This document shows positions 1 to 64,000 of a DNA stretch of 64,000 bases, piece by piece. Position 1 is the stretch's first letter. Every line of letters starts with the position of its first letter. Made by a program: the position numbers and the translations under genes. The notes under the pieces are model-generated. The model saw only the letters and a list, made by a program, of their open reading frames with translations, searched no databases and was not told the DNA's origin. Source of the DNA: Macrolepiota albuminosa (lineage: Eukaryota; Basidiomycota; Agaricomycetes; Agaricales; Agaricaceae); contig JAMWFC010000087.1 of the NCBI GenBank assembly GCA_027475525.1, positions 1-64,000 on the forward strand, given 5' to 3'.

Positions 1-1307
1 CGCGCCAACCACGAGCGGTGCTCCGTTTCGGCGTTGTGGAGGGCGCGCTGCGTCGCGCGGGAGCAGGGGTGGCCGCTGAAGGGGATCACCCGGAGGATGG
101 GGGTCGAGGAGCGGAACTGGGTGGTGGAGCCGGTGGACGAGGGGCTGGAGCCGGAGGGGGAGGCGCCCGCTGCGCCCGTGCAGTCGTCCAGCGGGGGGTT
201 GGGGGTTCAGGGGGTTGTCCGGGTGGGGGGCCGGGGCCGGCCTGTGGTCCTCATTACTCGCCGGGTGACCTGGGCCGGTACTGGGGGTCACGGGGGTCGA
301 GGGGGGCGCCCTGACAAAGGGAAAAGGCGGGTGTCGCCCAGCCTCTCACCAGGTCCGTCTAAGAGGGCGCGCCTGCCCGTGGAGACCCCGCCTCCATCTC
401 CGACCCCTTCAGTGTGCCTGTCCCCGGCGACGTTTTCTCCGTTGTCCGGGCGGCCCCTGAGTGCTGAGGTGAGGGCTTTGCAGAGGCGGTTGGAGCAGGC
501 CGACCAGGAGAGGGAGGAGCGCGAGGAGGCGGGGAGGGAGGAGGCGGTGCTCCGGCGGGGACTGGAGGAGGATCGGGAGGCGGCCCGCCGGGAGCTGGAG
601 GAGGCGAGGGTGGCCCGGGGGGGAGTCGAGGCCCAGCTGGACGCTATGCGGGCCAGGCTGGAGCAGGGGGTGGGGATCCCGACGCAGGGTCCCTCGGGTC
701 CGGAGTTGGTTGAGGCCCTGCGCCGGGACGTGGTCATCGGGCGCATGGCCTCCCTAAGTGAGCATCTCCCTCTTCTCGATGTTGGGTCGACACTGACCTC
801 TCCAGGCTGGGCTCGGGAGCATCGCCTGCTCCTAGACGGGGCTGCCGCGGCGCTCGCATCCCTACAAGAGGGGCTCCGGTCCGAAGCAGGGGACCCCGGG
901 GTGGAGCAGGGCCTGGACTTGTTGGGGAGGCTGGTGGTCGCGCACCGCCGGAGGAACGTCCCGGCCCCGGGGTCGTGGTTCGAGCGAGTTTTGGACGAGG
1001 GCGAGCCACTCCCGTCCTGCACCGCCGGAGGAACGTCCCGGCCCCGGGGTCGTGGTTCGAGCGAGTTTTGGACGAGGGCGAGCCACTCCCGTCCTGGGAT
1101 CAATTGGCCAAGGAGGTGTGGCGGGAGCACGGTCCGGGGGCGTGGGGGAGAACTTCCGAGGGTGGCCGAGGGGAGGGGGCGGGGAAGGTGGGGAAGGCGG
1201 TTCGGGGCCCTCGCTCTAAGGGCCCCTTCGTATGTTTCTTGGTACTGTTCGTCTTCGTGGTCCCGAATCCTGTACTATCTGTAATAGTAGAAAATGTATA
1301 TACCTGA
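1..1307 (+). CDS. Coiled-coil protein of a repeat family, 5' cut by the window
   Basis: The frame is open from base 1, so the start lies outside the window. The product is basic and proline-rich over roughly its first 130 visible residues. A strongly charged coiled coil of about 80 residues, rich in Glu and Arg (ALQRRLEQADQEREEREEAG), follows. The end is hydrophobic, with stop TGA at 1305-1307. A 77-bp duplication at 942-1095 shifts the frame. Skipping one copy joins the upstream frame to the frame ending at 1307. A badly decayed second copy lies at 20280-21112, so this is a dispersed repeat and probably a transposon gene. I do not recognise the family, and no catalytic motif is visible. The alternative is a fast-evolving host gene captured by a transposon. 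Confidence 0.5.
942..1095. repeat. 77-bp exact tandem duplication A
   Basis: Copies lie at 942-1018 and 1019-1095. They are identical and sit inside the coiled-coil ORF, shifting its frame by two bases. Confidence 0.97.
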
Positions 1308-1385
1308 CATGTTTCTTGGTACTGTTCGTCTTCGTGGTCCCGAATCCTGTACTATCTGTAATAGTAGAAAATGTATATACCTGGC
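1232..1385. repeat. 77-bp exact tandem duplication B
   Basis: Copies lie at 1232-1308 and 1309-1385. They sit at the junction between the plus-strand coiled-coil ORF and the 3' end of the minus-strand chromovirus, so this join deserves particular doubt. Confidence 0.97.
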
Positions 1386-1572
1386 TAATCTCGTAGAGAA
1401 CGGTGTAAGTAAAGTGGCGGGGGAACGGGAAAGAGTACCTTGCCCAGAGTCTGGGACGCTACTGTAAAGAAAGTACTAAACGGTAGGTAAGATCTGAAAA
1501 AAAAAGGGAAAAGCAGTAAGTGTTCGGTGGGAGTTGAATCCCTGCTGAGCCCAGAGGCGGGGGTTACGCCCA
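1308..1572. other. Junction between the two transposon sequences
   Basis: Apart from duplication B, no gene is seen. This is where the 3' untranslated part and 3' LTR of the minus-strand chromovirus would be expected. No match to the LTR at 9091-9808 was found by eye. A purine run at about 1496-1516 lies on the plus strand, the wrong strand for that element's polypurine tract. Confidence 0.5.
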
Positions 1573-1716
1573 CTACTGCCGTCTGTGAGTCCTGCGCCCG
1601 GGAAGACCGTTCCCCGGGTGCCGTTGTTGAAAGTTCCGGAGTTTGTCGAGGGCGCCTTCGAGGTTTCGGCGCGGTTCCCAAGTGTCGTCTTCCGGGCCGT
1701 ATCCCTTCCATCGTAC

Positions 1717-1870
1717 GAGGAAGTGGGGTCGTCCACGAATGTTCCGGGAGTCGAGGATGTCTTCAACCTCGTAGTGGTACTCGTCCTTGACCTGAGGAAG
1801 TGGGGTCGTCCACGAATGTTCCGGGAGTCGAGGATGTCTTCAACCTCGTAGTGGTACTCGTCCTTGACCT
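1717..1870. repeat. 77-bp exact tandem duplication C
   Basis: Copies lie at 1717-1793 and 1794-1870, inside the chromodomain coding region. Omitting one copy joins the two halves of the chromodomain in one frame. Confidence 0.97.
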
Positions 1871-4123
1871 TGACCGGGGGAGGGGGCTCGGGGCGTCGTT
1901 CAGGGAAGGGATCCGGGGGTGTCGTTCTAGGAGGCGGACGTGGAATACCGGGTGCAGACCTTTTAGTCCCGGGGGAGCTCGATCTTGTAGGCGTGGGATG
2001 AGACCTTCTTCAATATTTTGAATGGGCCGAGACGCTTGTGATCGAGTTTTGGAGAGGGCCGGCGGGTGCGGAGGTGTCGTCGATCTAACCATACCTTTGT
2101 CCCGGTGGCCCAGTCGGGGGTGTCTTCCCGTTTCCAGTCGGCGTGTTTCACGTAGGCCCGGTTCGCGGTGTCGATCTCTTCCCAGAGAAACTCGTGAAGG
2201 GATTGGAGATCCCGGGCGACCTCGTGGGCGGCGTGCGACGGGATGTCCCGGAGCGAGAGCGTCAGTCGAGGGTGGTATCCCTTGTTGGCAAAGAAGGGTG
2301 ATACCCCGGTGGCAGAGTGTGGCGTGTTGTTGTAGGTAAACTCGGCCAGGGGGAGCTCGGCGCGCCAGTTGTCCTGCAAGTAGTTGACGTACAGCCGGAG
2401 GTACTGCTCGAGGGACTGATTGACCCTTTCGGTTTGGCCGTCGGTTTCGGGGTGGTAGGCGGTAGAGAGGTTAGTCTTTACTTCAAGTGCCTTACACAGG
2501 GAAGTCCAAAACTTGGACACGAAAAGGGGGCCACGGTCGGAGACGATGTCGTCCGGGAGTCCATGTTTGGCAAAGACGTGCTCGAGGAACAGCCGGGCGA
2601 AATCCGGGGCGGTATCCGTGGTGTGGCAGGGTAGGAAGATGCCCTGTTTGGTCAGCCTGCACACAACGACGAGAATAGCATCGAACCCTTCAGATTCCGG
2701 GAGCTCGACGATGTGGTCTAGAGATATGGAGGACCAGGGGCGTCGCCCGACCGGCAGGGGTTTCAGGAGTCCGTATGGTCGGTGTCGGGGGACCTTGGCC
2801 CGGAGGCAGGGCTCGCACGATCGAATGTAACGGGTCACGTCCTTCTTCAACCCTGGCCAAAAGTAAGTCCGGGAGATGAGCTGGAAGGTCTTACGTATTC
2901 CAGGATGTCCCCGGAGTTTGTGGTTGTGGTGTTGGCAGAGGACGTCGTAGCGAAGTCGGGCGTGATCCGGGACGTAGATGCGGCCATTCCGGAGGAGGAG
3001 TTTCTCATCGGGGGACAAGGAGAAGGCGGGGTCCCGGTCGGTTCTGTCGGAAGAGTTTTGGGGGTCGTGATCGGTGAAGTACTTGTCTCGGGGAGCGCGG
3101 CGGATCTGGTTCAGGGTTCCTTCGTCGTTTAAGATTAGTACGGCATTCAGATGTTCGGGAGGGATCACCACGCAATGATTGAACGCATTGCGTTCCGCCT
3201 CGAACGACTTCTTGGGGTAGACGTCCGGACGACAGGTGAGGGCATCGGGTTTGGCGCCAAGTCGTCCCGGGCGGTACTGGATCGTGAAGTCGTATCCCGA
3301 GAGGATCTCGGACCATCGGGCCTGTCGTCGACTAAGCTGTTTGGTCGTGGTGAAGTACTGCAGGTTGTTGTGATCCGAGTAGACCTGAATCCGGTGTCGG
3401 GCTCCCTCGAGGTAGGCTCGCCACTGCTTGAAGGCTTCGACGATGGCGAGGAGCTCCTTGTCGTAGATGTCGTAGTTGAGCTCGGCGTCGATCATGGACC
3501 GGGTGTAGAAAGCGACTGGCCGGGGCTCCCCACCGTCAGGCTCCATCTGGGAGAGGATCCCGGCGATGGCGTAGTCAGACGCGTCGCATTCCAGGATGAT
3601 CGGGAGGGCCGGGTTGTAGTGCCGGAGTACCGGGGCGACTGTGAAAGCCTCCTTGAGCAGGTTAAAGACGCTCTGGCACTTACTGTCCCAGTTCCAGGCG
3701 ATGTCCTTGCGCGTGAGCCGGTTGAGAGGTTTCGTGATCCCAGAGTAGTTGTCTATAAACCTCCGGTAGAAGTTAGCGAAACCCAAGAAAGACTGTACTT
3801 CCTTGACGTTCCGGGGCTGCGGCCAGTTGACGATGGCCTCGACCTTGTGGGGGTCCATGCGAACGCCATTCGGGGATACTATGACGCCAAGATACTCAAC
3901 CTCTTCCGTATGGAATGAACACTTCTCGGGCTTGGCGTGGAGGTTGTGCTCCCGGAGGCGCTCGAGGACTTGCCGGACATGCTTCTGGTGATCCTCCGGT
4001 GAGTCGGAATAAATGAGGATGTCGTCCAGGTAGACGATCACGAAGACGTCACTCATGTCGTGGAAGATGTTGTTCATGAAGTATTGGAACGTGGCGGGGG
4101 AGTTAGTCATTCCGAAAGGCATC

Positions 4124-4277
4124 ACAAGGTACTCAAACAGACCATACCGCGTGCGGAACGCGGTTTTCCACTCGTGTCCTGGGGCGATGCGGACGTTGTT
4201 ACAAGGTACTCAAACAGACCATACCGCGTGCGGAACGCGGTTTTCCACTCGTGTCCTGGGGCGATGCGGACGTTGTT
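4124..4277. repeat. 77-bp exact tandem duplication D
   Basis: Copies lie at 4124-4200 and 4201-4277, in the reverse transcriptase just before the [11 protein letters not shown] motif. Omitting one copy makes the RT continuous. Confidence 0.97.
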
Positions 4278-4903
4278 GTATCCGGAGCGGAGGTCGATCT
4301 TCGTATAAACCTTGGCACTGCGGAGTCGATCGACCAGATCGCCAATGAGCGGGAGCGGGTAGCGGTTCTTCTTGGTGATCTTATTGAGTCCCCGGTAGTC
4401 GACACAGAGTCGGAGCGAGCCGTCCTTCTTCTTGGCAAATAGAACTGGGGCTCCGGCGGCGGAGGCGGAGGGTCGGATGAATCCCTTACTGAGCATTTCG
4501 TCGAGGTAGTCCTTGAGAGCCCAGAGTTCGACCTCCGACATGTTGTAGACCTTGCCGAAAGGGGGGGTGGCTCCTTCCTCGAGGTCGATGGTGTGATCAT
4601 AGGGGCGGTGAGGGGGGATCTCCTTGGCGTCTCCTTCGGAGAATACGTCAGCGAACTCGTGATACTCCGGGGGAACTACTTCTCAGAGGATTTGCTCCTC
4701 GGTTTTCGGTTCCGGGGGAATAGCGTCCCCTCGTAGGTGTTCTTCCGGGAGAGAAGGCGAGGTGTGCAGCTGAAACGTGGGAGTCCCATCCCTCATGAGG
4801 CGGGCGAAGGGGGCGGCCCCAATGATCCTAATGTCGAGTGCGCTCGGGTCGATTGGTGTTGCGGAATCATCGGCCGGAGCGGGTGTGACGCGTGTCTGAG
4901 ACC

Positions 4904-5057
4904 GGCAGGGGTAGTTCGGCCCCTTGTACTTGTTCCGAGGAATGTTTGGGGGTCGATCGGGGGCCTTGCGGTCTCGGATGGGCAGGGGTAGTTCGGCCCC
5001 TTGTACTTGTTCCGAGGAATGTTTGGGGGTCGATCGGGGGCCTTGCGGTCTCGGATG
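4904..5057. repeat. 77-bp exact tandem duplication E
   Basis: Copies lie at 4904-4980 and 4981-5057, in the linker between the second protease and RT. Confidence 0.97.
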
Positions 5058-5380
5058 GGTGGGGGTGGTGCGTTCGTGGGGGGCGCGGCAGTTGTCCCGG
5101 GGTGTCGGGCATCGGGTCGCTTCCTAGAGCCCGGAGGTGCACGGCGGTCGAGGGGTGGTCTTCGGGCCCCGGGAAGGTCATGGTGAGCGTCCTCCAGTCG
5201 ATGTCAGGGTTTGTGTCGCGCAGCCAGGGTAGCCCCAGCACCATCGGGGTCGATTCGTGAAGTCGCGTGACCAGGAAGTCGGAAGTGAACTCGTAGTTGT
5301 TGTCCAGGGTCACGCGTCCCGAGTGAGACCTTTGGATGGGGCCGGAGGAGGAGGGGGTGCCGTTGAGGCGCTGCAGGCGG

Positions 5381-5534
5381 AGGGGCTGGTCGAGGGAGTC
5401 GTGGGGGAGGTCGAGGGCGTCGCTGATGAAAACTCCGGTGGCTCCGCTGTCGATGAGAGGGGCTGGTCGAGGGAGTCGTGGGGGAGGTCGAGGGCGTCGC
5501 TGATGAAAACTCCGGTGGCTCCGCTGTCGATGAG
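5381..5534. repeat. 77-bp exact tandem duplication F
   Basis: Copies lie at 5381-5457 and 5458-5534. The unit covers the catalytic DSGAT motif of the second retropepsin, so the motif is read twice here for this reason alone. This is separate from the genuine presence of two diverged protease domains. Confidence 0.97.
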
Positions 5535-5677
5535 GGCCGAGACTGGTCCTGGGGCGCCGTCCAGCCTGGCATTGATGACGAAGGATCGGGATGAACGGGA
5601 CTGTCGATGAGGGCTGAGACTGGTCCTGGGGCGCCGTCCAGCCTGGCATTGATGACGAAGGATCGGGATGAACGGGA
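5524..5677. repeat. 77-bp tandem duplication G, one mismatch
   Basis: Copies lie at 5524-5600 and 5601-5677. They differ only at 5538 (c) against 5615 (t). It overlaps the end of duplication F. Confidence 0.95.
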
Positions 5678-6259
5678 CTGAAGTCCGGGGGGTGGTGAGG
5701 GCTCGTCCGGGGGTCCTTCGGGGTTGGGTTTGAGGAGTGGGGGATGTCGAAGGGGAGTTGCTGGTCGTCGGGGTCGGGTCCCGGGTCAGGCGAAGGGTGA
5801 GGTGTCGCCAATCGATGCGGGGGTTAGTGTCCCGGAGCCACGGGAGTCCTAAGACCAGGGGTGCGGAAGGGTGGAGTTTTGTTATCAACATCCGGAGGTT
5901 GTGAGTCTGTCCGTTGGCGAAGGTAACGGGCATACGCACGAAATGAGTGATGTCCCCCGCCGTAGAGGCGTCGCTGTCGAAGAGGCAGAGCCGTACCGGG
6001 ACCGGAAGTCGCTGGGCGGGTTCCGGGGCGAGGGTAGACCATGCTTCGTTGATGAAGTTGTCGGTGGCGCCGCTGTCGACGAGGGTGTTGAGGGGAGTTC
6101 CGGAGGGGGTGAGGCGGGTTTTGAGGAGGAGGGAGTGCGAAGAGTGGGAGGGTAGATAAGCCGTGAGGGTGTCCTGTACGAGTGTCGTAGAGCGAAGATG
6201 TGAGACCAGGGCGGAGAAGACGTCGGGGTCGATTCCGCGATTTAGGGCGTCTTCCAGGT

Positions 6260-9060
6260 CTAAATCGCCGGATCGTTTTCCGAATACTCGTAGGTGGCGT
6301 CCTCCCCTTCGAAGGTCCAGGTGGCACGTCCCATGACCTGTCGTTTGGGGCACTCGGAGATGAAATGATCTTTCTCACCACAGAGTATGCAGACACCCTC
6401 CCTTCTCCGTCGTTCCTGCACATCCGTCGGGACTTCGATCCAGGGTCGTCCCTTCTTTTGAAGCCGGTTGGCTCGGAGGGCCTCCTCGTCCCGTTCGTCG
6501 TCGAAGTCGAAGTCTTCGGGGTCTCCCGGGGGTTCCTCGGGGCTTGGCGCGTCGCCCGGGTCTTGGGTGGCCACGGCGGCGTTGAGCTGGGCCTGGGGGC
6601 GGGTGCCGCTGCCGGGGTTAGCATTGGGCGGGCCGCGACTCACCGGGGGTCGGCCGCCAGGGAACGCGGGGGGACCGGGGTTTCGACCTTGGGGGTTGGG
6701 AGCTTCGCCGGAGGGCCAAGGGGGTCCTCCTCTAGGGTTCCAGGGGGGTCGGGAATTCGAATACTCGCTGCGGTCTTCCCAGTAGCGTTGGTCGATCTGC
6801 ATGACGAGGGCCTTGTATCCGTCGTAGGAGGGTTGTTTCGGGGCGAGTCGGAGGACGTCCTTGATGCGTTGTGGCAGGGCGCGGCGGAGGGCGTACCGGA
6901 GGGCGCTGTAGTTCCAACCTGTTTCGTAAGCTTCCTTCTCAAAACGTACAATAAAGGTGGTGAAACGTTCTTCCGAGCGCATCCGGAGATTGAAGAGGTT
7001 GTCCTCGGCCTCGGCCACGGTGTCATAGATTCCGAACTTCCCGGAGAACTCGTCGACGAAGGCCTGCCAGCGAGCGAGTGCCGGATTGTTGGGGTCGAAC
7101 TGGATGAGAGCCATGTAGTGATCGAAGGCGATCCCCTGGAGGTATGATGCAGCAAAGGCCACCCGGGAGCTGTCAACCTGAAACGTGAGCGGCTTTGCCT
7201 GGAATGTATTGAGACACTGAGTGAGGAAGGTACGCCATTTTCGGGGGTCCCGGCCCGTGAAAGCGTCGGGCTTTTGGATGTCCAGTCGTCCTTCGCGGGC
7301 GAGGGCGTCGCGAGCGTCGTCCGGTCCGGCAGCGTTACGGGGAGGGGGGCCAGCATTGTAATAATAGTAGTAATGATTACCCCCTCCTCCTTGAGGAGGA
7401 AAAGCACCAAGGGCGGGACCCCATCCGCCGGGAGGTCCTCCTCCGGGTGGCTCACCTGGGGGTCCACGCCTGGGAGGTCCGTTGTCCCAAGGGGGTTCGT
7501 TCCTGCCAGGAGGGGGCCCGGGTCTCCACGCAGGGAGTGGCGGAGGTGGAGGGCCTGGGGGTCGTCCTCGAGGTTCAGCTGGGGGTGGCGGAGGCGGTCG
7601 GGGAGGGTTCGGCGGTGTCGGGTCGGGCGGAGGGGGGTTAGGTGCTGGGTCGGGTGCCGGGTTGCGCGGGGGACGTTCAATCCGGGAGGGTCGGGCTTGC
7701 ATCGGGGGTCGCGGGGGGTTGCTGGGTCGGGTGCCGGGTTGCGCGGGGGACGTTCAATCCGGGAGGGTCGGGCTTGCATCGGGGGTCGCGGGGGGTTCTG
7801 TAGGTCGAAGTGGGGTGGCGGATCGCGGCGGAAGTTGCGTTCTGGAGGGACCGGGGCTGACGTAGGGGGCGGTACCGGGACGGGCGCGGGCGCGGGGCGT
7901 GGTTCGTTGTTGCCACGCGTAAGCTCGTCGATGTAGCACAGCGTGTCGTCCGTGCTAGGGGTGTCCGCGCGGGGTCTGCCGGGGTTCGCCGGGGCCGGGG
8001 GTCGGGCGTTGTCTGTTCGTGGGAGGGGTTCCAGGGGTCTTTGGGGCTGTCCCCAGGTCTCGAAGGTACTAGGGACGGAGTTAGCCCTGCGGCGAGTTGA
8101 CAAGCCTACCGTGCGGGCCGCGGGTTGATCGAAGAGGCCTCCAGCCGGGTTGAGGGACCGTAATATGGCTGAGGCGTTCTGCCGTTCTTCCCGTTGTCGT
8201 TGCTCCGGAGTGGGGACCGTGGGGGCTGCCGGGACTGCTGGGACCGGTTCTGGGGGTTCCCGTCGAATGTGAATCGAGCGACCTGGGTCCGCGGGGTCGT
8301 TGATGGGCCGAGGGGAGGGGGACGCGTGGACTTTGTCGAGCAGTTGCTGTAATTCTTCCCAGAGGATCGTGTTGCGCCTATACTTTACCATGGTTTGCTC
8401 CGGGAGTTCTCCTCGCGTGAGGCGATCCCCGAATTCGACCAGGCAGTGAGCCCATTCCTCCGGAGTGCCTTCGAAGTCGTCGTGTCCAAATTCCACGAGC
8501 AGCGTCCTGGTCCGTTGCGCAAAGTCCTCTGGTGAGATCCTGAGGGAGCGGAGTACCTCGTCCCGTTGCCGTTCGTACTCCTCGAGGCGTCGTCGTCCCA
8601 TTGGCGAGGGAGGGGTTCGAGCGGGTGGAGCGGCGGCCGGGTAATGACGGGGGGGATAGTCGGGGTAGGGGGGTCCTCGGGGTTCTCGGGGTTGGGGGAC
8701 GGGGCGCTGATAACCGTAGTAGGGGGTGGGTGCGAAGGGGCCCTCGCTGGGGGGAATCAGGCGAGGCCCACTGGGTACAGGAGGGGTCTCCGGCAGGCCC
8801 CCGGGAATGCTCCGGTACGAGGGGACCTCCACGGGTCGTGCCATGGCTAGGTTGGGCGGAGGGGCCCAGCTGGCTGAGGGCCCCAGATCATAGAGGGATG
8901 GGTCGGGGGCCCAGTGGCGGTGGAGGTACTGAGGTTCGTATGGGAGGGGTGGGTAGACAGGGCGGGGGGTCTGCGCGGAGTAGTGGTCGGGTACCGGGCG
9001 TCCGTAAGGGTCGGTCTGGTACCCCGTGGGGTAGTAGGTGTGAGTATACGTAGCCATCAA
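6260..9060 (-). pseudogene. gag: Chromovirus Gag with CCHC zinc knuckle
   Basis: The reading starts at ATG 9060 with a very long proline-, arginine- and tyrosine-rich N-terminal part. A capsid-like segment (DAFTGRDPRKWRTFLTQC) lies around 7270-6800. One zinc knuckle CILCGEKDHFISEC (CX2CX4HX4C) lies near 6400-6355, and the stop is at 6260. Duplication H at 7644-7797 shifts the frame; one copy removed, the N-terminal frame and the capsid-knuckle frame are continuous, giving roughly 900 residues. That is long for a Ty3-type Gag because of the proline-rich N-terminal extension. Pol follows in the -1 frame with overlap, which suggests programmed frameshifting, although no classical slippery heptamer was found. 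Confidence 0.85.
7644..7797. repeat. 77-bp exact tandem duplication H
   Basis: Copies lie at 7644-7720 and 7721-7797, inside gag. It separates the two gag frames. Confidence 0.97.
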
Positions 9061-9090
9061 GAACGGTGTAAGGAGAGAGTCTTGATATTA

Positions 9091-9808
9091 TGTCAGGTTC
9101 CGCTGAATCGGGGGCTTTCCGGGAAAGCGACGCCCTTACGATGCGGACTTGATCTACGGATACTCGGGTGTCTGGAACTCTGGGGTTAGGACTCCGGGGT
9201 TCAAGACGAGGACAGGGGTAATCCCGGGAGAGGGGACTAGAGTCCGGGGGTTTTGGGTGAGAGTGGCTGGGAGTTAGAGGGGGTCGAGTCGTGAACCGGA
9301 GGTTCTAAGACGAGACCAAGTTAGTAAGTTAAGAGTCGCAAAGTGCGTACCAAAGCTTAGAGCACGCAAATACTAAGGCGTGCCAGTCGAAGCGTACCAA
9401 ACAAGGCGTACCAGTCAAACAAGAGGGCACGCAATATCCAAGTAACAGTTATGCAATATCAAGACTACCGAATACAACAGGGAGCTACACTATAAGTACT
9501 ACGGGGCCGGGTCTCGGGGTTCCGGGATGTCTGGGATGGGTTCCGGGGTTTATTGAGTAGCGGCAGGGGCTGTATACCGGGATCGCGCGTGTGGGGCGCG
9601 CGATCAATTGGCGCGGATGGAGCCGTGATGCGTGATGCGTGATGGCCGGCACGAGTCGCGTGATCTGATCGTTGATCGGGGCTGGTGACGGCTGATGGCG
9701 GTGTCGGCGGTCGTGATGGCGGGGCGTGTCCTGTGGGGTCGGAGGGAGGGTCCCGGAGGGTGTTCCGGGGGTGTCCCGGGGTGGGCCCGGGGGGGAGGGG
9801 TCGTGACA
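9091..9808 (-). repeat. 5' LTR of the chromovirus
   Basis: The segment begins TGTCACGACCCC on the minus strand at 9808 and ends GGAACCTGACA at 9091, giving a TG...CA unit of about 718 bp just upstream of gag. It carries internal short repeats of a GCGTACCAGTC-like word near 9340-9420. The boundaries are inferred from the terminal dinucleotides, the position before gag and the sharp switch to AT-rich DNA at 9809. No second copy is present in the window to confirm them. Confidence 0.65.
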
Positions 9809-11990
9809 GAGTTCCTACATTTTATGGCCAATATTGAAAATGCATTGGATTTGCATTCTGATCTCATGGGCTCCTACTCAAGCTATGAGATGGCCTTTGT
9901 AACTAGAGGTAAAGAGAAAAGCATGTCCTTCAAAAACTGTAAATTTTCAACTTGCATGTAGCATACCTTTGTATTGACTTTACTTCATAGCAGGTGGCTA
10001 CTCAGTGTCTGCTCTTTCAAAGCCTCTTATAATAGTTGACAATTCAATGTTTTTTGTTAAATTTGCTCCTATTATACTGACTTTAAAGTTCAATAATTCT
10101 ATAAAGGCAGTAATAAATTATGAATTAACAAGTGGGTCTTTTGTATTATTGTTTGTCAACTTATTTATTTATTTGTTTATTTTTTGTTATCCAGTTCCTA
10201 GATACAATGGTTATTTAGAAAGTAGACCTACCTTTTGCTTTTTGGCTGCTACTTTCAATGCTATTGCTAGTTGGTGCATATATAATGGCAACATGTCTAA
10301 TGTTTCTGAGAGGTCCATTGTTGCTGTGAGTTACACAGCAGGATAGTTTGAAGGTTCTTTTTTAGTGTATGTTTACTATTTATTATGATAATCTTATTGG
10401 TTATTTATTTATTTATTATTTGCTTAATTTTAGATTCCTTTCAACTAACATTAAATTTGTTATAGTTTTTCACACTCCTGATCTTGTTGTAGTTGGCAGT
10501 ATAGGTATCAGATACATGGCATCTTTGATAAAACCTGATAGTTTTAAAGAGCCTGAATCTGGCATTCTAGGAGAGTCAAAAGAGATTTCTTCTTTTGATT
10601 CTGTTAGTGGTATATCCTCCAAATATTGTAGTGCCAACTTCAAGACATTTTGCATCGCTAGTCCAACTGCTTCTCCTCAATCTGATGTTAGTAGATCGTC
10701 TACAAATCAGAGTGCTACCTCTAAGCCATCTTATTTTGCTAGGCTACCTAGAGGAAAAAGTAAAAATAAAGAAGCAATTTGATTACTGATGCATGTACCA
10801 TGTATATTTTCTTTAGTTGTTCTTGTCTGTTAATATAAATTTGTTATTTGCCACATTTTGATCTCTTGGTTGTTTTTTTGCTGAACTACATCATATCACT
10901 ATTGTGTGCATCACTTTGTTTGACTACAATATTTTGAATAATGTAGCCAATTAACATTTTTTAAAATGTGCCATTGATCTCATGTAAAAATGATATAGAT
11001 GAATAAAACTAAATCTGTATAACCAGTCATTGATATTAAAGCACATATTTACTGTGTGACATTTTCACTTGCTGAAAGTTGTATTGTCTGATATGTATGA
11101 CTAATACTTGGTGTTCAAATTTGTCTATAATTACTTCAATGTCATACTAAATATAGACTGTCATGATTGAGTTTTTTAAATTTTTTTTAATTATATATAT
11201 ATATATATATATTGCATATTAATATTCCTAGTCTTCCTTCTTGTTCTCCTTTCTGCTCTCTCTCTACACACATACATTCTGCTATTTTCATTATATGTCT
11301 GTGACTTTTCCTTATTTTTGCTTATTAAATGAGGCTTTTGTGTCCTGTTTTTAGTTTACTAATGCATTGCTATCTAATGGAGATCGATCTTACTACTTGC
11401 TATAGACCAAATATGGCAATCTATGTGAGTAAACATTGTTAACTTATTTATTGTTAATGATACTATACATGCTATTATCAGTTTGTAGTGACTTGTTGGC
11501 CATATACTTACAAAGAAAGCTACAGTTTTTCCTACTCACAAGAATGATTGGTATTCTCTTATTTGTGCTCTTATAGTGGGAGATAATATGCCCATGATAC
11601 CTGAAAAGATTCTGATAGATGCTTGCTTTCAGATTCTTATGGCCTATCATGTTGTGGATATCTTTGAGATAATAAATAAAGGAGCTATTCAGAGACTCTC
11701 TTTATTTGGTCTTATAGCTGACAACTACAAAGCAATATGTATCCAGAGTAGGGCATCACAACGGTATATGTCATATGTTGTATGGAAGCTCACTTTGTGC
11801 TATACTATACGTGTTCTAGACTGGAGCAGAGCAGTCCCCACAGTGCCATAGAATACAGAGCCATGGACATGTCACAATATACTATATGACACGGTCTAGT
11901 GGATCAATAAAAGGTGGGCACATACATGTGCATGCAGGCCCAGCAAATGCCAGTGGACACTAGCAAACGTCAATGTGTGTCAGCGGCCGC
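9809..11990. other. AT-rich decayed DNA without a recognised gene
   Basis: This is low-GC, CpG-poor sequence with only short broken frames. Stretches near 10480-10780 and 11580-11850 look like old coding sequence, but no family can be named. A short (AT)n run lies at about 11189-11212. It is probably eroded transposon DNA into which the chromovirus inserted. Confidence 0.6.
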
Positions 11991-12440
11991 CAGCGGGCAT
12001 CAGCCCACAAGTAAAAACCTTCTTCATTGGTGGACGTCATGGCATGAATAAACTCTCCTCGAGGTTCTCTACTTCTCTTCTTTTTCTTTTTTTCCCACAA
12101 TAACTTGAGGCTGCATGCCTCTCCTTCCTTTCTTTTCCTATCCCTAACACCAGTGTACATTCACAAAAGGGCCCTGCAGACCTATGCAGGCCTACACAAG
12201 CTACCAGCAGACATCCATGCAGATGTATATCGACAGATTTAAATCTATGCAGGCCCATGCAGGCCTGCACAGGGCATCAGCAAACATCTACAAAGGCCTA
12301 CACAGGTTCATAGGGGCTGGTTGGACCAAAGAAAAAGGTAACTTGTCTTGCCTGCCATATGCCTGTGAGGGGGAATTGAACTCCCAGCCTTGAGAAAGCC
12401 TCTAGCAACAGAACACATATTTAATCATTGCACCACAGGT
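11991..12440 (-). mobile_element. Candidate tRNA-derived SINE
   Basis: On the minus strand the element starts at 12440 with an 80-base tRNA-like head (12440-12361) and continues into a body rich in TGCAGGCCTGCA-like words. The 3' end is not defined; the body may run past 11990 to about 11860. The head has pairing ends (CCTGTG with CACAGG) and a B-box-like arm, GGGAGTTCAATTCCCC. That structure is typical of the 5' part of SINEs. No second full copy is in the window, although related CAGC/GGCATC-rich text recurs at 13473-13630 and 14159-14622. Confidence 0.45.
12361..12440 (-). other. tRNA-like SINE head or tRNA pseudogene (class II type)
   Basis: The length of 80 bases and the long region between the anticodon side and the T arm suggest a class II (Ser/Leu-like) ancestor. 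The acceptor stem and T arm pair, with one mismatch in the T stem. The anticodon stem pairs poorly, so a functional tRNA is unlikely. Confidence 0.45.
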
Positions 12441-12534
12441 CCGTTACTAATGGATAGATTCAAAGGTTGGATAACACAATGAATGGATGTCCACCTACAT
12501 TTCTGCAGATTCCTGTATGGAATTTTTGAGGTGG

Positions 12535-13472
12535 TGATGACGCCCAAAGTTTGGTCAGTAACAAATATAACTATAGTGTTACCGTACCAAAAAGCTTGCA
12601 TTGGGCACGCTATAAGTGATGTGAGGAGTCCTGGGCAGGTCCCAGAGAACGCGCCTGTGAAAATGAGAAAAAAGTCAGAAAGGGGGTCAGCAAGTGTCAA
12701 GCGCTAAGGCAAAAGCGCCTATGAAAGAAGCGGTAAGTGAACACGGCAACGTAAGTGGCAAGAGCACGGTAAGCTTAGCGAAGTCTAAGCGTCGATAATG
12801 CCTGCCGTAGCTGCAAGGCGCGAATAAGTCGAAGGCTAGCGATAGTCTGCCACTGCCGACAAGTTTGACGTTGCCGACCGTAAATGAGATCTTGAGTGTA
12901 AGGGAGACTGAAGTAAGGGGAGCAGGAAACTCTGGTCTATTGTTCTGTTAGTATGTACAAGTCGGTAAGTACTTTATATACTACAAGGAGTTCACCGTCG
13001 CTAGTGACCAATCATTGCCCAAGTGCGGTAAACTAGAAAATTTCATAGAGGTAGCTCCAATGGTTTCAGATCCCTACCGTCTATTCAAGAACCTTAGCGG
13101 CGCCAGGCAACAGATCACGAAGCTAAACCATCAATCCATCATTCTTCTGTCTGTCCAAAATGCTTAGCGATGTCAGGTGCCAAATCAAGGCGCTAAGCGA
13201 TGTCAGACGCCAAGGTCAAACGCCAAGCTGTCCGTCAGTTTTTAATAGATCATCAGGCTTCTCCCTAAGCGCTGTCGTCAGTGACTGATGCCATCTGTCA
13301 GTTGTCATTCTGTCTGTCATCAGCGCTATCACTGATCGGATCTGCTTCTTGCCATGCGCGGCCGTCAAATATTGCCAAAATTGGTTAGTTAGCACGCACT
13401 AAGGTATCCTGAGCCTGTGCCGTGTTGCCGTAGCCTGCCGTTGATGTGCTGGACCTGTATAGGGTCCTATCA
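12535..13472 (+). repeat. LTR family A, copy A1 (least decayed)
   Basis: A TG...CA unit of about 938 bp begins TGATGACGCCCAAAG and ends GGGTCCTATCA. It keeps many CpG sites. An inverted, shortened copy is at 18649-19492 and decayed copies are at 21113-22078 and 26596-27325. No matching target-site duplication was seen at its ends. Confidence 0.75.
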
Positions 13473-13630
13473 GTAGAAGGGGGGTGGCATACCTCCCAAA
13501 AGAGTTTTTGTAGCTTGAAAGGGGCATTGGCATCAGCAGCCATCAGCTGACATCCATCAGAGTTTGTTGGCAGCTGTCATGACCCGCTGGCATCCGTTGG
13601 CATCTGTTGTACATTTATTGGCATCTGCTG
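13473..13630. other. Short spacer rich in GGCATC/CAGC words
   Basis: No gene is seen. The text resembles 14159-14622 and the SINE body, which suggests shared repeat origin. Confidence 0.4.
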
Positions 13631-13635
13631 AATAT

Positions 13636-14153
13636 TGTCAGGGGACTTCTCATTCCTTTCTTCTTTCACTCTTTATTTCTTCACTCTCCTTTCATTCACT
13701 TCCTTATTTCTTCTATCATTCTCTCATTTTGCTGTTACTACTTTTTCAACACTATCTGTTAGTACTATTCTCAACCTTTGAGGTGCTCTGGTTCTTTAGC
13801 TATTACTCAGACAAGTGTGGGCCCTTCAGCACCGCTCCAGGCTGCTTAGATAAGCCAGAGTTTGCCTTTCTGACTTCTAAAGTCCGGAGTTTTCCTCCCT
13901 TGTTTGCACACTTGTTTGGTTAGTCAATTTTCGAGTTTTTAAGGTTTTGTTGTACTATACAGTTGTTTCCCATGCTTCAGAGGCCCCAGAAGCATCCAAC
14001 CTGGCATAGAGAATCCCCAGACTTGTTCTCTTTGGATCTCCCTCTGCCAGGTGAGTAGCTACCTTGATATTGTCAGTATATATTCTAATACACTTTGGAT
14101 CTCCCTCTGCCAGCTGTGTGACTAAGCCATAGCCTCTAGAGGTTGCCCTTACA
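13636..14153 (+). repeat. Solo LTR, family B (copy B1)
   Basis: The 518-bp unit begins TGTCAGGGGAC and ends TTGCCCTTACA. It is flanked by a perfect 5-bp target-site duplication AATAT (13631-13635 and 14154-14158), the mark of a true LTR insertion that later lost its internal region. Inverted copy B2 follows at 14623-15140 and copy B3 lies at 19493-19991. Confidence 0.88.
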
Positions 14154-14158
14154 AATAT

Positions 14159-14622
14159 CTGCTAGTATCTGCTGGTATTCATCAGCATCCATGAGAATCT
14201 GTCAACAACCCCTAGCATTGTCTGGCATTGTCCAGCATCAGGATGGGAGAGAAGAAAATGGGGTGTGTGGGCATCCACTGCATGAGGTGGCATCTTGGAG
14301 AGCGTGGAGGGTGGCAGAAGAGGGATAGAGATGGGAAGAAAGAGGAGGAAGGGAGAAGGGAAGGAGTGTGAGTGTCCGCTGATACGCCAGTAGACATAGC
14401 AGATGTTGGACGTTAGGTCAGGGGGAAGCAGGGAAGCAGGGTGCATGTGGTGGACGGGGGTGGCATGTGAGGTAGTATGGGAAGTGGAGAGGATGGCACT
14501 GGGAAGAAAGAGGGAAAAGGGCAGAAGAGGATGCGTGAGTGTCCACTGTCTGCTGGCATGTCAGCGGACAGTAGCTAACATCAGCATGTGAGCCAGCTGA
14601 CATCAGCGGTGCAACCAGTCCC
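14159..14622. other. Spacer between inverted LTRs B1 and B2
   Basis: No gene is seen. It consists of purine-rich and GGCATC-like repetitive text. The frames on both strands are short and unremarkable. Confidence 0.5.
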
Positions 14623-15140
14623 TGTAAGGGCGACCTCTAGAGGCTGTGGCTCAGTCACATAGCTGGAAGAGGGAGATCCAAAGTGTATTAGAGTATGTAC
14701 TGACAATATCATAATAACTACTCACCTGACAGAGAGAGATCCAAAGAAAACAAGTCTAGAGATTCCCTATGCCAGGTTTGACGCTTCTGGGGCTTCTGAA
14801 GCATGGAAAACAACTATACAGTATAACAAAACCTTAAAAACTCAAAAATTGACTAACCAAACAACTGTGCAAACAAGGCAGGAAAACTCCGGACTTTAGA
14901 AGTCAGAAAGGCAAACTCTGGCTTATATAAGCAGTTTGAAAGTGGTGCTGAAGGGCCCACACTTGTCTGAATGGTAGCTAAAGAACCAGAGCATCTCAAG
15001 AGCTGAGAGTAGTACTAACAAATAGTGTTGAAAGAATAGATACAGTAAAATGAAATAATGTCAGAAGAAATAAGAGAATGAATGAAGGGAGAGTGAAGAA
15101 ATAAGGAGAGAGAAAAGGAGAAATGAGGAGTTCCCTGACA
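14623..15140 (-). repeat. LTR family B, copy B2 (inverted)
   Basis: This is a 518-bp unit, the same length as B1 but on the opposite strand. It begins TGTAAGGGCGACC as written and ends TTCCCTGACA. It keeps a TATATAA box. No target-site duplication was found around it. Confidence 0.82.
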
Positions 15141-15656
15141 CATTCAATATTTCACTGAGCAATCCGTTGGAATATCAATAGATTTACTAATAAGCTGGGA
15201 AGCTGGAATAGCTAAGGCAGAAAGGCTTAGAGAGGAGGAAAACCGTAAAGCAATGGATATTCTCAAAGCTCGTACAATGACCTTCAATAGTGCAAGTGAA
15301 GACTGAATGACAGCAGACAGTGGAAACCACTCAACGGATGTTGCAGTGATGGATATTCATTCCTTCTGGATTCAACTTGCCCTTGACATTGAGGAGCAGC
15401 AGTAAGGTGTATTGCTGATGGCCCAACCTATTTCACTAATTGGAAGCTCAGAATTGCAATTCAGGACCAGGTTTGCCATTTGAATTGGCATGCAAGCAAT
15501 GATGATCGGCAAAAGGTCAAGGCAGAAAGAGAACTATTAAGAGTTTGACTCAATGTCCTTGCTGCTTCTCAGGACAGGAGCGGGTTTATTGCTAGTGGAA
15601 GGCAAACTGCCCCCCTAGAACTAGATCAAGTTCCTGGAGCCTTTGATGACAATGAA

Positions 15657-16511
15657 ATGGTGGAAGACGGACAATCAGCGGATCTGCTGGTACTACCAGT
15701 GGATAACCTTGGACCAATGGATGTAGTTGTTCCAGAAGATTTTGAAATCTCCTTCCTATCTATGATCATGGGTAATGTCTCACTATTAACAATGATAGAG
15801 CACAATCTGCGCTTGATTCAAATTGAAAGGCTTCTGCAAGCCCTTCAAGAATTCATTGCAGAGAAATCATTCCTATATTCTCACATTGTCCAGATTGCCT
15901 CAAGCAAAAATGTGAAAACTCGAGCTTGCGCATCTCTTCAAAGAATCCAGGCCTCAATCCTGATGAAGGCTTGTGTCTATGCACAATGCCACAGTGCTCT
16001 GCTGCGACTAGGATCAGACCCCAGCATTCAGAGAAAGTATCCAGTTCTACAGAAAGCAGATTTGAATGCAAGCACAGCTATACAAGATCCCAACATTCCT
16101 GGTTCATCAAGGTATCTTGGATATGGCACTCTAATTCTGATGCAGAAAATAAATCTGCAATTATTTCTGAATGTGAGTCCTCTTGTTAACATTTCTGTTA
16201 CCATTACATCTGTTCATGAACATATCTCTTCAGTTAATTGTGTTCATTATCTACATGCTAGAGCACAATGCAACAGATGGACAGAGAAATGTCAGCTTGT
16301 CACGAGTGAAATGGAGTGGACAGTTTGGTATTTCTTCAACCAGGCAGATATTTGGTCAAAGCATGGTATATCAGTGAAGAAAAGAGGTCTCCAGTCATAT
16401 GCCCACAAAAAGGTGGCCATGTGGCCAGAATTGGCCTTGATGGCAATTAATAAATTTAGACGGGTGCTTCCTGATTTTATTTCCCCCCAAACTGCAAAAA
16501 ATCTGCTGTGA
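15657..16511 (+). pseudogene. KDZ transposase, C-terminal part
   Basis: The product shows the C-terminal signature of Kyakuja-Dileera-Zisupton transposases of basidiomycetes. A helical segment resembles the family's arginine-rich alanine/leucine stretch, and a YAQCHSALLRLG element is followed by RKYPVLQKADLNAS. The conserved end pattern follows (ARAQCNRWTEKCQLVTSEME, then a tryptophan-rich stretch and GLQSYAHKKVAMWPELA). An intron-like stretch from GTGAGT near 16170 to an AG near 16260 probably separates the two conserved blocks. The catalytic N-terminal core is missing or broken upstream, where in-frame stops occur. It acts in DNA cut-and-paste when complete; this copy is probably dead. Confidence 0.6.
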
Positions 16512-17226
16512 AAATGGTGGATGCAGAGATGGATTAATATGATAGATGCAGAGACGGATTGAACTGATAAATGCAGCTTGCTACCATCAGCAGATGATTG
16601 GAATGGATTTGTGACAGTCATATGCAATGGAATTGTTGAAAATTACTTTTGTTTACAAGGCACAACATCTGATACATAGCAGTATCTGCTTCTACAAGCA
16701 AGAGTGCAATGGCATCTATCTCTGTACCACACAATGTCATGTCCCAAGCTACTGTACTAGAAAATTTGCAAGAGGTTGTTGACTACATCAAATCATGCCT
16801 CATTGCAGCACTTTCCATATTTGGCAATCTTGCACCAAGTCTTGAAGCGAAAAAGGCATGAATTATCCAGCATCTAGACAAGGAGTTGGTAAGATAACTT
16901 CAAAATGTGTAAATATATTAGGATCTGACTGTGTGCCATAGAACTTTGTATTGTCATATCTGGGGGCTGCATCACTGAATAATGTGGTCTGCAATGTCCC
17001 AGACATTATCAAAAGCATGAGCTGATTTTTCCCTCTTCAAAATCAGCAAACTTTGCCCACAGAGATCCTGAAGTTTGTTGATGGCTGTCAAGGTCTTATC
17101 AGGAATCTGTATGGCTGTGATTGGTGGAACCACATTGGCTGAGAAGATATTCAGGTCTTAAGCAATGAAACACTGGAGCATTGCCTTTTTGTACATCAAC
17201 AAGGCTTCCACTTTCTTGAAAGCTTT

Positions 17227-17769
17227 TTGGCATGCAACCGCCAGCCACCTATGATATTGTCATCTAATAGATTGATGTTTGTCCCAGCACCAGACAATTT
17301 GCTCCATGTATTTACAGGTAGTGGATCTGCCAGAGGCCACCAGTGGACGCTTCTAGCCCTAGACAAGTGGCAGTTGCTGGATAGAACAGAATATGTGCTA
17401 ACAAACAATATGATTCGCCTGTTTGCTGGCAGCAAGTCCGCTGCTGCTTCTGTTGTCAGTTCCATTGCCAGGTCTATAGATCCTGCTCAGACGGGCCAAT
17501 TGACAGGCATCAAGTCTCATATCAACAGTATTGATGGTGAGCAGCCTGATCCTCAAGACTGCCTCTCTATGGCCCATCTTACCACTCTCCCTGATGTCAA
17601 CTCTCTCCAATGGCCATCTTTGATGCATATCAAACCCTCAAACACACAACATCCATTCCACCACCTCTACAGTCAGAGTAAACCTAGACTGGTGTATGGC
17701 TCTACAATGGAAAACTCTCACGTTGTGGTTCAACTAGCTTCCCAGCTTCCCAACTTCCTTCCACTCTAG
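17227..17769 (+). CDS. Hypothetical protein in the KDZ remnant
   Basis: A 180-residue frame with a plausible, evenly mixed composition and no low-complexity bias follows the transposase. I do not recognise a domain. It may be an exon of the next frame, which starts 12 bp after it, or a passenger gene of the transposon. No signal peptide or membrane segment is seen. Confidence 0.35.
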   Translation: MACNRQPPMILSSNRLMFVPAPDNLLHVFTGSGSARGHQWTLLALDKWQLLDRTEYVLTNNMIRLFAGSKSAAASVVSSIARSIDPAQTGQLTGIKSHINSIDGEQPDPQDCLSMAHLTTLPDVNSLQWPSLMHIKPSNTQHPFHHLYSQSKPRLVYGSTMENSHVVVQLASQLPNFLPL

Positions 17770-17781
17770 CAGCTCATATCT

Positions 17782-18594
17782 ATGGAGCTGGAGAAAACTG
17801 ACGACAACCAGATGGATATCCCTAATCCATCCATTAGTGACCCTGACTTAGAGAGTATCCCTTCTTTGTTCATTGTGGCAGATAACGAGATAGAAGACAA
17901 ATCTTTGCCACCTTTGTTCATTCTTGTAGAAAAGGAGACAGAAGATGAATCTTTGCCACCTTTGTTCATTCCTGTGGAAGAGGAGATAGAAGAGGATTCT
18001 TTGCCTCCTTTGTTCATTTCTGCAGAAAAGGAGATGAACGGTGATTCTTTGCCACCTCTATTCATTGTTGGTGAAGAAGCAGAAGGACTAACAGTGATGG
18101 AGACCATGGCGGCTAGTGACAGCAAACAAACAGAAGTCCAGAGCGGTGGATGTATGGTGACCAAGGACAAAGAAAACTTTCCGCTGCTATTTCTTGTGAC
18201 AGCAGAAGAGACGGATGGAGGCATGGCAGCCAATGACAAAGAAAAGCTTCCACTGCTTTTTGATGTAACGGCTCTTCAAATCCAGTTTTCCCCCTTCCAA
18301 CAATCTTCTTCTCCAACCCTACTTACTGGTAACAATGTCCAGGAGTGGGAGGAATATAAGACATGTATAACTCAACATGAGGATCAGAGAAGAATTAACA
18401 AATTGTATCAACAATGTGAGTATAATTTGGTACTGGTAATCATAGTTAATTTATTTCAAAAGAACAAGAATTTCATGCTAGAGCAAAATATGGTCAATGT
18501 AGGCCCATTGGCCCTTTCAATCAAGCTGGTCATACTGATGATGTGTCTGTTGATATGTCAGAGTCACCCTCACCATCTTCATCATCAGGCCTGA
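17782..18594 (+). CDS. Acidic protein with SLPPLF repeats
   Basis: The 270-residue frame carries five copies of a 16-residue unit centred on SLPPLFI followed by acidic residues, starting at residues 25, 41, 57, 73 and 89. Two looser copies (FPLLFLVTAE and LPLLFDVTA) occur near residues 133 and 156. A hydrophobic patch near the C-terminus may be intron read-through. The unit is 48 bp at DNA level, so the array is a coding minisatellite. Function is unknown. The steady spacing of hydrophobic motifs in an acidic background suggests a docking array or an activation domain, which is only inference. Confidence 0.4.
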   Translation: MELEKTDDNQMDIPNPSISDPDLESIPSLFIVADNEIEDKSLPPLFILVEKETEDESLPPLFIPVEEEIEEDSLPPLFISAEKEMNGDSLPPLFIVGEEAEGLTVMETMAASDSKQTEVQSGGCMVTKDKENFPLLFLVTAEETDGGMAANDKEKLPLLFDVTALQIQFSPFQQSSSPTLLTGNNVQEWEEYKTCITQHEDQRRINKLYQQCEYNLVLVIIVNLFQKNKNFMLEQNMVNVGPLALSIKLVILMMCLLICQSHPHHLHHQA

Positions 18595-18648
18595 TAGCAA
18601 ACTATGAAGACATTACACTTCCCAGACCTCAGGGGCCATATACACTGG

Positions 18649-19492
18649 TGATAGGACCCCACACAGGATCAGCGCATCAATGGCAGGTTACGGCAACACG
18701 GCACAGGCTCAGGATACCTTAGCGCACGCTAATTAACCAATTTTGGCAATATTTGACAGCCATGCACGGCAAGAAGCAGATCTGATCAATGATAGCGCCG
18801 ATGGCAAACAGAATGACAACTGACAGATGGCATCAGTCACTGACGATAGCGCTTGGGAAAGAAGACTGACGATCTATCAAAAACTGATGGACAGCTTGGT
18901 GTTTGACCTTGGCGTCTGACATTGCTTAGCGCCTTGATTTGGCACCTGACATTGCTAAGTATTTTGGACAGACAGAAGGGTGATGGTTTGATGGTTTAGC
19001 CTTGTGATCTGCCGCCCGGCGTCGCTAAGGGTCTTGAATGGACGGTAGGGATCTGAAACCGTTGGAGCTACCCCTATAAAATTTTCTAGTTTACCGCACT
19101 TTGACAATGGTTAGTCACTGGCGACGATGAACTCCTTGTAGTATAAAAAGTACTTACCGACTTGTACATACGAAGCCAAGAACAGAGTTTCCTGCTCCCC
19201 TTACTCCAGTCTCCCTTATGGTCCAAATCTCATTTATGGTCAGCAACGTCAAAGTTATCGGTAGTTGCAGACTCTTGCTAACACTTGACACCCTCGCGCC
19301 TTGCAGCTACGGCAGGCATTAACAATGCTTAGACCTCGATAAGCTTACCATGTTCTTGCCGCTCACCTTGCCATGTTCATTTACTGCTTTTTCCCTAAGC
19401 ACTTTGTCTTAGCGCTTGACACTTGCTGACCTTTTTCCGACTTTACTTTATTCTCATAGGCGCATTCTCTGGGACCTGCCCGGGACTCCTCT
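18649..19492 (-). repeat. LTR family A, copy A2 (inverted, truncated)
   Basis: It begins TGATAGGACC as written (the reverse complement of the A1 end) and matches A1 back to about its base 95. It stops at CGGGACTCCTC, where LTR B3 starts. It is moderately CpG-rich. Confidence 0.75.
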
Positions 19493-19991
19493 TGTCAGAG
19501 GACTCCTCATTTCTTCCTTTTCTCACTCCTTATCTCTTCACTCTCCTTCCATTCATTCTCTTATTTCTTCTGACATTATTTCATTTCACTGTTTCTATTC
19601 TTTCAACACTATCTGTTAGTACTACTCTCAGCCCTTGAGATGCTCTGGTTCTTTAGCCACCATTCAGACAAGTGTGGGCCCACTCAGCACCGCTTCCAGA
19701 CCGCTTATATAAGCCAGAGTTTGCCAGAGTTTGCCCCTTATTTGTACAAGTGTTTGTATAGGCAATTTTCGAGTTTTTAAGGTTTTGTTGTACTGTACAG
19801 TTGTTTCCCATGCTTCAGAGGCCCCAGAAGCATCTAACCTGGCATAGGGAATCCCTAGACTTGTTCTCTTTGGATCTCCCTCTGCCAGGTGAGTAGCTAC
19901 CTTGATATTGTCAGTATATATTCTAATACACTTTGGATCTCCCTCTGCCAGCTGTGTGACTGAGCCACAGCCTCTAGAGGTCGCCCTTACA
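19493..19991 (+). repeat. LTR family B, copy B3
   Basis: This is a TG...CA unit of 499 bp with a TATA box (CTTATATAAG, about 19704-19713). It abuts the broken end of A2. No target-site duplication is seen (CCTCT before, AGGCC after), so one flank has been rearranged. Confidence 0.8.
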
Positions 19992-20279
19992 AGGCCTTGA
20001 CAAGGGCCCAGGGCCCACCCACTCATTTGTGGTGCATTAGCAATAGACCAGTGAGTGGTTTTGTACCTTGAGGTCACTGCTAACATGAGTTGTAGTGTGT
20101 GCATTGCACCTATTGAATGGTGCTGTGCCTTTTCATGCCTATGAGCCCCTCATCACAAAAGGACTCATTGGTGTGCAAGACATGCTGCTTCAACAATGAG
20201 TAGTGTTCTGTTTTAGTGCTGTGAAAGGCACATTGTGTGTTCTGAAAGCAAGAGTGGCTGCTTGAGTGGCTTACCTGAA
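19992..20279. other. Spacer, no gene seen
   Basis: Mixed sequence without an open frame or recognised repeat. It may be the degenerate upstream part of the coiled-coil ORF copy that follows. Confidence 0.4.
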
Positions 20280-21112
20280 AGATGGATGTGGAGGAGAGAA
20301 GCTGGGTGGTGGAATCAGAGGAGGCGCTATCAGGAGCATCCAGAGAGATGCAAACTGGGGGTGTGTCAGGCAGTGGGGCCCCTCTAGTAACATCTATAAA
20401 GGGGTTGCTGGAAAAATCCAGGGAGGTCCAAATAAAGGATGCACCAGGTAGTATGGCCCTGCTAGCGGCATCCATAGAAGAGCCTGGAGGTCTTCTGGAG
20501 GTAGGGATCTTATCAGGGTAGGGGGTCATGGCTGGCCTATGATGCTGGTTACACATAGGCCAACTTAGGTGGAAGCAAGCAGAGGAGATTGTAGCCAGAG
20601 ATATCTGGACAAGCAGAAGCAGCAAGCATTGCCTAGTCCTTCCCCAAGACTATCAAAGAGGGCATGTCCATCTTCAGAGACTCTGTCTCCTGCCTCCCTC
20701 CTGCATTTATCCCTGGCAGTGTTTTCCTCCTTATCAGGATGACTCTTGAGTGTCAACATGGAGGCTCTGCAGAAGCACCTATAGCAGGCCATGTGGGAGA
20801 GGGAGGAGCTCACTGATCAGCACCAGATGATGGCAGGACACCTCTAGAAAGTCCAGACATCCTTGGCATGCAGTTAGGAAGGGGCAAAGCAGGAGGTGGG
20901 GGGCCCAGAGGTGGGTGTAAGAGGACAGAAGAGCAGCACTTTAGGAGCTGAAGGCAGCATGAGTTGCTCAGAGAAAGCTAGAGGCAGAGTAGAATGCATT
21001 GCAGGCCTAGTTGGAGCAGGAGAGCTGAAGGCAGCATGAGTTGCTCAGAGAAAGCTAGAGGCAGAGTAGAATGCATTGCAGGCCTAGTTGGAGCAGGAGA
21101 TGGGGTATCTGG
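20280..21112 (+). pseudogene. Decayed copy of the coiled-coil ORF at 1-1307
   Basis: The translation keeps landmarks of the intact copy. VEERSWVVE stands for VEERNWVVE, a serine-proline block precedes SLSG, and an ALQKHL heptad segment stands for ALQRRL, in the same order. Stops interrupt it, many at positions where the GC-rich copy has CpG. The homology ends at about 21112, where LTR A3 begins, at the point matching about base 675 of the intact copy. Duplication I lies inside. Confidence 0.7.
20945..21098. repeat. 77-bp exact tandem duplication I
   Basis: Copies lie at 20945-21021 and 21022-21098, in the decayed coiled-coil ORF. Confidence 0.97.
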
Positions 21113-22078
21113 TGATGATGTCCAAAAGTCAAAAGTTAATCAGTAGCAGATACAGTTTATGGCTACTAACCAGTACACAATGCATTGAACGTGCTAAGGT
21201 TTGAGGCAGTTCTGGGCAGTTCAAAGCTTGCCAATCAACTTGTTTCTGACTTGTTCTCTGGGTCCCAGAGAACAAGTCAGAAACAAGTTGATTGGCAAGC
21301 TTTGAAGGAAGATTGGTAATGGTAGTTGATAAGAATGATGAAGTGCACTTATATGAGAGAGAAAAGTAGATATGAGTGAGGTGCAGCAAGAAAACTATAA
21401 GCTTAGCAATGTCTAAGCTGTGTGATGCCTGCTATAGATGCAAAGTGCATAGGTTCCATAAATGTAACTGTAGCAAGCAGGCTAGAGGTGCTCAGACACT
21501 TGGCGACTATAAACTTAGTCAACACAAATAAAATCTAAATCATGAGGTGAACTAAGGGGTAAATGGAGTATTCTGTTCTGTTGGTAACTAGTGACAATAG
21601 TAAATATTTATAGTAAAAAGGAATTCACTGTCACCAAGTAGCTAAGGGTCACCAAGGAGTGGCAAACTGTAAGGAATGTAATTAAATGTCATGCATCAAA
21701 CTAAATAATGAAAAATGAAACAAGAAAGCTGTCTGTCTGACTAAGGGAAGGGTGCCAAGAGACATCAGGTGCCAGAGTTAACATCAAGGCATCTGTTATG
21801 GCATTATTCCCAATTCATAAGCACTATTATTAGCTAGCTATGCCATGTGCTGATTGATTGATGCTATTTGTCAATGCTTGTCAGTGGTGGATGCCAGCTG
21901 TCATTCCAGCTACTGCCAGTGCTATCACTGATTGAATTCATTGCTTGCTATGCATGGCCATCAGGTAAGGTCTAAAATGAATAAATTGTATGCACCAAGT
22001 TTAAAATAAGTGTGGCAAGATGTCCAGAGCTGATGCTGAGCCTGCCGTTGATGTGCCTAGCCTGTGTGGGGTCTATCT
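21113..22078 (+). repeat. LTR family A, copy A3 (decayed)
   Basis: It starts TGATGATGTCC and ends near GTGTGGGGTCTATC. It aligns with A1 along its length, with many CG-to-TG/CA changes. It contains a 43-bp perfect inverted duplication at 21220-21306 that A1 and A4 lack. Confidence 0.7.
21220..21306. repeat. Perfect 43-bp inverted repeat, 1-base spacer
   Basis: The left arm 21220-21262 is the exact reverse complement of the right arm 21264-21306, with a single t between. The right arm is the normal LTR A sequence; the left arm is an extra inverted copy. Confidence 0.97.
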
Positions 22079-22440
22079 CTTTCTAGAAATTATAAACAAT
22101 AGCCAGGTGCATCTGCACTTCAAGATAGAGCAGCAGCTTGTTTATCTCACCAGACCTATTGGATCCAAAGTCATCTGCATTCTCTGAGAACGGTCATTGA
22201 TTACAACTATTTTGAACCAGGCCCAGGCCACTTTAGAACTTAAAAAATGTTGGATTATGTGTGATGCTGATACTAGTAGCTATAAATGGCCAAAAAAACA
22301 AGTCAATTCTGCTTAACATGCGAGCTATGTCAACAGTTGAAAGTGTCAGCATTGAAGCTGCCAAAAAAGCTTCATTCACTTCTGATTCTAGTCAAATTCT
22401 GAGACTTAATTGGGCCGGACTTTATTGGTCCATTCTCAGA
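22079..22440. other. Transposon-derived spacer
   Basis: No intact frame is seen. Probably part of the decayed gypsy element whose integrase follows. Confidence 0.4.
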
Positions 22441-23130
22441 GTTAAAGAGTTTTAACTATTTATAGATAATAATCTGTAGAATGATCAGTATGGTCCACCT
22501 CATTCCTGTGAGGACAACCATGACGGCCTCAAACTTGTTATGGATCTATCTTAAGGAGATAGTGAGATAGTGTGTCTCCATGGACTACTCAGCTTAATTG
22601 TCAGTAATCGAGATTCCAAATTTACTTCCAAATGGTGGAAAGAACTACACAATCAGCTGGAAGCAAAACTGCTCATGTCAACATCTTTTCATCCACAAAT
22701 AGATGGGCAGACCAAATGCACAAATAGAAATATAGCACAAATACTTTGAGCCTTCATGAATCTTGATCAAAAGAACTGAGTTGATAAATGCCCATTCATT
22801 AAATTTGCAATAAATGCAAGCATATTCAAAATCACAAAATACTCACCCTTTGAACTCAATAATGGCTATATGCTATCTATGATTTGTGAACTTCACACTG
22901 ACAAAGTTATTTATATTGAAGTTAAACAGTTTGTGTGCAATGCGCTAAAAAACTTAATGAATGCCCATGATGCAATTATAAAATTGCATGTATAGCAAAT
23001 AAAACATGCAAACAATTGCAGGTGTGATGAACCAGACATCAAAAAAGAAAATCTAATATACTTTTTAACAAAGAACTTAAACCTGCCAAAAGACAAAGCG
23101 AAAACGCTGTGTCTCAAGTAGATTGGACCA
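22441..23130 (+). pseudogene. Decayed Ty3/gypsy integrase
   Basis: Translation in shifting frames gives fragments typical of gypsy integrase. IEIPNLLPNGGKNY-like text is a frame-shifted SDRDSKFTSKWW block, followed by LLMSTSFHPQ, DGQTK and a C-terminal LNLPKDKAKTLC block. Many stops and frameshifts mark it as long dead. It differs from the chromovirus at 1.5-9.8 kb. Confidence 0.6.
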
Positions 23131-25869
23131 TGTAGAGTCCTCAACTAGTCACTCCTGCCTCCCCTTTAACTCTATGCTGAGTAGGATATCTCAGCTCTAT
23201 CATAAGCAGACTTCCCAGCATATCCATTCTGGCTGGGGTCAACTTAGCCTCAGCCTCTTCCCAGTTTGCCACCTGCTAAGCATGTACATATAATGCCATT
23301 GGTGTGGCATTCTCATTATTCTGCTTCAGAGCAATGTTGTTGTTCTATTCAGATGGCAACAGCTCATAATCTATTCTGCTGACAGTCAGCTTGCATTCAG
23401 TGCTCAAAAAGCTTAATGATTGATGTTACTGTCAATCAGAATTTTAAAACTAAGTTCTAGAATATATGACTCTTATTTATTCACATATAGATTATTGTTG
23501 TTTGATGATTTAAAAAAGTGTAATAGTTTGACATGTACTTACATAAGACACAGAATCTGCCAAATCGGTAAATTTCTTTGTACATAGCATAAGTAAAAAG
23601 TATCTATTCAAATAAATACACATATTTGTATCTAGTAATTGTCAGTATTATAAATAAATATTAATAGCATCTTGAAGAGATGCTATATTTGTTTAACTAC
23701 TAAATAGTAATATCTTGGAAAGGTATTACCACATTATCTACAACTATACATGTGATAAATACAATGCTGCAAATACTTCATTACAATATACAATCTTTTC
23801 ATGTGAGTTTTTTAATATGCCTGCACTAATAAAATTAGACTACAAAATATCAGAAGACAGAATACTCACAATATCTTTCAAAGCATTGTTAAAAATGTGA
23901 TGAGAAGTTATGTAAATTGAAATAATGTGTGTTACTGTAATATACTAAGCCATTTAGCTGTACAATGCATTAGAATATAAATAAATATATACTTTGTCTA
24001 AGTATTGCTTGTTATTACTCAGATATAAATGAAAAGCTACAACAAGTTAACTGTCTTGGTTAAATCCTTTAATTGTGAAATGTCAAGCATTCTGGTTTCT
24101 ATGAGCATAAGTACTAACAGTAATATATAAATTTAACATTAGAAAACTGCTTATACACACTAAAATATCTATAAAAACTCACTAGAACACTAAATTAGCA
24201 ATGTTTACCCATACTAATATATTGAAGTATCAACTAGTAACTATAGCTAAAGCAATATCTGCTATTTCTCTTATTTATCTGCTATGTAATGATGTAGCAG
24301 ATGTGTAAAGACACTAATACTGAGTTCATCTTAAAGATGTATTTTAATGATAAATCAACATATTAATTGGTCTATCAATTTAACATAGTATATTTTCTAA
24401 AAAAATTTATGCAGAAATGTTTCATTTTAACTGGTGTAAATTTATAGATTGAATAAACTGATGTTTTCTCTTTACTATATTGACTGACAGAATTTTACCC
24501 ATTAAAGTATCATAGTCTAGAGTAAATAATAAGTACTAAGTCAAAATATAGTAACAGTATTTACTTCTAGCAGGTGTCCATTGAGCAAGTCTACAACAAT
24601 ATAGAATACTAGTACTAGTCTATTTAAATAGCAATGAGAATGCATTTTCTAGAGCATACAATAGCATCTTGTAAAAGTGAGCTAGCTGTAACATAGCTGA
24701 TAAAGAAATCATCAAAAGAAAACAGACTAAAAGGCATAGAAAAATGAAAAGCATATTAGAAAAAAAAAAGTTGCAAGCTTATTTATATATAATAAATACA
24801 ATAGTTACATATAACATCAAATAAATATATATCAGTGCTTTAAGTTGTTTCAACATATTATAACTTTGTTCTATTTTTACTTTTACAGAAATAAACTGGT
24901 TTTTTCTGACTAGCTTTTTATAAAATAGCATAACAATAAGTAAATATATATATATATTTGCTACATACTTTTTGAACAGTTGTCCAATCAAACACTGATA
25001 TAATATTAATTCACTTTTATAATAATATTATTTAATATTATTATTTTATTATTATTTAATAATCATTAAACAATTATAAAATAAATAAATATAAATAAAT
25101 AATCTAATCATTCTACCAAACACTTACATAATATATACTTACATCAAAAAAGCAAATAATACAAATAGTTCATGTGAAACTAGTTATATGAAACAACAAG
25201 TGATACTATGTAGTCTTATATGCTTAAACCAATAATTAATAAATAAATAAAAAATATTATTAATATATATGAATATATATTATGTTAGCATTTGGATATA
25301 TAACCAACCATTCAATTACTGTTTAAGCAACAGTAAAAATAAAAATATATAAGTAAACTAGTCATCCAATCAAATGCTTATATAACATATAATCATGTTA
25401 ATAAAAATAAATTATATTCACTGTGCATTGAAATATTTTTGTGTTTGTTATTTAATCCTTGCTTGATGAGCATATAAAACTGCATGTATTGACATGTAAA
25501 TTGACTGTCTCTTTTTTAAAAAAAATATATAAATCTTTTTATTGGTTTTAAAATCAGATATATAAAAGTTTGTTAATATACTATAGTACATTAGATGTAA
25601 AATATAACAATATTTAAGTTACTTGTATATAATATAAGGCCTACTAAGTATTATATATAAAACTGAATGATCTATAAATAAAATATATATGATTTGCTTA
25701 TGCAAGTTTATCTGTAGCATACCTGCACTAATAAAATTAGTCAATGAGTAAACAAAAAAGAAAACAGAATATTCACAACCTCTTTTAAAGCATTATTAAA
25801 TATATGGCAAGCAGTTAAGTGCTTTAGAACAATATATTAAACAACAATATTGTATGCTATTAATAGGCT
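23131..25869. other. Very AT-rich, CpG-poor desert
   Basis: No gene is seen on either strand. Only short frames exist, and ATAAATAA-like runs dominate around 24900-25700. This looks like extremely eroded transposon DNA, possibly heterochromatin. Confidence 0.7.
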
Positions 25870-26585
25870 TCTACTCAGACTGAGATTGTCAGCTTAGAAA
25901 CTCAAGTAATCTTCTTGAATTTAGGACAATCTGGCTTTAGCTCCTTAATACAGGCTTTACTTAATAGTCTCAATTACCATTTACTAGCTACTTATCACTA
26001 CTACTTATTGCAAGGACCTAGGAGGCTCAGGACTCATAACACTAGCACAACAACAGAAAGGTGACTTTGACCAAACCTCAAATCACTTTCAAAAGATGTT
26101 AGTATTAGATGCTGCTATTTGTCAAGACACCTCAATCAGAAGTATAAAGAATTCATGACAGCAGAACAAAATATAATAAAACCTGACATTTTGACATATT
26201 AGAAAGAGATACAATGTTTAGCATCAGAGTTAGCACTTATAGCATCTGTTGAGGATCTTCTGACCATACTCCAAACCACAAACTACATGAAGAGAGTTCT
26301 ACTTCAAAAAGCTACATTACAAGGCTGCAGATAGACAGACCATCAGACTACTTACTAGATGTAGAGCATGTTATAGCCTTACCCCCACTTTTTAGCCCTG
26401 CATAGCGGCTTGCTGGCGGTAAAAATAAATTTCATTCATTTATTCATCCAAAGTAGCCTGGCCAATCAGATCTATATTAAAAAGTGAGCAGATTCATACA
26501 ATTTTTAATTAGTTTGAAAGTCACTGTGGCCAATAAACTATAATGCTGTTAATTGTTATCATCTATGTGCTGCTGGTTGCTATTG
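25870..26585 (-). repeat. Repeat family C, copy C1 (inverted to 37880-38650)
   Basis: On the minus strand this matches 37880-38650 in order. Shared words include TCTGCTCACTTTTTA, TTGGCCACAGTGACT and CTCAGTCTGAGTAGAAGCC-like text. An insertion of about 70 bp near 26380-26450 interrupts it. It is probably part of an LTR or of a retrotransposon untranslated region. Confidence 0.6.
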
Positions 26586-26595
26586 ACAAGTCATT

Positions 26596-27325
26596 ATTGA
26601 TGATGCCTAAAAGTTGATCAGCAGCAAACATGGTTTACGACTACTAACTAAGAAATATGTGTTGGGCATGCTAAATGTTTTGAAGGAGTCTTGGGCAGGT
26701 CTCAGAGAACAAGTCAGAAACAAGTTAAATAGCAAGTTTTGGTGAAGATCAGAAAGGGGAATTGGTAAGGAAAGTGCAGTATAAATAATGTGCTCACAAA
26801 TAGATATGCCTAAATAAGAAAGGAAAACAGATATAAGTAAGTGTGATAAGAAATGCAGCAAGAAAACTAGAAGCTTAGCAATGTCTAAGCTGTGTGATGC
26901 CTGCAATAAATGTAAGATATGTAGAATCTATATGAGTTACTGCAGCAAGCAGACTAGAAATGTTTAGACAATTGACAATTATAAATTTAGTCAGCATAAA
27001 AGAGATCTGAACCATAGAGTAAACCAAGAAAGGTAACAGGATACTCTGTTCTGTTTTAACTAGTGACAATGGTAAGTATTTATAGTAGAAAGAGTTTACT
27101 GTCACTAAGTAGCTAAAAGTCACCAAGGAGCAGTAACTTGTAAGAAATATAAGTTAAATGCCATGCATTAAACTAAATAGTAAAAAATAAACAAAAATGC
27201 TGTCCATCTGACTAAGGAAGAGTGCCAAGCAACATCAGACACCAAGATGAAATGCCAAGCTATCTGTCACAAGTAAATGTCATTATTCTCAATCCATAAG
27301 CATTGTCATCAGCTAGCACATTATA
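26596..27325 (+). repeat. LTR family A, copy A4 (most decayed)
   Basis: It starts TGATGATGCCTAAAAG and follows the order of A3 and A1 (CAGGTCTCAGAGAACAAGTC, then AGCTTAGCAATGTCTAAGC) to about 27325. Almost no CpG remains. Confidence 0.65.
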
Positions 27326-28660
27326 TTTCTATTTCATGTGTTATACAAGATGATGATGTTTAAATAGATGTGTGGATGAGTTAAAGCAGATAGAATTTAC
27401 AGTGTAAATTGGCTCAAATGATTATAGTCTGAGTAAAAGTGAATAAAACATCTCATTTTTGATACAGCCATTATCTAACACAACTATGACTATAAAAGAA
27501 AAGAGTAAAAAGTCTCAGTTGGTCAACTGCTTTATCTCATGCTAGGCAGCTAGTGCAGCACAGTTTATATTAAATAATAGGAAAATAAAAAATTAACAAA
27601 ATAAATATAAGTAAACCTGATTGTCCAACCAAATGCTTATACAATATATAACAACATTAATTAAACATTGTTTGATGAGCAATGAGCATATAACCTTGCA
27701 TCATCCAAATTCATATAAACTGTCCAAGGAGTCATTTGTACAATATGACCAATGACCTTAAACTTATAAATAAACATTATTTAAAGTAGATTTTCAGAAT
27801 CAAAATCTAAAGCTTAAAAATGTGAGTATGGAATATTAAATGGAATAGAAGTACTTATTTGCATCACATTTGATTCTCTTACTTGTTGACTTTAGACTTG
27901 TCAACTTCAGACTTATCATACATTGGTTCAATTAATACAAAGTTAATTGTGCAATATGGTATGACAAACCTGTCCAAAACACTGAATGATGGTGAGAAGT
28001 TGGGGATGTTGGCAAAAATACCATAATCAATATCTTACTAGAAGTGCTATTACTTGTATGGAATACAGAATTGATAGATCTATGACTTCAGCATGAGGAA
28101 ACCATTCGACTAGAACAAAAGTGCATGCAATCAAAAAATACAAAGTCCACAAGCTAAATTTGGAAGGTCAGAGGTTTTGGAGCCAGATATAATGAGTGAA
28201 AGTGCAGCTAATCATCTTTGAAGGCTTATATTACTATGTTACTATTGTGATATCTACCTCTGCTAACTAATAGCTAAGGTCATATTACAAGAATATGCCT
28301 TGGTAGACCTATTGTGATTGTATATAAAATTGTGTCCATTAAAAAAGTCAAATAGCAATGAGCCCTCTACTCAATACAAACATTTGCATGATCCATCCAT
28401 GTTTCTAACTCTGGGTGTCAGGCCCAGTGAGAACAGGATCTGGAGCCGACTGAGAATATCTGAGTAGGTCCAGATGTGTACATTTCAGATATTGCATATA
28501 AAATCAGAAATATTTCTGAAGTCATCTGAGGCTGGACAAAGAGTTCTGACACCATCCAAATAGCTTATCCTGTTGTATTATAGATGTTCTGAAATAATCT
28601 GAATTGTAACAATAATTTATTCCTATTCCTAATTTACGCACAATCCGATTCTGTCTGAAA
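27326..28660. other. AT-rich spacer, no gene seen
   Basis: Low-complexity AT-rich text. GC content rises at about 28650, where the PP4R3 homology begins. Confidence 0.6.
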
Positions 28661-30300
28661 TTATACTAAAGTTGCCACTATTGCCACCTGTCGATGTGCC
28701 AATTTTGGGCTGGCAGGTATTTCTGGTGACGGAGAGCGAGATGAACTAGGGTCCGCCGATTGTGTGTTCCCATCTGGTAACGGTTTCCGACCATCGTCTT
28801 CATCTTCCTCACCATACTCAGCTGATACCAACAAACCCATAACAGGGTTTCTCAATAGAGACCAATAACCCTTGGTAGCGCCTCCGATGGATGATCTCCA
28901 TTTTCGTTTTGGAAGGGCGCTTTGCACAGGGGTAACCAGTGATGCGACCTTCGGCCACGTTGAGCTGACAACAGGGACAAGATCCTCGTCATCATTGGCA
29001 TTGAAGTAATCCTCTTCCTCTGCATCTAGGGCTCGACTGGATAGTTGCCAACTGCGAGCATCCATTATCCTGAAGATGATACAGTTAATCAATGATGACT
29101 AAAAAGAACAAAAGCCGGAGTACTGACCTGTCAACTCCAGAGTCTGTCAGCGGAGGCTCCTTGTTCTGTTGCAATATTTCGAACTGTATCCAAGCGTTGA
29201 ATTGCTCAAAATGTTGACCTCCAAGCGGACTCTGCGCCAGTTTTCGAAGCTCATCTTCGTGGTTTGTCCAGCAAAACTTTCCGAGTTCCTTAACTTTTTC
29301 CTGAAAAGGTGGACAGTCGGATTTGTCTTTATGAGATTAGAGGTGGATACTGACCTTATGGATAAAGTTGAAGTACTCTTGACAGGAACAACTCAAAAGG
29401 TTGTTGCGTCTTGATTCTTGCAGAGTTAAATCAAGAAGTGGCTTGACCACGTCGTGCTTCATAATTTGAGTATGTATATTTGGATTGTTTTGTCAAAGAA
29501 GAAGCCGAAATATCTGGAAAGAAGCTGAGAAGAGGAGTTGGCTTTGACAAAAGTTGAGACGGAAGTAAGATATATGTACCATGCCACAAATGTTTGTCTC
29601 GTGCCTTGAGAAGGCTTGCAAGTTGGATGAGAATATTAGAAGACATTATATAGAAGTGTATCCGGAAGTGGTGCTGAGCCACAAAATTGTACATCAGATC
29701 ACTGAGGTAGACATAACGATTTGTTTCCTCTCGTGTCAATGGCAGCACGGTTTCTGAAGCATCCTAATAAGCTCAAAAATTCCCAGATGATAAATTTATT
29801 TTTACTCTCGTGTCAATGGCAGCACGGTTTCTGAAGCATCCTAATAAGCTCAAAAATTCCCAGATGATAAATTTATTTTTACCTTGGACATTTTGCCATT
29901 CAGGTAAGTCAAAAAACGGCTTGAAGAGAATCCCCAAACAATCTTTGTAAAAGTAGTCCATATAACGCTCAGTTCCTATGTCGTCCTTGTGCGGTGGCTG
30001 TTTATGAGCTCCAAGAGCCTTTATCACGAGTAAGTCAACTATGATCAAAAGAATAATATTCTTACCTGTCCTGGTACATAAGAATCCACACTAATAACAC
30101 ACAAAACAAAATCACTGAGCCATAAATATAAAATAAGGTATAAAATATATTTACATATAAATGTAAAAGTACGTACTCAAAGCAGTGTAATTCATTTTTG
30201 AAGTGCTTGAGATCTACTTGAGATTGATTATATGCGGTCAGGAGGTCGAGATAAGAATAATTACATGCATTTGTTAGCTCGGAATTAGCAGATCAAGGAG
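28661..30300 (-). pseudogene. PP4R3 (SMEK/Psy2) copy, 5'-truncated with a nonsense codon
   Basis: Several exons on the minus strand match the SMEK part of protein phosphatase 4 regulatory subunit 3, which targets PP4 to DNA-damage and other substrates in the nucleus. Seen in order are RYMDYFYKDCLGILFKPFFD, TREETNRYVYLSDLMYNF, SSNILIQLASLLKARDKHL, then MKHDVVKPLLDLTLQESRR, LLSCSCQEYFNF and the acidic tail start LDAEEEDYFNANDDED. GT-AG introns separate them. A TGA at 29493-29495 sits where an Arg codon (CGA) is expected, and KHLW has Trp where Arg is usual. Both fit C-to-T changes. The N-terminal PH/RanBD-like half was not found upstream. Duplication J adds a further frame break. It is most likely a dead partial copy, although sequence errors are possible. 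Confidence 0.75.
29728..29881. repeat. 77-bp exact tandem duplication J
   Basis: Copies lie at 29728-29804 and 29805-29881. The unit spans an intron and the start of the following exon of the PP4R3 copy. Confidence 0.97.
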
Positions 30301-32557
30301 GGAAGAGAAAATCAGAGTCGGTTGACATTGTGGTGATCAGAACATCTCCGTGATTGGAACACTCTCATCATGGCCAGAGCAAAGGTCCTTCCTCAAATGT
30401 CTTGTCCCATTCAACAACATACGTGTGGAATCCCTTGTCAAAGGGAAATGCGAATTAACGCGCTCGAAATTTAGGTCGACCAACTCATGTAGTAGATTGG
30501 AGGGCTGTACGGTTGTCGAGTTCAAAGGTTTACATGGCAATGATGGGAAAAAAACAGATGAGTCGATTTTGCAAAGAGTCGAAGACCTGAAAGGAGTACA
30601 TCATACATGCACTGAAGACAGGACACATAGCAACACTGAGTGCTACTGCAATGTTGAAAGCGTAAGGAGTGCTGTTAAATATGCACAAATAGTAACACAT
30701 GAGTCAGTACAAAACACGCTCCATGTGATTGTGTTTAGCCAAATCTAAATTTAGTGTGTCTGGGTTTAGAATGTCAGCCTGAACCGGACCGTATCAGAAA
30801 TTGTAACTATTTTCAGATCTCTTTGGATCTTCCCAGAGCCAGTTTTCACTGGGTGTCAGGTGTCATGCATGATGGTGAAGAAGCACATAACCTTTTCTGA
30901 GACAAGAACACATAAGAGCTGGTGCCTGTTGGTGGATGGAAGGTAGATGTCAAATGCTGATTGGATGCTAAGGCAGTAGACACACTGGATAGGCTGGATG
31001 GATGTGCAAGTAACAGTGCAGATGGTGGCAATGTTGATGTGAGTGTGGGATGTGGTTGTAATGTGAAGATCTTTCTTTTTTAGCCTGAAGCATGCACATG
31101 CAGCTGAGTCTGCTTGATCAGGATAGCGTCAACTCAGATAGCTGGTGTCAGACAAGAACTGCTGACTGAGTGGCCTCAGAAGCTTCAAATTCAGTGTGGA
31201 TTGGTGTACAAAACCTCGCATATCGCAGTAGAATAGAATTGAGCCTATCGACAGCAATGACAGTCCAGTCCCTTGTAGCGGCCAGAACAACCAACAAACG
31301 ATACCAGAGCCCACTCTCGCAAGCAGGGGTGTGTTAGAACTGTTACAGAGCAGCAGTATGTAGACCGTCGTCTACACCTAGAGTAATACACAATTAGTGT
31401 TGCGTCCTCAGTAATGTGTAAACACGACTATATTAAGTACCTAGAGTAATACACAATTAGTGTTGCGTCTAGGTACGTACTTGTGAGTGAGATGATTGCG
31501 TACCCTCAGTAATGTGTAAACACGACTGAGGGTACTTGTGTCTATGCGTCTCGTTATATGTACATTTAGCGGACAAAGCAGTATGTGGCCATTGCGTTCC
31601 CGACAATGGCTCGGGGCACTACCACGTCACACTATCACATTATGACGTCGTCCCAACAGGGTGGGGTGATGATGGTTGTTGTTGTTGTTGTTACATACAC
31701 GTTAATAGGGGTCCACTCAAGAAGCACTTGCGTCCCGCCAGCGGGTATTTCGGTCCGATTTAACCCTTTTTTCATCTTCGGCTTGGTGGGTTCGTTTGAT
31801 CAAAGGAAAAAGGAAAGGGGCATGATTGAATTCAAACTTCTGCTCTCTTTGGGCTTCTATACTCCACGAAGCACTTCTTGTGATGGTGACAATAGAGTGG
31901 ATTCTAGTCGATGAAAACGCGGATCTCATGCCATGGATGCCGTTCCGAGTAGTAAGGATTTACCATTGATCATTTGTGTCACTTTACCTCTAAGTCATGT
32001 GTTTGCAACGCTTAAAAGTGTACTAGTCTTGAGATTCAACTTTTGGACTATTTTCTTCACGAGTAGGCAACGTCATTTCTCGGGGACTATGAGTGCGTGA
32101 TCTACCGAGGGCTCCCACAACAGTTCAATTTCTCAAGACTTCAGAAGTTACAGATCGAGGTCGAATTGTGTCTGCAACTTGAGTCACATCGGGGCGAGAG
32201 TCTTGTGACGGGAGTTAAAAGATATTCACGTATCGTTTAGTCCTCGGTCAGGACCGGTGTCCCTTTCAACTCCGATCATTTCGCAAACAAGTAGTGTGGC
32301 GCATTGCTATGTACATATTACGCATCCTGATCCAGATTCACTTGCACAAAAAAGTTATATGCCGTAGTAAAGGAGGGCATACAGACAGCAATTCAACGTC
32401 CATCCAAGAATTCGTTCTGTACAGCCAAACCGTATAGATCTCAAGGGGAAACGAAACAGAATGAGCGCTGAATATTTGGACTAAACCGCTGAAACATGGG
32501 ATTTGCTTGTAGAATTTGCGTTGCATCAGAAGAAAAGCGGTGGTGACGGGTGATTAC
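30301..32557. other. Spacer between PP4R3 copy and aquaporin
   Basis: No gene is supported. The N-terminal half of PP4R3 would be expected on the minus strand at 30300-31000 but is not recognisable. A short (GTT)n run lies at about 31677-31692. The hairpin cluster at 31376-31535 is listed separately. Confidence 0.5.
31376..31535. repeat. Two small hairpin elements plus a fused partial copy
   Basis: Hairpin 1 (31437-31476) has 9-bp perfect arms GTACCTAGA/TCTAGGTAC around a loop holding ACAC...GTGT. Hairpin 2 (31500-31535) has 11-bp perfect arms GTACCCTCAGT/ACTGAGGGTAC around a loop holding GTGT-AA-ACAC. Upstream, 31377-31427 repeats one arm and loop of each, fused directly together. Confidence 0.85.
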
Positions 32558-33884
32558 TTACAATTGGCTGAACCGTCCGTCGTGTTCATTATTCAAAAAG
32601 GCGTCATAGAACAGAGCACCGAACTGGGCGCCCAAGAACGGAGCAATGATAGGACACCAGATCCAATATTGGCTAGTCGACAATCAGATCAGGCGCTCTG
32701 GAATGATCAATCAAGGGTACTGACTGGCGGAATGTATAGACAGCTTTTCCATAACCAACCATGGAAGTTAATAGACGAGGACCAAGATCACGAGCGGGGT
32801 TCAATGCAAAGCCTAATAGCGTTCTCTTGAACACCACGTAAAGATATACAAGTACGGAGGGCTTACTAGTATTCATACCAAGGCTGGCAGCGATCCCAAT
32901 AAAGGTGATGAATAACGCCAGGGGGAGCAAGCCGGCAGGCGCAGGGGAGTTGCCACGATCTGTGGCGGCGAGTAGGACAAAGACCAATATTGCAGTCGCA
33001 AGGAACTCAGAAAAAAAAGCTGATACATCAGTCATGTAGTCCGCCTAAATCCATAAAATGAATTTAAATCAACTGAGTAGAAGCCATATAACGCTGACCG
33101 CAAAAGTGGAGAATATGCCAGCGGTTTTGAGCGTTCGGATACCCCTTCCGCCTTCAAAGACGTCAATTGCGTGGAAATAGTTAGCATAGATAATTGCAGC
33201 GCCGACAAGAGCTCCCATCAACTGGGCTAGGATGTAAACTTGAATGAAGCAAATGAGACAGGTCGCGAATATTTTGTAGCTCAACACCAGACGACTGACC
33301 TGGTACTTTCTTCCAGGGAAATTTGCGCCAGGTTGCCATTGCCAATGTGACCTATCATTTTTAAGTGAGAATACGACCACTGGAATGAGAGTAGAGCATA
33401 CTGCAGGGTTGATGTGGCCACCAGAGATGCCACCACTAACCCATGCGCCCAATGCGATAGCTAGAGATGCCATTATACTAAGGACACATTTCCTGTGGCT
33501 AACATCTTACCTGCGCCCCATCCCAACGTCACGGTCGCCCAGTCCTAGTGAATAGTCAGCTCAGTTATCAAGAACTGAACACTAAAGATATTGAGAACGT
33601 ACACCCTTTAGAGAAGAAGATACATCGGTGTTGCTTGACAGAACGGCTTGACAGTTGGCCCCGAGGCCAAAGATGGTGAGAAGCATGGTTCCAGCGAATT
33701 CAGCAGCAGGTTCCCGAAGCATTTGCCTGTGTCATGGTCAGGAAATGCGCGCAGAGTTTGCAGGTGTGCCGACGCACTTGTATGGCCACCACCAGTTCTC
33801 TGGGACGGCGGTCAAAAGCGGTCCTTGATCACGTTCATCGTGAGGTTGAGATATGGTCGAGCTGTACGACTTGGACCGAGACAT
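32558..33884 (-). CDS. Aquaglyceroporin (MIP family channel), nine exons
   Basis: This is a plasma-membrane channel for water, glycerol or similar small solutes. Exons (plus coordinates) are 33884-33778, 33726-33603, 33544-33511, 33460-33402, 33351-33300, 33238-33099, 33044-32867, 32812-32725 and 32672-32558, all with GT-AG introns of about 46-61 bp. They total 897 bp, or 298 residues plus TAA, the usual family length. The start MSRSKSYSS is chosen because it opens the only frame that joins to NWWWPYKQ and [11 protein letters not shown]. The first pore motif is GGHINPAV and the second is [10 protein letters not shown]. The Asp after NPAR is the hallmark of glycerol-conducting members. Six membrane helices are predicted by hydrophobicity. 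The splice phases close perfectly, so the gene looks intact. A 177-bp tandem repeat lies upstream of the start. Confidence 0.93.
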
Positions 33885-34079
33885 CTTTCGGGACGTACTT
33901 TGCTTTTTTAATAATTTTCGTGAAGGAATTTATAGGTCGGGATGTACCGTGCACGTTGTGCGTCTGCATTGTTACGACAAGGTGGATGACAGCAGCTACA
34001 TTTACTATATCTTGAGCCGAAGAACTCGAGAAGTTTGTGAACAACCATAGAAAGCAACGCTTGCGCAAGTCTCTGACCC

Positions 34080-34437
34080 AGAGCCGGCGCGAAATGAGAA
34101 TAAACTTGGATCTCAATTCTTGATTGACAGGTGAACTTTTTCGTCTCGTAAATCATGTCTGAAAAAAGCATGTTCTGGGTCTCTCCCGTCACGATGGAAA
34201 TTGTGGAGCTGTAGCAAAAACCCCGTTTGTACAATTGCATCCTTTGGCCAGATACAAGAGCCAGCGCGCAATAAGCGTAAACTTGGATCTCGATTCTTGA
34301 CTGACAGGTGAATTTGTTCATCTCGTAAATCATGTCTCAAAAAAGCATTTTTTGGGTCTCTCCCGTCACGATGGAAATTGTCGGGCTGTAGCGAAAACCC
34401 CGTTTGAACGATTGCATTCTTTGGCAAGATACACTGG
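34080..34437. repeat. Diverged 177-bp tandem repeat, two units
   Basis: Units start TAAACTTGGATCTC at 34101 and 34278. They differ by scattered substitutions, so this is a genuine old duplication, unlike the exact 77-bp ones. It lies 200-550 bp upstream of the aquaporin start and may hold duplicated promoter elements. Confidence 0.85.
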
Positions 34438-35424
34438 GCTCCGTCTTTTGGCCGAATATACTGGATTCGCCTATGAAAATCAGCGTTATCAACGCGTAGA
34501 TATCGAAGTCGTTTCATTGGATGCATGTGCCGAGCGCCGCAGGCCGAGTGGCTGTACATCGATAATTCTCTCGGCCCGGCAGTCCTCACTCCTTCGATCT
34601 AGTTCCTTGGCCCTACCTCAGGAGTTTCTATCCAACCTTTGAATGATTCTGAGGTCATCAGTTCAGCTGCATCGTCCCCATTATCAACGATTGCACAGCT
34701 TCTTGCTCAGCCTGGAGTTAGAAGGCTTTAGTTACCCGGATTCTTCAACAAAAAGACCATTCCAATGGGTTCAGAAGGCTAAACACTATTCTGATTTGTC
34801 GTCCCGAATTTGTGGCCTCAGATTGTCATAATCAAACGACTGCAGAACTTGCTGATAGCAAAAATAGTCCTGCGTCAGCACGGTGTACTAGGAATCCTCC
34901 GATGTACGTGAACTGTTATAAAATTCGAGCTGTCAGCAAAAATGCAGAAAAGAGATGCCGAGGAACACGAGGGAGCAGCGAAGACGTCTCATTCGCGTTA
35001 CCATACACACACTCCGAGTCGGACTTGCCACAAACTTGGCTTCCTCACGATGCCCGTCAACTCCGCCGTCATCTTTAATCGTGGACTGGAATCAACGTTG
35101 ATGCCAATGTGGTGTAGAGGTCTTGTGACTCAGGAGATTGGTGCAACTTGGACATTCCCGGAAGCAATACCGTTATTGGGACGCATGTGTGTGGTTCTTT
35201 GAGGGTATTATCTCCAGGAATGGATGACGTCACGCGGACAGTGGTCGTTGCGACATTGCTTGATGTGGATAATGGACACCGCTGCTGATGGTAGGTCGAA
35301 CCGTACCATTCTCAGTGCGAACGTGCACCCCAGGAGCCAATCAGAACCGAGAACCGGAGTCGCGTGCAGACACGTTTCTGCGTGCACACGAGCTCGAAAT
35401 AATTGCTGTCCAGTTGATATCAGA
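34438..35424. other. Intergenic DNA between divergent aquaporin and bHLH genes
   Basis: No further gene is seen. It is probably the shared upstream region of the two divergent genes. The frame of the bHLH gene is open back to 35224, but that extension is poor in protein-like composition. Confidence 0.5.
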
Positions 35425-36708
35425 ATGTCTTCCGATCCCCTGCACACGACCACAACCGCCATGCCACAAGACAACTCCTACTCTGTCTCTGTCAATCCTC
35501 CTCGTCGTGCGAAACAGAATTCGTTTCGCACTCTCCTACCCCAGCCTGCCAGCCCGCCCAGCACCGATGCCTCAGAATTCGAGCCCACTACCGTCTCCGG
35601 ACCCGCCAAGCGCGGACGTAAACCCGGACCGCTCTCTCGCGCGGCAAGGGAGTCCCAGCGCAAGCTCAACCATTCTATCATCGAAAAGGCTCGTCGAACA
35701 AAGATCAACGACGCCCTCACCAGCCTGAAGCACCTCGTACCCCCTGGATACGGGCATCAGCCTTCGCAAGCAGAGGACGAAGAGGGGAAAAAGAAGAAAG
35801 GAAAGAAGGAAGAAAAGGATAAGGAATTCAAGCTTGAAATTCTGGAACGTACCGTCGTATTCCTCAAGGACCTCCTCAAACATGTCGAGGTCCTTGAAGC
35901 CAATGTCTCTTCCTCTGCAAACACCCCTGCACTCTGCACCAAATGCTCTTCGACTTTAACTCCGGATCCAAATCCCATCCAACGTTCATTAGAAGAGAAT
36001 TCATCACTTAAACGCAAGCGCTCACTATCCTTTCACTCTTCCTCCAACAATGTGAATGCGGAGTTCTCCTACAAACGCCGATGTCCCCGCACTTCCCCCC
36101 GCCTCCCACTCCCACCAATTTCCTCTTGGCTGCACAACCCCGACTCAGTCTCAGTCCCATTTACAGCCCGACAAATGGACCCGCAAATGGACCCACCACT
36201 CCTCAATCCCCTTAGCCATACTTCTCCTTCTGAAAACGCGACGGCTGACTTGTTGTCTCCGGACAGCAACACATCAATGACGATGGGCTTACCATCCCCG
36301 CCCACCTCAACGCGCTTCTTACCACAACAACACCCACACCCCTCCTCTTACGTCCCGACGCTCCATCTCGGTGCTAGTGCTAGTGCGAGCGAGAGTGCAT
36401 CGCAGAATTCCTCTGGCCTTTTGACATCATTCGCAAACGGTAGTTTGGGAGCAAGTTCGTACTCTCGCTCAACACCCACGGAGTCAGCATCGCACCATAC
36501 CCTGCAATCGCTGCTTTCGCCGACGCCGGAGGACGAAAGTGCAGCATCTTTGTTGCTACAGATTAGTACTGGCGGAGTTGAAACGTCAGCTACGCTTGCA
36601 GATGTTGATACGTCGCGAACACTGTTGAGCGTTGGAACAAGGAGCAGGAATGTGCAAGCGCAGACGCCAGGTAGCATGTTGGGGCTTGTTCAAGTAAGGA
36701 GGAGTTAA
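35425..36708 (+). CDS. bHLH transcription factor
   Basis: A single-exon nuclear DNA-binding regulator of 427 residues if it starts at MSSDPL (35425). The frame stays open to 35224, and M at 35461 is another option. Just before the domain is an AT-hook-like KRGRKPGPL (about residues 62-70). The basic region and helix 1 follow, QRKLNHSIIEKARRTKINDA. A long lysine- and glutamate-rich loop comes next (about 25 residues), then helix 2 (KLEILERTVVFLKDLLKHVE) ending near residue 158. The rest is Ser/Pro-rich and low in complexity. The H-x3-E-x-x-R pattern in the basic region predicts binding to E-box DNA. The enlarged loop is unusual for the class. Targets cannot be told from sequence. Confidence 0.82.
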   Translation: MSSDPLHTTTTAMPQDNSYSVSVNPPRRAKQNSFRTLLPQPASPPSTDASEFEPTTVSGPAKRGRKPGPLSRAARESQRKLNHSIIEKARRTKINDALTSLKHLVPPGYGHQPSQAEDEEGKKKKGKKEEKDKEFKLEILERTVVFLKDLLKHVEVLEANVSSSANTPALCTKCSSTLTPDPNPIQRSLEENSSLKRKRSLSFHSSSNNVNAEFSYKRRCPRTSPRLPLPPISSWLHNPDSVSVPFTARQMDPQMDPPLLNPLSHTSPSENATADLLSPDSNTSMTMGLPSPPTSTRFLPQQHPHPSSYVPTLHLGASASASESASQNSSGLLTSFANGSLGASSYSRSTPTESASHHTLQSLLSPTPEDESAASLLLQISTGGVETSATLADVDTSRTLLSVGTRSRNVQAQTPGSMLGLVQVRRS

Positions 36709-37879
36709 ATTCTTGCGAGAGTTGTCATGGTATATACTTATGTGCGGTATAAATGACATGTTAACGATGGAAGGTGTCCGAGGATTTCTTGTCTTTTTTC
36801 GCTCTATTGTCATTTTCTGGTGTGTATAATTAGGAGTAGAGCGCAGTAGACCTAGTAAAGTCGGTTGTCCCTTTATAAAGGCTGGACAGAGATCTCAGAA
36901 AAAGATTACTTATCGACAAGGGGCTGGACAGCACAGCAAAAAGACTGGTCGGCTTCTTATGTAGCTGTTCAGTGTTCTTGCACACAATCACGAGGCGGCA
37001 GACTGTACTCCCCTCTATGGAATGACTAGTACTGGCAGTCACTAGAGCCCTCCCCACTTTGTGTAACGGGCCCTCACAGGATAGTAACGCCCTTTGTCAT
37101 AATAGGACAGACTTTTTCTTATACGACCTGAAGGAAGAAAACTATCATATGTTTGTATAATTTGTAGATGGAGATTCTGCACAACAAGTTGAATATCATA
37201 CCCACAATCCTAGTTTCGAGTTCTTGTAAAAAGTAAAAGCAGTTAAAAATGAAGAGAAAGAAATGCAAAACAAAATTCTGGGGTCTCTTTCTGAAAATGA
37301 AGGAACTGGGGTTACACAATTCTTCGATCCTGCAGCAAGAAGTATATGTATCAATATGTATCTTGGTTCTTAATCAGTACTGTGACTTATCAATCTATAC
37401 CAATAGACTTGGAATGGTATCAAATTTACCTGGGTATATCTTTTATAGATAGAATCTGTGATTTTTGAATGGGCAGTAATGATGCCAACCTGGGTTGGAT
37501 GTGTTGGACAAATACACAGTACAATGCCGTCTTCAGCACCTGGCATGCATAGTTGTGAGGAGTCCTGACAGAGTCCCGGTGTGCTTGAACAAATGTGATA
37601 GAATGACGTGCTAGAAAATAGCACCTTGGAAGCTACCTGGCAAACTGTAAGCACCATAGCCTGAGCAAAGATACAGAGATGAAGTCGAATAGCGCAATGT
37701 GATGTGCCTGTAGGTGGCACTGCAAACAATGAAGACAAGATAAACAAGGTTAGCACCCAACTTGATGGTGACGTTGAGCTAAGCTAGTGCGATTTGAACA
37801 CTAAGTGTAACTTGAGTGCTCAAAGGTTACAATTCGTTGTTATGTACATGCAGAGTAGCTATCTTTTATACTATATGCT
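36709..37879. other. Intergenic DNA grading into repeats
   Basis: No gene is supported. GC falls after about 37100. The 3' part looks like eroded repeat. Confidence 0.5.
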
Positions 37880-38650
37880 ACTATATTTTTGAAATAGGTC
37901 CATTTGTGGCGCTACCAATTAGTGCCTCTCCTTGTGGTTGCAGGTAACAGCGACCTGTCAACAGCAACCGGCACACATGGGGAAACAGCAACCAACAGTG
38001 TTATAGCCCATTGGCCACAGTGACTCTAAACTGACTTAAACTTGTATGAGTCTGCTCACTTTTTAGTGTAATTCTGATTGGCCAGGCCTCTGCACAGTGA
38101 CTCTAAACTGACTTAAACTTGTATGAGTCTGCTCACTTTTTAGTGTAATTCTGATTGGCCAGGCCTCTGCGGGATATGGTCAGAAAATCCTCAACAGATG
38201 CCATGAGTTCTACTGTTGGCACTAAACCTTGTATCAATTCTTGATGGATAAAATGCTGGGCTAGAATATATCCTGTTCTGTTGCTGCTGATTCTTTAAAC
38301 TTCTGATTGAAGTGCCTCGTCCAATGGCAGCGCCTAATGCTAACCCCTTTATGGAACTGATTGGGGTTTGGTCAAAGTCATGTCCCTGCTGTCATGCTAG
38401 TGCCATGAGTCCTGGATCTCCTAATTCTCTAAAGTCAATGAGTGGTGTATGCTGAAGGCTTAATAGTGGTGGTTTAGACTGATAAACAACACCTATAATC
38501 GAGCACTAAAGCCCATGGTGTCCTGTGTCTGAGAGGATCGCTAGGGTCTCCAGTATGGCCAGTGTCCGTAGACCTGTAGTGTGCCCCTTGATGCGCTCAG
38601 TCTGAGTAGAAGCCTATCAGCAGCATGGAGGTGTCCTAGTGAAGCAGCCA
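37880..38650 (+). repeat. Repeat family C, copy C2
   Basis: It matches the reverse complement of 25870-26585. Copy C2 is richer in GC and CpG than C1. Duplication K lies inside. Confidence 0.6.
38016..38169. repeat. 77-bp exact tandem duplication K
   Basis: Copies lie at 38016-38092 and 38093-38169. The inverted C1 copy of this region at about 26400-26500 has it only once. Confidence 0.97.
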
Positions 38651-41600
38651 CACTATTGATCATATGCAGGTAGATACTACCATATGGAGATTTATCATGT
38701 ATGAAAGTCTCTTCACTCCTTCAAGTAGAAATAACCAGGTTTCTGAGCTTGCAACCAATATGTTGATGATGCCCAAAAGGGGCTAAGTACCATCAGATGT
38801 AATGGTGACCAAGCACACATATATGTAAAGTATTGGGCATGTTGATTAGTTGCTCAGAAGTCCAGGCAGGGTTATATCTACTTATGGTTGGAAAGAAACA
38901 TGCATTTGATAGTACTCAGCTGAGCAACTAAGTAGTAGTCAAGCTATAAGCATTTGTAAAAGGTGTGTGAATAAGTTTAAAATAGATTTAGCAACAATAA
39001 TATATCTATAATAATACTAAGAATTATGTAGACAAAGATGCTAGACAGAACTAGCTTTTAACAGCTTAAAAGCAAACTTCTGACTATAGCTACAAAAAAA
39101 AGTCTACTGCTATCTTTTTTTTCATTATAATATATGCCAACATATTGTCTATCAGTAGCACTAATATAGTAACAGTAGAATTAAAGTGCTAGTATCTAGT
39201 AATATGAAGCAATAGTCTAGTTTTGATAGATAGGCTCTTAGTTTATCACTAGTTTGAATCCATGAGAAAAATAATAGATGACAGCTGCTAGACAAGTTAG
39301 CTTTTCTAGAGAGTGTAGTATACTCATGTTATTATATTGAACAAGTCAAGTTTCAAGAATATCCCTATGCCTAGTCATAGTGTCAGCAGCAGTGTCTAAT
39401 CAAAATGCTGTATTTGTATTGTAAAGCTTGATTGTGGGCAGTAACTTGTTGATTATTCTTTAAAGAACCCTTCTGTAGTTCTAGAAAGTCATAGCAAGTG
39501 AATTTGAAGTTGCTAAAGTATGATGATTTATTCTGTGATTTGGTATGCTTGGCCAGAGTAGAATCTTATAAATACATATCTTACCAACTCTGCAATTATG
39601 CTCATCAACATTTTTCACAGTGCATGTCCATAATGTAGAATCTTATAAATACATATCTTACCAACTCTGCAATTATGCTCATCAACATTTTTCACAGTGC
39701 ATGTCCATAATCTCACTCCAAAAAAAGCAATTATAAAAATGATAGACATCATTTTTTCTAAAGATACTGCTATTTGACACTTAGTCCTAGCTCTGGTATC
39801 ATAAATTATTACACTGACCCTCACTCTGCATTTCATAAGGCCAGCTCAAAAAATGGCCAGTTTTGCAATTGTACAGTATGGACCAATCTGGTATTTTTAA
39901 AATTGCACTTTTTCTCACTTTATCAATGTGTTCTTCTGGAGTGAATCTCCTCACTAACAACAGTCCTATAAGAGGTAGCTAACATTCCTGGTGGCAAATA
40001 TAAAAGCTGAATTAAAGACATTGAAACAGTCTTTTCCATCACTTCAAAGCCAAAGGCACTGATGCTGAATGCATTAAACACTCAATGTATGCAGTGGATA
40101 ACACATCCAAGGCTGCAATATCACATAGAATCCAAATTGGCAACAGATGGGATATAGACTTCATATAGATGCACCTGTATGTAGGCTATGTCTGCTTTTG
40201 AAAATGGATAAATTAATTATCTTGACTCTAGAGCTATAACTGAAAGTTATTCTTCTCTTGTATAAACTTGGCAAGGAATGCTGCACTAAGAGTTTACTCC
40301 CAGGCATGCTCCATGTTCAACCATTGCATCATCAATAAAAGGTGCATCTGAGCAGAACACAAATTAATACCTATACCAGTCTACAGCATTTTATTTTTTA
40401 TAAAGACATCTTGTAAACTCATAGCAGGGCAAGAAGTAAAGAAAATAAAGGTAAAACATGATAATGCAGAAAAAGAAGAAAAAAAATAATATCTTTGAGA
40501 AAATATTTTTCTAATACTATTACCTGAAATGAGTAAAATCATATATATGCATGAGTAGATTAAGCACTATATCTAGTACTGCAATGCTCACAAGTTTATA
40601 TATCTATTTTATTTTAACAAATCAACAAATTTTAGCCCTGAAATGCCCTGTAATAAACCAATCCCACCTCATTGCTGTGTAATTGGAAGCTATCAGGTTC
40701 TGCTAATGTTGGAGACTTCTAGTAGCAAGTAAATCCTTACTGGATACAGCGATTCAGCACTCCTTTGCCAAAGGTATTCCTTTTCCAGTCATAGAGAAAC
40801 ATGCATAATTCTTGACAAATTGCCCTCAAAGTTATAGAACACCTAGAAATGAAGTATTACTATGTATTGTACAAGTTTTAGAGCAATTCTCAATGATTTG
40901 ATGGAATGAGTAGATGAACAAGGTGTGAAAAGTTAAAAAATGACAAATCTAAAGATGTAATCTCACAGCTGTATATCAAAGAGCACAGAGAATGTTCTAA
41001 AAAGTAGCTAATTATCTTGCTGGCATCTTTTTACATGATTTTATTCACTACAACAAGCCAAATAGATGAGAAATAGAGGAGAAACACATGGTTGAAGAAA
41101 TTGAGGGGATCAGCATCACATTTGCATTGATCAACTCTCATGCATAAGATGATCAACAGACAAACTCACCTCCTTTTGAGCTCTTGGACACACAGTTCTT
41201 TCTGGATTTGGCATTCTTACAGCAGAATGACTGGGCATGCACTCTCAGAACATGTCAAAAAGATCAAACATCATCAAGCTGCTAATTCTAAACTCCAGGC
41301 TGCAATTTGTCACATGTGATGCATCTGGGAAAAGGAATCATTTTTGTCATTTTGGGGATGTCTTCAAAATTCAACTATTTTATGGTACTTACTTCTATGT
41401 TAAAATTAATACATCTGCAAATGTCAAAAGTAGAAATGCTTTAGAAACTTTCTGTATACTCAGAATGTCCCCAAAATTTTGTGGTATTCTATAATTCAAC
41501 TTTATTCATCATGTGTGAAAAGGAATGCCAGAACACTGTAGACCTAATATTTCTAAAAGAAATTCTGGGGCCTACAGAGCATGTTGGCTAAGACCAGAGG

Positions 41601-42950
41601 TTTTTAAAAATAGAAAGTAATCCTTGTAAGACTTTACAATTTTCAGGCTATATGGAATAAGTATTTGGATCAGAATGGGACCAAAAAAGAGTTTAATACA
41701 GTAAAGCAGAGTTGAACAAAACTAAGTGAAGCTTAAAGAAACCCAAGAAAAGTTTGAAAGATATTCACAGTGAATTTTAGTGGAAGTTTGCTGAAGAAGG
41801 TAATTTGTGGTTTGGATATGACAGAAACTTGACATTACTATAAATATGCTTCAAGGTTTGCTTCCATCTTTGCAAGTAGTGCTTGACACTGTACCTTATA
41901 ATATCTATGCATTGTTTACTACTCATGCAAACAACTTTTGGTAGCTGGAATGAAGCTTGGAAGTGGCAAGAATTTGGAAGTAAAGGTTGAAATTTCTCTG
42001 TTGTACTTTTGTCTGCTTCTCAATCAGCTTATGCTCTAATTCTGATAAGAATACCTACTGATTTGCTTGATCCAGAGTTTTTAGTGACTTCAGCTGTTTT
42101 TGCTCTTCATTTTGCTGCATGCTACAGAAATGTTGACTAGAGCAATAATAACCACCATACCTTAACAGATGTGAACAATGGCACATAATGTCCCTACAGC
42201 ATCTCAACTATTAATTTAGCTAATTACATATACCAAGCTCTTTGCTAAAATAATGAACAAACTGTCTCAATAACTGAATATTTTGTTTGATTTATTGCAC
42301 AGCCAATTTCAATTTAAGTCATATGATCCAAATGTAATTTTTAAACTAGTATGTGAGACCTTTACATATATTAATTTTGGATTTTATCACTTGGTGGTTA
42401 TTACTATATAAGCTAGTCTTTACAAAATAACTGAATATTGGAACAGTTTTTTGAGCTACTGTACAGTAGTTTTGTATTAGTACATTAAAATATTAAGACA
42501 TGAGCACAACCATCAACCCTACTGTCATTAACTTCTCTTCATTCACTTTATTGACTTTGACATGAAAAGCATCCATCTATAAACTCACTACTTTACTCAG
42601 TCAATTATATATTGGACTGAGTCAACACACTACATACAACCAAATAAAGACTTGCCAGTCCATTAAATGTTAAGAGTATCAATCTTTAATACTTTGTATC
42701 TGTAATGTAAATACTTTATTAAAAGATACCTTAACCCGAAATTTGTCTAAACATTTCATTCCCAAACCAAGGCCTTAACTAAACGAACTGAGGTCAGGGT
42801 TGGAATTAAGCCTTGAGTGGGAGTTTAGGAATAAGCCCCCAAGGAAGTAGAAGTCTCTTTCCTCCTCCATGTGATGTGATGCTGTATGACAGACAGATGA
42901 CTAGAAAGCCCTGCCAAAAGGTAAGAGTATCAAGATTGCATAACTCGAGA
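38651..42950. other. AT-rich decayed transposon DNA
   Basis: Only broken frames are seen. A family-A-like LTR start (TGATGATGCCCAAAAG) lies at 38764, followed by diverged text. No domain could be named in the rest. Confidence 0.6.
39558..39711. repeat. 77-bp exact tandem duplication L
   Basis: Copies lie at 39558-39634 and 39635-39711, in non-coding AT-rich DNA. Confidence 0.97.
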
Positions 42951-43389
42951 GTGTGTATAGAGTGTGTATAGAGAGTGTGTATTATTCAATCTATTTTTAA
43001 ATTTCCAGTGGACCTTCTGATGATATGGTCTGAGATGATGAGGAAGCAAAGAGAACAAAGATGGATCAATTGGAAACTTACTCCGACGGAGGACTTCAGA
43101 GGAGTCACAGTAACCTTAAAACATTGTCTTGAAAGGGAGTGTTGCAGCCTTCCAAAGTTCTTCTTCAATTCCCCTGTTGACACACGTTCCGAGTCACACT
43201 TTCGGATAGTCGAATACATAGCTCAACTGAGACCATCAGTCCCGACGAACTGATTAATTGACGCTTGGGTACTAGGTCTATAGCGCGAGAGTCTCGGTGG
43301 GCCTAAGAGTACATCAACCATAGTCCTCGGTCCAAGGCATTAATGTAAAAACTTTTTCCGACAGGGTATGGTAAAGTATCAGGATCATG

Positions 43390-45357
43390 TCAGAGGTGGG
43401 ACTGAGCAGTTTCCCAATTTTGGAGGAACCCCAGAGGGCTCAAGCATGAGCTGTAGGATATGCAAATATCAGTCAACACGATCCGAAGAACAGATAGAAA
43501 CTTACCTTCACCGTCAGTATTGTTGTGTACACACACACCACAACCCCAAATACTACGAGCGAGGCGTCCACTATTCTCTGTTTCGCAGTTCTTGCGCATG
43601 CACGGTAGTGCAACATTGCTGGATACACATATGTCAAGGGCACACTTAGCTCACAATCAGTGATATAGTCATATGTGGTGAAAACAAAACGCACCAAGCA
43701 AAACATCCAATCAACGCTACAAACTTCCCCAAGTCTGCTTTCCCAACCCAACTAATCGTGGTGCAAACCCCAACCAGTCCAAGCCTGACTACATTCTCTT
43801 GCCACCTGACTCTTGCGTTGCGCTTCTCATTGACTGAGCCAAATATCCAGTTTTCAAGGATATCTACCGCAGGCAAAAACTGAAGGGGGATGGATAGAAG
43901 GATAGCCAGTGCGTAAAAGAGTTGAACCTATGCAAGTATAAGTTAAATTGAGATTGAGAGAGAGGCAGGTTAGGATGACGTACGATCTGTACTGAGAGCC
44001 TCGACGAGTCGAGGTTGATGAGGATATTTGTTTCGACCTTGGAGCCAAAGGCTAGATAACCGAGAGACCCTGCAGCTCCAAATGCGACTTCAAAGCGTCA
44101 ATTATACGTACGAAGGGATTTGAAATGTGTAACCTACGAGTTACCGCGGCCATGACTGCCTTCACAACAGGAGAAAATTTGTGTGGCTCACGTAAGGAAT
44201 CAGTTATTGGGATGAACTGGTAAGATTGTCCGCGAGTTAAGTGAAAATTATGTCAAGGAAAACAGAACGTACGAGTCCGATGGCTTGGAACGTATAGACC
44301 GCCGTCCTTGTTCGAAATATTAGTACACGATCAGTTATTCGATGAATTACATTCACCCAATGAATAGTGGGAAGTCCTTTGAGTTGAACATTCTTATATC
44401 CGCGACACCCTGCGAGGCAACTGTTGAAATTTCCACGCTAAACGCATACAAGAGCCCCAACAGAATAAATGCATTTGCTAACAGAGCCGTAGAGCCCAAT
44501 TTCCCCATATCTCGTACAAGGGAAAACGGAACGAAGATGAGGAGCTGAAGGAGAATAAGATGATTTAATGAAACGAGCTTGGCACAGTTGGTTATGCCCG
44601 ATATGAATGCCTGGTTGGAGAAATGAGAAAGAGAAAAATCGGAACGGGAAACACTTGCCTGGATATTCTCCGCTACAAAGATAGTGTAACCTGACGAAAG
44701 ACCAACCTGAGATAGAAATATGGATCCGAGAATGATATAGCGCATGAGGGGCCCATATAGAGTTCCACCAATGTCTGCCGGATGACCGAAAGAAGTTGAG
44801 AGAAGATGAGCAGAAAATATGGTAAGACGTACCTTCAAAGCTACCCGACACGACGAATTTGGTTTCCAAGAGGAGGTGGAACACGTAGACAGAGATAGCA
44901 GCGATTATGACAAGCGTTGAAAGAGAAAATAGGAGACCGCCATTGAGGAATCTTATAAACGCGATTCTTCAGCTAACAGGCAATTCCAAGGGCTCGATAA
45001 CGCACGCTTTCCCGAGGAACAAGACGCCTGTACCAACAAATGTTTTGAATAGCTGACATATGGGTGAGTATTGACTTTTACTTTTCTCGATTCCATCTGT
45101 TTACCATGAAAGCTCCCTCCGAAAGGGTTGCGGTTCCGACAGGATTTTTAGGAGATTGTCCACTCCTAAGTAATGGTGTCTCCTCGTCTGCACCGATATC
45201 GCGAAACGATCCAGAGGGTTCAAAAGGTTGTACAACACTTGTCGCATTATATTGAACGTGAGTGTGCTGGTTAGCCAAGCTGGAGGAAGCTGAAACGAGG
45301 GATGCCTATGAAAAGACGTGGGAATAAGCTGCTGTTAATGACAGGATCGCTTACCAT
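43390..45357 (-). CDS. AVT-type vacuolar amino-acid transporter
   Basis: A multi-exon membrane protein of the amino acid/auxin permease family (yeast Avt3/Avt4-like, SLC36 type), which moves neutral amino acids across the vacuolar membrane. The N-terminus is cytosolic with the acidic-dileucine-like DEETPLL. Helix segments in order are LFKTFVGTGVLFLGKA, then NGGLLFSLSTLVIIAAISVY, the DIGGTLYGPLMRYIILGSIF block, SLVRDMGKLGSTALLANAF, the KFSP region, and the C-terminal YVYPAMLHYRACAR and DASLVVFGVVVCVYTTI. Introns have good GT-AG ends. The likely start is an ATG at 45357 that is itself the whole coding part of exon 1, spliced to 45305 (MASLVS); this is uncertain. After the last intron the protein ends SVPPLT with TGA at 43390-43392. 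About 10 or 11 helices are expected. Confidence 0.82.
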
Positions 45358-46553
45358 CGCGGCTACAATTATCTTCTACCTCTCGCGGCATGGTCTCTGG
45401 TGTCTCTCGCATCTTTATACATGTGAAAGATAGGAGTATGTTCGGCAAGTACCCGAATGGTCACGTCAACTGCATGGCTTGTTTACGCCCACATAACCAT
45501 CGTATGAGCCCACCTTCTACACCCGACCTGGACTCATAAAGTATAATCAACAGCTATACTCAAAAGGACTTCCATACGTGTGTACAACCTCATTCCACGG
45601 CGCCCACGCATATGGGCTTGGTCTCAACACCGTTCAGACGCGTAAAATGTGCCCCCCACCTTGGTCAAATGTATACAATTGCTGCACAAACTACAATTCT
45701 TCCATTCAATGCCATCTCCAGGATACAAAAAAGGACAATATGGTCTCGAAGCACACGGCTTTGATCTCATATCCTTTATTCTAGTCCACGTGTCATGTTG
45801 GCTATCTTCTTTGAGTTTAGGTGTGCATTCAAAGCAACAATTATAGAATAAGTGTTACCATTCAGTACGAATGATTGGCCTCAACCTCGAGCAATCGCTG
45901 GCCTTTTATCGCCAATGCTTCTTTCCTCGTCGACACATATACCAGAAAAGGTACGACATTTCCCTTTAGTGATGAACTTTTCAAGCTTCCACCCCTCTCC
46001 ACTAGTCCACTGCTAACGGAGACGAAGTAGCTCATCATGGCTGTGCGGTGCCCCTGTGAAATTTAAATACTTGTCAGGGGTGTCCATGATGCTCGTACCT
46101 GAAGTCAACATTGCGATCAATTTCAATAGATATCGGTTTCGATGTTTGTTTCTGGTATTTCGTGATGGTTGATAAACGTTATCATCCACTGTTGTATCGG
46201 CTTTACTTCAAAGTTTTGCCGGTATCTCCGTTACTCGTGGTGAAGGCAGATCTTCTGGAAGAAATTGAACTCTTCAAGAGGTCGATGAATATTTGACGCT
46301 CATTATCATTCCATAGAGGATGTCTACTACAAGTTTAGCATAAGCGTGTAGATGTTCAATTTATCCTCACGCATCCAAAAGTCTCGCACTAGCACCTTCA
46401 AGAGGTTACTAAAAATGAACTTTACGTGCGTTGCTTCGTTTCGTTCAAGGCTAGTCCAAATTTTCGTTGTATTCTGTCCACGCCACAGAAGCTTCGTGCT
46501 GAACCACCTACCATAAAGATGGAGCTGTGATTATCGATTTTGGGAACCACAGG
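45358..46553. other. Intergenic, no gene seen
   Basis: The upstream region of the transporter. Only short, unconvincing frames are present. Confidence 0.5.
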
Positions 46554-46736
46554 TCACTGGAGATTGCCTTGTAGAACTACCATTCCACCGGGAGCCAGAC
46601 CTTGTCCAGGACCTGGAAAAACGTCCAGTTTTGGATAAGGGGGTGTTATCTTGTTGGTCGAGTTTTTACGGTACCATTCGCAATAGGTCTGGCTCTGCGA
46701 CAAAGAGTTGATTATTCGGTAGAATGTCTGGATCAT
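46554..46736 (-). CDS. Small unrecognised protein or exon
   Basis: A 60-residue frame beginning MIQTFYRIINSLSQSQTY with a glycine-proline-rich end (FPGPGQGLAPGGM). The composition looks protein-like and the frame is well delimited. It could be a small gene, or the last exon of a gene whose other exons lie at 46800-47180. I do not recognise it. Confidence 0.25.
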   Translation of the reverse strand: MIQTFYRIINSLSQSQTYCEWYRKNSTNKITPPYPKLDVFPGPGQGLAPGGMVVLQGNLQ

Positions 46737-47095
46737 GGTTGCCCTTCTCCAAACTTTGTAGATGATAACCCTCTATAAGATAGAAGAAATGTTCAGGATG
46801 TAGGACCCGACTTGAAACCTAAAAAGGTTGATTACCAACGGCTGCTTGTTTGTCTGATTAAGGTTAAACAATGTCCGTCTCGAATGCAAAAAAGTTTACA
46901 GAATTGGTGTAAGTGGCGTATTGTTTCTCACGTCTTGAAAGCAAAAACTGCTGCTAAAACTGTACACACTCTGTTCATCCAATGAAAACTCATTCCGAAC
47001 AAGCATCCTACTTCGTGAGGGGTTGCCACTCTCAGGGCGCCAGACAAGGTTGAGAAACGGAACCTTGTTTTCGGAACTCGGAAACTTCCATAAAC
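46737..47095. other. Spacer between divergent small ORF and next gene
   Basis: No supported gene. Minus-strand frames at 46896-47177 are probably shadow. Confidence 0.4.
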
Positions 47096-48287
47096 ATGGA
47101 CTTTGACAAAGACTTCGTTGTTCATAACTACTCCACGACCTCAACGCAACCTTCAAATTCTCTATTACACACTGCATATAAACTCATATGTGATACGTGC
47201 TCTGAATCTCCGGACTGGGTAAATGTCACAGCTGCCAATGCTCCCTTGATCAAATTTGGTCACACCAAAAGTAAGATTCTCTGGTTGTGACTAAAGAAAA
47301 GAGCTCAATTGTTCGTAGAACTGGTCCAGTACCCACCTTTTCTTGAAACCCTTCATGAAAAACGACTAAATGATCAGGAACGTCAGACTGACGTTGACTG
47401 GGGTGCTCCAATTGACGAACAAGTTGACGTTTTTTCTCTCAAGGACTTGGAAGAATTCCAAGCCACCGATCTTAGCTTTTTATTCAATGATACTTCTAAA
47501 CAAATAGCCTTGGATCTGCATCCGACGTCTATATCTCGAATACTGCCTTCAGTAGAGGAAGGTTCCCTCTATGCAGTAATACCACAGGTAGGGGGTACTA
47601 ACGCACCTAATTTCGATCCCTTCCTGAGCACATTTTTAGCCTCATGTCCACCCGTCATCATGTTCTAAACTCAGCGGGTCTTTAAAATTGATACCTTACA
47701 CAAAGACGAAGCCCATACTGATACCTCCCCGTACTGAATCATTCTCACCTTCACCCTACTCTCGTTCTGCTTGGCTGGTTCCAATCCGTGGCAAACCTCC
47801 TTGGGAACAATGTACGGCTGCTCTCGTGCTCAATTCCTCTTACGATGCTTCTCATCTCGACCCGAAGAATCGGGGAGAGATCATCTGGACGCCTATGTCC
47901 ATTCAATCCTTCTGGAATTTCTTACTCGAGGTCAAGGCAAGTGGATCAGCTGGCGCAATTGGTCTCTCCTTCCATGGCTCGCGTAACACTCCATTGGTTT
48001 CCCAATCAATCCACACGGCATCTTCAGTGATACCAGGAAATCAGCAAAGCATGGTCGCCAGTAACCCTCGCTTGGAATCATTTACCTCCACTACAAATCC
48101 TCGTTCCCTCTTGTCGACTCTAGACTATATCAAAATCTATCACGAGGGTCTTAATGCAATGCACCTACGAAACATGTTGCATCTTTGGTCATATACGGAG
48201 CCACAGCTATCGAGAAAGATCAGAGTCTTGAAAGGAGCCACCCTGGCCTTGATCGATGAACGTTCCAGGGGGATTTTGTTGTCTTGA
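47096..48287 (+). CDS. Unrecognised protein, three exons
   Basis: ATG 47096 opens MDFDKDFVVHNY. A first intron lies at about 47259-47303 (donor uncertain, either 47259 or 47271). Exon 2 runs from 47304 to 47587 (ELVQYPPFLETLHEKRL, then DVFSLKDLEEFQATDLSFL). The second intron is 47588-47639, GT-AG and phase 0. Exon 3 ends at stop 48285-48287, with a C-terminal block LDYIKIYHEGLNAMHLRNML followed by LSRKIRVLKGATLALIDERS. The frame stays open through about 650 bp of exon 3 with ordinary codon use, so it is a real gene. No membrane segment, signal peptide or named domain is visible. The total is roughly 360 residues. Confidence 0.6.
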
Positions 48288-49195
48288 AAGCGGACTCTCT
48301 AGATTCTATCATCCTTTGTTCACATTTTGGTGGTGTGGAGAGACTGTTGTGTACGGAAGCAATATCCTAGATGCCAGGTCTCGTCATTCATCACGGCAAA
48401 ATCCTTCTTGGAGTTCGTTCGTCTTTCATGCCCAAACCTTGCTCATCATGCCATGAATGAATGAATGCATAAAATTCAGCCGTCGGCAAGCTACACTATT
48501 GAGCTAAGAAGCAGGGGTTGATCTCAAGCATATATATCTACGGCGTCCTAACCATCTCCATCCTGACTTCCGCTTCCTTCAAAACCTTCTTCATGCCAAC
48601 TCTACTTCCACATGCTTTATCGTTTCCAGATAAGCACAGCTCTTGTGTTTTTGGGTCAACAACCTTCTTGGGTTTCGCAAACTATGAAATACTCGGTTTA
48701 GAGTAATGCTTCAGAACAGCTCTTGTGTTTTTGGTCAACTTTCTTGAGCTTAGCAAAGCTTTAGAGCCAAGCTTTAAAAGCTAAAAAGCTAAACGACCGT
48801 TGCCTCTACGGAATAGGAAAACCTGGATCGCTATCTTGTAATATATGTAATATATGGAGGGATACATAATCATAAATCTGACGTGCCAGTCCGAGGTCGG
48901 CGTTACGTGCTATCTAGTGCTGAGAGCCATCCTCGTTCCGCTGGAACTTTTCTATTTCTTGATGACATACACATATTTACTGCTTTTGAGTGTAAACAAC
49001 ACTTTCAGCATTACCTGGATATCACTCATCCAATTAGTCGCTGACGAAGTCTTCGTGACCCCATCATGACGGTGAAAACGCCTCTCCATGCATGAGAGGG
49101 TACCTTTTCACATAATTCATTGAGGACGTCATAATTATCATATATCACGGTTTGACGTGACGTGACAAAGCCCGTCCTTGCCCACACCACGAAGC
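48288..49195. other. Intergenic, no gene seen
   Basis: It contains an imperfect 80-bp duplication (AGCTCTTGTGTTTTTGG at 48638 and 48718) with clear divergence. The promoter of the next gene should lie at the end. Confidence 0.5.
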
Positions 49196-50239
49196 ATGGC
49201 AGCCAAAGAATCCCAAGTCACCCTGCCCAACTCAGAAGAAGACGACGAAATGTACTCCTACTTCAACAAAAGCATCTCTGCCGTGCAAGAACACGCTGAT
49301 CAGTAAACCACACTCCCGCTTTATCAAACCCTTACAAATTCACTCACAAATAACGACGAGTTTCGTAGCTTTGAACAAGTATACGCGCGTCCGGCTCTCA
49401 GGACGTCTCAAGCATTCTTTGATGAACACCCGATAGCTGCTGTGGGTTCTCTTAGGCAACCAACCCTAGGCTGTTCTAATTGCGATTTGTTCGCATGTAG
49501 ACTTTTATTGCTATTTTCGTGTCTTTGAGCATCGTGCCAGTGGTGTTGTTCTTGTGCGTCCTTCTTATTACTTTCTCTGCTTAGCAACACATGATAAATG
49601 TCTCTTATTAGAGGACTTTCGCTGTTTGCTATCGCTTCATTTACTATCGTCGCGCTGACCACGACCGTCATCCTTTCCGCAACCGTGGTTCTATCATTAC
49701 GTATGAGTGGCCTTTACTTTCCTTTCCCTTCCAACACACTCAAACAATTCACCCTTAGTCTCTCTGCTAATCCTGACATTACTGATGGCACTCGCTTCGT
49801 CTGCTTTCCTAACGATATCTGGCATATCCATCTACGCATTCGCGTCTCTTCTGAGTTTCCTCAGAGTACACGGAAACCACGGCGTATCCTTATGGGCAGA
49901 CCAAATGACGGAACTGGTGCGTCTCTTCTGAGTTTCCTCAGAGTACACGGAAACCACGGCGTATCCTTATGGGCAGACCAAATGACGGAACTGGTATTCG
50001 GATCCGGAACTCTTCCTCTTCCTCCTTCGGCGAATTCCCATCTGAACGACGAGGGCTCGCCACCTACTGATGGGCGGGACGAAGCCGCATTGTCTGATGC
50101 CGAAGACCATATGCCATTGGTAGAATGGCGGTTGTTCGAGCCGAAGCAGGATGGCCTAGCGACCCCTTCCTCTTCCTCTGCTCACGATCGCGAACCTCTT
50201 TCCAGAGAAAATGGAGACTTGGTGGATCATTCGAGATAG
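49196..50239 (+). CDS. Probable promethin/LDO-type lipid-droplet membrane protein
   Basis: Exons run from ATG 49196 (MAAKESQVTLPNSEEDDEMY) through several short GT-AG introns to stop 50239. The soluble start is followed by VYARPALRTSQAFFDEHP and then long continuous hydrophobic stretches. The run around FIAIFVSLSIVPVVLFL splices at a GTGCGT donor to the run GLSLFAIASFTIVALTTTVI, and a third block is ALASSAFLTISGISIYAF. An acidic Ser/Pro-rich cytosolic tail (SDAEDHMPLVEWRLFE) follows. A short N-terminus, two hairpin-like hydrophobic regions and a polar tail fit promethin/LDAF1 and yeast LDO proteins, which work with seipin in lipid-droplet assembly. No single diagnostic motif proves this. Duplication M breaks the frame in the last membrane segment; one copy removed, it reads through. 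Confidence 0.5.
49842..49995. repeat. 77-bp exact tandem duplication M
   Basis: Copies lie at 49842-49918 and 49919-49995, in the promethin-like gene. The frame before copy 1 continues only if one copy is left out. Confidence 0.97.
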
Positions 50240-50942
50240 GTCAGAGACTTCTTACCTCCCCCCCCCCCCCCGCGCCTAGATAAGGATACTCTTTTCATGC
50301 TGTAGTAGAATAAAAGTAGGTATATGGAAAAAATGCAAGGCTCTTTGTCGTGCGAGAGGTATCTGTCGGAAGCTGTCTCTCTCTCAGGTTTTCGTATCGT
50401 CCTGATGGTGTGGATACCCAGATATAGAATGAAATCAACTGAGGTATTCAAACGACCTGCTATCGCTATGGCATACATAGATTTACCATTGTCAACCCAA
50501 TCCATCAGTCTCGCGTCGGATGAACTATTCGATCCCACGTATGTATATATATCTACATCGACTTATGCTTCTCGATACATTTGTACTATCATAACCGATC
50601 CGCGCTCCCGACGACTGTACGATTCCTTACCGACGTTGTGTCCACTGCTTTTCTTTTCATTATCGCCTGCATGATGTCAGCATTTGAGATTTGAAATTCG
50701 AACGTTTGGAACCCGTCTCCGGCAATCATAACCAAGACTTGAAAACATACCACCAACATATGACCTTGGAGGGGCCCACCAGCTCTTTGACCGCTCATCT
50801 CCCTCTCTCCATCTTCCAGCGCTGCTCGATCACACAGGAGATGAAAACGGTAAGGCCCATTAAATTACCGATCTATGTTTAATTACCTAAAGTCTACAAC
50901 GGCAATGACCAGCCAGCCCCTTCTAATTTACCTATTCTCATC
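50240..50942. other. Convergent 3' spacer with a 14-base C run
   Basis: No gene is seen. A run of 14 C lies at 50258-50271. The downstream ends of the promethin-like gene and the GT8 gene face each other here. Confidence 0.6.
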
Positions 50943-52066
50943 TCACATCACTAACGCAGCTCTCCTGCACTTATCAAAGTCCTCGCCCACCTGTCCCCGA
51001 ATCATATCCTCAAACGCCTCTCTCCACCAGCCGACCTCCTGCGCGAAAACGCCCCCGCGCTTCGCCTGCGCCTCGTCCAAAACCTGCCTCACCCTCTCCG
51101 GATCCCTCAACATCTTCCCGCTCCTATCCCGCTCGTCCACAAACGGCTTAACAAGCGTATAATGCACGATGCGCATCTCGCCCGCGTCGTCCATCGCACG
51201 CCACATCTCCGGGCTCACGGTCTTGATCGCGAGATTCGCGTTGTACGCGTACGGCAGGCGCGCGGCGGACGCGGCGAAGAAGGTGTTGAGGAACGCCTGC
51301 TCGGCTTCTTCAGGAGGATACCGGGCTGTGGCCAGCACTGCCTTCATGCGGTCGAGCACGCCGTCGTCCGGGGTGTACGCCATGACGCCGGCGTTGAACT
51401 GGATAGTGAATCCCCGTGCGTCGGTGTAGATGTCTGGGACGGCGGCGAAGGCCCACGGGAGGTGGAAGAGCTCGTCAAAGTTGCGCCGCACGAGAGTGTC
51501 GGCGTCGAGGTAGATGGCTCTGGACGCGGGGAGGGACCAGATGTTGAGCTTGGTGTACTGGTCGACGAAGCTGTAGTGGATGCCCTTGCCAGCGTGGGGA
51601 GGCGGGATGAAGGGCACGGGGATTGGTTCCCAGCCGGCGGCGCGGACAACGCAGAGGGCCTCGTCGGATATGCGACCCGGGAGGTAGGCGAGGAAGAAGT
51701 GGGAGGCGGATGTGTTGTGTGACTTGATAGAGTGGAGGAGGACGGCTGCCCCTATGGCGTACGAGTCGGTGTAGAGCGTCGTCACTATGGCGCGTTGTCG
51801 AGGGACTGCGGTGTCGATGTCGGGGACGAGCAGTGAGGGGTCACTGCGTGCTTGTGTTACTCGGGGCAAGCGTCAGCAGGGGCGACTCACAATTGCTGGT
51901 AGTCGGTGAGGGAGCTGTAGAGTGGTGGGGGAAAGAGGGCTCGATGGGCGAGCCCGGTGGCGAGGAGGACGATGACGACGACGACGACGACGAGGGCCTG
52001 CCATGAACATCGTGGACGACGGCCAGGAGAGGGCAGGGGAGTATACTGTGGGCGGCAGAAGATCAT
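50943..52066 (-). CDS. Family 8 glycosyltransferase, type II membrane protein
   Basis: Two exons, 52066-51891 and 51843-50943, with a 47-bp GT-AG intron (donor GTGAGT) give 358 residues. A short cytosolic start precedes one membrane anchor (ALVVVVVVIVLLATGLAH), as in Golgi enzymes. The catalytic part opens RAIVTTLYTDSYAIGAAVLL and has the metal-binding DxD in IYLDADTLVRR. An FNAGVMAYTP block and the C-terminal HYTLVKPF follow. These are the landmarks of GT8 (glycogenin-like and galactinol synthase-like) enzymes, which transfer a sugar from a UDP-sugar with retention. The acceptor is unknown. Glycogenin itself is cytosolic, so the anchor argues for a Golgi role. It lies 67 bp downstream of the UPF3 gene on the same strand. 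Confidence 0.85.
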
Positions 52067-52133
52067 GGAAGCGAATCAAGATGCATCTGCCAAGCTCAAA
52101 GTGATTCGCTGGATACCGCCATCAATTACTCTA

Positions 52134-53466
52134 CTAATGTCCCCCTCGGCCCCTTCCTCGTCTACTCTCCTCGCTTCCTCCCTCTTTCCTCGCCCTCGTT
52201 CCCCCTCCAACCCCACTGAGTGCTGCTTCAAAGTGTCGCGACCCAAGCCCAAGCACTGGCCGCGTTCTTTTCTGCGCTGCATCCTGTGACGCTGTCCCGA
52301 CAGGCGGTGCAGCAGGCGGTGCAACCGGAGTTATCACCGTCGCGGACTGTTTCGGCGGCTTTGCCGCTTTTGGGGTCCGCGGCGCTTTCCCTGACTTGGC
52401 AGGCGCCACCTTCCCCTGTTGCGGCTGCGACTGCGGCTGCGGCGGGCCTTTAGCCTGTGGCTGTGCTGCCTTCTTGCCCTTTTTAGCTGCACTCGAAGTC
52501 TCAGCTGCGGCCAGGGCTGGGGCTGGGGTTGGAGCAGGAGCAGGTTTTGCTCCCTTCTTCTTCGACTCGGCAGCACCTACGCGCGGAGGAGCCGCGAGGA
52601 TCATGGGGTCCTTGTCCTTGTAGTGTGCATGCGACCTCAAGATCGCTTCTTTATCCCTGTGCGCCGATTTCTCCGCCTTGAGCGCTTCGAGCAGCGGCGT
52701 TGTCTTCGGCGCCGCCTGGGGCTGCGCAGCGGCGACTGTTGGTGGTGTCAGCGTGAGCAGCAGGTGAACTGGCAAGACGCCTACGGAGTGCTTCGAGCGA
52801 GGGTGGTTCGGCTGTCTCTGCGGCTTTGAGGGAGGCAATAAACGATAGATAATCTTCGTCTACAAATATCATTATTTTAAGAACGCGTAAGACTCGTAAT
52901 GCACGACGAACCTTTCTCGATTGTATTACTTCGTGCGTCGACCTTTTTCTTCTCAGATGGAACCTTTTGGTACGGCGCATACTCCACAACAGCCTGATAC
53001 TCATTTCCTTTTTCCAAACCAACTCAGAAAGACAAAAACCCACAACACAGGAGGCACACACCACTCTTATCCCTAAACAAATGCCCATCAAACTCGCGCC
53101 CAAACAGCACCAGCTGCTCTTCGTTCCGAAACGCAATATACGCCCTCGAAGGCACGCTCTCCTTCCCCACCCTGTTGCCCCCATCGTGCAGCCCAAAGCA
53201 CAAACCCAAACAAGCGAATACACTCACCGCTTCTTGGGTTTACCAGGGTAATACACCTTCCACGCGGCGCTCTCGCGCGTCACCCATGGCGCGACGCTCC
53301 CCCAGAACACGTCCTCGGGCAGGTTGGGCGGCAGACGCCGCACGACGCTTTTCAGCCGCGTGCGCTCGCCCGAAGCACCGTCTCGTTTGGGGTCTTTGGG
53401 TTTGGCTTTCTTCCCCCGCGTCGTGCTGGGCGTTGATCCGGATTGTACGTGGGGCGCGGTTGACAT
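52134..53466 (-). CDS. UPF3: UPF3, nonsense-mediated mRNA decay factor
   Basis: The protein bridges UPF2 and the exon-junction complex or ribosome during nonsense-mediated decay and shuttles between nucleus and cytoplasm. Exon 1 (from ATG 53466) is basic and carries the start of the Smg4/UPF3 RNP-type domain, SVVRRLPPNLPEDVFW. Later exons give AYIAFRNEEQLVLFGREFDG, the hallmark YQAVVEYAPYQKVPSEKKK, and EDYLSFIASLKAAET. A tail with TPLLEALKAEKSAHRDKEA is followed by an Ala/Pro/Lys-rich end and stop at 52134. At least four GT-AG introns are needed; one near 52750-52800 (donor GTAGGC) is not certain. The C-terminal EJC-binding motif is not obvious. The start is supported by the clean basic N-terminus and the frame. 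Confidence 0.87.
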
Positions 53467-56302
53467 TGGGTGTTGTGCTTGTGCTTGTGCTTGTGCTATG
53501 TGCTATGTGCTGGGTGGTCCTTTGGGCCTTGCCCGCTTGTGAATGAATGGATTGTGATTTGTGATTTGTGATTAAAAACGCTGACGCAATGTCCAGAATC
53601 CAAGCGGAGATTCAATATCTCATTTATAAACAGGCCGGACGGGGAAATTTTTCTTCGAGTTTGCCTGCCGTCGTCTCATTGGTCTTTTCTTTTTCTTTCT
53701 CTCCCTTCGTCCACGTACGTCGCTGGGTGAGTGCATGTTCTTCCGTATTATCCCCCCTCTTCCTTCCCACTCTATTACGTGATGAACAAAAATTCACATT
53801 ATCAAGCTCAACAGTCTTAGGGATTTCAATCCCGCTGCTGACTTCATACTTCTGCAATGCTGACACGTCCCGTCCCGTCTCGTTCTTCTCTACCTTTTAC
53901 TTTTTTCGGTGGAGATTGTGTGGCTTACTTGACGTCGCTTTTTGTTTTGTTCTGCTAGGTCGTTCGTTTGAAACGTCGGAGATTTCGTTGTTGAGTTATT
54001 AAGTTGTTGAGTTGGTAGTGGACGTCATGGGTACCCTTGAACTCCGGTGATTGAAACTGTTGTTGTATCGTTTTGTCTGTCAATCATGTAGGATGATGAT
54101 GATTTGTCGATGGGCGGGTAATCCGTGTTCCGTGTTCGTCGTGAGATGAAGATCTCCAATGAACAATGAACATTGTATCATGCTCTCGAACTCGAAGTCG
54201 ACAACGACAAGCCAAAAAAAAATCTTTGTCCTACCCTGCTTGATTCGCCCGATGACCGTTCCGTGCTCCTTCATGGTGTCGGATGCTTTCAGGCGTTCGT
54301 TCTTGTTTCCGTTTCTTCGCAAACCGTCGTCATATCATCAATCTTCTGTCTGGTTCTTTGAGGCGACATCTCTAATGAGACGAACCAGTTGTTGTTGTTT
54401 TTTTGGAGAATTACGACGAAGAAGCTGTTGATCATGAGGTGCTGAGCCGAACTTCGAAGCTTCAAAGAGTCAAGGAAACAACTGGGTGGGGGTAAGGGTA
54501 AATTTATTGTTTGGTTGCTCTGAAACGAGTTGACACTGACATATTGAGTCAGTAACGGACGACGGTTGGTGACAAAGAAATCTCAATGGGTTGCAAATGC
54601 AATGTGATGCTTTTGTTCGCGCTTTATACATGTGCACGAGAAGAACCTTGCGTGTTCGTGCCTCGTCTGGCATGTTCCGAAGCACTTGGGTGGTAAGTCA
54701 GCAAATATAAATATACCGAGTTGACGTGCTCAGTAACGGTTGGTGACCAAAGAATCTCAATGGTTACAGATGCGATGCTTTTGTTCGCCCTTCGAACATG
54801 AGGAGAACCTTTCGTTGTCTGTGGCCTCGTCTGGCATGGTTGCGAGGCATTTAGGTGACAAGTCAGCAAATTAACAAGTTTCTATCAATATTGGTAATAC
54901 CTCGATTCAGAACTTGTTCATCCATCATCTGAATGCTCGAATGGCCTTGATTTTTTTATTTTTATTTTTATTTTTGCTTTGGTGGAGCGTTTGGGATATC
55001 CTTACGACCGGCGTTCAAGTCGCCTCGGTTGCTACAGGACTATCAAACCTGTTCAGAGATGCTATCACTGCTGGCACCCAGAACCTGTTTCCATCAGAAA
55101 AAGTGATGAAAAAATGTGTCCATGCCATTTCTAATGTACACATTTCCAAGGGAAAACAGGTTTGAGGCAATGGAAAAATGCCTCTTTCTAAGGCAAAAAG
55201 TTGCCGAAGAAATGGTATGATACATTTCTTTGTCACTTTTTCTGGTGGAAACAGGTTCTGGCATCAGCAGTGAGTTATATCCCATCCCCGAGTTCGGAGT
55301 TATAGCTGAAGTCGGACAAAAAAAATACTGTGCAGCAAATAGCCACGCTGAGCGCCCCAAGCTTGAGATATAGATGAGTATATAGCTACTTATCTGTTTC
55401 CAACTTAATTCGAGTTCATGAACAGCGTTGTCGTTGTCTCCTGTCGTGGACGATAGTCCAGTCGGGCCTGCCGATTCCACGGCAAGTCGGAGTCTGGAAT
55501 TCTCGTCCTCCTTTCGCGTGTCCTTCTCTGGGCGGAGCGTGAAAAGGCTGTCTTAACTAAGGTGTGACTAGACTGTGACATCCGACTCAAGTGGTACTCC
55601 GAACTACGGGTTGGCATAGGGCTGCTACTGCGTCTCTGTCCCTTCTTGTAATCGAACACAGTGCGAGTTGTGGGACCTTTATTCGTTGGATCCCTTTAGG
55701 CTATCTGGTTCCGGAATGTATCAATGTTTCATGCACTTGTTCTTTTACTGCTGGCAGGTTTGGATGGTTCTTAGCCTGCTTGCCTTCGTCATGCTATACA
55801 TACTTTTATGGTGTCAAACGAATCAAAACACACAGCCCCTGGGACCTCTTAGAGTTAGTTTCTACTGTCTTCATCATGCTGGCATTCATCAGTTTACATA
55901 GATACCAGAATCGTTCTTGACCCTGCTGTGGACGCGTTTAAAGATACTCCCAGGATACGTATTTATCATGCACTTTTGGTGTCTGATTGATGGTCTTAAA
56001 ATACATCATATTCAGATTTTCTTTGTTACGGTTGACGCTACAGCGATTGAGATGATCAGACCATCTACGTCGGTATTTCATCAATTGGTCCTTCTGTATT
56101 TCCATGGCTAATAGCTCAGGAGTTCTCCATAAATATGTGGAAACTTTGAACCTGCGGATACGATACTTTGATCCTCTGGCGCTTTACTGTCAAAGCCTTT
56201 CTTTCATAAGCACAAACAACAAAACGTCATCTTCACGCTATTGACCACCATACAGTGTTGTTTCTATCTGCGTCAAAGAACTGCAATCTCTTCAGTCTGC
56301 AC
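53467..56302. other. Long intergenic stretch with old repeats and decayed frames
   Basis: A hydrophobic broken frame at about 55680-56110 (LLFYCWQVWMVLSLLAFVML and others) looks like a dead multi-pass membrane gene. It is mirrored loosely by 60150-60800. A diverged tandem repeat lies at 54529-54870. Nothing else is supported. Confidence 0.45.
54529..54872. repeat. Diverged 191-bp tandem repeat, two units
   Basis: GTTGAC starts each unit, at 54529 and 54720, and CAGTAACGG, TCTCAATGG and GCCTCGTCTGGCATG recur in order. Substitutions and small indels show age. Confidence 0.85.
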
Positions 56303-57824
56303 ATGGTCTATGGGCATGAAGTTGCAGGGCGATCCAGCCACACTGTTGTTGATGATAGCAGCCCCTCTGTTTCATACTTGGGAGCCTGGAAAGCTGTTGG
56401 GTCAGAAGGATTTGTAGCCAAGACTAATGTTACCCCCTCGCTGGCGAAAGAAAACACGGTACATCAGACTCAAGACCCTGATGCGTCAGCTACATTCTCC
56501 TTCACAGGTCTGTTCTTCAAGTTTATGGGCTGCTGTTGATAACGGCCTTCTCATTCTTGCGACAGGTACTTCTGTGTTTGTATATGGCCTTTTAATCTCG
56601 AATTGTCAACCATCGATGGAATTCACTATTGATGGTGAAGCTTCCGAACCGACCCCAGCAAATATCTTGTCAGATTGTGCTAATGGTGCTTTATCACACC
56701 ACGAATGGTTTTCAAATCCTGATCTTGAACCTGGCCAACATACACTCAAGATACAAATGAAAGATGCAACATCGGAGGGTGACCAATATTTTATACTGGA
56801 TTATGTCGAGTACACACCTTCTTTCCAAGAAATACCCACTTCGATATCGATATCGACTACAGCGGTTCTCAACTCAACATCCACACCATCCCTCTCCAAG
56901 ACTGTATCTTCTCCATCGCCAATCACCGTACCTCATCCAAATACCACTTCTATAGCATCATCACAAGGCCCATCCACATCATCACAAAGCCCATCCACAT
57001 CACAAGGCCCATCCACATCATCACAAAGCCCATCCGCATCAGGAGGCCCATCCGCGTCATTACAAATCCCATCCACATCATCATTGACCACCAATACAAC
57101 AACACATATTCACCTCGTATCAACCACTGTTCCATCTTTACCCTCATCGAATGTTATAGTGGCTAGCTCCTCCAATGCTACTCACCCTGCCAACCCTCGT
57201 TCTGCACACACAGGCATCATTATCGGTGTCATTTGTGCATCCGCAGGCATACTCTTCGTGATTCTTATTTTATTCTTCTGGAATAAACGGCGCTCAAGGA
57301 CGAATGGTTCTGCTTTGCCATTGATAGCTCAAAAGATCAAAAGATTAAAGAAAACCTTAGTTCACTGGGAGGTCCCTGATAGGCAAATTGGTGATTATTC
57401 ATCTTTGTTTTTTTTTCGTCAAGTTGTCTTTACATGGCACATGTTTATGGTAGATCCCTTCCCGTCTTCTTTGCAACCTCAACCGACGCAACAAAAATTA
57501 CGTCCTTCAGTGCTGACAGAGCCAGCCACAGATCCCTTTCAGGATAATATATCAGATAACACAAGTAAAACGCGTTCCAAACTTAAACTTGGGGAGTTGG
57601 GAACTTGGCTCAAACGTGAAGCTTCCAACATACGAGTACGCTACTCACGGCTGGGAAGGAATAACGTGGACCAAGTCACTCTGGGTACAAATTTCGATGA
57701 TCACAGACGATCAGAGTCTACCCTCCCGCCTCCATATTACAAGACAAAACATCAAATGAATGACCAAGGAGATAATCGTTCTCTACTACAGGGGGTTGTT
57801 TTGCAAGAGGGAAGTAGCAAATAG
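56303..57824 (+). CDS. Single-pass membrane protein with lectin-like ectodomain (paralogue 1)
   Basis: Exon 1 is 56303-56507 (MVYGHEVAGRSS, VVDDSSPSVSYLGAW) and exon 2 starts at 56566. It encodes TGTSVFVYGLLISNCQPSME, a beta-rich ectodomain ending QYFILDYVEYTPS, then a Ser/Thr/Pro-rich stalk with repeated SSQSPST units. One membrane helix (IIIGVICASAGILFVILILF) with a basic stop-transfer, NKRRSR, follows, and the cytosolic tail contains DPFPSSLQPQ and ends PPPYYKTK. A 63-bp GT-AG intron (57391-57453) is in frame, so it may be spliced or kept. The VDD...YSG.W / FTGTS / DYI.YTP pattern marks a family greatly expanded in mushroom fungi, of unknown ligand. No clear signal peptide is seen. The paralogue lies tail-to-tail at 58345-59774. 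Confidence 0.75.
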
Positions 57825-58344
57825 ATTCTGGACTTTATAAGACTGTGACAGTATGTTGAGATGGATTCTGGCTTGCGATTGCGTTCACCATTTCCTTTTT
57901 TGTGCAGGGAATGAAGTGGCTCTACCCTCTGCACACTCGGTCCAGCATCGAAAAAATTTGGGAGCACAATGGAGGTTAGAGTGAGCTTATAGTCTGGATC
58001 CCTTTTCAGCAGCGACAGAGGTTCAAATATATGTTCAAGGACCCCTTAGATGTATGTCACACGTTGTTCGTTAAAGTATGGTCGTAAAGACGATCGTTTT
58101 CATCCTTCAAATTGACATGGATTCATGCGAGGACTAAATTCAGTATGGACTGAGTAGACACTACCTCATAGCCATAGTCGTCTATGTAGGAATATGCCAC
58201 GGTAAATCTAATCCACTGCAAGTTTCTGGTGCTAAGAAAACCACACATTCTAGCCTTGGCCCAATAAGGGTATATGCAATGTCACAAAACCATTGGTTAA
58301 AGGGTATCCGTCCGTTACATCTTTCCTGCAAAACAACTCCTTGG
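57825..58344. other. Convergent 3' spacer between paralogues
   Basis: The shared downstream region. No further gene is seen. Confidence 0.6.
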
Positions 58345-59774
58345 TCACTCATTGCTCCGGGTGTCGTCGTAATAAGGAGGCGGAAGGATAGGTTGTACTT
58401 GTCTTCCATCATCGGTACTCGTGACGACCTGATCGGTGCTATTCCCTTCTAGCTGGGCGTAGCGTACTTGCATTCCGGCAACTTCGCGTTCAAGCCGAGT
58501 TACTAGCTCTTGAAGTCGCGTGTGGGTTGCGCTGGAGTGACCAACCGAATTTGCCTCAAAGTCATCTGAGGTTAGCTCCTGTGAACTTGAGAAATTTGAT
58601 TTCTCTTGCGCCATGCGAGGTTGTAGAGCGGACGGGAATGGTTCTACTTCTACTGAATGTGTTATGGAATATACTGAAGAAAGGAGAGAGTAATAGTAAT
58701 AGATACCTTCTCTAGGTAAATGAGGGGTATCATCATGAACCAAGACTCTCTCTGTCATTTGATAACGACTTGTTCCAGAGCGCCGTTTTCGCCAGAAGAA
58801 CATGACAATGAAGACAAGGACAAGTGCGCCTACAACAGCACCGATAATGGCACCTACGAGGACTGAATGATTATTGTTAGCAGAGGGCGATTGCTGTTGG
58901 TGAGCAGACTCGGAGGAGCTGGGTACTATTGCATTTGATGAGGATCCAGTTGAAGCCGTGTTAGATCCAAACGAAACAGTGATAGATGTTTGGAATTTTG
59001 TTGTTGTAGTGATGGTAGATAGCGCTGAGGATGGGCTTTTTGATCCTTCAGATTCGGTGATACTGGCGTTTTGATGAGGTAGGATAGTCGATGTGAGACT
59101 TGCCTGAGACGAGACAGTTTGTGTTGAAACAGTTTGTGTTGATGGCTGCCCAGTAGTACTAGAAGTGGTGGTAGTTGTTGGTCCGGGTGTTGAGGTACTA
59201 ATACTCGCAAGTGATCTAGTGGTCGTCGAAGTGTTTATGAAATCCAAAGGCATGTACTGGATATAATCCAGTATAAAATATTCGTTAACCTGCGACGCGG
59301 TACCTCTCATCTGCATCGTAAGAACATGATCGTCAGATGCAAGGTCTGCTGAGAACCACTGCTTGCTCGTCAAATCACCACCAACACAACCGGACAAACT
59401 TTGTGCTGCTGTCTCTGTGTCTTTACCATCAACAGTGAAAGTCATCGGTGGTTGACATCCCGTAACGACGAGGCCGTGAACAGACACAGAGGTGCCTGTT
59501 CCACCATTTATGAAGAATGAGAAGCTCGCTCTCAACGATATTCCAGAAAAAACAGACCTTTGAAGCGGAATGTAGCGACAGCTGTAGGGGATCGAGTCTG
59601 ATGCACCGTATTCTCTTGGGCTATTGATGGGGTATCCTTAGTGCCACCCACAAGATCTCCTGCTCCAACAGCACTCCATTCTCCTGAGTATGATATAGAA
59701 TTGTCGGTATCATCGACAAGCAAAGGCTGAATGGATCGCCCTGCAACTTTAGGCAGATACAGGTCATCGACCAT
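58345..59774 (-). CDS. Single-pass membrane protein with lectin-like ectodomain (paralogue 2)
   Basis: The mirror-image relative of the gene at 56303-57824. It starts MVDDLYLPKVAGRS (59774; an upstream ATG at 59786 is also possible). The ectodomain has SISYSGEWSAVG and TVHQTRSPTAVATFRFKG, then after the first intron TSVSVHGLVVTGCQPPMTF and NEYFILDYIQYMP. A long Ser/Thr stalk, a membrane helix (VLVGAIIGAVVGALVLVFIV) and the stop-transfer RKRRSG follow. After an intron with GTATCT donor, the tail reads VEPFPSALQP, with a short coiled coil (LQELVTRLEREVAGMQVRYA) and PPPYYDD at the end. It shares order, intron positions and tail motifs with paralogue 1, so the two arose by inverted duplication. 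It probably acts at the cell surface; the role is unknown. Confidence 0.75.
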
Positions 59775-61253
59775 GTGCAATTTCACAAGTCGGACCGCCT
59801 TCGTGAAACGGTCAAAAGGAAGTGACGCAGTATGGTGGTTCTTGGTTTGAGAATAAATGGTTTCTTCGTTTGCGAAAACAGTATGGGATAGCCGAACTGA
59901 AGAAGGCCTTGGTCAAGAGTTCAACGACTGAATCGTCATGGAGTATCCTACCGTCAAATCCTGGAGGTTATATGACCTAAACTCTCGTTGCCGAAGTACG
60001 ACTTGAAAGTTGAGGAGAAGAATGGTGGCTGACGAAGTGCTGGCCAAAAGCTTGAATTGATGATGCCAAACAGACAGATGATCTGATTGATACACAATGG
60101 AAGACGAGGTAACCAGGATGATGAGCGCTGAGCATATTAAACATTGGTTGAATTGTCCAGTACACTAGCGGACATTCGTGCTAAAGCTGAAATCACTCTT
60201 TTAAAAGACGTAGAGTATGTGTTGAGTGGTAACTTGAACTGATCTGAAGGAGGAAAAAACGCGGTCACTTCTGATTGTCATTATCTGAACTTCCCAGACT
60301 GGTCCTGTCCAACAATATGTGTGATGCTGACAAATCCTTATCAGCAGTGCAAGAGTACTGATAGAGAAGTACACATGTCTTCCATCCATCAAGAGTTCCA
60401 CATGCAGCGACGCATTATTAATATCGACTGATGGGGATGGTCAGCATGATAAATATGTCAGACACAATCAAGGATGTAATGGAAAATTATCGAACCATTG
60501 AGGGGCGATAAAATATGTATGACCACGAGGGTAAATATGCTGTGAACCATCAAGCCTCGGAAAGGCAGTGTTGAAAGCATCTAACACAGCCAGACCCAAT
60601 GATTCTAGACGCACCGATGTGAAGGAAAGTTCCATGATTGACATTGGAAAGGTTTCGAGAAAGAAAATGCTCCAGAATAAGCAAAGAACACCAGACTGGA
60701 TGTGCGACAACAACAGCAACGAAAATACGGGGATTACCCTCGTTAAGGCTGCATGCACGGCTAGTGCACTGCTTGATCATTCACTGCTGGAGAAGCGAGC
60801 TTTTCAACACCGACCGGTTATGTAGCCGTGTGAATAAGAAACTTTTATCGTCATACTAGTGACGGCAATCGTAGAAGAAATGGTTCAGCTGACGCAGTAA
60901 GGATAACCTGGTAGTTTGGCAAAGGGAGATCAGATGAAAAAGCAGTTCTGAGGAGGATAACCAAAGGAGTCCCTGATGGAACTGCTGATGGACGTAAGAC
61001 GCTGTTCCACTGCTCAAGTTCAATGGGACTGCTTGACAGTCTCTGCAGCGGGGATGAACTCATAACAGATCGTGGATTGCTTCAGGCCGCATGTTTAACA
61101 ACGAGTCGTTACATGTCGGGACACTTGGATTCTTCATTGCTTCCACTCACGCCGAGTCAACAGATTCTTCTTGCCATCAAAGTTATCAAAGGTAACCATT
61201 CTTCCTAGATCCTTCTCCGGCTCTCCTCCCGGTCACTACTGGGCTAGTTGAAA
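59775..61253. other. Intergenic stretch with a decayed membrane-protein-like frame
   Basis: Minus-strand text at about 60150-60800 has hydrophobic pieces (VFSLLLLSHIQSGVLCLFW) broken by frame changes. It mirrors 55680-56110 in position relative to the paralogue pair. No intact gene is supported. Confidence 0.4.
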
Positions 61254-62488
61254 ATGACGCCGACACGTTCAAGAGGTTCTAAAGCGGCTCTACCAGCTGA
61301 GGTCGGACCAGAAGAAAAGCAGGAGCAGGAGAGGTCAGTGGAGTTAAATAAGCATGGAGCTCGGCGTGGCGATGTTGAGGAGGGCAGCAGAGAAGTGAGA
61401 GGGAGGGTCAGAAGCGTAGGAAGCAGAAAGTGAAGACGGAGAAGCGAAGGATGGAGCGTCCGCGTCAGGGACGAGGGAATGATATCAATATTGTGTGCAT
61501 TTATTTGTTCATCCTACTGCCGTCCGCTGACCTCGTCTACGGTCTTTGTGTTTTCGACAGGCTGTTTCCTCACGTCTCAATCGCGCTTCGGTCGTAGAAG
61601 AGCCAGCAAAAGCCAAAATGAGTGTACCTGAGGATATCTCGGTTAGGGGAGACAACGGAAGCTTGTGGAGACTTCGCGTGCTGCTATCGGTGCAGAGGAA
61701 CAGGGTATTGATGTAGAGCGGGCAAGTAATTGAGAATGGACGCTTGGACAGAATGATGAGTGGAAGAAGAAGATGGCGCGTAAGAAGTAGAGTGCAGACT
61801 CCGCATTCCATGGTGTGTTTCATGTCTTTTGTCATGTATCTACTATTAGTATGGAATGATTGTGACTCATTGTTCCATTGCAGATAACGCCCACGCAGCA
61901 AGAAGGCAATGTAAGAAGGATATATATCATATTAAACCGGAGTTGGTGGCATATAATAAATAGAAGGGAATGGCGCTTGGCATGTGGCACCGGGCTCGCT
62001 GGTGGCTTTCGACCCCCAAGGTGGGTTCGTTCCAGGTATGTCGTTCTCTTGCCCTCTCTGCAACTTATCATTTTACGTTATTTGTAGCTTGTCCCGATTC
62101 GTCAGCAAGAGCAATGGCTTGCGACCGCGACCTTGTAACGGGACGCGAATACTCAATATATTATGATAACAAGCCCCCCGAAGAAGCTATTGACCGGACG
62201 GTCAGTAAGATTAATCAAGGGTCCGTCTTCTTTTTTTTTTTGTCTTGACATGAAATATTACTTAATAGTATCGACAAGAAGGGCAAGTTCTCGAGAAAGA
62301 GACTCGACGAGGAAGAAGGCGACGTTACATACATAAACACACCGCGTGTTAAATCACAAGGTGTGTTACGTTGGTGTTCCTGTTGGGATGATCGTATCAC
62401 TGAGTGGATCGTTACTCAGATTACACGATATTATGACAAGTATACTGCAATGATCCGTGCAAGTTTCGAGTACAGTACGGTACTGTAG
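61254..62488 (+). pseudogene. SYF2 splicing-factor pseudogene
   Basis: Pieces of the NTC/Prp19-associated splicing factor SYF2 occur in the right order. The N-terminus is MTPTRSRGSKAALPAEV (61254). A middle block DNAHAARRQCKKDIYHIKPE is followed by LVAYNK, a TAG, then KGMALGM and, after a 2-base insertion, APGSLVAFDPQGGF. The C-terminal blocks are RDANTQYI, DNKPPEEAIDRTVSKINQ, KKGKFSRKRLDEEEGDVTYI and RYYDKYTAMIRASFE, ending at 62488. At least two nonsense codons and several frameshifts separate these pieces, and the long central helical region is lost or unrecognisable at 61440-61880. It is a dead copy; an intact SYF2 must exist elsewhere because the gene is generally conserved. Confidence 0.8.
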
Positions 62489-62736
62489 ACGCAGTATCCG
62501 GTGTGTCAGTTTGGTGGACATCTTGGCCTTTGATTACTCAAAGATGACAGATGTAATGTATCACTGGGATCAACGTGTACACTATCTCGAATAAGTCAAC
62601 ATTTAGACAAGGATACAGATGCTCTTGAGCCACTTTTCTGAGTGATGGTCTGGATTTCCAAAGAACGACCCACTAATCTGCATCCTACTTAAAGAGTCAT
62701 CTCAATACACCCTCACCCTCAACTCTACTCTCAAGC
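62489..62736. promoter_or_regulatory. Upstream region of the DUF2156 gene
   Basis: A short gap with a TACTTAAAG word about 50 bp before the ATG and a pyrimidine-rich leader (CCCTCACCCTCAACTC). Both are typical of fungal core promoters, but neither is proven. Confidence 0.35.
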
Positions 62737-64000
62737 ATGCAGCTTCCCTTGCGTATCAACAAACAACATAAGACTGATTTTTATCCGGACGACGTAGATC
62801 TCGCATCCACCATCGACCTCAACCCCGCAATAGATCCCGACTATAATCCAAGTTCTACTCCAGCCATCGTCAAAGACAAAGCCGCCATCGCCAACCTCGT
62901 GGCTAAGTACGGCTCGTCTAGTTCTACTGCATGGCTCGAGTTCGACAGATATCAAATATGGCGTCCGACGACCAAGATTTCAGAATCCGAATTTGTGCCT
63001 GTCCAAGGGTACATGCGTCATGACCCGTACATCTTCGCATGGGGTAACCCACTCGTGTCTGACCCAGCTGCATTACTGTCCACTGCACTGGCGTTCAAAA
63101 CATGGGTTGACGAGCAAGGTCTACGCCTGATTTGGACTTGCGTTGATCATGATCTAGAGGAGGTTCTCGCGCACCACCCGTTTGAGTGGAGCGTTGTACA
63201 CTGTATCTATGAGGATATGATAGACCCCGCGCATGTCATAGAGCTCGCGGGTCCGGACGCAGAGGGTAAGGAACATGATTCGAGGAGCACGGTAAAAGAT
63301 TTGAAGAAAAACTTGAGGCGTGCGCAGAGAGCGGCAGTACATGTATCTGAAGTCGTTGCGGACGAATGGACTCCTGACGACAAGAAGGCCGTTGAAGAGG
63401 GTATCATTGAATGGAGAAAGTCTAGGTTCGGTGTCCAGATTGCCTCAGTGGGTGTTATATCTCTCCTCAGCCTTTTTTACGTTATCTAAATCCTCTCCAA
63501 ATTCGCAGACGACTTTGGAACCATGGCTAGACTTTAAACATCGCAGGTACTGGCTCGCTCGACACGCTGGCAAGGTACCTCCTTTCTTTCAACTTCATAG
63601 ACCTATTTACTTTCCTCTCATCCAGCCCGTCGGCTTTCTCATCCTCACCCCAATCCATAATCACTCATGGCAGATTAAAAACGCCGTCTCCTTCCCCAGC
63701 GCGCCGCGCGGAACATCCGAAACGCTCATTTATACTGCCCTTTCCGATCTCTATGGAGAAAACCCGGCACCCGTTCTTTCCCCTGGTTTGACACAGCCTT
63801 CACTCCGTACAGAGAATTACGAGCGGACAACGGTGACATTCGGTATTACGGCTAGCGAGCACATGAGGCCCGTGCAGAATTTGTCAGGGTGGAAAGTGAC
63901 GTTGCTTGCGACGATTTATGGGAAGGTCGCATCTGTGGCGGGGTTGTTGAAACGTGGGGAGTTCCGGGTGAGTTGTTTAATTCTTGTGGACTTGATAAGA
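62737..64000 (+). CDS. DUF2156/lysyltransferase-C-like protein, 3' cut by the window
   Basis: Exons 62737-63447, 63509-63574 and 63626-63967 are joined by GT-AG introns in phase 0, and a donor GTGAGT at 63968 shows the gene continues. The N-terminus reads MQLPLRINKQHKTDFYPDDV. A GNAT-like fold is suggested by TAWLEFDRYQIWRP, FIFAWGNPL-type text (YIFAWGNPLVSD), then LKKNLRRAQRAAVHVSEVVA and WRKSRFGVQIAS, and after splicing RYWLARHAGKPVGFLILTPI. The later ITASEHMRPVQNLSGWKVTL matches the C-terminal acyltransferase domain of bacterial phosphatidylglycerol lysyltransferases (DUF2156), seen in many mushroom genomes. The substrate is unknown. Without the last exon the assignment stays tentative. 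Confidence 0.6.

Follow-up and report, generated by a model that had tools for sequence, protein, structure and literature searches.

The first 64,000 bases of contig C72 (the window; the assembly comprises 100,137,612 bases in 129 contigs) contain thirteen two-copy tandem repeats with a period of exactly 77 bp. We conclude from comparisons of the deposited sequence that these pairs are almost certainly false tandem duplications created during assembly, in which the 77-base overlap shared by adjoining contig ends was left uncut. The finding is no new biology; it is a warning about this assembly, which comes from a mushroom close to Termitomyces. A direct scan of the window at periods of 15-599 recovered the thirteen pairs, and Tandem Repeats Finder listed the same 13 sites; the only other two-copy run at these periods belongs to a minisatellite of period 39. 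While the first-pass annotation had correctly placed thirteen pairs with two copies each at these positions, it had taken all but one to be exact; two pairs are in fact mismatched (76/77 each), leaving 11 of the 13 exact rather than 12. Eight pairs fall within the first 7.8 kb, which is mainly one LTR retrotransposon, and five are spread across the remaining 56 kb. The features, including one converse case, are as follows (only one has an assigned strand, given as +).

942..1096, no strand: 77-bp pair, exact (match run 78); scan and Tandem Repeats Finder
1232..1385, no strand: 77-bp pair, 76/77, mismatch at unit offset 75; scan
1717..1870, no strand: 77-bp pair, exact, in retrotransposon; scan and Tandem Repeats Finder
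4124..4277, no strand: 77-bp pair, exact, in reverse-transcriptase region (gene on the - strand); scan and Pfam
4904..5059, no strand: 77-bp pair, exact (run 79); scan
5380..5534, no strand: 77-bp pair, exact (run 78), protease region; scan and Pfam
5524..5677, no strand: 77-bp pair, 76/77, mismatch at unit offset 14, beginning 144 bp after the start of the preceding pair; scan and Tandem Repeats Finder
7643..7797, no strand: 77-bp pair, exact (run 78), gag region; scan
20945..21100, no strand: 77-bp pair, exact (run 79); scan, partner C122:77894-78252
29728..29882, no strand: 77-bp pair, exact (run 78); scan, partners on C92 and C43
38016..38170, no strand: 77-bp pair, exact (run 78), in repeat family; scan, partner on C122
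38320..38396, no strand: converse case, unit single in the window and present as a 77-bp pair in the partner on C122 (L048:505)
39558..39711, no strand: 77-bp pair, exact; scan, partner C122:102410-102832
49842..49995, strand +: 77-bp pair, exact, in promethin-family coding sequence; scan, partner C122:113073-113454

Tandem arrays of 177, 48, and 39 bp (34080-34433, 17864-18070, and 56959-57080, respectively) also occur in the window; their copies have diverged and, in contrast to the 77-bp pairs, they look like ordinary real repeats.

The same period dominates elsewhere in the assembly. We sampled 18 ten-kb stretches of the 100.1-Mb assembly, systematically rather than at random (two further contigs were too short), and found 40 pairs of period 77 (run of at least 76) versus four of all other periods, one each of period 20, 21, 24, and 60, which amounts to one fixed overlap length across the assembly. 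Runs of at least 77 number 39 and are spread over 10 of the 18 stretches, so that the search of the remaining assembly proposed in the first-pass annotation, carried out here on samples, did return further exact pairs. Extrapolation to the genome gives about 21,700 (rounded, 22,000) period-77 pairs, a very rough figure with a bootstrap range of 10,000-36,200. When the window, seven paralogous retrotransposon loci, and the 18 samples are taken together (267,450 bases), 66 pairs of period 77 (11 + 15 + 40; run of at least 76) stand against five pairs at all other periods from 20 to 1000, an excess far beyond chance.

Across all loci collected before the partner comparison (302,470 bases), 97 pairs reached 66/77. 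Of these, 86 are exact, nine carry a single mismatch, the pair at L008 carries five, and that at L032 is clipped by a locus edge. In the 86 exact pairs the match extends past 77 by 0-5 extra bases in 45, 26, 12, 1, 1, and 1 cases, compared to chance expectations of 48.4, 24.2, 9.1, 3.0, 0.9, and 0.3; the overlap is thus exactly 77, with no homology beyond chance past the unit. The one-mismatch pairs lie at 1232 and 5524 of the window and at L010:9460, L022:3984, L024:6954, L024:7714, L031:571, L037:422, and L037:938. These nine of 97, plus the five-mismatch pair, are a point against our reading, as a bare k-base overlap does not predict them; single changes within pairs could be explained by polishing after the join, and the five-mismatch pair (L008:2820) may be a different thing. 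Exact joins come as close together as 116 and 119 bp, which means that very short pieces were placed and suggests that they would have been joined along the graph or with the help of long reads, and not solely by read pairs.

Partner copies elsewhere in the assembly carry the unit once. This holds for all five window sites outside the retrotransposon, each compared with an allelic or repeat partner, and for three further sites with compared partners (L015:6596, L014:7291, and L026:6832). The sites at 20945, 38016, 39558, and 49842 have near-identical partners in the same order on contig C122, which look like the other haplotype of a dikaryon, while 29728 has partners on C92 and C43, each with the unit once. 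For L016:6636, no partner was found in the assembly. At L024:9195, which lies in a repeat, 34 copies among the matches listed align as two overlapping segments, the pattern expected of a single unit, and four others match across the join. In the deposited sequences compared, the second unit copy is absent from the partner loci and, at 49842, from a homologous protein. The window from about 20780 to 50150 and C122 from about 77900 to 113450 form a near-identical collinear stretch; part of the genome may accordingly be represented by both haplotypes in the 100-Mb assembly.

De Bruijn graphs terminate an edge wherever the neighbours of a k-mer differ. We therefore compared the bases touching each unit between a site and its partner copy. 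The unit is present exactly in the partner at seven of the eight sites, and the touching base differs at six of these seven: 20945, 29728 (C43 copy), 39558, 49842, L015, and L026 (one of three partners). With the converse comparison (window 38320 versus L048:505, where the left base differs), there are nine comparisons, eight with the exact unit in the partner and seven of those eight with a differing touching base. By comparison, 21 of 679 control 77-mers shared with partners near the same eight sites branch. Fisher's test gives p 1.4e-8, computed on six of seven before the eighth comparison was added and only indicative, because neighbouring control 77-mers are not independent; when comparisons are restricted to those of unambiguous register, five of six have the branch signature. 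At 49842, the sole mismatch to C122:113073-113454 within 392 bp ending with the unit is the base just to its left: the haplotypes differ by one base at 49841, and the 77-mer just after it is doubled whereas the 77-mer just before it is single. At 20945 and 39558, too, the partners (C122:77894-78252 and C122:102410-102832) differ at the base left of the unit. The C43 copy of 29728 has the exact unit at register 29729 with a different left base, and two bases within the unit are mismatched in the C92 copy; both 20945 and 29728 allow two or three registers, of which one fits the signature. The signature is absent at 38016, compared with a C122 partner that has two mismatches inside the unit, and at L014:7291 the touching base is the same and the difference lies one base further out. 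In six of the seven signature cases it is the left-hand base, in the written orientation, that differs, which may be chance in so few cases.

Given that the units are single in the partners and that their touching bases mostly differ, they correspond to branching vertices of a de Bruijn graph with k = 77. None of the 21 branching controls is doubled, so the fault hits only part of the joins, as would be expected if contig ends were joined later, rather than every graph edge being affected. We propose the following sequence of events. In a short-read graph with k = 77, edges would end at 77-mers common to haplotypes or repeat copies, with different neighbouring bases in the two copies, and the adjacent edges or contigs would each retain the common 77-mer; later, contigs would be abutted, and some of the joins would keep both copies of the 77-mer, which now appears twice in a row. 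The assembler was presumably SPAdes, for which 77 is the usual top k with short reads; this attribution is likely, and the role of a separate joining program and the origin of one-base mismatches in later polishing are similarly conjectural. The first-pass annotation had suggested untrimmed joins from a k = 77 assembly, and the sampled spread, the single-copy partners, and the branch signature in seven of eight comparisons support it.

Repeat junctions allow a second branch test. Window positions 1-9000 hold a GC-rich LTR retrotransposon with pieces of gag, protease, reverse transcriptase, RNase H, and integrase; its family is large, with 526 first-look candidates in one search and 622 in another, and each of the seven paralogous loci has 77-bp pairs of its own. 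Since loci were chosen by BLAST rank, which favours a nearby duplication, the number of such loci says nothing about frequency. For site 4124, 40 family copies were scored: in 30 the match stops at the end of the first unit, and in nine others it continues across; seven of these nine were compared, and each has its own 77-bp pair near the equivalent place. Among 45 junctions with unambiguous register, in the loci collected before the partners were added, 12 units recur in another fetched locus and 33 do not; nine of the 12 branch, compared to 1774 of 15494 controls (11.4%; p 5.5e-7), and three do not branch within the fetched loci. This count, which excludes false neighbours and junctions of ambiguous register, supersedes a looser one of 16 of 22 family junctions against 1660 of 13963 controls. 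Before artefact correction, the 77-mer unit of the pair at 4904..5059 counted as branching in 7 other retrieved loci. The junctions of eight aligned retrotransposon copies fall at five places, one of which is shared by four copies, and the unit copies within each locus are identical in all eight. The place shared by four of the eight copies could reflect a duplication inherited within the retrotransposon; a shared graph vertex accounts for it equally well.

Could another artefact have repeated 77 bases, such as gap-filling, polishing, or an adapter or read-length effect, rather than a graph overlap? Runs of exactly 100 N occur nearby, at L006:2123 and L012:6703 (two of 26 sequences scanned), and such runs are the usual mark of a scaffold gap of unknown length; moreover, not all branching 77-mers are doubled, and both observations would suit this explanation. 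Adapters are excluded by the unit sequences, which are unrelated. The units also coincide, at 77-base resolution, with branching 77-mers, an indication that the ends came from a k = 77 graph irrespective of the joining software. We therefore regard such an origin as very improbable.

Even less probable, to the point of being negligible, are real duplications by a cellular process that always measures off 77 nt, such as a templated insertion whose length does not vary. Such a process would accommodate repeats that are present in the deposited sequence hugely above chance, as well as the common junction place of some retrotransposon copies. It would, however, have to hold its period to the base at unrelated sites where microhomology does not exceed chance, leave the partners without a second copy, and break genes with no sign of selection; moreover, the units adjoin a haplotype or repeat difference in seven of eight cases, for which a cell has no reason. 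A mixed situation, with a share of the pairs being real and arising by 77-nt tandem copying in one nucleus of a dikaryon where the haplotypes start to differ, strikes us as no less far-fetched. Ordinary tandem duplications that arose long ago and at various times, produced by replication slippage or microhomology repair, are the least credible source: diverged arrays of 39, 48, and 177 bp do exist in the window, but such events would vary in period and divergence, and the period spectrum, with 86 of 97 pairs exact and other periods almost absent, refutes them.

False duplications arising from assembly are already well described (PMC2864568 and PMC9516828), and untrimmed k = 77 overlaps share features with several known cases. 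PMC7379835 states that, with most de Bruijn assemblers, neighbouring edges share K bp; SPAdes was used in that study with k of 21, 33, 55, and 77. Similar to this normal overlap, the doubled stretches have the length of a k-mer parameter (77 being among the SPAdes values) and end at branching vertices; the overlap described there is, however, a property of the graph file, whereas here it persists in the final sequence as a duplicated segment. The false segmental duplications described by Kelley and Salzberg, 2010 (PMC2864568) likewise give the illusion of adjacent duplication in a diploid or dikaryotic genome, with exons falsely doubled, but involve whole haplotype contigs placed twice and of many lengths, in contrast to the fixed-length contig-end overlaps seen here. 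The heterotype and homotype duplications of Ko et al., 2022 (PMC9516828) also disturb gene models in public assemblies; their cause is haplotype divergence or read errors, often with a gap between the copies, whereas the window pairs have no gap, a fixed length, and the character of an untrimmed graph overlap. A false haplotype (heterotype) duplication was rejected for the present pairs, given that 86 of the 97 pairs consist of identical copies and the other haplotype lies on another contig. In the literature that we searched, mostly at the depth of title listings, we found no description of false tandem duplications of k length.

The assembly thus probably contains thousands of false 77-bp insertions, and gene models, pseudogene counts, retrotransposon dating, and haplotype indel comparisons derived from it would be wrong. 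Combining a fixed period with a branching 77-mer test requires no reads and can be applied to the screening of other assemblies.

The consequences for genes are visible at individual joins. As 77 equals 2 modulo 3, a spurious 77-bp insertion in coding sequence shifts the frame. At 4124, the Pfam profile RVT_1 is matched from 2 to 97 in one open frame and from 81 to 205 in the next, with 81-97 read twice. Likewise, P0121, a protein of Termitomyces sp. Mi166 assigned to Pfam Promethin (48.9 bits; cut-off 27), aligns at 49842 in two frames: residues 107-161 match 49755-49919, and residues 136-174 match 49919-50035 in the second frame, with residues 136-161 read twice. Both split frames are such as a spurious 77-bp insertion would produce. 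The first-pass annotation had named a reverse transcriptase, a chromodomain, and a promethin-like helix as broken by the extra copy; the claim holds at the two sites checked, the reverse transcriptase and the promethin gene, and the chromodomain was not confirmed, as the pieces at 1476-2009 and 1763-2470 match no Pfam family at E 0.001, which neither confirms nor excludes it. The GT8 protein encoded at 50943-51872 is closest to one of Termitomyces sp. Mi166 (77%), followed by matches in T. cryptogamus (73%), Termitomyces sp. T159_Od127 (73%), and Blastosporella zonata (69%). The locus tag of P0121 is four numbers from that of the closest GT8 match and both lie on contigs of equal size, so the gene neighbourhood looks conserved.
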